This document shows, one piece after another, positions 1 through 64,000 of a stretch of 64,000 nt of DNA. The stretch lies in NCBI GenBank assembly GCA_034620365.1, contig JAQGEQ010000104.1, positions 1-64,000 on the forward strand, in the 5' to 3' direction. Both the position numbers and the translations under genes were made by a program. Under the pieces are notes generated by a model. The model did no database searches and had not been told where the DNA came from. It saw only the letters and a list, made by a program, of their open reading frames with translations. The DNA is from Pegea sp. RAD2-039 (lineage: Eukaryota; Chordata; Thaliacea; Salpida; Salpidae). Position 1 is the stretch's first letter. Each line of letters opens with the position of its first letter.

Positions 1-600
1 AGTAATGATGACGTCACTAAATTTGGTTTTTACTATGAAGTCACCTGATCTTTGTTTTCTGAGAAAATCATTTGTGGAAATGAAGTCCTTTGATTTCTTG
101 ATATGGTTGCTTGTAGTGACGTCATCAACTCTTGAACTGGCGAGTTCGTTGTTGCTTTCAACATTGTTTAACTACATGATGCTGATGACGTCATGATAAG
201 TTTGTGAGTTGGACGTTTATGATTTTATATTGATGATGACGCAACCAGTGGTTTTGTGGCAACACCAAATTAGAAACAATTTAATGGTCAAAGCAGGAAA
301 GTTCAGATGAAAGCAGGAGAGATATTTAAAGTATTTTATTACCGGATCTTCACCAGAGCAAATTTTATTGCAGGATTGGCAACTGCCATTGCAATCTTGC
401 TTTGATGAAGTTTGTTTGTCAGAATTTTTCTTTATATTCGATCGTAAGTTCTTGGTAGTTTTATGTGCATCCACCATAGTTTTATAGAAGATTTTTACTT
501 TCATTAACCACAATATAAAATAGATATATAATATACAAATCACTTCCTAGAAATAACTTTATCTCAACGTATAAGTACTTAATCAAATAAAATATTGTTA
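1..600 (-). mobile_element. LINE 5' fragment, internally deleted
   Basis: Minus-strand fragment of the same LINE family as the element at 18.3-22.7 kb. From about 595 down to 465 it matches that element's 5' untranslated region. From about 480 to 310 it encodes the start of ORF1, including the first PHD cysteines (CQSCNKICSGED). It then jumps, near 245-280, to sequence resembling the ORF1/ORF2 junction of the full element (the stretch around CCACTGG). Most of ORF1 is therefore missing. The part below about 240 is not clearly alignable. Stops and lost cysteines make it non-functional. Confidence 0.7.
9..193. promoter_or_regulatory. Three TGACGTCA (CRE/ATF-type) palindromes
   Basis: Perfect TGACGTCA octamers lie at 9-16, 117-124 and 186-193. 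The octamer is the classical CREB/ATF-binding palindrome. Single further copies occur at 7,141, 23,638 and 59,319. Three within 190 bp is notable in such AT-rich DNA, but no promoter or gene is recognised beside them. Confidence 0.3.
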
Positions 601-620
601 TGTTACATCATCTGATCATC

Positions 621-3346
621 TGATGCAAAAACGCATTCTGAAATGACACAAGTAGTCACATAGATCAATTTTTCCACAGAATTTGGTTAATTGATAATTA
701 TCTGTTAAACTTAAGCAGATTAAAAAGATCTGTAGAATTTCATGAAAGTACCATAAAAAATTATAAAACTTTTGAAACAGTAAGAATTTATTATCTTAGA
801 GATTGAAAAAAAATTACTGAAGTAAAAATGACAGATTCAAAAGCTTACAACAGGAATAAAATATATTACAAGTTTAGTTGAAAAATTACAATTAAAGTAA
901 AAAATAAGTTTTTATGTTTTTTCAAATTGTTATTAAATAATACATATTTTCATATTTTCTTAGATTTCAAACATTATTAAATAAAAAGCCATATAAATGT
1001 AGGCAGAAATTATCATGAAACAAAAGCTTAGACAGATAATGTTAGTTACTAAAATGATAAACGTTTACGTTTTAAAGCTAACGAACGCCTGATATTCTTT
1101 AAGATCCCGAAAATATTTGTCTTAATCCTTTTTACAGCTTTTCCAGCCAATGATTTTTTGAAAAGCAACAACAAACTGATGACATCTTTCGATGACATAA
1201 TTCTTTCTTTCGGTCTCATTTATGTTTCCTACTTTATTAGGTATTACATTACAAATTTTTGCAATCTTTTAAACTAAGCTTTTTATCTCTTTTGTAATAA
1301 CCTTCTTTAAATATTCCTAATTATCGTCTGTATGAGTTATTTCATGAGAAATAAGACTGAAATTTAAAATAAATATTTTCCACAAACATTTGAACAGTTA
1401 GTTGTCTTTAAGTGTTCTTTCATGAGTTAAAAGTTAAAGTTTAAAATTTTTCATAATTAAATTATTAGTGAATATTCTTCCACATAGTAAATTTATATGT
1501 CTTCTCACCAGTATGATTTCTTTCAAATAGACTAAACTTTCCCCAAATAAAACAATCATTTGTTTTCGAAACGAGATATTTTTATTCTAATCTAACTAGT
1601 TTTGTCAAATATTGGTGACAGCTAAAACAGATAATTTTGTTTATAACAATGTAATTGTTGATATGTTAAAAAGTGTGTTTGTAATTTAACAAAAAAAATT
1701 AAACATTATTTTATTTTAAACCTAAGAGCAATTCTTATAAAAATGAGAATTTTCAAGAATATAAGACTTACTTTATCAAAATATATAGAATAAAGTTAAA
1801 AATCAAAGTTTTCTGAAAAAGAGTTGTGTAAATAGACTTCTTAAAAATTGATTTTTACTCATTATAAGTAGTTGTATGACAGTTTTGTTATGATTGCTTA
1901 TATTTCAAAATTTTAATATCATAAATAGCTTTTCAAAGTTTTCTTTTTATAATTAATTGGTTTTACATTGAAAACAAAACATACTTTGATGGAAAAAAAT
2001 AATTATAGACAATTTACGATAGAAATGCTTTTGTGTTAGTGTAGCTTCTGGTTTATACTAAAAAATAATAAATAACATTATTTTCTTAACAACGCATAGA
2101 TCATCTAAGTGATCATTCAAAGTTTACAAAAATTTATTTTTGAAACAAAAATGACAAAAACAACTCAAACTATAGAAAAATATGAATAAAATTTTAAATA
2201 CATTTATATATGAACTTTTATTTTCTAATCTTCTCATATTATAAAAAAAAATCTTATAAAAACTTTCTTAAAGCAAAATCTTTACAATTAAAAATCAAAA
2301 CAAATAATTTTCTATATGATAAATTATAACATGAAAGTAAAAAAACCAAGTATGTTGAAAACTTATGAAGATTTTTGTTTAGGGGATATTTTGAACAGTA
2401 AAAAGGAAAATAAACAGAAAGTTGTTTATTTCTTAAAACCTTTAGTAATAAAAAGATTACATAATTAATTTTTGATTACGAAAGATCAAACAAAATTTTC
2501 GATCATTTTTTTTTAATTTAAAAGAATTTTTTTTGGGATAAAACTATTATTAAATTATAAATTGTTTTACCAAAATAATGTATAATTACTTACTATTTAA
2601 ACATTGTGTTAACTCTTTATAAAAGTATTGTATTATATAAATTTCTTTGATTAAGATTTTCAAATTTAGTTCTGAAATATATTTAAAGTGGAACGTTATT
2701 ATCTTCCTTTTTAGTTAATTTTTACTTAATTAAATTCAGCCATGAGAAAATTAAGACTAAAAATAATTATTGCCAAGGTACTTTCCATTTTCAGTCATGG
2801 CATTATAGAAATATATTAGACAATCATAACATAACTATAATCATTATTAGTAATTCCACTTAACTAAAAACAAAAAAGTATGTATCTGAGGGATAACAGA
2901 AGACATGTAACTAGAAGATAATGTGGATTTAATGATTTGCAAAACAGGTTCTATCATATAATGGAAAGATCTTTTAATGGAATAAGGAGAAGATGTTTCA
3001 GGCTTACTGGTTAATTTACTCATGATGTTGTGAATGGCAGTGAAAATACTAAATTCAGCAGAACAAAATTATCCTAAAAATATATTTTTGTAATTTAGGA
3101 ATAAAGAATATTCATTCGCTACCTTAATAAAAAACTTAAAGTTTTGTTTAAAAAGTTTAAAGAGAAGAAATATTCTGAATTTTGACATTCGATTAGTCTT
3201 TTTTCTATATTAACAATTAATTATTTTCATTTGCTAAAAATAGTAAAGTGAAAATTTGATATGTTTATATAAACATCCATAAATATATAATTTAAACTTG
3301 TAAAAAACCTTTTTTATGCATTTTGTTTTGATAATAAAAGGCCATA
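621..3346. other. AT-rich stretch, no gene recognised
   Basis: Only short stop-interrupted frames and simple A/T runs are visible. I searched it for chromodomain exons belonging to the HP1-like 3' half that starts just downstream and found none. Confidence 0.5.
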
Positions 3347-3472
3347 TTTGTACAAATAGTATTAGTTGGTTAAGTTTATTAAATATTTATGTCACAACTA
3401 GTGTTCTATAAAATTTTCATGAAGCTTTTAATTATTTGGTTACTTTCTACAAATTTAACTATTTATTATGAG

Positions 3473-4238
3473 AAACCTAAGGCCAAGGACTTTATTTTTG
3501 AAGGTATATTTTATTTTAATATAGTTTTTTAATTTTTCTAGTCTAATTAATTTTAAGATGAAAAATAATATTTGATTCTTTTTAATAAATTATAAAATAT
3601 TCACAAATCATAAGTTTTAGAATTATATTTTTCAATATGTAATTTTAATAGTTTTTTATATTACTTTGTATATAATTGTTATTATTTAAATATATTACAT
3701 TTAGTTTGCAGCTAACACTTCAAAAAAAGAACATTCATCTAAGAAGTTGAAAAAAGCTAAAAAAGAAAAATTCTCAGAATCTAATTCAGGCAAACTTTCT
3801 GAAAAGACAAAAAAGATAAATAAAAAGTAAAAATTGAGAAAATATTATAAAAAATTATATATTCTAGATTATAAATGATGGATCTACCATTGTTCTTTTT
3901 ATAAAATAAAATCATATTTACAAAACTTGTTACAGATCTCTAAAATCTGTCCTTGATGAAGCTGAGTTTATAGTTTATGAACCAAGTGAAAATGGGAGAG
4001 TTTTTCCTGAAAATCTTTCAGTTAAGCAGATTGAATCTATGGTTGGGGATACGAATACAATCACTGATATGCTATTTTCTTGGTTTGTTATTGTTTTTAC
4101 AAATTTTAAATTTAATTTTTTTACATAATCTTCAGCAAAGAATCAAATGGTTTGTATATAGTTCCAATCAAAGAAGCAAAGTTGTTTTTTCCTGATTTAG
4201 TCATCAAATATTATGAAGAAAGACTTTGTTTTGGTTAG
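3473..4238 (+). CDS. HP1-like protein, hinge plus chromoshadow domain (3' exons, copy 1)
   Basis: Four exons join in a continuous frame: 3,473-3,503, 3,712-3,826, 3,936-4,082 and 4,136-4,238 (stop TAG), all with GT..AG introns of about 208, 109 and 53 nt. Exon 2 encodes a lysine/serine-rich stretch typical of the HP1 hinge. Exons 3-4 encode about 80 residues ending VIKYYEERLCFG, which match the chromoshadow signature (cf. the IVIAFYEERL helix of HP1), preceded by IVPIKEAKLFFPDL as in the family's KEAN segment. In HP1 this domain dimerises and binds PXVXL partners on heterochromatin. The usual Trp after YEERL is replaced and the C-terminal tail is almost absent. No chromodomain exon is visible upstream, so this is either the 3' end of a gene with distant 5' exons or a truncated copy. 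AATAAA lies at 4,298. The first exon's 5' boundary is the least certain. Confidence 0.75.
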
Positions 4239-4297
4239 AGCTTTTGATTGTAACTTTTATTGTTAAACATCAAAATGGAACTTTTTTAAAAATTGTG

Positions 4298-4303
4298 AAT
4301 AAA
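4298..4303 (+). terminator. Poly(A) signal AATAAA of HP1-like copy 1
   Basis: AATAAA lies 60 nt after the TAG of the chromoshadow exon and is followed by a T-rich tract. It is retained in the duplicate (about 48,058-48,064). Confidence 0.45.
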
Positions 4304-4984
4304 TAATTTTTTTTTATTGAAAATTGTATTTATATTCAAATGAATTTTCTTATAAGTTCAATTTTTCTAGAGAAAAGTTTATACAAATATCTATTTTTTA
4401 TAAATTTTGAGAAATATTTATATAATATTAATATTATTTATTAACAAGCTTAAAGGTTTGTTTGTAGCTTAAGTAGTACAATCCAATGAATATTTTAGAT
4501 TAGATGAACATGAACTAAAAAATTTAATTCATACTAAGAAAATAAACTTTTCTGTAAATGAGGAATTAAAAGTCTTTTCAAATTGTTTAATTTGGAAATA
4601 AAACAGAAACTAGAAAACGGAAGAGTTTGTCGTCAGCTTAGGAGATTTTTTTCATTTGCTGTATTAGGACCTAAAAAACTTTTTTATAAGAATATGCATA
4701 ACTAAGGGATAAAGAAATATTAAAGACATGTTTAAGAAGTAGTATTGTAAAATAGATGGAAAGCTTAACAAGATATGAAATATTTTGTTCAGGTGTATAA
4801 GTAATTATGTCCTTAAAACAATAAAGACAAAAATGCCCTATTTAGTTGCAACAAAATCATGGTCAAGAACTGATTTTTGAAATAGAATTAGTTAACAAAA
4901 CATGCAGAAAAAATGCAGTAACAAAAAAGAGGTAGAAAGTTAATTATTATTTTTAATTACACTTGTTAACTGATGCTTTAATTA

Positions 4985-5065
4985 TATATATTTATTTACT
5001 TATTGCAATAAACGCAAAGGAGAGTGACTAAAAAGAGCACCTCTCGTTAAACTACATTATCAAAA
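4985..5065 (-). mobile_element. LINE 3' tail relic inside duplication copy 1
   Basis: The plus strand reads ATTTATTTACTTATTGCAAT followed by AAAGGAGAGTGACTAAAAAG and GCACCTCTCG. It matches the 3' end of the LINE at 18,287-18,350 and lies in the same minus orientation. Confidence 0.7.
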
Positions 5066-5440
5066 ATAACATTTTAATACAAGATTTGTAGATACAAAAC
5101 TCCTAATTTGAAGATGGAGTTGGAATAGGCTGTTTATCATTGTATTCAGTGTCATTCTGGTAGCTTCTGCAATACTAGATTAGAGCAATTAATCTTTGAT
5201 TAAAAATTCGAAAACTTGTTTCGAAACATTTTGCTAATATTTTTATAATCTCTTTCATAATACAACAATTCAGTAATTTTTCTTCTTAGAAAATATTATA
5301 CAAGATTTCGTTTCATTCTGGTAAATACCATCGTTTACTTTTTGCGTTTTCATTAACTTCTTATTATTCTCATAATATATTTAGGTAAAAAATTATTTGT
5401 TAAAAAACCAATCATTGTTTGTTGTTTTAATTGTTTTGCA

Positions 5441-6884
5441 TTAAATTACTTTAAGAAATCAGAAGTTTAATATTTGAATTAAAAATATTCTAACTTGTTT
5501 AAAAATATTTTCAATATTAAAATATTAAAGTATTTCAGTTTGATTAGCCAGTGGTTTTAATTGATTTTGTATTTAATCTTAATACAAAAACGCTTTATTC
5601 TTAATTTTTAATAAACTTTTCCCTTCAATGCAAAAAAACGAAAATATAGATTTTACATTTTCGAAATAGTTTGAATCTTTTCTTTTTTGTTTCAATAAAT
5701 GCGAGGTAGGGTGTCAGAGTAAGCACCTTCTACCAACACACATTCTCACAAATAATATTTGTCAAATAAGAAAGAAAATTATGCAACTAGTCAGCAGACT
5801 TAATTATTTTTACTAATTAGTTTTTATTCCTGCTTCCTCCACAAACTAAACATTAACAAAAAACATCAGAAAGAAATAGAAAATTAACCTTTAGGTAAAG
5901 TATATACACAAATTTATTTTATAATAAATAGGCTAGGTCAAAGTGCGTCGGGTAAATCTATTTTTCTTAAACTAATGAAGCCTCTTAAAAAACTTCTTAA
6001 CTAAAAATTGTTTGCGTCAAACCAAAAACAAAACTAATTTGTTTTGATTTTTTTTAATTAATAAAAAATGCCGAGCATTGTGTCATTAGTTTGTAATTTA
6101 AAGTTATTCTGTACGCCACGAACTTTAGTTTGAAACAACTTTACAAATACTGATTACACCAATGAAAAATTGCTTTTCGATACAAATAAAAGCTGCAAAA
6201 ATAGAATACATTTTGGAGTTGAATAAATTTCAACAAATAATACACTATTATAAATGTTGACATCGGCAGTTTAGACTATCAATTTTGTCGTCAATTTAAA
6301 TTTACTATTCCGAAGCTACTTGTATTTTTTTATAGAAATTAACATTTTTGTGGCTTTAAACTGGAAAGCAGCTTAGAAATTTCACCCTAAATCTTCAATG
6401 TTTTCAAGAACATCGAACATTTCTCTATCTGTTGATGTCAAAGATCTGGAAAACTCAAGTTTGTAAACTGACACAACAGATTGAGTTTAAATACATAATT
6501 TTCATAAATATTAATTTCAATAGTTTTTTTTAATAAATAATTTCTATAGTTGACTGAATTTTAACAAAATAGATTAACAATCATATCACTTTGTAAAGTA
6601 GTTTGATAACAAAAAAATGTTTACTATTTATTCGGTGAAATTGTTGAAAGATTGTAGAAATGTTTATTTATGATAGGTAAATTTATTTATTTACAAATTA
6701 ACAACAGAATCATAGAATACAGTAGAAACTTGTTGACGTAATTTACCGTCTTGCCACCACACTTTGACAGAGCAGTCAAATGAACATGTTAATATCCTAA
6801 ATATAGAATATTTCATATCATTAGCTGATGGTTGTTACCATCTATTATTTTCGTTATCTTTTATAAGCATCATACAAGTAATTC
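5441..6884. other. AT-rich stretch with one LINE-tail relic
   Basis: No gene recognised. Around 5,690-5,765 the text (AATAAATGCGAGG ... CTACCAACACACATTCTCAC) is a degraded minus-strand copy of the LINE 3' untranslated region seen at 18,305-18,375. Confidence 0.5.
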
Positions 6885-7075
6885 CACTTTGTGGGCTGGA
6901 TTCTGAATTGCCAATTCGTAGACCACTTTTCTACAGTGTGTAGTGCAGTTTGAAGTTTTGAAGGATTATAAGATAATAGCTTGATATCATCTGCATACAC
7001 AAACACTCTGACATCATCTACTGCTACTAATCTTCTGATGAGGTCTTCGATGAAAACTAAAAGGAGAAGGGGAAT
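6885..7075 (-). mobile_element. LINE reverse-transcriptase fragment with YADD
   Basis: The minus strand is close to 19,110-19,300 of the large LINE. It encodes the RT palm segment FIEDLIRRL, then VFVYADDIKLL (catalytic YADD), then W..NWQ.RIQPTK. The frame cannot be followed beyond these limits on either side, so this is an isolated non-functional scrap. Confidence 0.8.
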
Positions 7076-8500
7076 GTTTGGATCATTTTCTTGATCTTCT
7101 TATTTTCTTTTCTCATAGCAACATCCAACAAGTAAGTGTGTGACGTCATCACATCAAAATGCTCTCATCATTTATTTGTACAAGTTGAGGTTTGATGAAG
7201 AGTAGATTATGTCTCCAATCGATTGTTCCTTATTCTTTCTACAAATAAAAAATTGATCTTTAGCTGTAAGGTATCTTTTCTGATCAGCATCATCATTGCC
7301 ACTATTCCCACATCTTTGCTTTATCTTCTTCTTTATTTTATTTCAGCTTTATAACGTCGCATTAGGTTCCCCTGCTTTGTTGATGTCATTATTGAATAAT
7401 TATTATTACTACCTTTGGAAAATATTTGATAGAAAAAAGTTTAAATAACAAAAAATAGACAAAAGAAAATAAGAGAATTCAAATAAAATTATTACTTATA
7501 ACCAATATTAAAAATTAACAAATCAAAGATGATACTTTCTTCGATGACATTAATCAAAAAATAAAATAAAGTTAATTATTTAATCTTTTAATTTAATTTT
7601 ATTAATCAATATATATCTAGAAATTGTTTATTTCAAAATCTTGCTCGTTTTCAAGAACTAATATGTCAAATGTTCCGTAATAAATAAAAAAGTTTAAATA
7701 ACATAATAACTCTTTGACTATCATCTCTATCGATCTAATAATTGTCAAAATAAAAGTCAATTATAATAATTACATTCTCCTTTATAAGGTTGATTTGTTT
7801 AGAACTGTTAGAAAATGTTTTCCTTTGACAACAATTTGAAATTATTTTTCTTTGCTTTTTAGTACTTGTTTCTTTATAGATTATAATTTTCAAAAAATTT
7901 TCAAAAGAAAAGGTCGAGAGATGCTTTGAATATATTTTTAAATTCTGAATAATTTTAATCGAAACGTAGTGAAGTATTGTAAAAACAAATCATTAAATTT
8001 AGTTTCTATTCGTTTTTAAAATAGCTTTTAATTCAATTCAAAATAGACATTAATTTATTTTTTACAAAAAGTTTATAGAAGACTAGAAATAACAAGTTTT
8101 ATAAAACAACTAATTGAAATAATAAATTTATTACAAAATTACAAATGGTAAATTTTCATTGTAAAAGCTCGGCCGAAAACGGTGATATAGGATTTGCTAT
8201 GAGTGATAATATTAAAGATAAAGTAAGAGAAAGTGAGAAACTAATCGAGCAACACACAGTGAAATGCAAGATAAAAAACAGTTAAAATTTCTCTCTTTTT
8301 TTGAAGCTAGTTTTACTTCTCTTCAGTTTATTTGGAAAAGAAACCACCGTTTAAAATAAGAAAATATGATATATCTTATCTATTACATACGTTGTGTTAT
8401 TGAATGTAGAAACGAATATTACGATTATTATAATCAAATTTGAAGGTTTTATTAACAGCAAGATTTGAAAATAACTATTTTGGAGAAATTCAATTTTTTT
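7076..8500. other. AT-rich stretch, no gene recognised
   Basis: Contains one TGACGTCA (7,141-7,148) and one TTGATGTCAT (7,380-7,389), the latter also found after each family-D unit in the 53-55 kb region. No coding signal. Confidence 0.4.
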
Positions 8501-8508
8501 TAAAGCTC

Positions 8509-8632
8509 ATCGACATATTGTCGATTTCAAAATTAATAAATGTTTTTAAATTACTTGTTTAAAGATCTAGTGATTAAATAATTAATTCTTTGTTTTATGA
8601 ATTTCTTTCAATCTAGTGTTTGTCCAGAGGAA
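8509..8632 (-). ncRNA. Sm-RNA-like unit, family C (C4), outlying copy
   Basis: Read on the minus strand: the upstream core is degraded to GACAAAC (8,618-8,624) beside ACTAGATTG; 90 nt later an Sm-like AATTTTGAA (8,526-8,534) is followed at once by the hairpin TCGACAATATGTCGA (8,510-8,524; 5-bp stem, 5-nt loop). The spacing and hairpin match units at 30.7 and 40.2 kb. It lies some 15 kb outside the block mosaic, showing that such units are dispersed. The core substitution suggests it may be decayed. Confidence 0.35.
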
Positions 8633-9004
8633 AGTATTTTTAACTTTTATTTTTCTCTGTTAGTTTCATTTTCTAAAAACTGTGAAACGGTTTTTACTTC
8701 CTTGACATCAATCTGATAGAAGATTATATCTTACTTCTAGGTGCAAAATACGTTTTAATTAAAAATTTTCAAGTAATTCTTTAAAACTAAACATAATAAA
8801 AATGTTTTTTTTTACGAAGCTAGTTGTATTAGTTTGAATAAAAAATTTTACAAATATTAAAAAATAAAGTCTTTCATGACCAAAGTCTGTGAGCTAGACT
8901 ATTTATTTAACAGAACTAAGAATACAAAAATTATAATTTTGTTAAGTATGAAAATTAAACTATTGTAGCGACATCCTGTGGTTGGAAAATAAATAGTAAA
9001 ATGC

Positions 9005-9335
9005 AATTATATTTTACAATCACTTAAATGTATTACTTATGAGAACATGCAATATTGAAACAATCAAAAAAATGTTTTTAAGTTCAATGATTTGAAAAAT
9101 TATTTAATTATTTTTTAACAACAAATTTTCTTCATGTTTAGATAGGACAATAGATAAGAATGTTGAAGACTTGCTTAATAGCTTTTTTAGTTTTTTCCAA
9201 ACTGTAAGCTTAGTTAAGAAACTAATATGAAAACAATTTGTTCATATTTTTAAAGGTTTTATAATTCAATAAAAGACTTATTTAGCTAAATTTGATCAGC
9301 TTAAATCGTTTTAAAATATCTAGTCAACTTTTAAG
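9005..9335 (+). repeat. Direct repeat, left copy (partner 10,970-11,265)
   Basis: Shares with 10,970-11,265, in order, runs such as GAACATG..ATATTGAAACAAT, TTCAATGATTTGAAAA, TTTAATTATTTTTT, GACTTGCTTA and GTTAAGAAACTAAT. About 1.65 kb separates the copies. This could be a decayed tandem segmental duplication; no retroelement-like features are seen between them. Confidence 0.6.
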
Positions 9336-10969
9336 CAAAACTACAAAGGTTCCACTTTATTGATTAAATTTTTTCAGACTTGTTAGAAATTTCAGTTTTG
9401 CATCTGAAGAAGAATTACTTGAAACAAATAATTTAATTACTGAAATGTATACTTGAAGTTATTTATACCGCAGGATTAATATCATTTAAAAAATAGCCTT
9501 ATGCTCAATGTCGCTTTGTAAATATTTTTTGTTTATTCATAAATCTTCAAAAAACAATTATTTCTTGTTGAGTTATAAAACTTTACATAAAATAACCAAA
9601 CATAGATTTATTGGAAAATCAGAAATCTAACGGTTAAATATATTTGGATTTTTTTATATTACTTAATAGCATATCAGCAAATAAAAATTTGATTATTATT
9701 TGATTATTATTAGTTAATTATTTAGTTTTATTTTATAAATATATTATTATTTCTAATTGAACTTTGGATTACAAGAGAAAAAAACAATTACAAATTCTTT
9801 TTTGGTTTGTTTCTGATTTCTCTGAGAATATATTTATTACTTTTAAATAAACTAAATAAACACTTTTAATAAACTTGTTTGTTTTAGCGTAAAAGTAAAC
9901 TAAATTCTTATTACAACAGCTACTTATTTATAACTAAACATTGTTAATTAGTAACATCGGGTGATAACATGACAAAACAAACTGATTTTTTATTGGCAAC
10001 TTCAGTTGTGTTTAAGTATGTGACAGGAAATTCAATTTCTTTTAAATATTTAAATATGAAAAACATCAACATTACTTGAAGCTTATAACACAGACTGCAA
10101 GCAAATAAATTTACTAAAACAAACAAATATCATTCCAAAGACAATTTGTTTTATAAATTACAGCTTTTTAAGAGTATTAGTCAGTTAAGATTAAATTGTT
10201 CTGTTCTTAGCATTAAAAAATGAATAATTTTGTTTTGGAGTGTACAAGATTAGCTTTGCTGGTGACACAGAACCACGTCAACTATGACATATAATTTTCT
10301 TGTCCCTAATCTCACTACAAGTAAATTTCCTTTAGAAATTTATTATAAACACTACCGAGAAATATTGACTTTATCAATATTAATTTGCTTTTTGAAAAGA
10401 ACAATTATCAACAAGCTGCTTAATTCAGCAGAAATTAACATTAAACTTCTGTTGTTATTATAAATTTCTGTTCCTTGTTTGTTTATAGAAGGCTTTTCTT
10501 AAATATTATCAGCAATATGTCAAACTGTTTTACAAACAGAATAAAACAATTATAAAACAATTACTTGAAGCTTACACTTTATAAAAATGTGTAGAAAATG
10601 TTGGAAAACCTTTTTTCTTTATTCTTACTAATGTTATTCTAAACTTATTTAAGTATTCTACAGAAACCAGTTTATTAAAGTTAATCTCATAGTTATTATA
10701 TATAAATGCATATATATTGAAAAAATTACTGTATTTTATTTTACAATATTGCTATGAATCATAGCTTACGTTCTTTGGTTACTTGAGACATAATGTTTGT
10801 TTGATTATGAAACACATAACGTTTTCAAACATAGAATTTGTCGTAATGATTTTATGAAACATGATCAAGCTTCAAATTTTAGTAATGGAGAACTGTCTTT
10901 AAGTATAAATAAAGAAATCAAAAAATTTTTATCACAGAGACTCTCAGTTGAAACAAAAGAATTCAGTTT
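9336..10969. other. Stretch between direct repeats; weak exon-like frames only
   Basis: A TTTTTTCAG acceptor at about 9,377 precedes a short open frame (…SFASEEELLETNN…) ending in TGA near 9,455. A 65-codon frame at 10,797-10,994 has no ATG at its start. Neither resembles a family I know. Both could be chance. Confidence 0.2.
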
Positions 10970-11265
10970 AAAATCACTTATATATAATCATTAGAAGAAC
11001 ATGTTATATTGAAACAATACAGAAATTTTTTACGTTCAATGATTTGAAAAGTTGTTTAATTATTTTTTCTAACAAATTGTTTACGTTTACTAAAGGACTC
11101 TTTTGGTCTTATAGACTTGCTTAGAAGGCTTTATAATTTTTTTCCTAACTATTCACATAGTTAAGAAACTAATCTGGAAACAAATTATTCATTTTTTAAG
11201 GTCTTTTAATTCAGTGAAAAACATTATCCGCTAATTTTGATCAGTTTCAATTGTTTATCAGAACT
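10970..11265 (+). repeat. Direct repeat, right copy
   Basis: Partner of 9,005-9,335; the shared blocks keep the same order and similar spacing. Confidence 0.6.
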
Positions 11266-13020
11266 GAAATAACTAAGCAGTGCAAATATCAAGGATACTG
11301 ATGATGTAATATTTATTAAAGAAATTTTATTTCTTTAAACATCTTAGATACAGATCTCATCTTAATACTTTCATTCTGAATTTAGTGAATCACTGTGAAA
11401 TACTATTGCTATTTTATACCTGTAGTTATTTCTTAGCAAGTACAAGTTTAGATAATGAATATTACAATTTAATTAACTATTAATGTGTAGTGGTTTACTA
11501 TTTTGGAAAACAAGTTTCAAAAGAAATAGTAGTTTTTTACATGAATCTTTTCGGTCAATATTCAAATAAATAAGTTTGCAATTATATTATTGACACTTGG
11601 TATTCATAAACTTCTTTATAAGATTTTTATTTTTGGTTGCTTTTTATTTTTAAATAAAAAATGTATAATTGCATTGTACATTTTAAACAAAACATTGCAA
11701 AGAATGTTATTACATGAAAACTGTTCTTAGAAATGTTATTATGAGATTTTTTGAATTTGCAGAAAATTTCAAATTTTAAAAATACTTTAAGCGCCAGTTA
11801 GCGAAACTAATAAACAACCTTACAATTTATTGTTTTTTTATGAAATTTATTCGCATAAATAAATTTTATATTATAAAGAAATAGAATTACTTATAAATAA
11901 ATATATCTCTTAAAAAAGTATTGCAGAAATTGTATCTACAACTCATCTGTTATAATTCTAAAATGAAATAAATAAAAGATATTACTAACAACCTCATTTT
12001 CACACAAAAAAGCTTTACCAATTATTAAATACAAAATATTTTATATTGATATTTTTTTACTAAAATAAAATTATTGATATTATTTCTGCTTTTAAAAAAG
12101 TTTGACATTTTAAGGTCAAACTAATTATAAGCATCTTTAATAATATAAAAATTAAGTACAATCACTAAATCAAGATTTTACATTTGTAATTAAAAACCAT
12201 TTATTATTTAAGACATGCATATATCCGTTTCAAACAATTTAAACATATTAAACAGTTTTCAAAATAACTTGTTCTCGTTACACACTACTTTAGTGGGCTT
12301 ATAAATGTCAAACTTTATACTGAAGAAATAAGATAAAATCTATAAAAATTGAAAACTTATATTTTAAAGTATACAATATAAAATGTTAGAAATTGTTGTT
12401 TGTGAAACTTCATAGTAAACACAAGAAACTTCAGTTTTGTAACAACAATTGCAATCAAACGATTATGTTAAGCAGTTTACTATTGACGTAGTCATACAGA
12501 TAAAAGATATTAACATAAAAACTAATTTGAAACTTTGGTTTGGAAATAACTTGAAATCAATAGTTTCTATCACTTTATACAAATTTATAAAATGTATTTC
12601 TAGTAACTAATTCAGTTTCTTTAGATATATTCCACATAAAATTGTGAATTAGATTTACTTTCGTTTATCGAATTTGTCTCTTTGTTTTCCAGATTATTTT
12701 TTGCTGACAGTGGTACCTTACAGCTTTATGTATATTTGCTGCAGTCAATCTAAGATAAATAAAATTTTTCGAAAGAAAAAAATCTTTTGATTTTTAAAGC
12801 CAAGTTAAAAAAAAAACTTATTTTCTTAAAATTATGATTTTTATTCCTGAAAAATGGTTTCTGGTAAAACGATCTATAAATGAATTTTAATTTTCTTTCC
12901 AAAAAAGTAAAAAAGACCAAACTTCAACCGATCAATTTAAAAACAATGCTTAGTGATTATAAAAGTGTATTTGCTTATTTTTTTATTTATATATCTGCTT
13001 ATATATAATATATTTTTCAG
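11266..13020. other. AT-rich stretch, no gene recognised
   Basis: The GC-rich string GCGCCAGTTAGCG (11,791-11,803) resembles the recurrent CTAGCGCC-type motif listed elsewhere. Otherwise nothing is visible. Confidence 0.4.
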
Positions 13021-13144
13021 GTAAACATTTGTTTCAAATCATCAAATACTTGAAGAAAAGAGGAGAAAACTCAGCATTAAAAGATGTTAAAAAACGTTTA
13101 ATAGAAAATCTAAAGATAACGTTGAATGCTAACGACTTTTTGTG
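13021..13144 (+). CDS. Possible exon ahead of the zinc-finger gene, unrecognised
   Basis: A strong acceptor (polypyrimidine ATATATTTTTCAG) opens an uninterrupted frame of about 40 codons with a protein-like mix of residues (…YLKKRGENSALKDV… then …LIENLKIT…NDFL) ending at TGA, 13,142-13,144. I do not recognise the product. It may be a terminal exon. It may instead be an upstream exon of the zinc-finger gene 330 bp downstream if a donor inside it (for example GAT|GTTAAA) is used. No start codon is assigned. Confidence 0.3.
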
Positions 13145-13470
13145 AAATGTTGTCAATTAGAAAGCTTTTTTCAGGCTCTTTTGAACTGTTTACTTTCATT
13201 AATTCTCTGTTGCAGTATTGACTGTAGCATCAAACCACTTTAAAATTTACTTAAGATATTCTCTTGTAAAATATATATTTTTTTTTAAAGAAACTGTGAA
13301 TAACTGTTTTTGATTCAACTTTAATTCATGTTTTGATTAAAATTTGATTTTATCTCGCATAGAATTCAACAGAAAATAAATTCAGATTACAATCTAATTG
13401 ATTTTTATATAATATTTATATTTTTAAAACTTTTTATCAAACTAAAAACTAAAACGTTTTGTTTACATGT

Positions 13471-13496
13471 AGCTCAACAAGTTGAAACTGAATTTA
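13471..13496 (+). promoter_or_regulatory. Probable 3' splice site and leader of zinc-finger exon
   Basis: TTTGTTTACATGTAG precedes CTCAACAAG. The TAG here is the nearest in-frame stop upstream, so if it is intronic the reading frame enters this exon in phase from an upstream exon. Otherwise translation begins at the ATG at 13,497. Confidence 0.35.
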
Positions 13497-14279
13497 ATGG
13501 ACGACAAAGAATCTGATTGTAGGCGAAAGTTGTTATCAAACGAAAGTAACATCAGAGGTGAAACACCTAACAAGAAAAATGATAATGAATGTGTTAGTGA
13601 TTTTGATAGCTGGCACGGAGTTAACTTTGATGAAGTCAGTTTAAAAAATGAAATAGAAAATACAACAACTAAGAAAAGCGTTTCTACCAAAATTAGTGCT
13701 TCAGCAGAAAATAGTGCAAAAGAAAAAAACAAACTTTTGTTTAAGAAAATTCCAAATGGCAAAGACAAATATGAATGTTTAATTTGTTGCAGACGCTTTT
13801 GTTACAAATCTCAATTTATTAATCACGAAAGAATTCATGCTGGAGAGAAACCATTTGAATGTATTGTTTGTGGAAAGAAGTTTAGTCAAAATTCAGATCT
13901 CACAAAACATGAGAGAACTCATACTGGTGAGAAACCATTTGAATGTATTGTTTGTGGAAAGAAGTTTAGTCAAAATTCAGATCTCACAAGACATGAAAGA
14001 ACTCATACTGGTGAGAAACCATTTGAATGTATTGTTTGTGGAAAAAAGTTTAGTCAAAATTCAAACCTCTTAACACACGAAAGAACACATACTGTTGAGA
14101 AACCATTTGAATGTATTGTTTGTGGAAAGAAGTTTAGTCAAAATTCACATCTCATAAGACATGAAAGAGCTCATACTGGTGAGAAACCATTTGAATGTAT
14201 TGTTTGTGGAAAAAAGTTTAGTCGAAATGACCTTCTTTCACAACATAAAAGAACTCATACTGGTGAAAAACCAATTTAA
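13497..14279 (+). CDS. C2H2 zinc-finger protein, six fingers
   Basis: 260 codons from the first ATG in frame. Residues 1-90 form an acidic/lysine-rich tail without a recognised effector domain. Finger 1 (about residues 94-114, [11 protein letters not shown]...HERIH) is divergent. Fingers 2-6 follow in perfect 28-residue register ([14 protein letters not shown]...[10 protein letters not shown]), each with C-x2-C-x12-H-x3-H. Fingers 2 and 3 have helix text DLTKH and DLTRH; finger 4 NLLTH; finger 5 HLIRH; finger 6 (RNDLLSQH) differs most. Linkers are TGEKP except one VEKP. Such proteins bind DNA in the nucleus. Fingers 2-6 are nearly identical as DNA, implying recent internal duplication or homogenisation. 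The frame ends at TAA (14,277-14,279), in the linker before a seventh, degenerate finger. Confidence 0.85.
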
Positions 14280-14352
14280 TGAATAGTGTGTGGAAAGCAA
14301 TTTCACCATCATGCGATTCTTTCATACCATCAAACAACTTACATTATTTAGA
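14280..14352 (+). pseudogene. Degenerate seventh zinc finger after the stop
   Basis: Continuing in frame past the TAA, a TGA replaces the first cysteine codon, then IVCGKQFHHHAILSYHQTT follows and a TAG. The spacing of a finger is kept but the first Cys and last His are lost. The paralogue at 18.2 kb carries the same TGA in the same codon. Confidence 0.7.
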
Positions 14353-17300
14353 TTCAAAGTAATCAGAAAAAAGATCAGATAAAGATCAATTTTGTCTCAT
14401 TCTAGTTTTTAGTATTTCTTGTTTTTTTTTTCTATTATTTTTCTAACAACATTTTAGAGTTTCGTTTGTTTTAAGTATTTCTGATTTTTTCTTGTAATTT
14501 CAGCAAAAAACGTTTATGTTTATTTAAACGGTTATTTATGGTTATAGTAACTCTTTTGTGTTATTGACTATATACTTGAAAGCTTTTATCTCTTAATTTT
14601 TTAACTTTTAATTTGCAAACAGTTAATTGGTGTAAATCAATTTTCAATCTTTTTAATAGATAAACAAAATTTGATTAAATAATGAACATACAGTGCAGAA
14701 TTTAAATAAATGTGAAAGTTTTAAATATTAAAATGAAGCAATATTATTCTGTTTAAGAAAAGGAATTCTGCAAGTTTTGCTTATAATAAAATAAAAAAGC
14801 AAATAAGCGAGTATTTTGATGTAAGTGAGAGCAATAAACATTATTTTAAAACAAAATTACTAAACTTGTATTTTCTATCACAATTTTAAGAAACGTAACA
14901 AATTTTTACGTAGTGAACGAGTCAAGAAAAGACCTTAGGTTTAAATAATTGATAATTTATTACTCATTTATATTTCATAAAATTTTGAGTTGCTTGATTT
15001 TGAACTAGAATGCATAAAATATAAGAGTTCATATGCAACCTTTTAGTAAGGTAACTAACATTCAAACCAAGAAGCAAACGAACAATATTTAGTAGTTGTG
15101 GAAGCACAAGGAATATCATCAAAAAAAATTATAAAATTCATGCGATACAGCATAACCTCTAAAGATCTCAATTATTAGAATAAGAAAATTTAAAATAACT
15201 TCATACTGTTTGGAAAAATAAACTTTCAAATAGAATAAAAGAATGGTATTTTTAATCACACTATAGTCAAACAAATGTGTTTAAATAAATAAACCTAAAT
15301 AGATACTGGTATTATACAGCATGTAAACGCGTTGATAACATTTTATTTGAGTCTTATTATGAGAAAATGAAAAGTTTTTCTTGAAAAATTGAAAAATTAT
15401 TTGATATTTTTTAACAAATCGTTTAATAAAAATTTGTTTCAGATTTCATTATAAGTACCATAAACATAATGAATTGTGGTTTAACTTTTAACTTAAATTA
15501 GATTTCACTATAGATTGCTAGTTTACTGCTAACTAGCAGAGGTTTAATTTATTGTATAAAATTTTTGTTATACATTTTGCTGTAAACGAAATAAATAATT
15601 TATATGTTTGGTTATTGTGTTGTTTTTTTTTAAATATATAATATTGTTTTTAAGATAAATTTATTTCAGGAAAAAAAATCTATGTTTATTTTTTCCAAAC
15701 GATTAAGATTAAATAATATTTAAAAAATAACAACAATTTAAAATTTTTCTTCAGTCAACTATATTAGAAAATTTTTCAAAATCTTGAAACGAAAAGAATA
15801 TATAATTTGTAAAAGGTTAACATCCACTAATATTATCACTAACTTCCTTTCTTACTTTTACTGCAATTTTATTTTAAAGTTGATTAATTCAATAATAAAA
15901 CAAATTTTTTTTCATAATTTAATAATCTAGGCTAATAAGCTCGACTAACTAAGATCGATATAGTTTTCGGATGTTTTTAAGTGGAATAGAAAAAGGTTTG
16001 ACTTTTGAAGCATTTATAGAGATTTGAGGTTAATACTGGGAACAAGAAAACACTCTTCAAACGACATATTTTCTTTACTTTGAAAAAACTATTTTCTTTA
16101 ACACTTTCTTCCAATTTATAAACATAATCACTAAGCTGTAAGTTCTTATAGATACTTTTGTTTAAAAATAAACCAGTTATAATAATTATATTAAACTCGA
16201 TAGTTTTGATACTTGCATACTTGCAAGAACAAACCAACTTTATTAACCAATCAAAACAAACTAAAGTTGACTTAAGTTTGGTAATTAATGACTACATACT
16301 TGCAGTCTGAAATACATGCTCGCTAAACTCCGTTTCACATAATTTCTGTATCTCGTTTGAGCAAACAATTTGTCTAAAAACATGCAATTTATTTGCATTT
16401 GAATACTGAACAAATAATAGCAAATCACAAGATATTACAAGTTCTCTAAGAAAGCTGATTGGTGTTACATAAGCAAGGGAGTGATAAAATTGGTATTGAG
16501 AAAATCAAACAATGTTTCAAAAGTTCCCAGCAAAATGATCTTTCATTGATTTATTTTTTTTAAGGAATATGTAACTCCAAAGTGAAAAAAATTTTGACTA
16601 AAACCATTTCATATGAAAAGTTTCTTACTTTGAGATCTTCAAGCATATTGACCTTAACAAAATTATCATCTTGAGATATCTAATAAACGCATCCAGGTAA
16701 AGCACTTCTGTCTCTCAGAAAAGAATCAGATTTCCAATCAAATTTATGTCTTTTTAAATCATAAAGTTTTTAATGTTTTTCAAACTGTAATTTATTTTTA
16801 AATATCTTATTTGCGAAAATGTATTAAAAACATTGCATTTTGCAAAATGTAGAACTTTTTTTCTTTTATCTCGCACTTTTCTACAAACTCAGAATACTTA
16901 TCACTTTTTAAACTAGACGTTATTGATAATTGGCAGTCTGTCAAATTAATTTATAGTAGCTCTTATTTATGCAGATGTTTATACAGATAACAATCTATAA
17001 AATTATTTGTGTTTAAACTAATTTGTTTTAACCAAAAAATCAATAATTTAATTTAGTTAGATCTCAAATAAATAATATTAGAGACATTACCTTTATGCAG
17101 GTTGCAACATCATACATATATTTAACTACAAACACAATTAGAACCGAAAGTTAACAAGAAAATAAAATAACAGAGTTTTATTGAGGAACCTACAAATTTA
17201 ATCGACATAGTTTCTTTTTGAAGTTTTACATATAGTTATTGAAAAATTGTCATTTAATCTCATAAACAAAACCTGTAACAAAAAAAAACAGTTGCTAAAC

Positions 17301-17800
17301 ACATTTGAAAAAAAATGATTTCTTTATCTAAGCTCAGCGAAAAGTCGTTGATAATCATTTTAGATTTTTATATCAGGGTTATGTAAAATACTTTAATATC
17401 TACATCCATTATAAATCTATAATCTCTTTAGCAAAAGAAATGTAATTCTGATAGTTCATTTATTTTCTCTACTGATGTTCAATTAGAAAAAAAATATCCA
17501 AAATTTATATATGATTCTTCAAACTTTCTACTTTCTTAAATTTTCTCAGATAATATTTGTATTATAGAACTTTTTTGTGTAATTTTCTGCATACACTATT
17601 ATAAGAATAAATGTATTTTCAGAGAATAGAGTAAACTAATTTGGTTTTTATAATTAAATTCACCAAAAAATATCTAAAATATTTGAAAGTTTTAGTTTTA
17701 AAAAACTTTTCTTTAAATAGTAAATTTTAAAAAGAAAACAACGTTTTTAACTCAGAAAGGAATTTTCTGGTATTGTATTATTAAAACATCAATTTTTTGT
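14353..17800. other. AT-rich stretch, no gene recognised
   Basis: An intergenic region between the two zinc-finger loci. A minus-strand frame of 86 codons at 15,977-16,237 has no family resemblance and biased A/T codons, so I treat it as chance. Confidence 0.45.
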
Positions 17801-17934
17801 TTTACAGAAAACGCTAGTAGCTAAATTCTGATCAACTTCGTTAAGAAATTTAAGAGCTGAATTTTTCACTCTTTTCATGATTCAACAAGAATAAATCATC
17901 CAGCTCAAAGTTTTATAAAAGGCGAAGCACTTAA

Positions 17935-18275
17935 ACGAGTGACAGAAAGGTCAGCAAATCATATGAATGTATTGTTTGTGAAAGAAAATTTCGTCAAATA
18001 TCACATCTTGCAAGTCATGAAAAAACACATACTGGAGAGAAATCAATTGAATGTATTGTTTGTGAAAGAATGTTTAGTCAAAATTCAAGCCTTTTATCGC
18101 ATGAAAGAACTCATACTGGAAAGAAACCATATCATTGTATTGTTTGTGGAAGAAAGTTTAGAGTAAATCAAACCTTCTAACATATGAAATAATGCATACT
18201 GGTGAGAAACCATTTGATTGAAATGTTTGTGGAAAGCAATTTTGTCATCATGCAAGTCTTTCATACAACGAAACA
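17935..18275 (+). pseudogene. Zinc-finger pseudogene, paralogue of the 13.5-kb gene
   Basis: One frame reads [29 protein letters not shown], then [28 protein letters not shown], then [10 protein letters not shown].. before TAA (about 18,178), giving two complete fingers and one lacking its histidines. A TAA in frame lies just upstream (about 17,932). After an indel, another finger remnant (…HTGEKPFD, TGA, NVCGKQFCHHASLSY…) follows, matching the degenerate seventh finger of the first gene including its TGA. A TTTTACAG acceptor at about 17,808 may mark the old exon start. The array lost its middle fingers and is not functional as read. Confidence 0.75.
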
Positions 18276-18286
18276 ACTTATAATAA

Positions 18287-18450
18287 TTTTTATTTATTTA
18301 TTTATTACAATATATGTGAAGGAGGGTATCTAAAGAGAGCACCTCTCGCTAACACACATTCTCACAAATTAGATCTCATTGACGTGTAACCGAAAAAGGA
18401 TATGACAATGAAGAATTGCACAGAATCATAGTATTGTAAAAGAGAAAAAA
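18287..18450 (-). repeat. LINE 3' untranslated region and TAAA tail
   Basis: On the minus strand the element ends GTAATAAATAAATAAATAAA. Tetranucleotide tails instead of poly(A) are usual for CR1/L2 LINEs. The adjoining GAGGTGCTCTC string is the most widely shared part among fragments. Confidence 0.8.
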
Positions 18451-21432
18451 TCACAGTTTAGAAATGGCAATGTTGGCGATATTGTAACAATTCAGCTTTT
18501 TTTTTAACAACACAAGTGATTTTGACATGAGTGGCAGATTGTTCCATGTACTGATTGTGCGGTACGAGAAAAAACTTAATCTGGCTAACGTAGCTGGTGG
18601 AGTGGGCTTATTAAGATGTAATTTATGTCTTCTAAGTTGATATAACTTGAGGGAGGGACTAATGGAGAAAAAGTCATCAAACTGAAGATCAATTAGGTTG
18701 TGAATAATTTTAAAAATCAGAATAAGGTAGTATTTTATTCTTCGGATTTCCAAAGTATGCAAACCAATCTCGTAAATGTTGCCTGAACAGATTCGATTTT
18801 TCTGATATCACCAACTTGATATGGGATCCATGCACTGACATTGTATTCAAGAATAGGGCGTATGTACAGTTTGAAAAGGTTGACGAAAAACCATGGATCT
18901 TTAGAATTAAAAGTCTTTATGATGAGGTGAACAAGCTTGGTAGATTTTCCAATGATTCTGGAAACATAACTGTGCCATTTGAAGTCAGATGTCAGAGTAA
19001 TGCCGAGGTCTATGACTGAGGATACTCGTTCAAGAATAGATCCATTGATGTAGTATTGGTTGCTGAAGTTGGCAGCTGGCTTACGGGAGAATGTTATAAC
19101 TTCAGACTTTGTTGGCTGGATTTTAAGTTGCCAATTCGCAGACCAGTTTTCTACAAAATTTAGTGCAGTTTGGAGCTTTGAGTGAGAACCAGATAATAGC
19201 TTGATGTCGTCTGCATACACAAACACACTGACATTGTCTACTGTTATTAGTCTTCTGATGAGGTCTTCAATGAAAATCAAAAAGAGAAGTGGACCCAGGA
19301 CGGAACCTCGAGGAACGCCGCTGGTGACTTTACTAGGAGTACATAAAGATCTTTCTACACAAGCTCGTTGGGTTCTACCTGAGAAGAAATCTTTAATCCA
19401 TTTTAAAATAGAGTTGCTGATTTTTATGTGTTTCAATACAGTAATGAGCCTGTTGTGTGGAACAGAATCAAAAGCTTTAGCAAAATCAAGGTATATGATG
19501 TCACATGGAGTATTACTTTCGTAATGAGCTGTAAGCTCATTGAAAAAAGTGAGATGTTGAGTCTAAGAAGATCTTTGCTTAACAAAACCATGCTGGACAT
19601 CAGATATTAGATGATGCTCCGTCAAATGGCTAGATATATGGTTGTGAATGATATGTTCTTGAGTTCTGCAGATAACCGAAGTCAGCAAAACTGGTCTGTA
19701 GTTAAGTGCAGTGTTTCTGGGACCCTTCTTATAAATTGGAGTAATAATAGCATTCTTCCAAATTGGTGGAAGTCTTCCCCGCTTAAGAGTCATGTTAAAG
19801 AGTAGCGATAAGGGTAGCGCTAAAGAAGAAGTACTTTTTCTTAAAAACAAAGCTGGGATTTGATCTGGGGTGTTGGAAACTGTTGATTTTAGAGAAGAAA
19901 TAGCCTTAGATACTATATCAACTGTTATGTCTAGATCTACCATCTCAGAGATATTTGAAAGGATATTGGAGTAGGAAATAGTAGGAGTATTGCCATCATT
20001 GGTTATAAAAACCTTTTCAAATTGTTTGTTTAGCAATTCAGCTTTATTCTTTGGTTCCATCACCAGCTGATTAGCGTTATCAAGCAAGGGAGGTAGATGA
20101 TATCTCGCCTTAAGCTTGTGATTAATGAAGCCAAAAAACGTTTTCTTGCTAGGTGAAGATAAGATTGCACTTTCATTTCCTAAATAGAAGCTATAAACTG
20201 ATTTCTTGTAGACAAGACAAAGATCTTTGTATAGAGATTTGATGGAAGGATCTGCTTTAGTTTGCTTGTATAAGAGGTTTTTCAAATGCTGTAAATTCTT
20301 TAAATATCTTGGTAAGTGTGGTTTTTTGTTGACTCTATATAAAGTTATAAACTTTATGATTGGCACATTAACAGTGTTAGTAAACCTCGAGTAGATATCA
20401 TTGATGTCTTCGGTAGAGTTGAAAACAGAAATCCAGTCAACACCTGATAAAAACAAATGTTTATACTGTTATAATTTCCATGATAAAAGTTCCGTATGCT
20501 TGGAGTTCTAACGTTCGTAGAAAAAGTTTGTTGGAGATTGAATTCAATCATGTTGTGATCGCATGTCAGAGCAAAAGGTTCATTTTGATCAACGTAGATA
20601 ACCTTCACAGGTTTTGATGCGATGAGAAGATCCAAAGTATTACCACTAACTTGGGTTAGAAAAGTGACCATCTGAGATAGATTATTGGTATCAAGGAAGT
20701 TTACAAAGACATGACTCAGATTGGCTAAATTAGTTTTGTCTCCGTTCAAATTAAACAATTTTCCATTGAATGCTAAATTTGGGTTATTCCAATCAATTCT
20801 ACTAAAATTAAAATCCCCGAGAATATAAATCTCAGGACAAACAAGGCTTTTCAGAACCTTCAATAAGGCCTTAATAGTAACCTCATCGTAACCTTAGACG
20901 GTGGTAGGTAGGTACATATAAAGCGGGAAAACTTAGACTTTGAGTAATGAAAATTGAAAGCAATAATCTCAAATCCTGGGCAATCAATGGTATTTATCTT
21001 AATTCTTGAAATCATGGGTGCCAGTGATGTTTTATAGATTACACAAACACCGCCGCCTCTATGAAACAGTCTATCACAGCGCAAAGCACGAAAAAGATCA
21101 CTGTCATCCAGAAAGGAGTCAGGATAAAAGGGTTTCAACCAAGTTTCGGTAATGAAAACAAATATAAAATCTTGAGAAAGCAAAAGAGCTTTCAATTCGA
21201 AAATTTTGTTAACGATTGACCGTGCGTTGAAAAACATACCTAATATAATAGAAAAATTGTCTTTTTGACATTTGTAAGATTTGGTGGTAGGCTTCTGTGT
21301 ACTGGTATCTTGGGCTGGAAGCATAGTATTAATAATTTTGTGCGAAGAGAGGTTGAATAAGGATGATGTGGGTCCAGTGGTTATTTTGCACTTCCGTTTT
21401 TTGAAAAGACCTTCACAATCTGTAAAGCCCAT
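18451..21432 (-). pseudogene. LINE ORF2: endonuclease-reverse transcriptase, broken
   Basis: Starts with ATG at 21,432, overlapping the ORF1 end by about 50 nt. Endonuclease motifs: NARS, ITETWL (catalytic Glu), RGGGVCV, YILGDFNFSRIDW and CDHNMIEF (Asp-His). RT motifs: NYRPVLLTSV, then YLDFAKAFDSVPHNRL (catalytic Asp), SGVPRGSVLGPLLF, FVYADDIKLL (YADD) and LGITLTSDFKW. The conserved C-terminal block near 18,470-18,760 ends in FFSYRTISTWNNLP. Damage: frameshifts near 20,870, 20,460 and 18,755, and an in-frame TAG at about 19,563, eight residues after HGF. The usual PQGS is PRGS here. The pieces are 20,860-21,432, 20,354-20,863, 19,563-20,456, 18,735-19,562 and 18,451-18,762. Confidence 0.9.
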
Positions 21433-22376
21433 GGTGAACCTCGAACTTTGTATTTGAAATCAGTTGGTTGCTCTTTCTGATTTCGGCTGTACGCCTCGTT
21501 TAGAAGACGCTTATTTACTAAGCGATCATCTTCACACATATCATATGCTACTCTGACGCCCTGGAATTTTTCGTCCTGCTTAAGCTTATACAGCTTAGCA
21601 AGAAACTTACGTTTGTCCCATCTTTCCTGAAAGGACACTTTTAACGGTCTTTGATGATTTGATCTTTTTGCCCCGAGTCTGGTTATTGAAACTTTTGGAG
21701 CGTCCACAAAACCAAGGCTTTGAGTGCACATTTGATTAAAAGTCTTGATGTCATCGTCTTTATCAGTCTCAGAGACACCAAAGATGATGACATTGTTTTC
21801 TCTATCCTCCCGGTCCAGAGTAAGTTTTTTGTGCGTGTCAGTAACCTTCTTGGCAAGAAGTTGCACCACGCTAGTATTTTTTTCGGATCCAGAATTACCA
21901 ACAACTGAGGCCCATGTGAGAGGCTTCGTTGTGGAGGCATCCAGTTCAATCATAGATTTGGATAAGATAGAAATCTTTTCATTGATTTTGGCAATATCGT
22001 TGCCAATTTCGGATTTTAATTTGGCCAATTCAGTGGATATGGTGTTGCTGATGTCGGACAATAGGCTTTTGTTAGTGTTGGACGAGTTAGTTGTTTTGTC
22101 CATAGATCTATATTTAATGCAGGACCAACAAAATCCCACTTGCTGCATTTTATTATTTTCAAATAGATCATAACATTTTTTACTCACATCACTACAAGTG
22201 AGGTGAAACCTAGAGAGGCATTTGATGCAATCTATTGCCAGATCTTCACCAGAGCAAGTTTTGTTACAAGCTTGGCAATTGCCATAGCAAGCTTGTTTTG
22301 AAGAACTTGGGTTGCTTGGGTTTTTTGGAGCTTTTGACCGCAAGGTCCTGCCATTTGTATTTACCTTAGTTTCCAT
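21381..22376 (-). CDS. LINE ORF1: PHD-finger nucleic-acid-binding protein
   Basis: 331 codons from ATG to TAA, intact. Residues 34-86 form a C4HC3 PHD-type finger: C34-x2-C37, C50-x2-C53, H58-x2-C61, C83-x2-C86. Residues about 120-160 (LAKLKSEIGNDIAKINEKI) look like a coiled coil. Residues about 195-320 (RENNVIIFGV... through KYKVRGSPWALQIVKVF) are the region common to ORF1p of many invertebrate CR1/Jockey elements and thought to bind the element's RNA. It lies upstream of ORF2 with a short overlap in another frame. An intact ORF1 beside a broken ORF2 may be chance, since only a few lesions are present overall. Confidence 0.9.
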   Translation of the reverse strand: METKVNTNGRTLRSKAPKNPSNPSSSKQACYGNCQACNKTCSGEDLAIDCIKCLSRFHLTCSDVSKKCYDLFENNKMQQVGFCWSCIKYRSMDKTTNSSNTNKSLLSDISNTISTELAKLKSEIGNDIAKINEKISILSKSMIELDASTTKPLTWASVVGNSGSEKNTSVVQLLAKKVTDTHKKLTLDREDRENNVIIFGVSETDKDDDIKTFNQMCTQSLGFVDAPKVSITRLGAKRSNHQRPLKVSFQERWDKRKFLAKLYKLKQDEKFQGVRVAYDMCEDDRLVNKRLLNEAYSRNQKEQPTDFKYKVRGSPWALQIVKVFSKNGSAK

Positions 22377-22400
22377 GATAGATTTTTAGTAACTCCCACC

Positions 22401-22456
22401 AAAGTATACCAAGTTAATAAAGTATACCAAATATACCAAGTATACCAAATATACAA
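22401..22456 (-). repeat. Short tandem repeat in LINE 5' untranslated region
   Basis: The plus strand repeats AGTATACCAA / ATATACCAA units about five times, interrupted once by GTTAATAA. It lies just upstream of the ORF1 start. Confidence 0.7.
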
Positions 22457-22674
22457 AGTTAATAATATATAATAAATAATACTAAGTAAAAATATAAATA
22501 AATACACCACAAAAGTTAATCACAGCTTATTAGCAGTTATTCAAAAATGTGTATCCACCAAAGTTGTATAAAAGATTTTTACTGTCACCAACCACAAGAC
22601 ATAATATATATATAATAAACAATTCACTTCCTAGAAATAATTTTATCACAACTTATAAGCACTTATTCAAATAG

Positions 22675-23852
22675 AAACCTATAACCTGAAACTTATTCAA
22701 ATAGAATGTTATAAAAAGAAAACGATGTTTATTTCAAAACTTCAAACTGTTTGACTTATTTGTGAATGTTTATCTAACAAGTATTTTTCATTAAAGGAAA
22801 TAAGATTTTGCGTTTTCTTGAGATTGCTTGATGTTTACAAATTCCTTGTAAAGGTAAATCTTTTCACTTAAATTGATTTTAAATTTTAATCATCATTTCA
22901 AATATTTATTCCATATTTGTTGCATGCAAAATAGTTTTTTTTTGTTGAAATTCATTTCAGATTGTTGTTAGATAAATAGTAATATTTTAGAAATTGTTAG
23001 AATTTTATCGACAATCAGATTTAGATTTGAACGAAGAATTAGATAACAACATATTATCAATTAATTGAAGTATGCACGATAGTTAGTAAATCAGCAAACA
23101 TAACTGTTCTTATAGCTTATTTGGATAGCTTAATATTCTATGATCGAAAATATGAATTATAGAAAAATGCAACATACAGAAAGCGCTTGCATACAAGAAA
23201 CCACTATAATTATTTTTCTAAGTATTTTTTCTACATGATTTTAACCTCATATGTATTTATATATAATATGAAATATTTGAAATTTTTCACTTTCAACTTT
23301 TCTCTGTCACACTTTTTCAATATTTAAAACTAAAATTTTTACTTAAGGTATAAAATTACTAATATATTATCAGGTCCTTGGTTTCCTAATTTTCAGATTA
23401 TATAAATATACAGTTTGAGTTTTGATGTGAGATAATGAATATGGAAATTACATTATGTAACTAGGAAGACTTAAAGAAAATTGTTATAAAAGTGATAAAA
23501 AATTAAAAATAAACTTTTAAATAATTGTTATATTGTGTTAGAATAATTTTATTTGCAAAATATAACTAAGGTTCTAACAAAAGAATCTGAATCTTTTTGC
23601 ATTTCAACAATTTAATTGAAAATAAAGACTTGATAACTGACGTCATAATTGTTTGTACAGATTCATAACATCAAATATTTTAAAAGAAAGTTTGATAGTA
23701 CTTTAAACAAAAATGTTCTTATTAAAAATTTTACTTTTATACTTTTTACGAATTTAAATTATTATAACTTTAAAATATAATTGATTTAAATTACATTTTA
23801 CTAAACAATTTTACAAAAGTAATCAATTAAAATTTCAAATTTTGAAAGAAGA
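22675..23852. other. AT-rich stretch, start of block mosaic
   Basis: The text near 22,795-22,860 (AAGATTTTGCGTTTTCTTGA, then TGTTTACAAATTCCTTGTAA) recurs after the family-B hairpins at 36,985-37,040 and, more diverged, at 45,860-45,910. It is thus a loose piece of the composite repeat. A TGACGTCA sits at 23,638. No coding signal. Confidence 0.45.
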
Positions 23853-23878
23853 TATTTTGGAATCGACTGAATGTCGAT
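23853..23878 (+). repeat. Family-C 3' end (C3), promoter lost
   Basis: ATTTTGGAA (Sm-like) is directly followed by TCGACTGAATGTCGA (5-bp stem). No CACAAAC core lies about 85-95 nt upstream, so this is a truncated or decayed unit. Confidence 0.4.
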
Positions 23879-24059
23879 GACAACTTTTACTAATTTCTAA
23901 ATATTTGAATAATAATGCATTTCATATCTCCTAGACAACAACTTTGATATGTTTTCTAAAATAAATAATTTCTATTATTGTGAATAATTTAGATGTTTCC
24001 CAAAACATCTGTATTAACAATTTTCTAATAAAAATTATAATTTTATCTTTTTACTCCTT

Positions 24060-24073
24060 GCGCCACTTAGCGG
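24060..24073 (+). other. Recurrent GC-rich motif GCGCCACTTAGCGG
   Basis: One of at least seven close variants in this AT-rich window. On the other strand it reads CCGCTAAGTGGCGC, which resembles CTCF-type binding consensus from insects and vertebrates. I infer a protein-binding or transposon-end role only as a possibility. Confidence 0.4.
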
Positions 24074-24562
24074 ATATCGTATTTTTGTTACAACAACAAA
24101 TCTTTGAAACGTAATTAGTATTTTATTGAACCAGTTTAACGAAATGTATAATTTGTAGATTGGTGCATGTTTTTTGCTACAAAGCAAATTATTAGTTTTT
24201 TTTTCGTTTTATTGTCAAACAATAATTTATTTCACTTTTTTTAGTAAATATTTTATAAACAGAACTAAATGGTTAAAAATGAAATTTCAAATTGACTAAT
24301 TATTTTATATAACATCAGAATTTATATAGAATTTAGTTACCATAATAAACATACTTTCTAATGTTAGCTGCAAATTTTCTTAACTTAAGTAAAATGTATC
24401 TCTTTAGTAACACTTTTCAATTGGCATTGTCTGAGATTTCAAACTAACTTAAAACAATTTGCTTTATTAAAAGTAAGAGAAGCTAATATGTTTTAGTATT
24501 ACATGCGGTAATTTTGTACACCGATTACATTGTACTTTCTAAAAAAATGTTTAACTCGTTTA

Positions 24563-24687
24563 GATTTCTAGCACCACAAACAATAGACTTAAAACATTCT
24601 TACATATTCCGATTTTATTCTCTTAAAAAAATTCTGCAATCGAAAGGTTTAAAATACTTATAATTTAGAAACTGCCAATAGCAGTTG
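24563..24687 (+). ncRNA. Sm-RNA-like unit, family F (F1)
   Basis: The core CACCACAAACAATAGACTT (CACAAAC 24,575-24,581) is followed 87 nt later by Sm-like AATTTAGA (24,662-24,669) and the hairpin AACTGCCAATAGCAGTT (24,670-24,686; 6-bp stem). A TATA-like ACATATTCC lies between. The core sequence recurs on the minus strand at 28,586 and 38,830. Confidence 0.4.
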
Positions 24688-24689
24688 AC

Positions 24690-25650
24690 AAATTTCCAAA
24701 CAAAATTGATGATTAGTTGAACAATTGTTGTTAATCGAATTGTTATTTCATTTAGGAAATCTAATTTAAAAATTATATACAAGGAGCTTACTAATAACCA
24801 AATTGTAAAGCTAATTATTTAAACTTTTCTTTTATCTAAAAAAATCATTTTAGGGCCCTTACTTTTTATGAGTTTTAATTATGATTGAAATTGTATATGA
24901 AACTAATAAAAGTTACTCCACATAAAAATACAGATATCGAGCTTACTTTGTTTTCAATAAAAAACAGCAATACAGATTTTTAACATAAGTTTTATAGTCT
25001 GTTTTTAATTTTACGTTTTATTTTTTTCTTTTGAATTTAAAAATCTTAATTTGAGTATAGAGGCCTTATAACTGACATCATTATGATATAAACAATTTAT
25101 AGAACTGTTGAAACAAATTTTATGAAGAAAAGCTTTTATATTTTATTAAAAAATATCTTCATATTTTTATATTTTTACATTAAGTTTTTTTCAGTAAATA
25201 ACAAGCAATAAGTCTAAACGAAAAAAACTAATAAAAACTAAATCAAACTTTTTTTATTTGAAAATTTAGTATCATTGAGCAAATATGTAATTACCATTTA
25301 CAGCAACCTTCATTGGTTAAATTACATAATTCAATTTGTTGATTAAGAGATTGCTTTAACTTTATTTCGATTAATAATTGCAGAAACAAATTATATGTTA
25401 TTATAAGCGTGTAATTTGTATTTTACTAATAATAAAAATTAATTTTGCTGCTGAACTCTCTATTTTACCTAGAATTCTGAGTAGAAATACTTATTTTGCT
25501 CAGTGAAAAGTTTTTATTCGTAACTATTAAACACAATTGTATTAAAAAGTTTACAACTATCAAGTAAACTGCTGAACTAAATTTTATGTATGTCAACTTT
25601 TTTAAAGAATGAAATCTTAAGATAATCAACTTACTTAATAAATGAAGTTA
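24690..25650. other. AT-rich stretch, nothing recognised
   Basis: No frames with family resemblance and no complete small-RNA-like unit. Confidence 0.4.
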
Positions 25651-25654
25651 TGTT

Positions 25655-25775
25655 GATAAGTATTTTATCACCAAATTTATAATCAGTTAAAAACCTTAAA
25701 TGCTGATTGAAATATTTTTTTACTTTTCATTTCTTATCACTTTGTTGTAATCTAGAGTTTTTGAATCAAGTTTAG
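25655..25775 (-). ncRNA. Sm-RNA-like unit, family A-type (A8)
   Basis: Minus strand: the core is decayed (GATTCAAAAACTCTAGATTAC, RC of 25,745-25,766) but the ACTCTAGATTAC flank is as in other family-A units. 85 nt on, AAATTTGG (25,671-25,678) and the hairpin GATAAAATACTTATC (25,655-25,669) follow. The stem differs from other A units but still pairs. Confidence 0.35.
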
Positions 25776-26800
25776 GAGAATATTGTTTATAATTTTATTG
25801 AACAAACTTTTGTTAAATTATAAAATTCATTTTTTTAAATTTCAAATAAATTGTGTATACGAAAATAACTCATCACACAAAAAATAAAAAATATATAATT
25901 AGTTTTAAAATTTAATTGTTTTTTTCAATTTGAAATATAAGTAAAAACACTAACTTTTTTATAACAAAAAGTTCCTCTTTGCAAAATAGGTTCTTAATGG
26001 TTCTCAATAGTTGGACACTTTTTCGACATCAACAATATTTAGCAACTTTTTTTTTTGATAAAGTTAATCAGATATTCTCTACAAGTTTCAGAAGATTTAA
26101 AGTTATGTCTTTGTTTGAAAAATTGAATTATTTTACTTGTAGTAATCTGTTTGTCCTGTTTTCAATAATTTGTATATGCTTTAGTAGGAAAAGGCGTTTT
26201 CATACAAATATCTCTTTTTTTAAAAAGACCAGAAATGGAGCTTAATTCACAAAAAATAAACTTATGTCGTTAAACTATTTTCAAAATTAAGAGAGCAATC
26301 CTTTAAGATTTCATCTAACAAATAACAGAATAATAATATAACATAATTTATTCAAATATAAAAACTTTTATTTTACACAATTAGTATTTCTATTTATATC
26401 TCAGATGAAATAATTAAGAAGCAACATTTCTATTTCTTTATTACTTTTTAATATCATTCAAACGAAATTATTAAACATCGGAGCAAGAAAACTATTCTCT
26501 CTTGCGCCTAGTAGCGGAAAAGGAAAATTTTGAAATATTTTTTTGTAAAGTTTTTTTTTAAACTCATTTCTACTAAACTATCCAAAGTAGAAAGTTTCTA
26601 ATCATCCATACTGAAAAACATATTTAAAAATTCTTTTTTAAAAATACTAAATTTGCTAAAACTCTTTTTTTCTATTTGTAAACATTCTGTCAATTTATCA
26701 GTTACATGTTTCCGTCAAAATAATAAATTTTCAACTTTAATTATTTTCATGTTGCTACTTGCAGAGAATTGAAACTCAAGGTAGTCTTGTTATTTACTTA
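25776..26800. other. AT-rich stretch with GCGCCTAGTAGCGG motif
   Basis: GCGCCTAGTAGCGGAAAAGG lies at 26,504-26,523 and shares its right half with copies at 36,536 and 45,318. The 88-codon frame at 25,979-26,245 is taken as chance. Confidence 0.4.
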
Positions 26801-26810
26801 ATCGATTTCT

Positions 26811-26932
26811 GTTGAAAGTATTTCAACTTCAAATTGGTTCATAGATTCAATATGCACAATAATCTAAGAACTTCCAGAACTTTTCGGTTATATGAACTAT
26901 GTTACAATCTAGAGTTTGTGGGATCAAGCTTA
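26811..26932 (-). ncRNA. Sm-RNA-like unit, family A (A1)
   Basis: Minus strand: upstream element CTTGATCCCACAAACTCTAG followed by ATTGTAAC (CACAAAC 26,914-26,920). An ATATAA-like string follows near 26,888-26,893. After 85 nt comes Sm-like AATTTGAA (26,828-26,835) and hairpin GTTGAAATACTTTCAAC (26,811-26,827; 7-bp stem). One of the best preserved family-A copies. Confidence 0.5.
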
Positions 26933-27267
26933 AACGAATTGGTTAATTTTTATTCCGTTTTTTTATGTTAAACTCTTTTTTGACAAAGAAAAAAAAGATA
27001 ATAGTTATTATTTGGTATTATCTATTAGTTTATTTAGTTCAAACATTTAATTTTGAAGTAGAGTTGACTCTATAGGTACTATTTTAGATCTATGATTCAA
27101 TTTCTTTCTGATCTTGATATTATTAAGTAATCTCATGAAAAAATTTTAATTTTTCAAATCTACAAAAATCAAAGTAATTATTTTACTGATAATTGTTTTA
27201 AATAGAGTCAAGATTATTAGAACAATAATATTTTCAATAACATTATCAGTTGATTAAATTACACCAA

Positions 27268-27392
27268 AAACTTAACGATACCACAAACATAAGATTGTAC
27301 GCAGATAATATATAACACTTTAGAATATCGATAATTTTTTTCCCGAGCCAATTTTTCCTAATATATTTTGCAAGATGGACTTTTGCATCTAA
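27268..27392 (+). ncRNA. Sm-RNA-like unit, family B (B1), weak 3' end
   Basis: Upstream element ACGATACCACAAACATAAGA (CACAAAC 27,282-27,288) with TATATAA at 27,309-27,315. The 3' part is worn: ATTTTGCA replaces the Sm-like string and the hairpin AGATGGACTTTTGCATCT has one mismatch. Confidence 0.35.
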
Positions 27393-27429
27393 TCATCAAA
27401 AACTGTTTTTTCATAAAAAGATCACACGA

Positions 27430-27565
27430 AAAACTCAAAGATACCTAAGATAAAAGTTAAAAGTTGTATAACCGTGTAGATAAAGATAAATTTAGTAATC
27501 ATCTCTGAAATGTTCACTGATAATAAATATATATGATTTACAAGATTTATTTTTCGAATTTTTTG
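27430..27565 (+). repeat. Decayed family-B unit with core deleted
   Basis: Reads AAAGATACCTAAGATAA: relative to GATACCACAAACATAAGAT the ACAAACA is precisely missing. A GTATAACCGTGTAG box follows. The same decayed form, with core AACAAAC, occurs inverted at 41,770-41,900. Confidence 0.4.
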
Positions 27566-27784
27566 ATAACTTAATGAACTTGAGTTGCTTGAAGTTATAG
27601 TTTGGAGTTGAAAAACATTTTATTAAAAATATACTTAGTGTATAATTTAATTAAAGTGAAATTCTATTATGTACAGATAATACGATAAAAATCATTTCGG
27701 TCAAAAAAAATTTGAAAAGGTTTTCTAGTTTTCAAATAATTACATAAAATTATTTAGGGTATCACTAAAATCTGTTTCATATGC

Positions 27785-27800
27785 AGTTTCATCTGAAACT
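27785..27800 (+). repeat. Conserved hairpin H, copy 1
   Basis: AGTTTCATCTGAAACT (7-bp stem, 2-nt loop) is preceded by TATCACTAAAA...TATGC. Further copies: 29,165-29,180, 39,868-39,883 and, inverted, 41,480-41,495. No Sm-like site is adjacent. Confidence 0.5.
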
Positions 27801-28501
27801 TTATTTCATAAAAATATAAGTAAATAATTTTAAAAATTATGACTATTATGAACATTAAATTTATTTAATTTAATAACTAAATAATTTATAATAGTATAAG
27901 AACTTATATGCAAAGTGAATTATTTAAAGGTAAAAAAATAAACTAATTATAGATTTTTCTTTTTAAAATTTTATAACCATAACAATTTATAACCCAAAGA
28001 TCACAATCTTGCCTAAATTTTTTTTAACTTTTATATTTTAATCTTGTTTTACCAAAACATTCAACTTTCTACGTCACAGAAAAATTTAATAATCATTTTT
28101 AATGTTTTTTGTCCTGTTAGTAACGATTTTAAAAAATTCAGAAACTTATGTTTTTACTTAATAAATCTTCATCTACAATTGTTATACTAATAGTTTATAA
28201 TTTAAACTTTAAAATAAGCTTTTCCAGCAAAACAATAAACATTAAATACTATTTTGCAAGAAAACCACATTAGAATATAATTTGGATGATGTTTTTCATT
28301 TTTTAAAATAGTTTTATAAATTTTGTACTAAATGATAAATTTTGGAAAAAGTTTATATCATACTAGCCAAAATAACCATTTTAACCTAAAATAGCTTAAA
28401 TAAATTTGTTTTTCTACTGTAGATTAAAAAAGGAGTCAAAATTAAAATATCTTTATTCATTTTTGTTAAAACTATTTTGTAAATTGAAATTATGTTTTTA
28501 A

Positions 28502-28605
28502 AAGTTTTTCATTGTTAAAAACTCATAAGAAAATTTAAAGGTTATTATTTATAAAATAAATATGTAAAAATGGTTAAAGTCTGTTGTTTGTGGTGCTACA
28601 AATCC
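28502..28605 (-). repeat. Family-F-like unit (F2), spacing shortened
   Basis: Minus strand: core GCACCACAAACAACAGACTT (CACAAAC 28,586-28,592), then after about 57 nt AAATTTTCTTATG and hairpin AGTTTTTAACAATGAAAAAC plus T (28,503-28,523; 7-bp stem). A further core copy, CACCATAAACAACAGACTT, lies near 38,828-38,846 (minus). Confidence 0.35.
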
Positions 28606-28799
28606 AAATAGTTAAAGGTTTTTAAACTAATTAAAAAATAAATAATTAAAATTGAATTAAAAATAATTATCAAAGAATTCATAAACATATTTTAACTTAT
28701 AAATATTTTTATAAGTAATCAAATATTTGATATACATAGTTTTATTTCAACATTGACAAAGAGAGCATTCATTATAAACAAAAATTACCATTAAAATTT

Positions 28800-28934
28800 G
28801 AATTTGATCCCACAAATTCTAGATTACCACAAAATAATAAATATTCAAAAGTAAATTAACATTACCATATCTACTTGCTGTAGTATTTATGACTTTCTAG
28901 ATAGTCAGTTTGGAATTGAAATACTTTTTCAACG
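28800..28934 (+). ncRNA. Sm-RNA-like unit, family A (A5)
   Basis: Upstream element TTTGATCCCACAAATTCTAG then ATTACC (core CACAAAT 28,811-28,817). About 97 nt on come a body stem TGACTTTCTAGATAGTCA (28,890-28,907), then GTTTGGA (28,908-28,914), then the hairpin TTGAAATACTTTTTCAA (28,916-28,932). Stem, Sm-like string and stem in this order is the spliceosomal-type 3' layout. Confidence 0.45.
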
Positions 28935-29341
28935 AAACTTTTATTTATAAAAAAAAAGAATAACTTAGTTAAGTCACTTGAGTTACTCTTTATACAAAAA
29001 ATTCAAGTAGTCTAGGTAAATGAAGTAAAAATAATTTTGATGAGAAATTTGTTTCATTTATTTAAAACTTTACTGATAATGTGATATAGTGTTTAAAAAA
29101 CTTTCTAACTTTCAATAAATTGAATAAAATTATTTACGGCATCACTAAAAACCGCCTTAAATGCAGTTTCAACTGAAATTTAATTTCACATAAATAAAAA
29201 TATACAATCTTAAAAATTATAACTATTATGAACTTTTTAATTAATAATTTTTAACAGAAAATATATAAAAATGTGTGTTAAAATAGTTATAAGAAAACAT
29301 AATAGTATTAAATTGTTTAAACTAATATTATATTAATAATA

Positions 29342-29367
29342 AATTGGAAGATGCACATTTGCATTTG
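29342..29367 (+). repeat. Family-B 3' end (B3), no promoter
   Basis: AATTGGAAGATGCACATTTG then CATTT: Sm-like string plus the family-B hairpin with an end mismatch. No core is found upstream. Confidence 0.4.
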
Positions 29368-30660
29368 TTGATCAAACAAGTATTTTTCCTAGAAAGCAAT
29401 AATAAAATTTTACATTTCTTGAATAAATAATGTAATTTCAAATTTATGAATTTTATCAAAGTATTTCGAAATTTAAATTAAAATCAGATTCAATAAATAT
29501 TTATTTTTGGTAACATAACAACTAATCAGGAACAAATTTAGTTGAATTTTTTGAATAACAAAATTTAGCATTCGAGAACTTAGTATTCCTTTCACTTTTT
29601 ATGATAATTCGAAATTTATTCATTCTACCCTAGTCAAACCCTTTTTACTAATCAATTTGTTTTCAACTCTATTTTGTTTTTGAATTGAACTGACTGATTG
29701 TGGTTCGCTATTTAAATTCATTACAGCTTTTTGTAATCGGGCGGACTTCAGTTGCCTTGTAGGCCACTAACAAGTCTCTTGTGATAAGTTACAAGTGACT
29801 TTGCTAGTTTCTGAGAAGCAGATATACTGAATTATAAAAACCAAATGTTTAGAACATTTGAATAGTATTACTTAGAATATGATGATTGGGGAAATATATG
29901 ATAACAATTTTGAACAAAGGTAGAAAAACATAAATATTTATTTAAATAAAATTTTATTATTACTCTGATTTAATATTTGCTTCTTATGTTTGCAATTAGA
30001 AAACAGGAAACTAGTTTAGAAGCAAGTTTGATTATGAGGAAGCTCATTTGACGTAGCGACGTTTCTTTCTAATTATATTTAAGGATTAGGTGATGATGTC
30101 AAAAGCACAACAATTGTAAACAAATTTAAGAAGAGAAATATACCCAAAAGGTTATAAACTTACTCAGCATCAACAAAACAAAATACGACATGAATTTTTA
30201 CAAAATATTTGAAAAAATGATTAAATGATTTAACTATAATAAAACAACCTTTTACCAAGACACGTAGCAAAACTTTCAGTAAAAGTTTAAAAATCTCAAA
30301 TTTATTTAACATATTTTACAATATTAAACAACTTGCTTAATTTTATTGTTATACAGTTAGAATGCTAGGAGTTTTTAAAATATAGCTTCACTAATTAAAT
30401 GTAGATAAAAATAAAGGTTATTATTTTCGATAATCACAATAATAAGTAAAATATATTGAAGAGGATGTTTCATTCACGGATACATTTAATTGATTAAATC
30501 AAATAATTTTGCTGTGTATAATAATGAAGTTTTGGCTTGATAGAATTACACTTTTAAATCACTAAAGTAAAAGATTATTCAAAAACGAAACAGAATCTAG
30601 TAAAAGTTAGTTTACGATTACAGACTAACACATTTTAAAATACTTTAATATTAGTAAATG
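29368..30660. other. AT-rich stretch, nothing recognised
   Basis: A slightly less AT-rich patch near 29,735-29,800 shows no coding frame. Its right end, 30,400-30,660, starts an inverted match to 40,310-40,600. Confidence 0.4.
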
Positions 30661-30664
30661 TTAC

Positions 30665-30790
30665 ATCGACATTTAGTCGACTTCAAATTAAATTTTTCAA
30701 AAAAATTGGTTTCCAAGACAATTAGATTTAGCGCTAAAAATTGCTTAATAAAAAGGATTTTTATTCTAGTGTTTGTGGGTTAAACACTGA
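30665..30790 (-). ncRNA. Sm-RNA-like unit, family C (C1)
   Basis: Minus strand: TTTAACCCACAAACACTAGA (CACAAAC 30,771-30,777); 88 nt on, AATTTGAAG (30,681-30,689) and the perfect hairpin TCGACTAAATGTCGA (30,666-30,680). The core itself sits in a small palindrome, AGTGTTTAACCCACAAACAC plus T. It is paired inversely with C2 at 40.2 kb. Confidence 0.5.
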
Positions 30791-31670
30791 TTTATCACCG
30801 TAAAGAGAAACCCACTAAATTAGGATTCAAATTATTTTTGTTTAGGTTAAAAAGACATAAAAAACTCTTTCTCTATGTTTTGCTTTTATAATGATTATCC
30901 CAAACTAAAAAGTGTTAAATCTTATATTAGTTTTGTCAAAAAGTCGTACAAATCTCCACAGTGTTTAAAAATCAAATAACAGTTTTAGAACTAAAAAGCT
31001 GATAATTATAGAGAGAATGAAAAAGTTTTATTTTTTTAATCCTATAACTAAAAGAACTTCACTGAACTATTGATCTAATTAAAATGATAAATAATAAAAT
31101 TTAATGGTTTTCATCTTTTGCAAATACAAAAACTTGTTCATTAATAGCAAAGCAACTTTCAGATTATGGATCTAAAATTGGTGAAATGTTTTCCACGCAA
31201 TAATTAAATTTGATTCCAAATAAAATGTAAAAACTGGTAAGTCTGTAGTTTCACTAAATTAAACGAAAGCATCAATTAATTGAGTTAATTGAAAATTTTT
31301 TTGTTAAAATGTTATTATCAGTCCTATTCTAAATTTGATAATTAAATAGTAAAATACTATTTTTTTGATTTTTCTTAATAAAAAGTAAAATTTTTTCAAA
31401 AAAGATTTCTTATATTAAAAGATTTCAAAAATTTTCTTGGGTTAAACTTATTAGTATGTGATGTATTTCACAATTTTTTCTTATTACAAAATTTAGTAAT
31501 CTTATTTATATGTCCTAACAGCAATTTAAAGAATTCAATTTTTCAAACAAAAGGCTTAACTGGAAATCTTCTGATAGCTTATAGAGAATATCTGAAAAAC
31601 TTTATGATAAATATAAAAAAGTTGATAATTATTCTTGACGTCGTATAACAATATCAATTGATTAAAGCAC
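30791..31670. other. AT-rich stretch, nothing recognised
   Basis: No coding or RNA-like signal beyond short A/T runs. Confidence 0.4.
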
Positions 31671-31674
31671 ACGT

Positions 31675-31804
31675 AAAATTTAACGATACCACAAACATAA
31701 GATTGTTTAAACAAGTTATATAACAGTATAGATTTCAATAAAGCGTTTTTCATACCTGCATTCATTCTCCTAATGATTTATTTGGATGATGCACTTTTGC
31801 ATCT
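31675..31804 (+). ncRNA. Sm-RNA-like unit, family B (B2)
   Basis: AACGATACCACAAACATAAG (CACAAAC 31,690-31,696), TATATAA 31,717-31,723, ATTTGGA 31,780-31,786, and the hairpin GATGCACTTTTGCATC 31,788-31,803. Core-to-Sm distance 90 nt. The body between TATA and Sm-like site is unlike other B units. Confidence 0.5.
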
Positions 31805-32204
31805 AATTATAAAATAAGTTTTGCTTCATAGTCAACCCATTCAGTTTTGGAAAATTTTTATTTTGTAAAAATATTCAGTTGAAGTTAATACAGCAAGTTG
31901 AAGGAATTTATAATACTAACTATATCAAGATTCAACTTTCAGATTATCGAATAGTCTTGATATTTTCCCAGATACTTATTTCACCAAATTAAGCAATTAA
32001 TACTAACAGTAAATATAAACCAATCTACAAACTGTACAAATAATTTAAGTAATTTATAATAATGTTATTTCAGTTTTTAGATATTTGTTATTGCAGCAAA
32101 AGTTGTATAATATTGTTCAAAAGAGTAGCATATGATATATTTGAAGATGATTGCTCAGAAAATAATTGCTTCTAAAAGTGGCGAAAAACTGAAACCAGAC
32201 TGAT

Positions 32205-32305
32205 ATTAAATACAAAGTTCGAGGTCCACCATTGGATTTGAGATTTGCCAAGAATTTTCTAAAAACGGAAGTGGCAACAAACCAGTGGTTCCCCTAATTT
32301 ATATA
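32205..32305 (+). mobile_element. LINE ORF1 C-terminal fragment
   Basis: Plus strand: encodes DIKYKVRGPPLDLRFAK then, after a frameshift, SKNGSGNKP, matching the ORF1 end DFKYKVRGSPWALQIVKVFS KNGSAK. It is bounded on both sides by unrelated AT-rich DNA. Confidence 0.7.
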
Positions 32306-33176
32306 ACATTTTCTCTGCATACAACTGTGAATACCATCCTTTAAGCACAAGATATCACTTCACAGAAGCGTCTAATCAAATCTCAAAAGCGTCCCAATGA
32401 TATTTCTTATAAAATCTAATATTTATAGAAAAACATGTATTTCATTATACATCTATATCAACAATAAACAATTTCGATTAAATTTTCTTCAAAGGTTGTT
32501 TTAAACGGTTATTTGCTGTAAAGATACAGATAGTATTTTATCAAAATTACTATTTCTACTTAAATTCTAGAACTGAAAAGAACAAGTAGAAAATTTTATC
32601 CAGATTTGTAAACATTAAGCAGCAAATTTTATTTTTCTTATAGCTGCTAATATTTAAATACCAACTTAGCAAATCTATTATGAGACATTATTATTATACT
32701 ATTATGCATTCAACACGAATGACTAATTTTATAAATATTCTTAAATTAGATGAAACATAGAAAAGTAATATTTTTTATACAGTTGCAAAATAAAACAGTT
32801 AAAATAAAATTACCTAATTTTAAATATGTAACAGCTAGAGTTCTAATAAAACATAGAGTTCTAAAATAGTTGTAAAAATTTATAAATATTTTTATACTTG
32901 TCCTAAGACGTAACTATTTTATATTTACTTTATCTTAATTGTTAGTGTTGTAAAATATCTTTTACATCTACTGTAAACAACTCGTATGTAAAATATCTAC
33001 TTATATACTTCTTCTTAATTTCAGATTATGAAACTTTTCTGTTGCTTAACCTACGTTTTGAAGATTATTTACTAAAAAAAACAGGTCTATTTTTAATCCT
33101 CAAGTTAGTTTAAAGCAATTGACTAGAAAGATTATTTAAGTTTCAGATATTTATTATTGTAGCAAACTTAACCTAT

Positions 33177-33190
33177 CCGCTAGATGGCTC
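33177..33190 (-). other. Recurrent GC-rich motif CCGCTAGATGGCTC
   Basis: The inverse of GCGCCATCTAGCGG at 46,819 with one change. It sits beside the conserved TTTGCTACAATAATAAAT flank in all three long copies (also 61,119). Confidence 0.45.
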
Positions 33191-33629
33191 AAACAGTCAA
33201 AACAAAATATTACAATTTTTGCATTTTTGTAATGAATCAAACAGTAAAAATTAAAGTTATTCTAAACTGTATACATTATGTAAAATATATATTGTAAAAT
33301 TACTTTTACTTTTAATCCTAAAAATATGGTTTATTAGTTAAAATGTATATCATTAAACAAAAGTTAGAAATTTCTTTGTTCTTCAGATAAACTTTAACAA
33401 CTTCAGAATTTGATGTAATAAAGCTATTTCATCTTACAGCTGTTAATTAATATCTTGTTAGTTTAATTGACTTTACTTAATTTAATGAAAAAAATTATTT
33501 TTGTTTTAAAATAAAGAAATAAATATAATTATTATCTGAATAGTTAGATATTTAATTAAAGCAAAAATTATAATCTTTATAATAATTATATTTTTAATTA
33601 CAATATCAATTGAATAAAGCATGAGTAAT

Positions 33630-33735
33630 CTTTGATGAAACTACAAACATAGGAGTTGGTATAGATCATTTATAACTCTATAATTTTATTATGATTTGTA
33701 TAAATTTTATTACAATATCTTAGTTATCGTTAGTT
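33630..33735 (+). repeat. Decayed family-B-like unit (inverted copy 46,160-46,262)
   Basis: GATGAAACTACAAACATAGG and a TTTATAACT box in the right places, but no convincing Sm-like string or hairpin about 90 nt on. Both inverted copies share the decay. Confidence 0.35.
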
Positions 33736-33762
33736 TTAATGTGTAAAGTCGCCAAGTGATAA

Positions 33763-33905
33763 TTGTAAATTTAGAAAATTATCCAAATTGTTAAAACCTG
33801 TTTATCACTTCATATTAATACAATTTTATTTTTTTTCTGATAACGCAAATTCTTGATGTTTCTGCAAGAATTGAAAAACAACTTTCGTTTGTGGTATTGA
33901 TGATT
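33763..33905 (-). ncRNA. Sm-RNA-like unit, family G (G1)
   Basis: Minus strand: CATCAATACCACAAACGAAA (CACAAAC 33,887-33,893), no clear TATA, then after about 104 nt AATTTGGA (33,782-33,789) and a long-loop stem GATAATT...AATTATC. Inverted duplicate of G2 at 45,984. Confidence 0.4.
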
Positions 33906-34072
33906 TTTTTTTACAAAAAAAAACTCTTTTTCTAAAAAAATGTTGTGTTAAATGAATAAATTAAAGATTACGAAAAATCAAATTACACTTGTACAAGGAG
34001 CTTATAAAGGTCACGAAATCTCGAAACATCACGAAAGCTCATTTTTTCCATGGAAAAATTTATTTGATATAG

Positions 34073-34203
34073 AGATGCAAAATTGCATCGTCCAAATTTA
34101 GATACTACGCATCAATTATTTGATACCAAAACACTCTTTCCTCGTAATCTATACGGTTATATATTATCTTCATTCAATCTTATGTTTGTGGTATCAGTAA
34201 ATT
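34073..34203 (-). ncRNA. Sm-RNA-like unit, family B (B4)
   Basis: Minus strand: CTGATACCACAAACATAAGA (CACAAAC 34,184-34,190), TATATAA (34,157-34,163), body stem ATCAAATAATTGAT (34,111-34,124), ATTTGGA (34,091-34,097), hairpin GATGCAATTTTGCATC (34,074-34,089, perfect). Core-to-Sm 93 nt. Confidence 0.5.
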
Positions 34204-34559
34204 TTTTGATTGCTTTAATCAATCGATAATGTTATTGATGATATTGTTGTTATACTGATATTATTAATTCAATTTAAAATTAATTATAAATAAACTCAAC
34301 TTTTATCAAAACATTTATTTTGTTTCTTTATATCTCTCAATAATTTATTTTCTTGTTTTTACTTATTGTTGAATAATATTAGATTTTAATTAACACTGCA
34401 TGTTTACAAAAATTTAAAGTATAAATAGTATTTTATAAAATGGAAATTAAGAGTACGTTGGTAACTGTGACTATTTTAAAAACTTTATTATTTTAGATAA
34501 TGTTAACAAATCAAGACTAAAAGATCAATCTACAGAAAACAAATCAACTATTTCCTTTT

Positions 34560-34581
34560 CCGCTACTTGTGCGCTAGATGG
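34560..34581 (-). other. Recurrent GC-rich motif, double form
   Basis: CCGCTACTTGTGCGCTAGAT plus GG contains both halves seen at 36,529 (CGTCTAGCGCCAAGTAGCGG) in opposite orientation. The two half-sites flank a GCGC. Confidence 0.45.
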
Positions 34582-35392
34582 TTCGCATAAAAATAAAATA
34601 CCTGAAAAATACACAATTTTATCATAATCTTAATATTTTTTTGGCAGTACTTTCAGCTTACAAAGAATATTATCCAACAATTTTAGACATTATCTTTTAT
34701 TAATTTAAAAAACGTTCTTAATTCACATATCTCCATTCATAAAAGTTATTTTTACTTTTTGTAATTTGATCTATCAACGGCAAAAATTTAAAATTTTAAA
34801 AATTTTAGAAACAAAATAGTATTGCTTGACATTTCAGCTCATGATAGAAAATTTGTAAACTCTTTGATATTTGTCAAATGCAATAAATAGTTAAAAACCC
34901 ATTAATTTTAACTTTTTGCTTCTATTGTTTGCGTTCTCTAGAAAATAGAATGTTTTGGCTAATAATAAATATCTAACACATTGATATTTTATGGATAAAT
35001 TACTTTAATGATTTGTATGATTTCTAAATTTGTAACTCATTTTGAGTTTTAAATTTATAAGTTTCTAATTCATTTTGAAGATCAAACGAATATAATCTCT
35101 GAGTCTTATAGTACTCTCAATTAAAAAAAAAGTCACATGACTTTTGATTTAATTTTTCATTATCAGCACGACTGATGGTTTTTAATTTTAATCATCAAAG
35201 TAGGAATGACTTTAAATCTTTATTAAATACAGCTTGATAAGAAACTGGATCAGAAAAATTAAACTAATTTGGTTTGTATAATAGTAAACTTATAATAAAT
35301 TTTCTTATCAACTTTAAATCAAATTTTCTATTATAACAATTTTGTCAACAAAATGCTTATCAATAAAATTATAAAATTAGTTTAATTTGAAC

Positions 35393-35511
35393 TTGATCCT
35401 ATACACTTCAGATTGCAACAACGTTTATAAGAAATAAAAAGTAAAATAAAACTCAATCATTCGTAAAGGATTGCAAAGTTTTTTAATTTGGAGCTAAAGT
35501 ACTTTACAACT
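35393..35511 (+). ncRNA. Sm-RNA-like unit, family A variant (A9a)
   Basis: CTTGATCCTATACACTTCAG then ATTGCAAC (core ATACACTT replaces CACAAAC), TTTATAAG 35,424-35,431, body stem CAATCATTCGTAAAGGATTG (35,454-35,473; one mismatch), AATTTGGAG 35,485-35,493, weak terminal stem GCTAAAGTACTTTACAAC. Confidence 0.4.
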
Positions 35512-35642
35512 AAACTTTAAATAATAAAAAAGTTAATTATAGTTAATATTAGTTAAAAACACGATATTAATGTTATATATAACAGTATCTTTATAATATT
35601 AATATCAACAATAACTTTATCGATTGAATAAAGCCATCGAAA

Positions 35643-35772
35643 AATTTACCGATACCACAAACATAAGAATGAATGAAGATAGTATATAACCGTAAAGCTT
35701 ATAAAGAAGTTATATCATTTTATTTCTTATCTGGATAACAATACTAATTTGGAAGATGCAGTTTTGCATTTG
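35643..35772 (+). ncRNA. Sm-RNA-like unit, family B (B5)
   Basis: ACCGATACCACAAACATAAG (CACAAAC 35,656-35,662), TATATAA 35,683-35,689, body stem TTATCTGGATAA, AATTTGGA 35,746-35,753, hairpin AGATGCAGTTTTGCATTT (35,754-35,771). Core-to-Sm 90 nt. Confidence 0.5.
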
Positions 35773-35941
35773 ATTATCTTAATGAAATACAACTGGATAA
35801 GAAAAATTAAACTAATTTGGTTTGTATGGTAGTAAACTTAAAATAAATTTTCTTATCAACTTTAAAATCAAATTTTCTATTTGAACAATATTTGTCAACA
35901 AAATGCTTATCAATAAAATTATAAAATTATTTTCATTTGAG

Positions 35942-36069
35942 CTTGATCCCATGCACTTCAGATTGCAACAACGTTTATAAGAAAATAAGATAAAAGTAAA
36001 ACTCAATCTTTCGTAAAGGATTGCAAAGTTTGTAAATTTGGAGTTAAATTCAAAGTTTTACTTTACAAC
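35942..36069 (+). ncRNA. Sm-RNA-like unit, family A variant (A9b)
   Basis: CTTGATCCCATGCACTTCAG, TTTATAAG, body stem CAATCTTTCGTAAAGGATTG (36,004-36,023; 8 bp with a G-T pair and CGTA loop), AAATTTGGAG (36,034-36,043). The terminal stem is interrupted by about 8 extra nt. Confidence 0.4.
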
Positions 36070-36528
36070 GAAACTTTAAATAATAAATAAGGTTATTAAC
36101 TTGAGTTATTATTCATCACAAAATATTTTTGTAAACATGTTATTGGTAATATGACAGATTTTTTACTAATTGAAAACTTTTCATTCAAAAGAAATAGTAT
36201 TTTGCTTTTTATTATTATTTAATCAAAATCATTAAATATCAGCTCGGTAATTTTTCTTTTTACTATCATGAGATAAAATATCAATAATATAATTTTGATT
36301 CTACTGTTTTAAAAATTGTAATTTTTTGCCGTTGATATATCAATTTAAAAAAATTAAAATTAAATTTTAAGAATGGAAACTATATGACTTACTAACCTTT
36401 TCCAGATTCCTAAGAAAATAAAAATGTCAAAATATGTTATATAATATTTTCTTTAAACTGAAAGTAATACCAAAAAATATTATAATTATAATAAATGATG
36501 TTTTTTTAAAGTGTGTTTTGATAACAAA

Positions 36529-36549
36529 CCGTCTAGCGCCAAGTAGCGG
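36529..36549 (+). other. Recurrent GC-rich motif, double form
   Basis: CCGTCTAGCGCCAAGTAGCG plus G, followed by AAAAGGAAA. It lies between units A9b and B6, as the worn copy at 45,313-45,335 lies between A9c and B10. Confidence 0.45.
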
Positions 36550-36822
36550 AAAAGGAAACAATCGACTTGTTTTTTGTAGATTTATCTTTTAGTCCTCATT
36601 TGTTTATATTACTTAAAACAATAAAGATTTTAAATAGTCACAGTAACCAATGTACTATTAATTTTTAATTTATAAAATACTTAATTATTGAGTTAAACCT
36701 AGAAATAAAATAACTGTTTTTGATGGAAGCTCAGATTAATGATACTTAAATTTAATTTGAACTAATGTATCATTATAAAAATAATATCAACAATAACTTT
36801 ATCGATTGATTAAAGCCATTGA

Positions 36823-36956
36823 AAAATTTACCGATACCACAAACATAAGATTGAATGAAAATAATATATAACCGTAAAGCTTACGGAAATATGAAATCGT
36901 TTTATCTCGTAATTTGAAATTAAGATAATAATTTGGAAGATGCAATTTTGTATCTG
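36823..36956 (+). ncRNA. Sm-RNA-like unit, family B (B6), best preserved
   Basis: ACCGATACCACAAACATAAG (CACAAAC 36,837-36,843), TATATAA 36,865-36,871, then CCGTAAAGCTTACGG (6-bp palindromic stem), body stem TTATCT-cg-TAATT/AATTA-AGATAA (36,902-36,928; 11 bp with a 2-nt bulge), AATTTGGA 36,930-36,937, terminal hairpin AGATGCAATTTTGTATCT (36,938-36,955; one G-T pair). If the start is about 25 nt after TATA, the RNA would be about 60-70 nt with nearly all of it in the two stems around the Sm-like site. Confidence 0.55.
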
Positions 36957-37124
36957 GTTGTCAAGTAAGTTTTTTCGAAGGTAAAAATAAGATTTTACGT
37001 TTTTTTGAGATTGTTTGATGTTTACAAATTCCTTGTAAAAAAGTATAACTTAAATTTTCTTTTAATCTTTTGTTATGCATTTAAGTCAACATTTTTTGAC
37101 AAACAACCATTTTTTTGTGCCCAA

Positions 37125-37247
37125 AATCTATCAAACAAACTAATATTGTTTTTCGTAAGAACATCAGGATTGAGGGTTTTCTCTAAATTGTTCGAAGGTT
37201 TTTTAATTGTGTTTGCTGTTAGTAATTTTCTTTTTAATTTCTTTTAA
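37125..37247 (+). repeat. Family-G remnant
   Basis: AAAATCTATCAAACAAACTA is the worn core, followed by ATTGTTTTTCGTAAGAACAT as in the 38.5-kb copy. No Sm-like string or stem is recognisable at the expected place. The 80-codon frame overlapping here is not conserved in sister copies. Confidence 0.4.
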
Positions 37248-37250
37248 ATA

Positions 37251-37865
37251 TTTTAGGATTCATCATATATTAAATTACTTACTTTCTTCATTGAGTTTTT
37301 TATGCTATCTAAGCAATTTTTATACAAACAATATGATTTAAATTCTTCATAATCAGTAAGAAACAACTAAAATCTTAATTTGAAGTTTTTAAAGACTGTT
37401 TCATCATAAATCTTTTCTTTGAATCAAAAATGAAAAATTGAAAATGCGAGTTATAATTTTAACAACTCTTAAATCTTTCTATAATAATAAATAGATCTAA
37501 AATCCGTGAACTACTTCAAAAGTACTGTTTGTCGGTCAAAAATAATCAAAATATTCTTCCAATTACATCAAAAACATAAAATTAGTTCCCGAATGACTTT
37601 TAATTTTCTTAATCTTTTGATCAGAAGATGTTTTTATATCAATATATGTGTTATCTCACGATACCATCTTATAATTCAAATCTTATTGTAAAGAATGAAT
37701 ACTGAAGATATTAAAGTGTTTGATAAATGGAGCTTGTTAAAGAAATATAATGATTTTGATTAAACGATATGAAAAGGAAATAACTTTAAACTAATCAAGT
37801 GTTTTGTCAATTTTTTTTAGAAAATAGGAACTTAAAATTTTCTACTGATTCACTGAATGAAGTTT
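37251..37865. other. AT-rich stretch, nothing recognised
   Basis: No coding or RNA-like signal. Confidence 0.4.
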
Positions 37866-37866
37866 C

Positions 37867-37999
37867 GTTGAAAAGTATTTCAACTCAAAATTATGTAAAC
37901 GATTTGTTATCAGGAAGAAAGGTATGAAAGATATACTTTTTTATTATTTATAAACGTTGTTTTTTATGTTGCCATCTAGAGTTTGTAGGATCAATCTAT
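37867..37999 (-). ncRNA. Sm-RNA-like unit, family A (A2)
   Basis: Minus strand: ATTGATCCTACAAACTCTAG (TACAAAC 37,981-37,987), AATTTTGA (37,885-37,892) after 95 nt, hairpin GTTGAAATACTTTTCAAC (37,867-37,884; 7-bp stem). Divergent from A3, which starts 180 bp to the right. Confidence 0.5.
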
Positions 38000-38169
38000 A
38001 GTACGATATTTTTTTAATTTTAATATTAAATTATTTGTTGACATATACTGCTTAAACAGAAAATTTGACTTAAAGGTGAAAAACAATCTTTATTGTAACT
38101 TAATTATTGGTACAAACAAAATTAGTATAGAATTTTAACAATATAAAATTTACCAAAATTTATTAATTT

Positions 38170-38250
38170 AAAATTGATCCCACAAACTCTAAATTGTAAC
38201 CAATTAATAATAAATCAAAAGGTTGTAAAATCCATTGTAGTGAAAAATCG
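38170..38250 (+). repeat. Family-A promoter only (A3)
   Basis: ATTGATCCCACAAACTCTAA then ATTGTAACC (CACAAAC 38,181-38,187). The family-B unit B7 begins before any Sm-like site, so the A3 body was cut off by the join. Confidence 0.5.
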
Positions 38251-38253
38251 AGA

Positions 38254-38387
38254 AATTTACCGATACCACAAACGTAAGATTGAATTAAGATAATATATAA
38301 CCGTAAAGCTTAGGGAGAAGGCCGGTTTAACTGATGAATTAATAGTCTTTTTATTGACTTATTTTGGAAGATGCACTTTCGCATCTG
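38254..38387 (+). ncRNA. Sm-RNA-like unit, family B (B7)
   Basis: ACCGATACCACAAACGTAAG (CACAAAC 38,267-38,273), TATATAA 38,294-38,300, a body stem AATAGTC...GACTTATT (38,341-38,364), ATTTTGGA 38,361-38,368, hairpin AGATGCACTTTCGCATCT (38,369-38,386): the loop side changed but the stem is kept. Core-to-Sm 94 nt. Confidence 0.55.
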
Positions 38388-38489
38388 ATTATCAAATTTT
38401 TTTATGTGACGTTTTAGTTTTACTTTTTAATCATTGATTTATTCATTTAAGTCAAAATTTTTTAAGAACAACAGTTTTTCTACACAAAA

Positions 38490-38630
38490 TCTATCGTTAC
38501 CACAAACGAAGATTATTTTTCATAAGAATATCAAGATTGAACGTTTTCTATAAATTGATTAAAATTGTTAAAATCTGTTTGCTACTAGTAGTTTTTCTTT
38601 GTAATTTCTTTTAAATATTTTTGGGTTCAT
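38490..38630 (+). repeat. Family-G unit, decayed 3' part
   Basis: CTATCGTTACCACAAACGAA (CACAAAC 38,501-38,507) and ATTTTTGGG near 38,616, but no stem follows. Confidence 0.35.
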
Positions 38631-39540
38631 TTTTCATTATTTTCTTAATTGAGTATTTCTGGCTATTCAGAAACTAGAAATACGATTTTGCATTTTTATG
38701 AGTATTTTTTTTACAAAATATATTTGTTTTGAAATTGTCAATCGTTTTTAAATTATATAAATTGTGAAGGTACTTGTTAACAGGATATTACTAAAAATTA
38801 AAAATGGAATATTTAAAAATGTTTAAAGTCTGTTGTTTATGGTGCTAGAAATCTAAATAAGTTTAACATTTTTAAAGAAAGTACAATGAAATCGGTGTAC
38901 AAAATTACTGCATGTAATATCAAAACATGTTAACTTTTTTTGCTTTTAATAAAGCAAGTTGTTTAAGTTCATTTGAAATCTCAGACAATGCCAATTGAAA
39001 AAGTGTTAAAATGATATACATGTTACTTAAATACATAAAATTTGCAGATAACATTAAAAATTCAGTTCATTATGAAAGTTATACTTTATTTAAACTTCAA
39101 TGTTATTTGAAATAATTGGTTAATTTGAAATTTCATTTTTAATGATTTAACTCTCTGTGCTTTAATGTACTTTTCATGATTTTAAAACCTATAATTTGGG
39201 AATTACTTTCGTGACTTCTTTTAAAATTTATAATATCAAAAATAAAATTAAAAAATTTATTGACTTTTTATCAATTATTTATTCTAAATTTTCTACCTTT
39301 TTTAATAATAGTATGTGCAAATATTAAATTGCTTAATGTCTTCCTTGCTGAAAACTCATAACATTTTTTTCTGTTTTTCAATTGTTTTTTTTTGTGTATA
39401 CTATACACTTATTAGAATTACATAAACATTGTTACAAGCTTTAATTTATTGTAAGTTTGAATGTGTATGTATTAATTTTTATGAAACGAAAAATAAATCA
39501 ATCAATTGTAGATATTTTCTAAAGCCTTCATAACAACTTT
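38631..39540. other. AT-rich stretch with family-F core
   Basis: A worn family-F core lies at about 38,828-38,846 (minus). 38,870-39,150 is an inverted match to 24,300-24,560 (shared AATCGGTGTACAAAATTAC). No coding signal. Confidence 0.45.
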
Positions 39541-39557
39541 AAAAAAAGAATTCATTT

Positions 39558-39672
39558 GAACTTGATAACACAAACTCTAGATAGTGACAAAGTAATAAAG
39601 TATAAAAAACTAACTTAGGATTACTCGGAAGTTTTGAATAATAAATTTTTTGAGTTGAAATATTTTTCAACG
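39558..39672 (+). ncRNA. Sm-RNA-like unit, family A (A4)
   Basis: CTTGATAACACAAACTCTAG (CACAAAC 39,569-39,575), TATAAAAA 39,601-39,608, then a textbook Sm-like AATTTTTTGAG (39,644-39,654) and hairpin GTTGAAATATTTTTCAAC (39,654-39,671; 7-bp stem, TATT loop), then GAAATTTT. Core-to-Sm 75 nt, the shortest. Confidence 0.5.
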
Positions 39673-39679
39673 AAATTTT

Positions 39680-40185
39680 AATTTGTAAATCAGTCATATA
39701 AACTGTTTTCATTTTTCACGAAAAATCACATAAAAATGTTAAGTAAAAATTTTATTTGGTTGTTTTAAACTTGATACTTGTCTTATGACAGAATATTAGT
39801 TTTAGATTAGTACTTTCAATTAATCAAATAAAATTATTTACGGCATCACCAAAACTGCTTCAAATGTAGTTTCATTTGAAATTTTATTTCATATAAATAA
39901 AAGATATATAAATATACTAATTAATATATTTAATTTAATTTATAATTAATATAAAATATAAATAGTTGTTTCAATTTTCAATGTTATAATTTTAGTATTT
40001 TAAGTTTGTTGTTTTACCAAAATAATGAAGTTTATATTGCAATAACAAAAGTGATTAATTTCAAATTTTTCAATTTTTATTGTTCTATTTGCAACATTTT
40101 TAAATTAGAATTTTTTAAATTTCAGCTTAATAAAATAGCTTAATAACAAAATCCTGGACTAGTGCTTTTCTCCTTATCGTGATAA
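39680..40185. other. AT-rich stretch with hairpin H copy
   Basis: AGTTTCATTTGAAATT (39,868-39,883) with the upstream GGCATCACCAAAAC flank. Otherwise nothing. Confidence 0.4.
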
Positions 40186-40310
40186 ATCAGTGTTTAACCC
40201 ACAAACACTAGAATCACAAGACTTTTTATTAAGTATTTTTAGGAGTATCTACTATTGCTTGCAAAGTCGGTAATGCTAGATCTTTAATTTGAAGTCGACT
40301 AAATGTCGAT
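40186..40310 (+). ncRNA. Sm-RNA-like unit, family C (C2)
   Basis: TTTAACCCACAAACACTAGA (CACAAAC 40,200-40,206), TATA-like TTTTTATTAAG, AATTTGAAG 40,286-40,294 after 86 nt, hairpin TCGACTAAATGTCGA 40,295-40,309. Inverted partner of C1. Confidence 0.5.
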
Positions 40311-40599
40311 ATAACTATTACTAATGTATCTAAAAATGTTAGTCTGTAATTCATAAATTTGTATCTGATAGATTCTCTTTTGTTTTATAATAATCTTTAA
40401 CTTTAGTTATTTGAAAGCGTAATTTTATCAAGCTAAAACTTCATTATTATTAACAACAACCTTATTTGATTTAACCAATTAAGTGTATATGTGATTGACA
40501 GAAAGAAATCAAAATTAAGAATTGTTAAAGAAAGAACAGAACTACTGTAAAAGTAAAAGTAAAATACAATCAATTCTAAATCAAATCAAATTTTATAAA

Positions 40600-42280
40600 A
40601 CAAACTAAAATAAGAAGATGAGCAAAGTGAATTTAGAAGTTTAATTTTCAAATTTATCAAAATTACTTTGCTAAGAATTAATATACAATGGAAATCTGTA
40701 TTTTATAAATAATAATTTTAAAATTTTCATATTAATTTGTAACAATAAAAAAAATTAAAATTCTATTTTAATTTACAAAATAATTTTAACAAAAACGAAT
40801 AAAAAATTTTTAATTTTTACTCTTTTTGTAATCTACAGTAGAAAAACAAATTTAATTAAGCTATTTTAGGTTAAAATTATTATATTTATGGTTTTGATAC
40901 AAACGTTTTAAAATGTATCATCTTGTACAAAATATATAAAATTATTTTTAAAATGAAAAACATCATCCAATTTATATTTAAAGGTGGTTTTCTTGAAAGT
41001 TAGTATTTAATGTTTATTTTTTTGCTTTAAGAAAGCTCATTTTAAAGTGTTTAAATTATAATAATTATTATAAACTTTTAGTATTACGATTGTATATGAG
41101 GAATAATTAAGCTAAAAAATAAACATCTGAACTTTTAAAAAATGTTACTAACAGAACAATAAACATTAAAAATGATTGTTAAAATTTTGCTATAAAGTAG
41201 AAAGTTCAACATTTTGGTAAAACAACAAGATTAAAATATAAAAATTAAAAATATTTAGTCAAACATTTTCTCTTGGGGTTGTAAATTGTTATGGTTATAA
41301 AAATTTTATAAGAAAAATCTATAATTAGCTTATTTTTTTACCTTTATATAATTCACTTTGCTGTCATATAAGTTCTTATTCTTTATCATTATAAATTATT
41401 TAGTTATTATATAAAATCAATTTAATGTTCATAATAGCTATAATTTTTAAGATTATTTATTTATATTTTTATGAAATAAAGTTTCAGATGAAACTGCATA
41501 TGAAACAGATCTTAGTGATACCCTATGAAATTTTATGTAATTATTTCAAAGCTAGAAAACCTATTCAATTTTTTTACATAATTCTTAAACTGTTTAGATA
41601 AATGAACTAAAGTTTTGACCTAAATTAATTTTATCGCATTATCTGTAAATAATAGAAGTTCACTTTATTCAACTTGCTCACTAATTGTTTTTTCCATGAA
41701 AAGTTATCTAAGTCCAAATTATAACTTCAAGCAAAATAAAACCCAAAATATTTAACTGATCATAAGATTGAAAAATGCATTTTGTAAATCAACTATATTT
41801 ATTATCAGAAAATATTTCAGAGATGAATGCTTGCTTTATTGTTATCTACAAGGTTATACAACCTCTACTTATTATCTTAGGTTTGTTGTATCGTTAACTA
41901 TTACGAGTACTTTAATCAATTTATAACATTAATGAAAATATTATTATTATAATAATATTATTGGTTCAATTTAAAAACAAGTATCAGTAAGATAATTACT
42001 TTGGTTTTTGTAGCTTTGAAAAAGTTAAAACTTTTTCATGGGATTACTTAATATTATCAAGATCAGTAAGATGAATCATAGTTCTAAAATAGTACCTATA
42101 TAGTCAACTCAACTTCAACATTAAATGTTTAAACTATATAAACTAATATATAATACAAAATATAATTATTATCTTTTACTTACTTTGTAAAATAAGAGTT
42201 TAACATAAAAAATACAATATCAAAATTACGGATACTTATTGGTTTAAACTTGATCCCTCAAACTGTTGATTGTAACAAAG
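40600..42280 (-). repeat. Inverted repeat arm (partner 26,890-28,560)
   Basis: Contains, inverted, hairpin H (41,480-41,495), the decayed family-B unit (41,770-41,900; AACAAAC core, TTGTATAACC box) and a family-A core CTTGATCCCTCAAACTGTTG (about 42,248). Confidence 0.7.
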
Positions 42281-43040
42281 TTTTTATAAGCAAAAAGTTC
42301 TGCAAAGTTTTGAGATGATTGTAAACAATACATTAAAGTAATAAGATAAATTAATAAATTAAAAAATGGCTAAATCAGGCTTTTCAGTATCCAAATTCGT
42401 CGATCTTCGAACAAAAAGTCGATTTTTGATTATTCCAATTAATTTTTTATTAAAACTAAAATCCATAAAAAAACAGAACATGAAAAGTATTACAAATAAA
42501 ATACTTTACAAACAATTAATTTAAAAACTTTGATGCAAAATCTTTTTCTGCTCTGTTATATAAACAAGTTTCTTCAAAATATTTTCGCTTTACTAAAAGA
42601 TTAAAAATTGTAGAGGTTGTATCAAACAAGTGGTTTATGGAAGCTTTTAAAGCTGTTTTAAAATATTTAAACATACGAAAAGGTTACTACAAAAAACTTG
42701 CTTTTTAAGACAAATGTAAATAAACTGTTTATAAATGTTTATAAATAATTTGACTTTTCTTATATTGTTTGTAAAACAAAAACAAAATAAAATGAACTAA
42801 AAAAATTGTTTGAAAAAACAGAAGTTTTAATATCAAGCTAATAAATAAAAGAAATTAAAAATTTTTAGATTTCTTACTATTATAAGTAATTGTAAAATCA
42901 ATAGATGTAAGAGTGCATCTTGTATAATTCGTAGTTATAATAGTTTTTTATACAATTCAATTAATAGAAGAAGTATATTAATATATATATGATTTTCGTA
43001 AAAAATAGAAGTTATTCAAATTATTTTTTAATTGAATTTT
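42281..43040. other. AT-rich stretch, nothing recognised
   Basis: No coding or RNA-like signal. Confidence 0.4.
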
Positions 43041-43041
43041 C

Positions 43042-43165
43042 GGTTAAAAGTTTTTGGACTCCAAGTTAAATATTAAGTAGCCACTGATTATTGCCAAATA
43101 AATAAAGTGAGTTTTTGACAATTTATTACTTTGTCGCAATCTAGAATTCAGTTGGTATCAACTTC
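43042..43165 (-). repeat. Family-A unit, decayed (A7)
   Basis: Minus strand: GTTGATACCAACTGAATTCT then AGATTGCGAC marks the worn upstream element; AACTTGGAG then an imperfect stem (TCCAAAAACTTTTAACC) follow about 90 nt on. Confidence 0.35.
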
Positions 43166-43724
43166 AGTAAAATTCTTTCATAAATTTCTTAAAAGATTTT
43201 TGAAAACTTTTCACAATTAATTAATTTCCTTATTCTTTCATAAAATTAGTATAAACTGATTCAAACGAACAATAATCTAAAAGTTTTAAAAATATTTATG
43301 CAAATCTAATAAAAGTATTAGATACGCAAAAGTTAATCAATTTAGAAATTGAAAAAAAAACCTTTCTGAGACATAAGTATTTATATTTATATAAAACAAA
43401 GTTTAATTTTTTCTTGCGTAGTCACCAAGCAAGACATTCATCTATTTAATAGAAATAGAAAAACATTTAACTATTTTAAAAAAATTCTTTCATTATATAA
43501 TAATTTTATTCAATTTACTCACTACAAAAGATATTTTAAAATTATCATATAAGTTTCAATAGTTGTTGCATCTTTCAACCATTTATAATTTCTATATATA
43601 ATGTAATCTTCAAAAAAACTTAAAAAAGCTTTATATAATTAAATTAATAAATTAAACAGAATTACTTTAGTAAACAACGTATTCATCTTTTGAATATCAT
43701 TTTAAATGATTAAAGTATACTAAA

Positions 43725-43851
43725 CTTTTGATGAAGCCACAAACTTAAGTTCTTATGCAGATTATATATAACATTTAAAAATGCTTTTCGACTGAAATAC
43801 CAAATCCAGTATTTATAAATGCAATATTTGGAAGATGCACTTTTGCATCTG
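43725..43851 (+). ncRNA. Sm-RNA-like unit, family B (B9)
   Basis: GATGAAGCCACAAACTTAAG (CACAAAC 43,738-43,744), TATATAA 43,765-43,771, body stem AAATACCAAATCCAGTATTT (43,795-43,814; 6 bp), ATTTGGA 43,826-43,832, perfect hairpin AGATGCACTTTTGCATCT (43,833-43,850). Core-to-Sm 88 nt. The body has no primary similarity to B6, yet a stem sits in the same place. Confidence 0.55.
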
Positions 43852-44691
43852 TTTATCAACTAAGTATTTTTCATAAGTAAAAAATACAGAGATCGTATTT
43901 TCTTTAAAGAAAATTTAGTTAAGTCTCATCATCAGATAATCTACATTTAGTTTCACCATTAAATATCATGAAGTTTGTTACAGTTGTAAATTATCTCGGA
44001 GGAATACAACAGTTCCTAGTTCAGTGTAAACGATTAATCGTCATTAAATAAATCGTAATAAAGCAAAAATTTAAACACAAATTTAGCAAATATAAATTGT
44101 ATATATAATATTCGAGCAAATGTTTATTAAAATAAATTTTAACTGTTAAAGAATATATTTTTAAAAAGTTAAAACCAAATGTAATTTTGATAATATGAAT
44201 AGCATAAACAGGTTAAATTAAATCTAATAGATTAATTAAAAACCCATTAACTTCTTATATAACTTTTTGCTTTTATTGTTTGCGTTGTGTAGCAAATAGA
44301 ATATCTTGGCTAAGAACAAATATCTAATACTTTAGTAGCCGCTGATTAAATTACTTTAATGGTTTGTATAATTTTTAGATTATTTTGATGATCAAACAAA
44401 AATAATCTGTGAATCTTAAAAAAGTCTCATTTCTAAAAACAAAAAGTCACATGGTTTTGATTTAATTTTTGATCATCAGTACGACTGATCATTTTTAATT
44501 TTAATCATCGAAGTAGAATAAATTTAAATCTGAATTAAATAAAAGTTGATCAAAAAAATTAAACTAATTTTATTTGTATAATAGTAAACTTATAAAAAAT
44601 TTCTTATCAACTTTAAAATCAAATTTTTAAATTGAACAAAATTTGTCAACAAATTGCTTATCAAGAAAATTATAAAATTAGTTTCATTTGA

Positions 44692-44812
44692 ACTTGATCC
44701 CATAAATTTCAGATTGCAACAACGTTTATAAGATATGAAAAGTAAAATAAAACTCAATCTTTCGTAAAAGATTGCAAAGTTTTCAAGTTTTGAGCTAAAG
44801 TACTTTACAACG
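44692..44812 (+). ncRNA. Sm-RNA-like unit, family A variant (A9c)
   Basis: CTTGATCCCATAAATTTCAG, TTTATAAG, body stem CAATCTTTCGTAAAAGATTG (44,755-44,774; the G-T pair of A9b is T-A here), AAGTTTTGAG 44,785-44,794, terminal TAAAGTACTTTA. Confidence 0.4.
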
Positions 44813-45691
44813 AAACTTTAAATAATAAATAAGTTTAATAACTTGAGTTATTATTCATCACAAAATATGTTTGTAAACATGTTATTGGTAATATGACAGA
44901 TTTTTTACTAACTAAAAGCTTTTCATTCAGCAAAACTAGTATTTTGCTTTTTATTATCATTTAATCATAATCATTAAATATCAGCTTGGCAATTCTGTTT
45001 TTAATCCAGAAGATAGTTTATTTCATTTGACAAATATCAAAAAGTTTACAAAATTTCTATCATGAGCTGAAATATCAAAGAATACTATTTTGTTTCTAAA
45101 ATTTTAAAAATTGTAAATTTTTGCCGTTGATATATCAAATTACAAAAAGTAAAAATAACTTTAATGAATGGAATTATGCGAATTTTTTAAACTACTTAAA
45201 ATTAATATCTAAAATTGTTAGATAAAATTTTTTGTAAGCTGAAAGTAATGCCAAAAAATATTAAGATTATGATACAATTTTCTATTTTTCACATGTTTTA
45301 TTTTTATAGGTAACCGTCTAGCCCAAAAGTAGTGGAAAAGGAAATAGTTGATTTGTTTTTTGTAAATTTATCTTTTAGTTTTGATTTGTTAACATTATCT
45401 AAAATAACAAAGTTTTTAAAATAGTCAGACTTACCAATGTACTCTTAATTTCTATTTTATAAAATACTATTTATACTATAAGTTTTTGTAAAGATACAGT
45501 GTTAATTAAAATCTAATATTATATAAAAATGAGTAAAAACAAGAAAATAAATTATTGATAGATATAAAGAAACAAAATAAATGTTTTGATAAAAGTTGAG
45601 TTTAATGATAATTATTTTTATATTGAACTAATAATATCAGTATAACAACAATATCATCAATAACATTATTGATTGATTAAAGCAATCAAAA

Positions 45692-45823
45692 AATTTACTG
45701 ACACCACAAACATAAGATTGAATAAAGATATTATATAACCGCATAGAATACGGGGAAATAGTGTGTTAGTATCAATTAATTGATGCGTAGTATTTAAATT
45801 TGGACAGTGCACTTTTGCATCTT
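45692..45823 (+). ncRNA. Sm-RNA-like unit, family B (B10)
   Basis: CTGACACCACAAACATAAGA (CACAAAC 45,705-45,711), TATATAA 45,732-45,738, body palindrome ATCAATTAATTGAT (45,771-45,784), AATTTGGA 45,797-45,804, terminal CAGTGCACTTTTGCATCT with mismatches. Inverted duplicate of B4. Confidence 0.45.
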
Positions 45824-45983
45824 GATATCAAATAAATTTTACATAGACAAAATAAGGTTTCGTGTTCTTTTGAGATTTCTTGACATTTATAGGCTCCTTG
45901 TACAAGCGTAATTTAAATTTTTTAATATTATTTTTTTCATTTAAAACAACAATTTTTTAGAAAAAGAGTTTTTTTTGTACAAA

Positions 45984-46132
45984 ATTCATCAATACCACAA
46001 ACGAAAATTGTTTTTCAATTCTTGCAGAAACATCAAGATTTTGCGTTTTCAGAAAAAAAAGAAAATTGTATTAATATGAAGTGATGAACAGGTTTTAACA
46101 ATTTGGATAATTTTCTAAATTTACAATTATCA
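45984..46132 (+). ncRNA. Sm-RNA-like unit, family G (G2)
   Basis: CATCAATACCACAAACGAAA (CACAAAC 45,996-46,002), AATTTGGA 46,100-46,107, stem GATAATT...AATTATC (7 bp, 12-nt loop; 46,106-46,131). Lies 290 nt downstream of B10's core, as G1 follows B4. Confidence 0.4.
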
Positions 46133-46818
46133 CTTGAAGGCTTTACACATTAAAACTAACGATAACTAAGATATTGTAATAATATTTATACAAATCATAA
46201 TAAAATTATACAGTTATACATGAGCTGTACCAACTCCTATGTTTGTAGTTTCATCAAAGATTACTCATGCTTTATTAAATTGATATTGTAATTAAAAATA
46301 TAATTATTATAAAGATTATAATTTTTGTTTTAATTGAATATCTAACTATTCACATAATAATTATTTTTATTTCTTTAATTTAAAATAAATTTTTTTTTCA
46401 TTAAATTAAGAAAAGTCAATTAAATTAACAAGATATTAATTAACAGTTATAAGATGAAATAGCTTTATTACATCAAATTCTGAAGTAGTTAAAGTTTATC
46501 TGAAGAAAATCAAAATTTCTAACTTATGTTTAATGGTATAAATTTTAAATAAAAAATCAATCTTTTTAGGATTAAATGCAGAAGTAATTTAAAAATCATA
46601 GAAAATTATAGATAATGTATATAATTCTCTATGATTTCAGAATAAATTCATCACGTCTATTCTATTTTTTTCTATCATGAGATTAAATATCAAACAAAAT
46701 TGGTTTGCTTTTACAGTTTTAAAAATTTATATTTTATACAGTTTAGAATAAATTTAATTTTTTTTGTTTGACTCATTACAAAAATCTAAAATTTTTAATT
46801 TTTTTGTTTTGACTGCTT

Positions 46819-46832
46819 GCGCCATCTAGCGG
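46819..46832 (+). other. Recurrent GC-rich motif GCGCCATCTAGCGG
   Basis: The clearest copy, with the flank ATAGATTAAGTTTGCTACAA conserved at 33,177 (inverted) and 61,119. Its inverse CCGCTAGATGGCGC resembles a CTCF-type consensus. Confidence 0.5.
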
Positions 46833-47104
46833 ATAGATTAAGTTTGCTACAATAATAAATACCTGAAACTTAAATAATCTTTTGTTGTCAATTACCTTAA
46901 ACTAACTTGAGGAATAAAAATAGACCTGTTTTTTAGCAAATAATCTTCAAAAAATAGGTTAAGCACCAGAAAGTTTCATAATCTGAAATTAAGAAAATGT
47001 AGTTGAGTAAATATTTTACAAAGGAGTCGTTTTCAGTAGATGTAAAAGATATTTCGCAACGCGAACAATTAGGATAAATCTAATATAAACAATATTATAA
47101 TATA

Positions 47105-49195
47105 TTTGTACAAATAGTATTAGTTGGTTAAGTTTATTTAATATTTATGTCAGAAAAAGTGTTCTATACAATTTTCATGAAGCTTTTATTATTTGGTTAC
47201 TTTCTACAAAATTAACTATTTATTATGAGAAACTTAAGGCCAAGGACTTTATTTTTGAGGGTATCTTTTGTTTTAATATAGTTTTTTAATTTTTCTAGTC
47301 TAATTAATTTAAAGATGAACAATAATATTTGATTCTTTTTAATAAATTATAAAATATTCACAAATCATAAGTTTTAGAATTATATTTTTCAAAATTTAAT
47401 TTTAAATGTTTCTTATTTTACTTTGTATATAATTATTATTATTTAAATATATTACATTTAGTTTGCAGCTAACACTTCAAAAAAAGAACATTCATCTAAG
47501 AAGTTGAAAAAAGCTAAAAAAGAAAAATTCTCAGAATCTAATTCAGGCAAACTTTCTGAAAAAACAAAAAACATAAATAAAAAGTAAAAATTGAGAATAT
47601 ATTATAAATAATTAATATATTCTAGATTATAAATGATGGATCTACCATTGTTCCTTTTTATAAAATAAAATCATATTTACAAAACTTGTTACAGATCTCT
47701 AAAATCTGTCCTTGATGAAGCTGAGTTTATAGTTTATGAGCCAGGTGAAAATGGGAGAGTTTTTCCTGAAAATCTTTCAGTTAAGCAGATTGAATCTATG
47801 GTTGGGGATAAGAATACAATCACTGATATGCTATTTTCTTGGTTTGTTATTGTTTTTATAGATTTTGAATTTAATTTTTTTACATAATCTTCAGCAATGA
47901 ATCAAATGGTTTGTATATAGTTCCAATCAAAGAAGCAAAGTTGTTTTTTCCTGATTTAGTCATCAAATATTATGAAGAAAGACTTTGTTTTGGTTAGAGC
48001 TTTTGATTGTAACTTTTATTGTTTAACATCAAAATGGAATTTTTTTCTTAAAATTGTGAATAAATAAGTTTTTTTTATTGAAAATTGTATATATTTAAAA
48101 ATAAATTTTCTAATCATTTCAATTTTAGTAAAGAAAAGTTTATACAAATATTTATTTTTTAGAAATTTTGAGAAATATTTACATAATATTATTAATATTA
48201 TTCATTAACAAGCTTAAAAGTTTGTTTATAGCTTAAGTAGTCGAATCTAATGAATATTTTAGATTAGATAAACATGAACTAAAAAATATAATTCATATTA
48301 AGAAAATAAACTTTTGTGTAAATGAGGAATAAAAAGTCTTTTCAAATTGTTTAATTTGGAAATAAAACAGAAGCTATAAATAGGAAGAATTCGTAGTCAG
48401 CTTTGGAGATTTTTTTCATATGCTGCGGTAGGACCTAAAAAAAACTTTTTCAATTGGAATATGCATAACTAATGGATAAAGAAATATTAAAGACATGTTT
48501 AAGAAGTAGTACTGTGAAATAGATGAAAAACTTAACCAGATAGGAAATATTTTGTTCAAGTATATAAGTAATTATGTGGTTAATATTATAAAGACATAAA
48601 TGCCCTATTTAGTAGCAACAAAATCAGGTTATAATGGAGTAAAATTACATAATAAAAGATGCAGAAATAATGAGGTAACAAAAAGAAGTATAAAATTCAT
48701 TTTTATTATTATTTTTACATACATTAGTTAACTGATGCTTTAATTATATTTATTTCTTTATTTATTGCAGTAAATGCAAAGGGGATGCCTAAAAAGACCA
48801 CCTCTCGTTAAACTACATTCTCAAAATTAACATTTTAATACAAGATTTGTAGATACAAAACTCCTAATTTGAAGATGGAGTTGGAGCCGGAGTAGGCTGT
48901 TCATTATTGTATTCAGTGTCATTCTGGTAGCTTCTGCAATGCTAGATTAGAGCAATTTATTTTTGATTAGAAATTCGAAAACTTGTTTCGAAACATTTTG
49001 CTAATATTTTTATAATCTCTCTCATAATACAACAATTCAGTAATTTTTCTTCTTAGAAAATATCATACAAGATTTCGTTTGATTCTGGTAAATACCATCG
49101 TTTACTTTTTGCGTTTTCATTAACTTCTAATGATTCTCATAATATATTTAGATAAAAATTATTTGTTAGGAAAGCACTCATTTTTTGTTGCTTTT
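47105..49195. repeat. Segmental duplication, copy 2 (partner 3,347-5,440)
   Basis: Same content and order as copy 1: HP1-like 3' exons, 3' flank, LINE tail relic (about 48,765-48,830). Its left edge abuts the composite-repeat mosaic; its right edge near 49,195-49,265 abuts the block also seen after family-D units. Confidence 0.85.
47230..47997 (+). CDS. HP1-like protein, hinge plus chromoshadow domain (3' exons, copy 2)
   Basis: Exons 47,230-47,260, 47,469-47,583, 47,695-47,841 and 47,895-47,997 (TAG), same lengths and splice phases as copy 1. All splice sites and the frame are intact. The coding differences I count after the first exon are two silent changes and replacements Lys to Asn in the hinge, Ser to Gly and Thr to Lys in the chromoshadow region, and Lys to Asn at the start of the last exon, without indels. 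The introns differ more, including indels. No chromodomain is visible upstream, where the DNA is repeat mosaic, so copy 2 probably lacks its own 5' half. It could be a retained chromoshadow-only gene, a 3' exon donor to something upstream, or a young pseudogene. Confidence 0.7.
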
Positions 49196-49264
49196 TAATG
49201 CTAGATTAGACCAGTTATTCTTTGATTAGAAATTCGAAAACTTGTTTCGAAACATTTTGCTAAT

Positions 49265-51005
49265 TTTTTATAATGACACTGTTGTCTTCACAGTAAACAA
49301 ATATGTAGAATGATTCATTTACATATACTTTTTTTCAGTTTTCGTTGTGTTGATGTCATTATAATATTTTAAAGAAGTACGTAATCTTATTTTCTTCACT
49401 TAACGCTAACATGACGAAATTTATGATACAAAATCCATTTATACAAATTTTGTTAAAAATAAATTCAATTTTTTCTTTGAAAAGTTTAGTTTTAGGCGAT
49501 AAATTACAAAATCAAGAAAACACAAAACAGTTAAAATCTATTTTTCTGTCAATCCTGTCTTATTACTTTTAGTACTTATAGTACAAACTTATTTTATTAT
49601 TTGAAATTATTGTTTACAATTTACAATATATCAGATGCACAAGATCTTTTGTATAGAATTTCATTAAAAAATTTTATTTTTTTCACATGAGACTGTGATG
49701 ATCTTTCAGGCATAAAACTATTTGAAAAAAATTATTTATAAAAAAGAGAATATATGATACTATTTTTTATATTTTCAATTTTTTAATTATAATATAGTTA
49801 TGGTTGTTATTTGATAGTACATTCTGTAATTGTTATTATACTTTTTATGTGATTGCAGCTATTTAAAACAATAAAAATGTTGATGGTTATGCATTAGTAT
49901 TCACATTTAAACACTGATATAATATGAATATTTTTATATTATTTAATAATTATATAAGACAACTTCATTTATATAAAACAAGAAAACTAAAGTTTATTGT
50001 ATTTCCAAATTTGTGCTTTGCTTATATATTTCTAAAAATAATTTGGTGAAGATTTATAAAAAATATTTTACATTTTTTTAGTTAAACAATTTTACTGAGA
50101 AATAAATCAGAATAAAATTAAAAAATTAACGAAATGATTTATTTTATAAATAAAAATAATCAAAATTTAATCAAGAAACAAAATTTCCTTTTAACGTCAA
50201 CCAGTGATTTATTTGTTTTTGAAATTTCTTTTATTTTTATGTTGATTAATAGTTGTGAAATTATTTGAAATTAGATGACAATTAAATAACAAATTAAGCT
50301 ATCATAAAATAACTGTTTAAAATGGATTTAAATTTAAGAGGAAAATGAAACAATTCAGAACTAGTTACTATTACAAGTATTTAAAACTACTTGAATATTT
50401 AGTTTATCATAATCATACAAGAAGTAAAATTTAAGCTTAAGTTTGTATCTATTTATTTCTGTTTTCCATTTTAATAATTGCTTTATTTATTATCCTTAAA
50501 GAATAATTGTGTTTGTTCTTTTGTATTAACTTTGAATTAAAAATTAAAATTGAAAACAAAAAATTGAATAAATTTAATTTAGTTAATTTGAAATCAATCT
50601 CTTAATTTTCTAGTCAAATCATTCAATCTACAAACATTTTTCGATTATTTAGTATTTAAAAAATCAAAATTTAATATTAATTTTGTAATAATTTTTAATG
50701 AACAATCAAAATAATTTCAATGAATTTGTTAGAAATTTTTATGCACGAATAGGTAATGTTTGATTTGTATCAAGATTTAATGTGTACCCATTTAAAAAAA
50801 AATTAGTATTTTTGTTACACTTTAAAACACTAGAAAAAAGTAATAATGTTATAAAGTTAATACAGATGTACGGAAAGAACTGTTGAATGAGTGAAGTTGG
50901 TATAAAAAAATGTTTTCCTTGAAATTTATGTAAGAAATCCAAATAATCATATTGTTACATTTTGTTGAATCTGAACTTTATAAAAAATGATTGCATTCTA
51001 CTTGT
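49265..51005. other. AT-rich stretch; left part shared with 53.2-53.4 kb
   Basis: 49,265-49,420 (AATGACACTG, AAATATGTAGAATGATTCAT, TTGATGTCAT at 49,350) matches the flanks following units D2 and D4. The rest shows nothing; a 67-codon minus frame at 50,739-50,942 is taken as chance. Confidence 0.4.
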
Positions 51006-51011
51006 TGATAT

Positions 51012-51128
51012 CAACTGATTCCGTCAGTTTCAAAAATAAAATGATAGCTAGCAAGCTCATTAGTTTAAATCAACAATGTTACTTTATATAACCAACTACT
51101 CATCTTGTGCTTGTGGGTTGAACAATTT
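51012..51128 (-). ncRNA. Sm-RNA-like unit, family D (D1)
   Basis: Minus strand: TTCAACCCACAAGCACAAGA (CACAAGC 51,109-51,115), TATATAA (51,084-51,090), ATTTTTGA (51,030-51,037) after 78 nt, hairpin AACTGACGGAATCAGTT (51,013-51,029; 6-bp stem). The loop differs from D2-D4 while the stem is identical. Confidence 0.5.
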
Positions 51129-51403
51129 TTAAGCATTTATTTTCAATTACGTCGAGTTTTCTGTCATTCACATAAAATTAATTAATTTTACTAGATTTTC
51201 AAAAAAATTTAATGTACTTCTAATAATTAAAATAAAATTTCTTATTACTTTGATTGATACGAAAGAGAGCCATTATATAAAAATTTCTTAACATTTCATT
51301 TCAAATTTAAGTATTTATGTATCTCATTTCTCACTAAATTCTATTCTAGGAAAATAAGTTTTGTTCTAATGTTATAGAATAGATGTTGCAGTTAAAACTG
51401 TTT

Positions 51404-51434
51404 TGAACATTTAGTGTTTGTAATGTTCAAACAC
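51404..51434. repeat. Overlapping alternative hairpins
   Basis: GAACATTTAGTGTTTGTAAT plus GTTC and GTGTTTGTAATGTTCAAACA plus C each give a perfect 7-bp stem, and they overlap, so only one can form. A core-like TACAAAC is inside on the minus strand. No Sm-like unit is attached. Confidence 0.4.
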
Positions 51435-51779
51435 TGTTCAAAAAAAATGCAGCAAAAATACTGATTTGAATTTACTTGGCAAACGATAGAAGATTAATAT
51501 TAAAGATTTTAAATTTGCTAATTAAAGTAGTTTCTTAAGTTATAAAAAGCTATGTGAAGTTATTTATTTATCTGTCAGACTTACAGTAAATCATAACAAA
51601 TCTACCTTTAAATAAAATTTAGAGAATTTGTAAATGACATTCATACATAGCCTACCATAAACGGATCTTATTTGGAAGCAATATCATTTAATAAAAGAAA
51701 TTTTTTTAGTTTATCATTCTTGCGTTCGAAACTTTTAATTTTTCATTAGAATTAGTTTGAGTTTACTTAAAATTCTCGA

Positions 51780-52270
51780 TATATATTAACTGTTTGTGTT
51801 TACAAAAGATTTGTAAAATTTTAAAAACTTATTACTAAAATAAGAATAATAAAATAAATAAATCTAGTGCTAATAATAAATACAATTCAAATATTAATTG
51901 AATAATATTCCAACTGCTAGAAAGAAACAGTTGAATTTGAAAACAAATTTTTGCCAGAGAAAATACCATGTTGAAAAATTTTCAACACTCCAAATTGTAA
52001 ATGCCTTACGGCGGTATCTTTGGTGTAAAAGGTCGTACAGAATAAGTATTCTAATCATGACTTCTTACTCTAATCTTCGTGGGTTGTAGAGTTTTCACAG
52101 ACAACCTGTTTTGAATTTATTAAAATCTAAATTTATTTTCGTATTTAATCAAAAGTGTTAACCTACGAAAAATTTTAACTAAGACATAAATTTGTTGAAA
52201 CATTTTTTTTCGACAGTTAATCTCTGTGATTAAACAATTTTATTTTTTTGATTTAAACTTCCATAAAAAT
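51780..52270. repeat. Direct duplication (partner 55,745-56,265)
   Basis: Collinear runs (TATATTAACTGTTTGTGT, TCTAGTGCTAATAATAA, the whole E unit, TTCGTATTTAATCAAAAGTG) place E1 and E2 in equivalent contexts about 4 kb apart. Confidence 0.75.
51968..52092 (-). ncRNA. Sm-RNA-like unit, family E (E1)
   Basis: Minus strand: CTACAACCCACGAAGATTAG (core CACGAAG 52,075-52,081); the body CTGTACGACCTTTTACACCA then AAGATACC leads to the mini-hairpin GCCGTAAGGC (52,003-52,012; GTAA loop, GNRA type), ATTTAC, AATTTGGAG (51,988-51,996), and the hairpin TGTTGAAAATTTTTCAACA (51,969-51,987; 7-bp stem). Core-to-Sm 85 nt. In this family the body is conserved and clearly richer in G+C than its surroundings. Confidence 0.55.
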
Positions 52271-53011
52271 ATGAACTAATAAACAATATAAAATGCAGCA
52301 GAAAATAGACTGCTTAACAAAAATGTTCTAATAAAATTGTTATCCAGCTATTAAATAAGTGTAATTTTATAGTAAAACTAATTATAAAGATAATTAAAAC
52401 AATTTCAAATATCGTTTTTGTATTCTATCAAACAATTTTATTAAATTTAATAATATAAATTTAAATATTCCTAATCAAAAATAATTTTATTAACTTGTTT
52501 ATGATAAAGTTAAAAAGAAAAGTTATAAAAATAAATTAAAATCAGAGTAAAAATATTCTATTGGTTATGGTACATTAATATTTAGTTAAAGATTTATCTA
52601 AATCTGTAAGCATTTTATAGTTTTTAATTTTATCACTTTAAATATTAAATAAATATTTATTAAAATAAATTTATTAAGAATTGAAATCAGTTAAGTTTCA
52701 AGATTTTAAAAATGCTTTGAAAAATAAACTTAAGATGTTATATTATGAATATTTAACAAAAGTGAAAAGATCAATCAGTTAAAAATCACTGATTCAAAAC
52801 TATTGAACTTTTGAAACGATTAAAAACTTACATTCAGAAACATAAAACTATTTTTGAAACAAAAATAAAATAAATCTGAAAAAAACAAAAGAAATACTAA
52901 AACATAAATCCATGAAACATTATATTTACTTTCAAAGCATCAAGTTTGAGTGAAAAAGGTTTTAAACATATTTATAATTTAACATTTGCGTTTAAAGCAT
53001 AAAGAAACTAT

Positions 53012-53141
53012 TTGAAATGAACTCACAAACACAAGGCAAACACGTTGTTATATAAAGTATCTAATTTATTACGATCCTATCAGTCTATCAACAAAATAGA
53101 TAATGGTCAGAGAGAATTTTGAAAACTGATACTGTCAGTTG
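53012..53141 (+). ncRNA. Sm-RNA-like unit, family D (D2)
   Basis: TGAACTCACAAACACAAGGC (CACAAAC 53,024-53,030), TATATAA 53,049-53,055, body stem TCTATCAACAAAATAGA (53,084-53,100), GAATTTTGA 53,114-53,122 after 91 nt, hairpin AACTGATACTGTCAGTT 53,124-53,140 (6-bp stem). Confidence 0.5.
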
Positions 53142-53429
53142 CATTTAACAAAAAAATTTATTGTATTCAATGATATAAAAGAATGCGGTGAGCTTGTTCC
53201 TTTCTTTCATAGGTTGTATCATTCTTTTGTTACGTAAATTCTAAATGACACTGTCTTCAGTCAACAAATATGTAGAATGATTCATTTAAAAATTTCCACT
53301 TTTTTTCTGATTTCGTCGTGTTGATGTCATCATACTACTGTAAAGAAGTACTTAATCTTATTTGACTTAGCAAAAATTTTTATGAAAACAAGTCTTAAAG
53401 CTTTAAGCAAAGGGAATTGCTTCTGTGAA

Positions 53430-53695
53430 AATTATAATGGTATAAACAAGTTTCTATCAGGTCTTGACTGGTTTTCGGTTTTCAACTCTTCGAAGATATC
53501 GATACTATTTAGTCAAGGTTTATTATCATTTACAGAGCTAATCAAAAATTTCATATTTTTTTATAAAGTCAACAAAAAACTGCATTTGCCCAAATATTTG
53601 AAGAATAAACGACAATTAAAAAGTCTCCTATACAAACAAACTAAAGTAGACCCTTTCACCAAATCTCTCTACAAACATATAACTTATGAATTTTG
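53430..53695 (+). mobile_element. LINE ORF2 fragment (endonuclease-RT linker)
   Basis: Plus strand: one frame reads FLSGLDWFSVFNSS, then KVNKKLHLPKYLKN, LLYKQTKVDPFTKSLYK, which align with FLSGVDWISVFNST, RVNKKPHLPRYLKN and LLYKQTKADPSIKSLYK of the large LINE. No catalytic motif is included. It interrupts the flank of unit D2. Confidence 0.8.
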
Positions 53696-54044
53696 TTATT
53701 TTGCAGGAATCAATAGCCTGTTTGTAAATTTTGAGTTTTCTTAGTAAGTAATACGTGTTTATTTGCAACCGGAACAACGCCCCCTTCCTGCTAGGCAGGT
53801 ATCATAGCTGCTTGGCAAAACTAATAGACCATTGAATATAGACATTAAAGTATAATTAAATACTTTCAATAGAAAACAAAACTACTGTTCTTAAATATAG
53901 AAAATAATTACTTCAGCAAACAACTTGATAAGTAATTTAAAAACAGCAATAAACAAAGATAAAAATTCACTTGTAAAAATCATTTCTATGAGATCAAAAA
54001 AACTAACCTTAATTTGTTTTCGTCTATAGAAAACAAAGAAATGT

Positions 54045-54180
54045 TCAACTGTTTTAGTACAAATTAGACAAGTGATTAATATATTACTAATGATATAATT
54101 CAAATTCTGATTTTAAAATTTTATTAAATCATTAAAAAAAAAAGATAACATGAAAATTTGGAAACTGATATTGTCAGTTG
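54045..54180 (+). ncRNA. Sm-RNA-like unit, family D (D3), worn promoter
   Basis: AATTTGGA (54,155-54,162) and hairpin AACTGATATTGTCAGTT (54,163-54,179) are perfect. The expected upstream element is only TTTTAGTACAAATTAGACAA with AATATATTA behind it. Confidence 0.4.
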
Positions 54181-54369
54181 CGTTTAATCCTAAAACTATC
54201 TTTTATTTAATAGAACGTACCAATGTCATAAAACTTTTTCTAAAATTTTTCATTAAATTTGTTTAATTCTAAAAGACAATATCAAAAGTAAACAAGCATC
54301 TATAATCTTAATCTTCATTGAATCATTTGCAAATTCTAAATTTTTGTGCTTTTGTTATGTTGATGTCAT

Positions 54370-55160
54370 TATCTTTATTTAGAAAAACAACTAATTTATA
54401 TAATATCATAATATATTATGAATATTGTATTAACACTGATGAACTACAAACTGCTTGCAATCTTTAGTAACAACAATTTATGTTATCCGAATTTATTGGC
54501 TTCATTATTCAGTTGGTTATCACTTTTAAGTGAGGCTGGTATAAATAAATCATAACTAACATACTTCTTTTTCATAAATCTAATGGTTTGTTGTGTAATT
54601 GTCGTCATTTTACTTTTGTTAAATATCTGAAGTTAGTCTTAATAAGCTAATGCTACTATATATCAATGATATAAATTATTCTTCACTTATAGATGTTAGT
54701 AAAGATATTATTAAACTCTCTTGATTTAATATTTAATCCAACATTCTTGATTTGGTTCTCAGTAAAGCTGACACGGTATAAACGATTTCATGTATAAATC
54801 AAAAAGACATGTTGATCTATAAGAGGCTGATGACATCATCTTTATGAATTAAACTTATAGTAATCAATAACAAATTTAGCTCAGCATAAGATTTAGAAGA
54901 TTTGAAGTCATTTCATTTGCGTATTTGTAGTTGGCCTCCATAGATAATTTGCCAAAAGCAGATCTTATTTTGAAGCAAGATCAAGATTAAATGTAGTTTA
55001 AATAAAGTAAATCGTTTCAAGAAGTTTGTTTTTACACTTTTCAAAGTTCTAATTTAAATATATAAAGTAAAAAATTAATTTCAAACAAGAAATAATCTTT
55101 TATTAAGATGTCTTTCAGATGTTTATAGCTTAACACTTGTGGGAAAAGCATTATTAAAAT
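54370..55160. other. AT-rich stretch, nothing recognised
   Basis: Short runs are shared with 52,900-53,000 just before the D4 unit; no coding signal. Confidence 0.4.
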
Positions 55161-55162
55161 GT

Positions 55163-55293
55163 TTTAAATGAGCTCACAAACACAAAGAAAGTAAGTTGTC
55201 ATATAATGCATTCAATTTTATACCAGATTAACAAACTGCTTCTTGTATAGCTTTAAATATTTGTTTAAAATTGAAAACTGATACTGTCAGTTG
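55163..55293 (+). ncRNA. Sm-RNA-like unit, family D (D4)
   Basis: TGAGCTCACAAACACAAAGA (CACAAAC 55,175-55,181), CATATAAT 55,200-55,207, possible body stem TATAC...GTATA, AAAATTGAA (55,267-55,275) and hairpin AACTGATACTGTCAGTT (55,276-55,292). The Sm-like string is shorter in T than usual. Confidence 0.45.
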
Positions 55294-55937
55294 CATTTAA
55301 CGAAAAGATCACCGATATATAACGATATGAAGAATGCTCTGGACTTGTATATTTCTTTCATATTTTGTGTCTTTCTTTTGCTTGTTAAACTCTGAATGAT
55401 TCTGTCGTAAGTAAGCAAATATGTAGATTGAGATTTTAAATATTTACAAATTGTTTCTTTTTTCGTTGTATTGATGCCATCATGCTACTAGTAGTATAAA
55501 GAAGTAATCCTTTTTGTTTTCACTTAACGCTACCATAATAACTTTTATGATATACAAAGCTTTTTCCAAAAGTCTTGTCAAAAATAAAGTTATTTGTTTT
55601 TATTTGAACGTCGACATTTTAATCATAAATATTTTAGTCTCATTTAAGATTTTAAATAATGTAGTATTCAAGCATTTGAGATTTTTACTTTTTTTAACAG
55701 AATTAGTTTACTTAAATGTTTTAATAGATTTAGATTGAATTTACAAAACTTTTTCGATCTATATTAACTGTTTGTGTATAAAAAAGAAATGTAAAATTTT
55801 AAAAACGTGTTACTGCAAATAAAATTAATGAATCTAGTGCTAATAATAATTACAATTCAAACAATAACTGAATATTATTTCAACTGTTATACGGTAGCAG
55901 TTGCTTTTCATAACAATTTTTTGTTAATGTAAACTGC

Positions 55938-56063
55938 ATGTTGAAAAATGTTCAACACTCCAAATTGTAAATGCCTTTCGGCGGTATTTCTGGTGTGGAA
56001 GGTCGAACAGAATCATCATAATAATCATAAATATTTACTCTAATGTTTGTGGGTTGTAAACAT
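55938..56063 (-). ncRNA. Sm-RNA-like unit, family E (E2)
   Basis: Minus strand: TTACAACCCACAAACATTAG (CACAAAC 56,045-56,051), TATTTAT box, body CTGTTCGACCTTCCACACCA then GAAATACC, mini-hairpin GCCGAAAGGC (55,973-55,982; GAAA tetraloop), AATTTGGAG (55,958-55,966), hairpin TGTTGAACATTTTTCAACA (55,939-55,957; 7-bp stem). Core-to-Sm 85 nt. Compared with E1, the tetraloop changes GTAA to GAAA (both GNRA) and the terminal loop changes while both stems stay intact. Confidence 0.55.
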
Positions 56064-56282
56064 TTCGCAAACAACTTGTTTTGATTTCGTTAAAATCTAA
56101 ACTTATTTTCGTATTTAATCAAAAGTGTTATCGTAAGAAGAATTTAAACTAAAAAATAAATTTGTTGAAACATATTTTTTCAACAGTTATTTTCTGTGAT
56201 TAAACTATTTTGTTTTTGTTGATTTAAACTTACATTAAAATATGAACTAAACGACAAAAAACGCAGAAAAAAAATGGATTTG

Positions 56283-56903
56283 TTAATCAAGTCTATTTTC
56301 TTCTTGTTGACGACGTTTTTCCTGTTGTTGACGATGTTTTTCTTCTTGTTGACGACGTTTTTCTTCTTGTTGAAGGCGTTTTTCTTCTTGTAATCGAAGA
56401 TTTTCTTTTTCTTGTTGACGAAGCATCATTTCTCTTTGGTGGTAATTTGCTGACGCTTGTTGCATTCGATGATATTCAGCTAGACGCTTTAATCTATCCT
56501 GTTCTTCCCTTTCTCGTTGAAGTCTTTCTTGCTGTTCCTGCTTACGAAGTCTATTTTCCTCTTGTTGGCGACGTTTTTCTTCTTCTTCTTGACGAAGTAT
56601 CATTTCTCTTTGGTGGTAATCTGCTGACGCTTGTTGCATTCGCTGGTATTCAGATAGACGCTTTATTCTCTCCTGTTCCTCTCTTTCTCGTTGAAGTCTT
56701 TCTTGCTGTTGCTGCTTACGAAGTCTATTTTCGTCTTGTTGACGACGTTTTTCTTCTTGTTGACGACGTTTTTCTTCTTGTTGATGGCGTTTTTCTTCTT
56801 GTCGATGCATCTTTTCTTGCTCACGTTGAACACGTTTTTCTTCCTGTTGTCGACGTTTTTTTCCTTGTTGTCGCTTATAGATTTCACTTGTAGAATTCCA
56901 CAT
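56283..56903 (-). CDS. Charged coiled-coil protein, function unknown
   Basis: 206 codons from ATG (56,901-56,903) to TAA, no introns needed. After a short start (MWNSTSEIYK) nearly all residues are Q, E, R and K in heptad-friendly order (EEKRRQQ repeats), predicting one long helical coiled coil; no signal peptide or membrane segment. Residues 58-105 (ENRLRKQQQQERLQREREEQ... RMQQASADYHQREM) recur at 116-163, offset 58 residues (174 nt), with conservative changes only (E/D, I/L, S/A, Q/H, D/N, I/M). That suggests the frame has been under selection since the duplication. The region is richer in G+C than its surroundings. Upstream on the minus strand a TTTATAATAGG box lies about 80 nt away and a TTTTTTGACAG acceptor-like string about 50 nt away. 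Trichohyalin- and caldesmon-like proteins look similar, but composition alone cannot establish homology. Confidence 0.65.
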   Translation of the reverse strand: MWNSTSEIYKRQQGKKRRQQEEKRVQREQEKMHRQEEKRHQQEEKRRQQEEKRRQQDENRLRKQQQQERLQREREEQERIKRLSEYQRMQQASADYHQREMILRQEEEEKRRQQEENRLRKQEQQERLQREREEQDRLKRLAEYHRMQQASANYHQREMMLRQQEKENLRLQEEKRLQQEEKRRQQEEKHRQQQEKRRQQEENRLD

Positions 56904-56999
56904 TATGATAAAATCAAAAAGTATTCTAAGCTTATTCCCTTAAGTCCTGTCAAAAAATTTACGTGAAATTTTGTACAGAAAAACCTATTATAAAATTGA

Positions 57000-59900
57000 T
57001 GATTTTTTTTATTTGAATAAGATTTACAAATCAAAAATGATGTCACACTAAAAGTAAAAGAAGAACGATAATTAAAAATTATACACTATTTATTTTTACT
57101 ACTACTTTTGCCATAAATATTTTCTTTGCTTGAACTGTTTTTTAAGTTAAAGTAAAGAATTTGTTTACACAAATCTGCCAACAGATAATTTATTAATAAT
57201 TTTTTTTTTTTATGTTATTAAATATCTAGGTTTCAAAATTTTCTAGTGATTTCAAACGGTCAAAAAATAAATGAGTCTTTAAAAACAAATCATTTTAAAA
57301 ACGTTTATAAATAATTATAGCAATTATAGAAAAGTATTTAACACTTAATAGTTTATTAACGAAAGTTTCAAGTAAAAGATTTTAACAAAATTATAAAAAA
57401 ATATTTTAATAAAAGTCTACTAATCCAATAATAATTTACTTTGATTTATATTAACTATGATAACTTAGATATAATTTTAAAAAAATAAGATAATATTTAA
57501 ATAATTTATTTTCTAAAAAGTAATTTAAAATTTGATCCAACCAAAAACAGAGTAACAAGACAATTAGACATCAAAAACTATTTAGGCCTATACTCTAAAA
57601 AACTTCCTTTGTGAGATATTCACCCAGGACTAGTCGCTATCAGATGTAAAATCAAATGGCCCTACACTGCAGGTTATTTTATAAAATATATTGAGGGTTT
57701 CCAAACATATTTTACAAATTTATATTTTTAGTTTAATTTAAAAAATCTATACACTCTTATTAAAAAAATCAATTAATTCTTTGCTAATTAATTATTAATG
57801 AAAAATTAAAAAAAAAATTCTAGTTTTTTTTCTAAGGAGATTTTTTAATACCTAATAAACATATAAGCTAATTTATTCCAAAGGTAGCTCTATTCGTATG
57901 AGAAAGTTATAACTTGCTCTAACTGCTGCTTATGATTCTTAGTTTTAAACCTATAACTAAAGGTAAAATCAAAAGTTATTTTTCAACTGTCTTTAATTTC
58001 CATTTATTTTCTAAAATCATTATTTAAAGTCATAAGTAATAGACTTCATGACTTTTCTTCTTACTACACTATAACATTGTTAATATTTTCAACTTTAAAA
58101 CATATTTATATTTTACAAAATGATGATTTTACAGAAATATATAAGTTTTAATAAATTAATAACTATTCTTATGACTTAAAATATTGTTTCTGTACTAGTT
58201 CTTTTATGCTCTTAGTTATTTATTAGTTGAAAATATCTTTATTATTCTATATATATTTTTTTATTTTAAAGAATTTTCGATAAAATTCTTTTATCTTTTT
58301 TTTCGGTCAAATTGTTTTGAATCTTTACATATTCTTAGAGTTAAACCAATTTTCCAAATAACAAAATTACTTGATTTAAAAAATAAATGTAAAAACGTTT
58401 TATAAAAGTGTTTTATTTCTTATCTTAATATTTTATAAATGTATTTAATTTATTTATTATATTGATTTGTTTATCTTATTATTTTTAATTATTATACAAT
58501 AATTATACAAAATCATTTTAATTATTTTGATGATTGATAAACAGGACAACAACTTAAAAAATATTGGTAATGATTTTATACTTCAATTTTCTTCAGCAAT
58601 CGAAATAACTAAATGTTTTCCTGTAGCTAAGAGTTTATTAAAACTAGTTTATCTAAAAACTGATAATATAAAATTTGTTTGTTTTAATTTTATCAGCTGA
58701 TCAATTAGTTTTTCTTTTTTGGCTGCATAAATGAAACGTCTTAATAAATTTTTGTCTTTTATAAAGTTTTGACAATTTATTGATAGAAATTTAAAAAGCT
58801 TTTAGATAATTTTTCGTATTAAGAATGCATCCAATTGCGATATGAAGACACTTAGCATTAAAAATAATAAATGGGAAGTTTTCGCAGCAGATCACTCAAA
58901 CCAGCGATCTGTTTTCTGCAAGCAGTTAAAGGAAAATGATAAAATATGATATTAAGGAAGAGAAAAATTTTTGGTAACAAATATTTCATGCTTTTCTTGT
59001 TTATTTAAAGTTTGTACAACTAGCTTTATGTAAGAAGCAAACAAAGTTAAATAAGCCTCAAAATTTCATGTGAAAACTGTTGTCATTTAAGTTTATATGA
59101 CAGTTTTATGTGTCATTGCTGTTTACCGCTAATGTTAATTGAAAAAAGAAAATTAAATCACAATTAGAAGTTATATACATTTTGCGAAAGCAGATTGTTT
59201 AAATTGAAAGTACTATATCACTAAAAGTATATATATAGATTCATTTTAGATAAAGTTTTCAATCTAAAATGTCATATGGCGAAGATGAATTATCAAATGA
59301 TTTACTATCAGGAAGCGATGACGTCATATAGAGCAAAATGTTTAACTTTTATTTTTACGCCTACTGTAAATTTAAATAGATCAATTATTACAAAACTATA
59401 AATTTTTAATTAGCTTTGTACTAATCTTTCCTAAGTTGATTTTAGTAATTACTAATTATAGGTTATTGGTAATAATTATATAATACTTATTATACAAATA
59501 AATGTTCAGCTGAGTTCAATGAAGTAGAAAAGATTGTTTGCATTAATTTTGTTTTAAGTCTTTAACAAACAACGCTATGACTAAATTTATCTTCAACAAA
59601 AATAATTTGTAAGGTAGATTTGATGAACAGCCATCACTTTTTAGATATGAAAAATAAAGAACATTACTAAAATTGAATAAATTAATTGATAAATGAATAT
59701 TACAATAAACTAATATAACTGAAATAACATAGATATTTGTTTTTGTTATCCATAAAGTAAATAGAAAACAATTTTAAATACAATAATTTATTATGTTGTC
59801 AATGATTTTAAGGAATTTTTGTATGAATGGTTCAGTGAATTTAAAAAAAACAATTGTGACAAAAAATTTAATAAGTGAACCTACGTTGTTTTGCGTTCCA

Positions 59901-60380
59901 TAATCTTTCAAATCCTACAAATCGTATGAGGAAAAAAAATTGTTTGACAGCTGTTAAAACAATTAAAATTTTATGTCAACAACTAAAAAAACATTTCCGA
60001 GAATACATTCAAACGTCTTGTAAAGAAGTTTTTAATTTTCACTAAAATGTTTGAATATGATTTAAATAAATTGAACAAAGAAATTTGCATTCTACAAAAC
60101 TTTTAGGGGATTTTATCAACGTGAAAAAATAAATAGAGTTTAATTAAAATACAAACTTTTAGTTATAAGCTATTCGTTATGATCTTCTAGTAAATTATAT
60201 CTTTATAAACTAAAATGTTGATGTTGGATAAACAATATTTGTAATATTAGTGATAAAACAGAAAAAAATGCATCTCATAGCATTGGGAATTTTAGAAACT
60301 AAAAATGTTAGTAGATATTGGAAAAGCATAGTTAATAAACAAAATATCCTTTTAATTGAAAGCAGTGAAGGAAATAATTT
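57000..60380. other. AT-rich stretch, no convincing gene
   Basis: The only hint is an ATG at 59,269 behind a TATATATATAG box (about 59,229-59,239) starting a 20-codon acidic frame (MSYGEDELSNDLLSGSDDVI) ended by TAG and including a TGACGTCA. It might be a first exon but lacks a good donor. Confidence 0.3.
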
Positions 60381-60664
60381 CTGAGTCCTACAGTACTCTC
60401 ATTTTTAAAAACAAAAAGTCACATAGCTTTTGATTTAATTTTTTATTGTCAGTACGATTGATCTTTTTAATTTTAATCATCGAAGTAGAATAAATCAAAT
60501 TCTAAATTAAATAAAACTTGGTAAGAAAAATTGAACTAATTTTGTTTGTATTATAATAAACTTATAAGAACTTTTCGTATCAACTTTAAAATCAAACTTT
60601 CTATTTGAAAAATATTTGTCAACAAAATGCTTATCAATAAAATTATAAAATTAGTTTCATTTGA

Positions 60665-60785
60665 ACTTGATCCCATACACTTCAGATTGCAACAACGTTT
60701 ATAAGAAATGAAAAGTAAAATAAAACTCAATCTTTCGTAAAGGATTGCAAAGTTTTAAAATTTGTAGCTAAATTACTTTAAAACG
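60665..60785 (+). ncRNA. Sm-RNA-like unit, family A variant (A9d)
   Basis: CTTGATCCCATACACTTCAG, TTTATAAG, body stem CAATCTTTCGTAAAGGATTG (60,728-60,747), AATTTGTAG near 60,759, terminal stem weak. Confidence 0.35.
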
Positions 60786-61118
60786 AAACTTTAAATTATA
60801 AATAAGTTTAATAACTTGAGTTATTATTTATCACAAAATATGTTTGTAAACATGTTATTGGTAATATGACAGATTTTTTACTAATTGAAAACTTTTCATT
60901 CAACAAAACTTGTATTTTGCTTTTTATTATAATTTAATCGAAATCATTATATATCATCACGGCAATTCTGTTTTTTTTTTCTATCATGAGATGAAATATC
61001 AAAAAATATGATTTTGCTTCTAAAGTTTTAAAAAATTATATTTTATACAGTTTAAAATATATTTAATTTTTATTGTTTGATTCATTGCAAAAATTATAAT
61101 TTGTTGTTTTGACTCTTT

Positions 61119-61132
61119 GCGCCTTCTAGCGG
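61119..61132 (+). other. Recurrent GC-rich motif GCGCCTTCTAGCGG
   Basis: Same context as 46,819; one substitution in the centre. Confidence 0.45.
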
Positions 61133-61390
61133 ATAGATTAAGTTTGCTACAGTAATAAATAGCTGAAACTTAAATATTCTTTTTAGTCAATTGCTTTAAA
61201 CTATCTTGAGGATTAAAAATAGACCTGCTTTTTAGTAAATAATCTTCAAAAAGTAGGTTATTCACCAGAATGTTTCATAATCTTAAATTAAGAAAAAGTA
61301 TTTTAGTAAATATTTTACATACGAGTTGTTTACAGTAGATGTAAAAAATATTTCGCAAGGCGAACAATTAGGGTTAATCTAAAAAAAAAC

Positions 61391-62540
61391 TTACGTTTTA
61401 GGACTGGTGTAACTTTAATTACCTAATTTTTTATTTTAACTTATTTTATAATTTATTAATTCTATATAAAAACGTATATTTAAAAAATTAGTCATTGTGT
61501 CAAACCATAATAGTATAATAATAATGTCTCATAAAAGATTATCTATGCTTGTATTTAGATATTACCAGATACAAAAAAATACAAAATTTACTGCTTAATA
61601 TTTAAAAATCGAAATAACTATTCTACATGGTTTTCTTTAATTAGACTCTAAAAGTTAAGTAAAATATTAATTTTGCTAAACTCTATATGTATTTTTTCAT
61701 CAATTAACCGTTTAGAATAAACTTTGAAAAAATTTAATCAAAATTGTTTATTGTTGATATAGATGTATATTGAAATACATATTTTTCTATAAATTTTAGT
61801 TCTTAGAGTAGATTCAAGAAACTTTTGTTTTAAAATATTATTCGATATCAGTGGTTAGGGAATTTGATCATTTTAAAATCATTTTCTAGTTACTATTTAA
61901 ATAATGATAAGAGAATCACAATCTGATAAATATCTTTTTTCGGTCGCAACTGAATTCTCCTTAAAAAGTTTTTTTGTTACTTTTATGCATCTCTTATATC
62001 TATTTCAAAGTGCTGTATGAACTTCAAAAAGATTTCTAGTTTTAAATTTAGTTTATATATTGAAAATAATTTGTTTAAATATATTTCGGTTTTAATGTTA
62101 AAATCAACTTAAATAAAATACTTATTTAACAGATTGATTTTTAAAACAATGATTTTTTAAAACATTTAATTGAGAATAAATAATGTTTTAATCAAATTTT
62201 TAAAAATAATTTTATTAGTACGTCTTGATTACTTAAAATAGTTTTGTAATTCATATTACTTCGTATATTCATTAGTATATTTCATATTACATTAAATTTA
62301 ACTTTCTGCAAATGAATTGTCAACTTTAAAAATTTAGAATTTTTACAATCGAGAAACGAAACAATAATTTTGATTTTTTATCTGATGAAAGAATATTTGT
62401 AACTTTCTTGATATTAGTCAGCTGTGTTTAGCTTTCCAGAGGATTAAAAATAGAATTGTCGAAATGATATTTAATGATTTCATGATATAAAAAATACGGA
62501 TATTTGTTAATGTTTTTTGTTTTCTTATTCTGAATTCTAA
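61391..62540. other. AT-rich stretch, nothing recognised
   Basis: No coding or RNA-like signal. Confidence 0.4.
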
Positions 62541-62660
62541 ATAGAAATACAAAAAATTTAATTTCCAGGAAACATAAAATCTTTAAATATAATCGAGATT
62601 TTTCTACTTTTCATTTCTCATAAGTTTAATGCAATTTAGTGTTTGTAGGATTAAATATGA
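62540..62660 (-). repeat. Possible family-A unit, weak
   Basis: Minus strand: TTTAATCCTACAAACACTAA then ATTGCA (TACAAAC 62,641-62,647) and AAATTTTTTG 87 nt on, but the following stem is only 4 bp. Confidence 0.3.
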
Positions 62661-62882
62661 AAGCATTATTTTTTTGTTATTTTAAGTAAAAACCTTTTGG
62701 TGACAAATAATTCACTTTTTATCAAGTGTTAAAAAATTTTCATTTTGTAAACATTCTGTAACAATATTTAATAATATGTTTATAACATCGGAATACATTT
62801 TTCACCTAATTTATTTTTATCTTATCATTTGCATAAACCGGAAGCTCAAGTTATTGAACTTATTTACTAATTGATTATTTTC

Positions 62883-63003
62883 GTTGAAAAGTATTTCAAC
62901 TCCAAAATGGTATATACAACAACAGTTGAGTACACTTTATAGTTTTTTTTTAATATCCTTATTTATTTCTTTGTCGTAATCTACAGTTTGTGGCATCAGT
63001 TTA
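62883..63003 (-). ncRNA. Sm-RNA-like unit, family A (A12)
   Basis: Minus strand: CTGATGCCACAAACTGTAGA then TTACGAC (CACAAAC 62,986-62,992), AAATAAATAAGG box, ATTTTGGA (62,901-62,908) after 84 nt, hairpin GTTGAAATACTTTTCAAC (62,883-62,900; 7-bp stem, loop TACT). Well preserved and 20 kb from the nearest family-A copy. Confidence 0.5.
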
Positions 63004-64000
63004 AAACGAAAAATTTATTTTAGCTTTAGTTATAACTTATTGTTGATAAAAATACATTTAAAGTAAATTTTTAAAAGTTATAAGAAATTGTAAAGTTAAT
63101 TTTAATTTAATTCAAAAGAATATTCTATGATTGTAACTGGATAATATGAAATGTTTATAAAAATTTGTATTACGTCAATTTTAAAATTACTTTTAATTTG
63201 ATGTTTAAAAAGAAATAGGGTTTTTTAACTTATGATAAAGATGTTGATAAATTAAATATTGGAGAGATGTGAGTTTTTGGTTCAAAAATTATGAAATATA
63301 AAAGACTAACAAATAAAATCTAATGCTCAATTGTTTATTTAGAAATCCTCTGTTTTTTGACACACAGATTTTTCAATCTACTAAATATTTCTGTGTTTTG
63401 AGCTTTATACACTATGTTCTTATGATTTTACTTAAGTTGTTTACGTTGTTTTACAATAAAACACAACTATATCAGTTTGTTGAAGTTTTCTTTATTATCT
63501 TTTATTTTGTAAAGTTAGACTTTATTGTTTACAGTTAAGCGATGTTCTACATTTTTCTCAAAAGTGTACAATAAAAATCTCAACTTTTGGATAACTTTGT
63601 AGGATATTAAAAAATAATTCAAATCTGTTCTGCATTAATTTATTCTTCAATTTTTAATAATTATTTTTGTATTAAAAATACTAATTATATATAATAATCA
63701 GATATGCACTAGTAAAATTTAAGGTAAAATTTTACACATTGATTAACTCAACAAATTTGGTTAAATGAATATTTTTTTATAATGATTTCAAATGAAACAA
63801 AACTGAAAGTATAAAAACATTCTAAGAATAAATAAAGCCTTGTAAGAACTTTGTTTCAACATGTTTTTAACCTCATATTTTATATACAATATGAAATATA
63901 TATATTTTTTCCTTCAAATTTTCTCTGTCATATTTTTCCAATTAATAAAACTAAATTTTTTACTTAAGATATAAAATTACTATTATGTTATTAAGTTTTC
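63004..64000. other. AT-rich stretch, nothing recognised
   Basis: The 71-codon frame at 63,323-63,538 is rich in F, L and Y as expected of chance AT-rich frames. No gene supported. Confidence 0.4.

Follow-up and report, generated by a model that had tools for sequence, protein, structure and literature searches.

Comparison of paralogous small-RNA-like units in the genome of Pegea sp. RAD2-039 showed that the segment at the 5' end of the predicted RNAs diverges fast relative to its flanks in part of the paralog pairs, a finding that is new in the present analysis. These units probably constitute a large, diversifying family whose predicted Pol II transcripts would be RNAs of the Sm class, with a recognition segment at the 5' end; the family would still be duplicating and decaying. 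They were analysed in a stretch of 64,000 nucleotides (contig JAQGEQ010000104.1, positions 1 to 64,000; hereafter the window) and in further sequence of the same assembly.

Layout of the units and their distribution in the window

The units are built, in this order, of an snRNA proximal sequence element (PSE), a TATA-like box, a predicted start, a variable 5' segment, an Sm-like site and a directly adjoining hairpin. The predicted start lies about 57 nt 3' of the PSE core, the 5' segment is about 26-42 nt long and the predicted RNA measures about 55-70 nt. The distance from the core to the Sm-like site was 76-102 nt in 85 units and 82-93 nt in 68 of them. This layout, confirmed here, was described in the original prediction for either strand and for hairpin families unrelated to one another, as we also found, and pairing is maintained within each of nine stem types. 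The genome is AT-rich and animal-like.

By eye, with long loops, a single weakened pair and weak Sm sites accepted, we counted 22 units within positions 23853-63003, two outside this range (6116 + and 8625 -) and two degenerate units (27281 + and 28810 +), while automatic calling gave 20 units in the window. Because the latter procedure demanded a hairpin of at least 6 bp, the conservation of the hairpin is biased upward in the called units.

Units of the GATGCA type are located at 31689..31803 (+), 34074..34191 (-), 35655..35770 (+), 36837..36954 (+, with a multi-copy 5' segment), 38266..38385 (+), 43737..43849 (+) and 45704..45821 (+, one pair weakened). Those of the GATAATT type lie at 33758..33894 (-), with a 26-nt hairpin element and paired with the unit at 34191, and at 45995..46131 (+), paired with the 45704 unit and with a PSE below 9 bits. 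The GTTGAA type is found at 26811..26921 (-, predicted start 26864), 37867..37988 (-), 39568..39671 (+, 5' segment short), 62883..62993 (-) and, outside the range, at 6116..6234 (+; PSE 6116, predicted start 6173, Sm 6210, hairpin 6218-6234); the degenerate unit at 28810..28933 (+) is also of this type. The AACTGA units are at 51013..51116 (-, 5' segment short), 53023..53140 (+) and 55174..55292 (+, Sm site weak), the GTCGAC units at 30665..30778 (-) and 40199..40310 (+, multi-copy 5' segment), and the TGTTGAA units at 51970..52082 (-) and 55940..56052 (-), the last with a multi-copy 5' segment and a possible GCC-GAAA-GGC hairpin within it. Single units have an AACTGC hairpin (24574..24686, +; weak Sm site ATTTAG, hairpin 24670-24686), a TGATAA-type hairpin (25654..25764, -; weak PSE) and, outside the range, an ATCGAC hairpin (8509..8625, -; weak PSE 8625, Sm 8533, hairpin 8525-8509). 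In the second degenerate unit (27281..27389, +), the PSE is intact while the Sm site and the GATGCA-type hairpin are decayed.

Scanning the window with a PSE weight matrix (threshold of at least 9 bits) gave 41 sites, 36 of which lie within 23853-63003, and three shuffled windows gave 3, 6 and 7; the comparison is partly circular, the matrix being derived from 85 units of which 20 come from the window itself. The same matrix detected 13 further PSE-like sites in 23853-63003 without an intact unit; some of these are chance matches and some look like relics, and a portion of the family may no longer be active. The figure of about 30 units originally given for this range is therefore fair only with relics included.

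The pattern CCACAAACN{75,105}AATTTGGA had 7 matches in the window, for 0.01 expected, and 202 matches genome-wide, for 3 in the reversed control. One strict unit pattern gave 279 matches genome-wide and 1 in the reversed control; these are matches and not genes, and among 100 listed, 5 share their core with another match. By extrapolation, the genome probably contains several hundred units, which cluster on particular contigs. The earlier view of a multigene family that is dispersed and includes decayed copies is borne out.

Association of the PSE, the Sm-like site and the hairpin

Most counts were made on 240 kb of sequence selected for richness in a 17-mer, so that unit densities in it are not genome averages. 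An Sm-like site with a hairpin was present at the correct spacing from 64 of 112 PSEs in these 240 kb, compared with 3 of 448 shifted windows. The hairpin was found at 64/87 correctly spaced Sm motifs and at 98/1997 other Sm motifs of the 240 kb. Conversely, of the 76 Sm-hairpins that belong to the named families, 66 had a correctly spaced PSE, compared with 17 of 446 shifted positions; hairpins as frequent without the upstream element as with it, the result that the original prediction had named as speaking against it, were thus not observed. The association with the PSE was weakest for the GTCGAC family (4/9 Sm-hairpins).

Promoter geometry

The CCACAAAC core is the PSE of this genome's own snRNA genes: it recurs in U1, U2, U5 and U6 within the assembly, and its earlier assignment as such an element holds. 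The PSE is located 56 nt 5' of the start in the three U1 copies read (3/3), 56-57 nt in 12 of 15 U2 genes and 54-55 nt in all seven U5 genes (7/7). A TATA-like box is present in 83/85 units, with maxima at +28 (43 units), the position in U2 and U5, and at +24 (17 units), that in U1, while no unit has it at +29 to +32, the U6 box being at +31; the reference spacings come from one sequence each of U1, U2, U5 and U6. The promoter geometry of the units thus appears to be of Pol II type and not of Pol III type. Transcription by Pol III was rejected, since the TATA-like spacing differs from that of U6, and the T runs within some Sm sites would likewise terminate this polymerase.

Divergence and conservation of the 5' segment

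In 39 paralog pairs selected by their conserved distal flanks alone, the divergence of the 5' segment significantly exceeded that of the flanks in 19, compared with 0-3 for six control segments, and the median identity of the 5' segment was 0.69, against 0.86-0.91 for the controls. In the same pairs, the Sm-hairpin was lower than the flanks in none and higher in 11. When 24 non-overlapping pairs were considered, the 5' segment was significantly low in 7 (controls, 0-2), with a median of 0.83 against 0.86-0.93; the divergence is not universal, the segment not being significantly low in the other 17 of these 24 pairs. A similar drop of identity after the promoter was seen in a further 51 sequences, most of them located on other contigs. 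The drop starts about 10 nt 5' of the predicted start, so the boundary of divergence is not exactly the start site. The original prediction did not include this fast divergence in its reading.

In some subfamilies, the 5' segment is fixed across many copies. Thirty-one nucleotides of that of unit 36837..36954 have 24 genome-wide matches with at most 3 mismatches, 13 of them exact, and at least 18 of the 24 are located 56-57 nt 3' of a PSE core. The 5' segment of unit 55940..56052 has 29 such matches (10 exact) and 29 nt of that of unit 40199..40310 have 8 (2 exact). No near-perfect target (at most 3 mismatches) of these three segments was found in the genome outside unit-bearing contigs. The segment of unit 43737..43849 is identical to that of L034_7623 over 32/32 positions, while the flanks are 86% identical. 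Swapping of cassettes between hairpin families was rejected, all 51 pairs of 5' segments with an identity of at least 0.72 falling within one hairpin family.

The 5' part is mostly unstructured: stable folding was not found in the 85 segments as a group (mean z of -0.3, median 0.04), with 7/85 below -2. Pairing of the 5' segments with U1, U2, U5 or U6 was little above chance. The mean longest run was 8.24 nt with U1 and 7.95 nt in shuffles, 1 of 40 shuffles being as high, while the values for U2, U5 and U6 were at or slightly above those of the shuffles (8.66/8.54, 8.14/7.99 and 7.46/7.50, respectively). The small excess with U1 is spread across the length of this RNA.

Interpretation and alternatives

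The high copy number (279 strict matches), the 13 PSE-like sites without an intact unit, the clustering on certain contigs and the homologous flanks, which extend a few hundred bases around units in a lax, illustrative alignment, would all suit a DNA repeat, mobile or duplicating, in which an snRNA promoter and an Sm-hairpin are carried by chance, its copies being mostly pseudogenes with a functionless 5' segment. We regard such a repeat as unlikely. A dead repeat is expected to decay evenly, whereas here conservation relative to the distal flanks is often higher in the Sm-hairpin and often lower in the 5' segment, pairing is kept in each of the nine stem types and certain 5' segments are exact across many copies.

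Diverse spliced-leader RNAs, in which the 5' segment would be a leader exon free to evolve except for its splice donor, would also account for an Sm site with a 3' hairpin, a PSE promoter and a short length, which suit some RNAs of this class. However, GT was present in 72/85 segments, compared with 73.9 in shuffles, 13/85 lacking any GT, and donor-like motifs occurred in 33/85 segments, compared with 28.6 in shuffles. With no excess of splice donors in the 85 segments, spliced-leader RNAs were rejected, and we consider them the most improbable of these explanations. Genes of the piRNA or siRNA kind, whose short precursors from snRNA-type promoters would have their 5' part excised and loaded onto an Argonaute protein, are improbable as well, less so than spliced leaders. 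Promoters linked to SNAPc, a clustering of the genes and a diversity of products would resemble the C. elegans type I 21U-RNA system (PMC11822377). A conserved Sm-hairpin would nevertheless be pointless in a trimmed precursor, some 5' segments are multi-copy and exact, and the three segments searched have no near-perfect match beyond unit-bearing contigs. Around the predicted start, T was present at +60 in 44/85 units and A at +57 in 36/85, with no sharp 5' U signal.

For a family of Sm-class RNAs, the reading that we prefer, SNAPc and Pol II would produce a capped transcript some 55-70 nt long, an Sm ring would assemble on the Sm-like site and the hairpin would set the 3' end, to give a stable small RNP. 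The promoter and this RNP scaffold would be the constant parts. The 5' segment would be the working part and pair with target RNAs, much like the 5' ends of U1 and U7; we only infer this guide role, from the evolution of the segment. Subfamilies with a fixed target would retain their segment while others would diverge quickly. More tentatively, several hundred snRNP guide RNAs might exist in an animal, with a constant Sm scaffold and a 5' recognition segment under diversifying selection, directed at targets that themselves change (mobile elements or rapidly evolving gene families, for example), a possibility that we consider doubtful. Such a repertoire would parallel those of piRNAs, but be built on snRNAs. 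RNAs of the Sm class are as a rule few and ancient, and their working 5' end is conserved; a constant promoter and Sm scaffold with a 5' part that often changes faster than the adjacent DNA would amount to a novel use of snRNPs, and would raise the question of which targets drive the change of the 5' segment.

Comparison with known systems

A search against Rfam, U7 and SmY models included, gave no match in the window and none in six further loci. The layout of an Sm-class RNA gene stands (PSE, Sm-like site and hairpin), while the suggested kinship with spliced-leader RNAs and SmY does not, for lack of a donor excess and of an Rfam match, respectively.

An Sm-like site is expected in the U1, U2 and U5 snRNAs, and those of the same genome resemble the units by a PSE 54-57 nt from the start and by the TATA-like spacing. 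The units differ in being much shorter, without U-RNA bodies, at probably several hundred loci and with an often unconserved 5' segment. The 21U genes of C. elegans are not known to have an Sm-hairpin. In the description given by PMC11822377, these genes share with the units SNAPc-linked promoters, a clustered arrangement of short genes and a variable product, but have the Ruby motif CTGTTTCA and 21-nt products with a 5' U. The SmY RNAs of nematodes, as described in PMC11229312, are likewise short Sm-binding RNAs of a small gene family, the binding of Sm by the units being only predicted; two stem-loops flank their Sm site and the first is conserved, whereas the 5' part of the units is variable and mostly unstructured. 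Identity with SmY was rejected, with no Rfam match in the window and the six loci and no conserved first stem-loop. As to a nematode host, a search for the nematode cuticle collagen N domain gave no hit, and its control gave none either.

The U7 snRNA, of about 60 nt, has a 5' recognition segment, an Sm site and a terminal hairpin, all features that are predicted for the units too; it is a single family, with an Sm site of a special kind and a histone target, while no Rfam match was found for the units of the window and the six loci. Spliced-leader RNAs have a PSE, an Sm site and a 3' hairpin in common with the units, which lack the splice-donor signal. A bdelloid rotifer spliced leader gave 0 matches when at most 3 mismatches were allowed. 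The class I RNAs of Dictyostelium have a PSE-like element, a similar length (40-65 nt) and a variable part between fixed parts, as the units do, but in them a stem formed by the 5' and 3' ends is conserved together with a motif, whereas the units combine a varying 5' end with a fixed Sm-hairpin.

Upstream element and layout of the units

We searched an assembly of 105.7 Mb (387 contigs), in which the window, with a GC content of 24%, is C274 1-64000. The core-spacer-Sm layout proposed in the original prediction was borne out: CCACAAACN{75,105}AATTTGGA was found 7 times in the window (0.01 expected) and 202 times genome-wide (3 in the reversed control). The exact 17-mer CCACAAACATAAGATTG occurred 86 times versus 0.

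The upstream element of the units, claimed to be a proximal sequence element (PSE), is indeed the PSE of the snRNA genes, as it is present at the genome's own U1, U2, U5 and U6 genes (genome searches for these RNAs gave 19, 19, 15 and 15 matches, respectively). The exact core was located 56-57 nt 5' of the U2 start in 12 of the 15 distinct upstream stretches with an intact U2 5' end; one of the remaining three had CCGCAAAC at the core position and the two others, which are divergent, had no core. For the other genes, the upstream regions read were those of the copies within the loci analysed (3 U1, 7 U6 and 7 U5). CCCGCAAAYACAAAACTT was present 56 nt before the start in all three U1 copies and CCCACAAATNYCAAA 54-55 nt upstream of the first base of the U5 model in all seven U5 copies, and the U6 copies carried TAACAAACACTAAAC (five), CTACAAACTCTAAAC (one) or neither (one divergent copy). 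Contigs C32 and C39 contain compact clusters mixing U2, U5 and U6 genes on both strands. Two loci of contig C15, L025 and L027, contain divergent U2-like copies without a PSE, which are perhaps U2 pseudogenes or variants.

The refined caller identified 85 units in the sequence analysed, 20 of them within the window, with an exact core in 53, one mismatch in 26 and two mismatches in 6. The count by eye for the window was 24 when units with a long loop, a weak Sm site or a weakened pair were accepted as well. A TATA-like box was present in 83 of the 85, at +28 from the PSE core in 43 and at +24 in 17, and none of the 85 had it at +29 to +32. In the snRNA genes (one sequence compared per U gene), this box is at +28 for U2 and U5, +24 for U1 and +31 for U6. 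The spacing in the units is that of U2/U5 and U1 and not that of U6, which points to Pol II as the polymerase predicted to transcribe them.

Sm-like site and hairpin

The downstream parts were counted in 240,242 bases, made up of the window and 18 stretches picked from contigs rich in the 17-mer. These contained 112 PSEs, of which 76 had an Sm-like motif 74-104 nt downstream and 64 had this motif directly followed by a hairpin of at least 6 bp, compared with 3/448 in shifted windows, in agreement with the claimed Sm-like site and hairpin at a set distance. Such a hairpin was found behind 162 of 2084 Sm-like motifs (64/87 of those correctly spaced and 98/1997 of the others). Hairpins of the named families were not as common without the upstream element, since 66 of 76 had a PSE at the proper spacing versus 17/446 at shifted positions: GATGCA 12/13, GTTGAA 33/34, AACTGA 10/13, GTCGAC 4/9, CCCGT 3/3 and AACTGC 4/4.

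Divergence of the 5' segment

Paralog pairs were picked on their distal flanks alone (identity of at least 0.70 upstream, from -250 to -60, and at least 0.65 downstream of the hairpin), which gave 39 pairs from 54 units, and were compared with six 35-nt control segments. The median identity was 0.69 from +57 to the Sm site, 0.86-0.91 in the controls, 0.91 in the promoter middle and 0.96 in the Sm site and hairpin. The 5' segment fell under the flank rate (p<0.01) in 19 of the 39 pairs, compared with 0-3 for the controls and 2 for the promoter middle. With 24 non-overlapping pairs, the median of the 5' segment was 0.83 and it was low in 7 pairs (controls, 0-2), while the Sm-hairpin part was significantly higher than the flanks in 6 and lower in 0. 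Paired tests on an earlier set of 24 non-overlapping pairs, one of them misplaced, gave a lower 5' segment (p=0.0018) and a higher hairpin (p=2e-5). The units at L028_5972 and L038_6415 are near-identical to about +55, have 18/29 ungapped matches up to the Sm site, and are then near-identical again.

A second set, of 51 sequences selected from the genome-search matches listed with near-duplicates excluded, is supportive only, because the promoters are themselves constrained. The early 5' segment was below 0.7 in 47 of its 88 pairs with a promoter identity of at least 0.9, and identity dropped from about +44, some 10 nt ahead of the predicted start. Two units of contig C188 have promoter and hairpin in common and different 5' segments (31 and 42 nt).

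Other 5' segments are conserved. That of unit 36837 had 24 genome matches at up to 3 mismatches (13 exact), 18 of which sit 56-57 nt after a PSE core; the other 6 are on unit-bearing contigs, with no core among the matches listed there. The segments of units 56052 and 40199 had, at the same mismatch limit, 29 (10 exact) and 8 (2 exact) genome matches, respectively, and that of window unit 43737 is identical to its counterpart in L034_7623 (32/32) with flanks at 0.86. Being kept in some units and fast-changing in others, the 5' segment may be the working part, as this pattern of sequence change suggests.

Number and distribution of the units

The predicted RNA length, counting four bases past the hairpin, was 56-72 nt (5-95%; median 62), and the 5' segments of the 85 units formed 55 clusters at 75% identity. 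The strict pattern CCACAAACNNNAGAN{58,88}ATTTKGA had 279 matches genome-wide versus 1 reversed; among 100 matches listed, 5 have their core in common with another match. In the sequence analysed, the refined caller has 78 units and this pattern 25 distinct starts, from which the genome total extrapolates to roughly 800 units, assuming like recall elsewhere. The matches listed include the contig groups C64/C98/C104/C109/C136/C261/C267/C273/C274/C275/C286/C287 and C92/C96/C134, an array on C188, and a single-strand, head-to-tail array of more than 20 units at about 259-368 kb of C22. The units of the C22 array are a family of their own, unlike the dispersed pattern of the window.

A two-gene module, with a GATGCA-type and a GATAATT-type unit about 290-300 bp apart, is present twice in the window, at 33758-34191 (-) and 45704-46131 (+); units therefore duplicate in pairs too. 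PSE-like sites at 35399, 35949, 44700 and 60673 (+) have a weak core followed by CTTCAGATTG or TTTCAGATTG, and are perhaps one more decayed or variant family.

Open frames of the window, labelled by reading translations, include C2H2 zinc-finger-like and non-LTR reverse-transcriptase-like ones, which makes an animal genome probable. Tandem C2H2 zinc-finger frames with HTGEKPF linkers are located at 13473-14279 (+) and about 18000-18300; their antisense holds repeated CCACAAAC and thus gives false PSE matches. Fragmented non-LTR retrotransposon-like frames, endonuclease/reverse-transcriptase-like by eye, occupy 18735-22385 (-) at a GC content of about 36%, with related frames in loci L031 and L032. 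A coiled-coil-like repetitive frame rich in glutamine, arginine and glutamate is at 56246-56939, with a second copy in L041.

Discussion

Our analysis established the promoter class, geometry, Sm-hairpin arrangement and divergence pattern of the units, which very probably constitute an Sm-class gene family. Each would be transcribed by Pol II into a capped RNA of 55-70 nt that would assemble into an Sm RNP, and the 5' segment may base-pair with targets. The chances are about even that this segment is a recognition element under selection, and it is rather doubtful that the units form a guide repertoire in an arms race.

Searches against Rfam were negative both for the window (gathering level, and E-values of up to 1) and for six other loci (E-values of up to 0.5). 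Pairing of the 5' segments with U snRNAs showed nothing marked: the longest U1-complementary run averaged over 55 non-redundant 5' segments was 8.24 nt versus 7.95 nt in dinucleotide shuffles, a small excess (1 of 40 shuffles was as high), and the longer runs were scattered over the length of U1. A nematode collagen search, run without a positive control, returned no match. Spliced-leader RNA was rejected for want of a splice-donor signal in the 5' segments, and SmY RNA because the 5' segments examined contained no conserved first stem-loop. The comparison with piRNA genes draws on PMC11822377. As described in PMC11229312, the conserved first stem-loop is a feature of SmY RNA, and it distinguishes SmY from the units.
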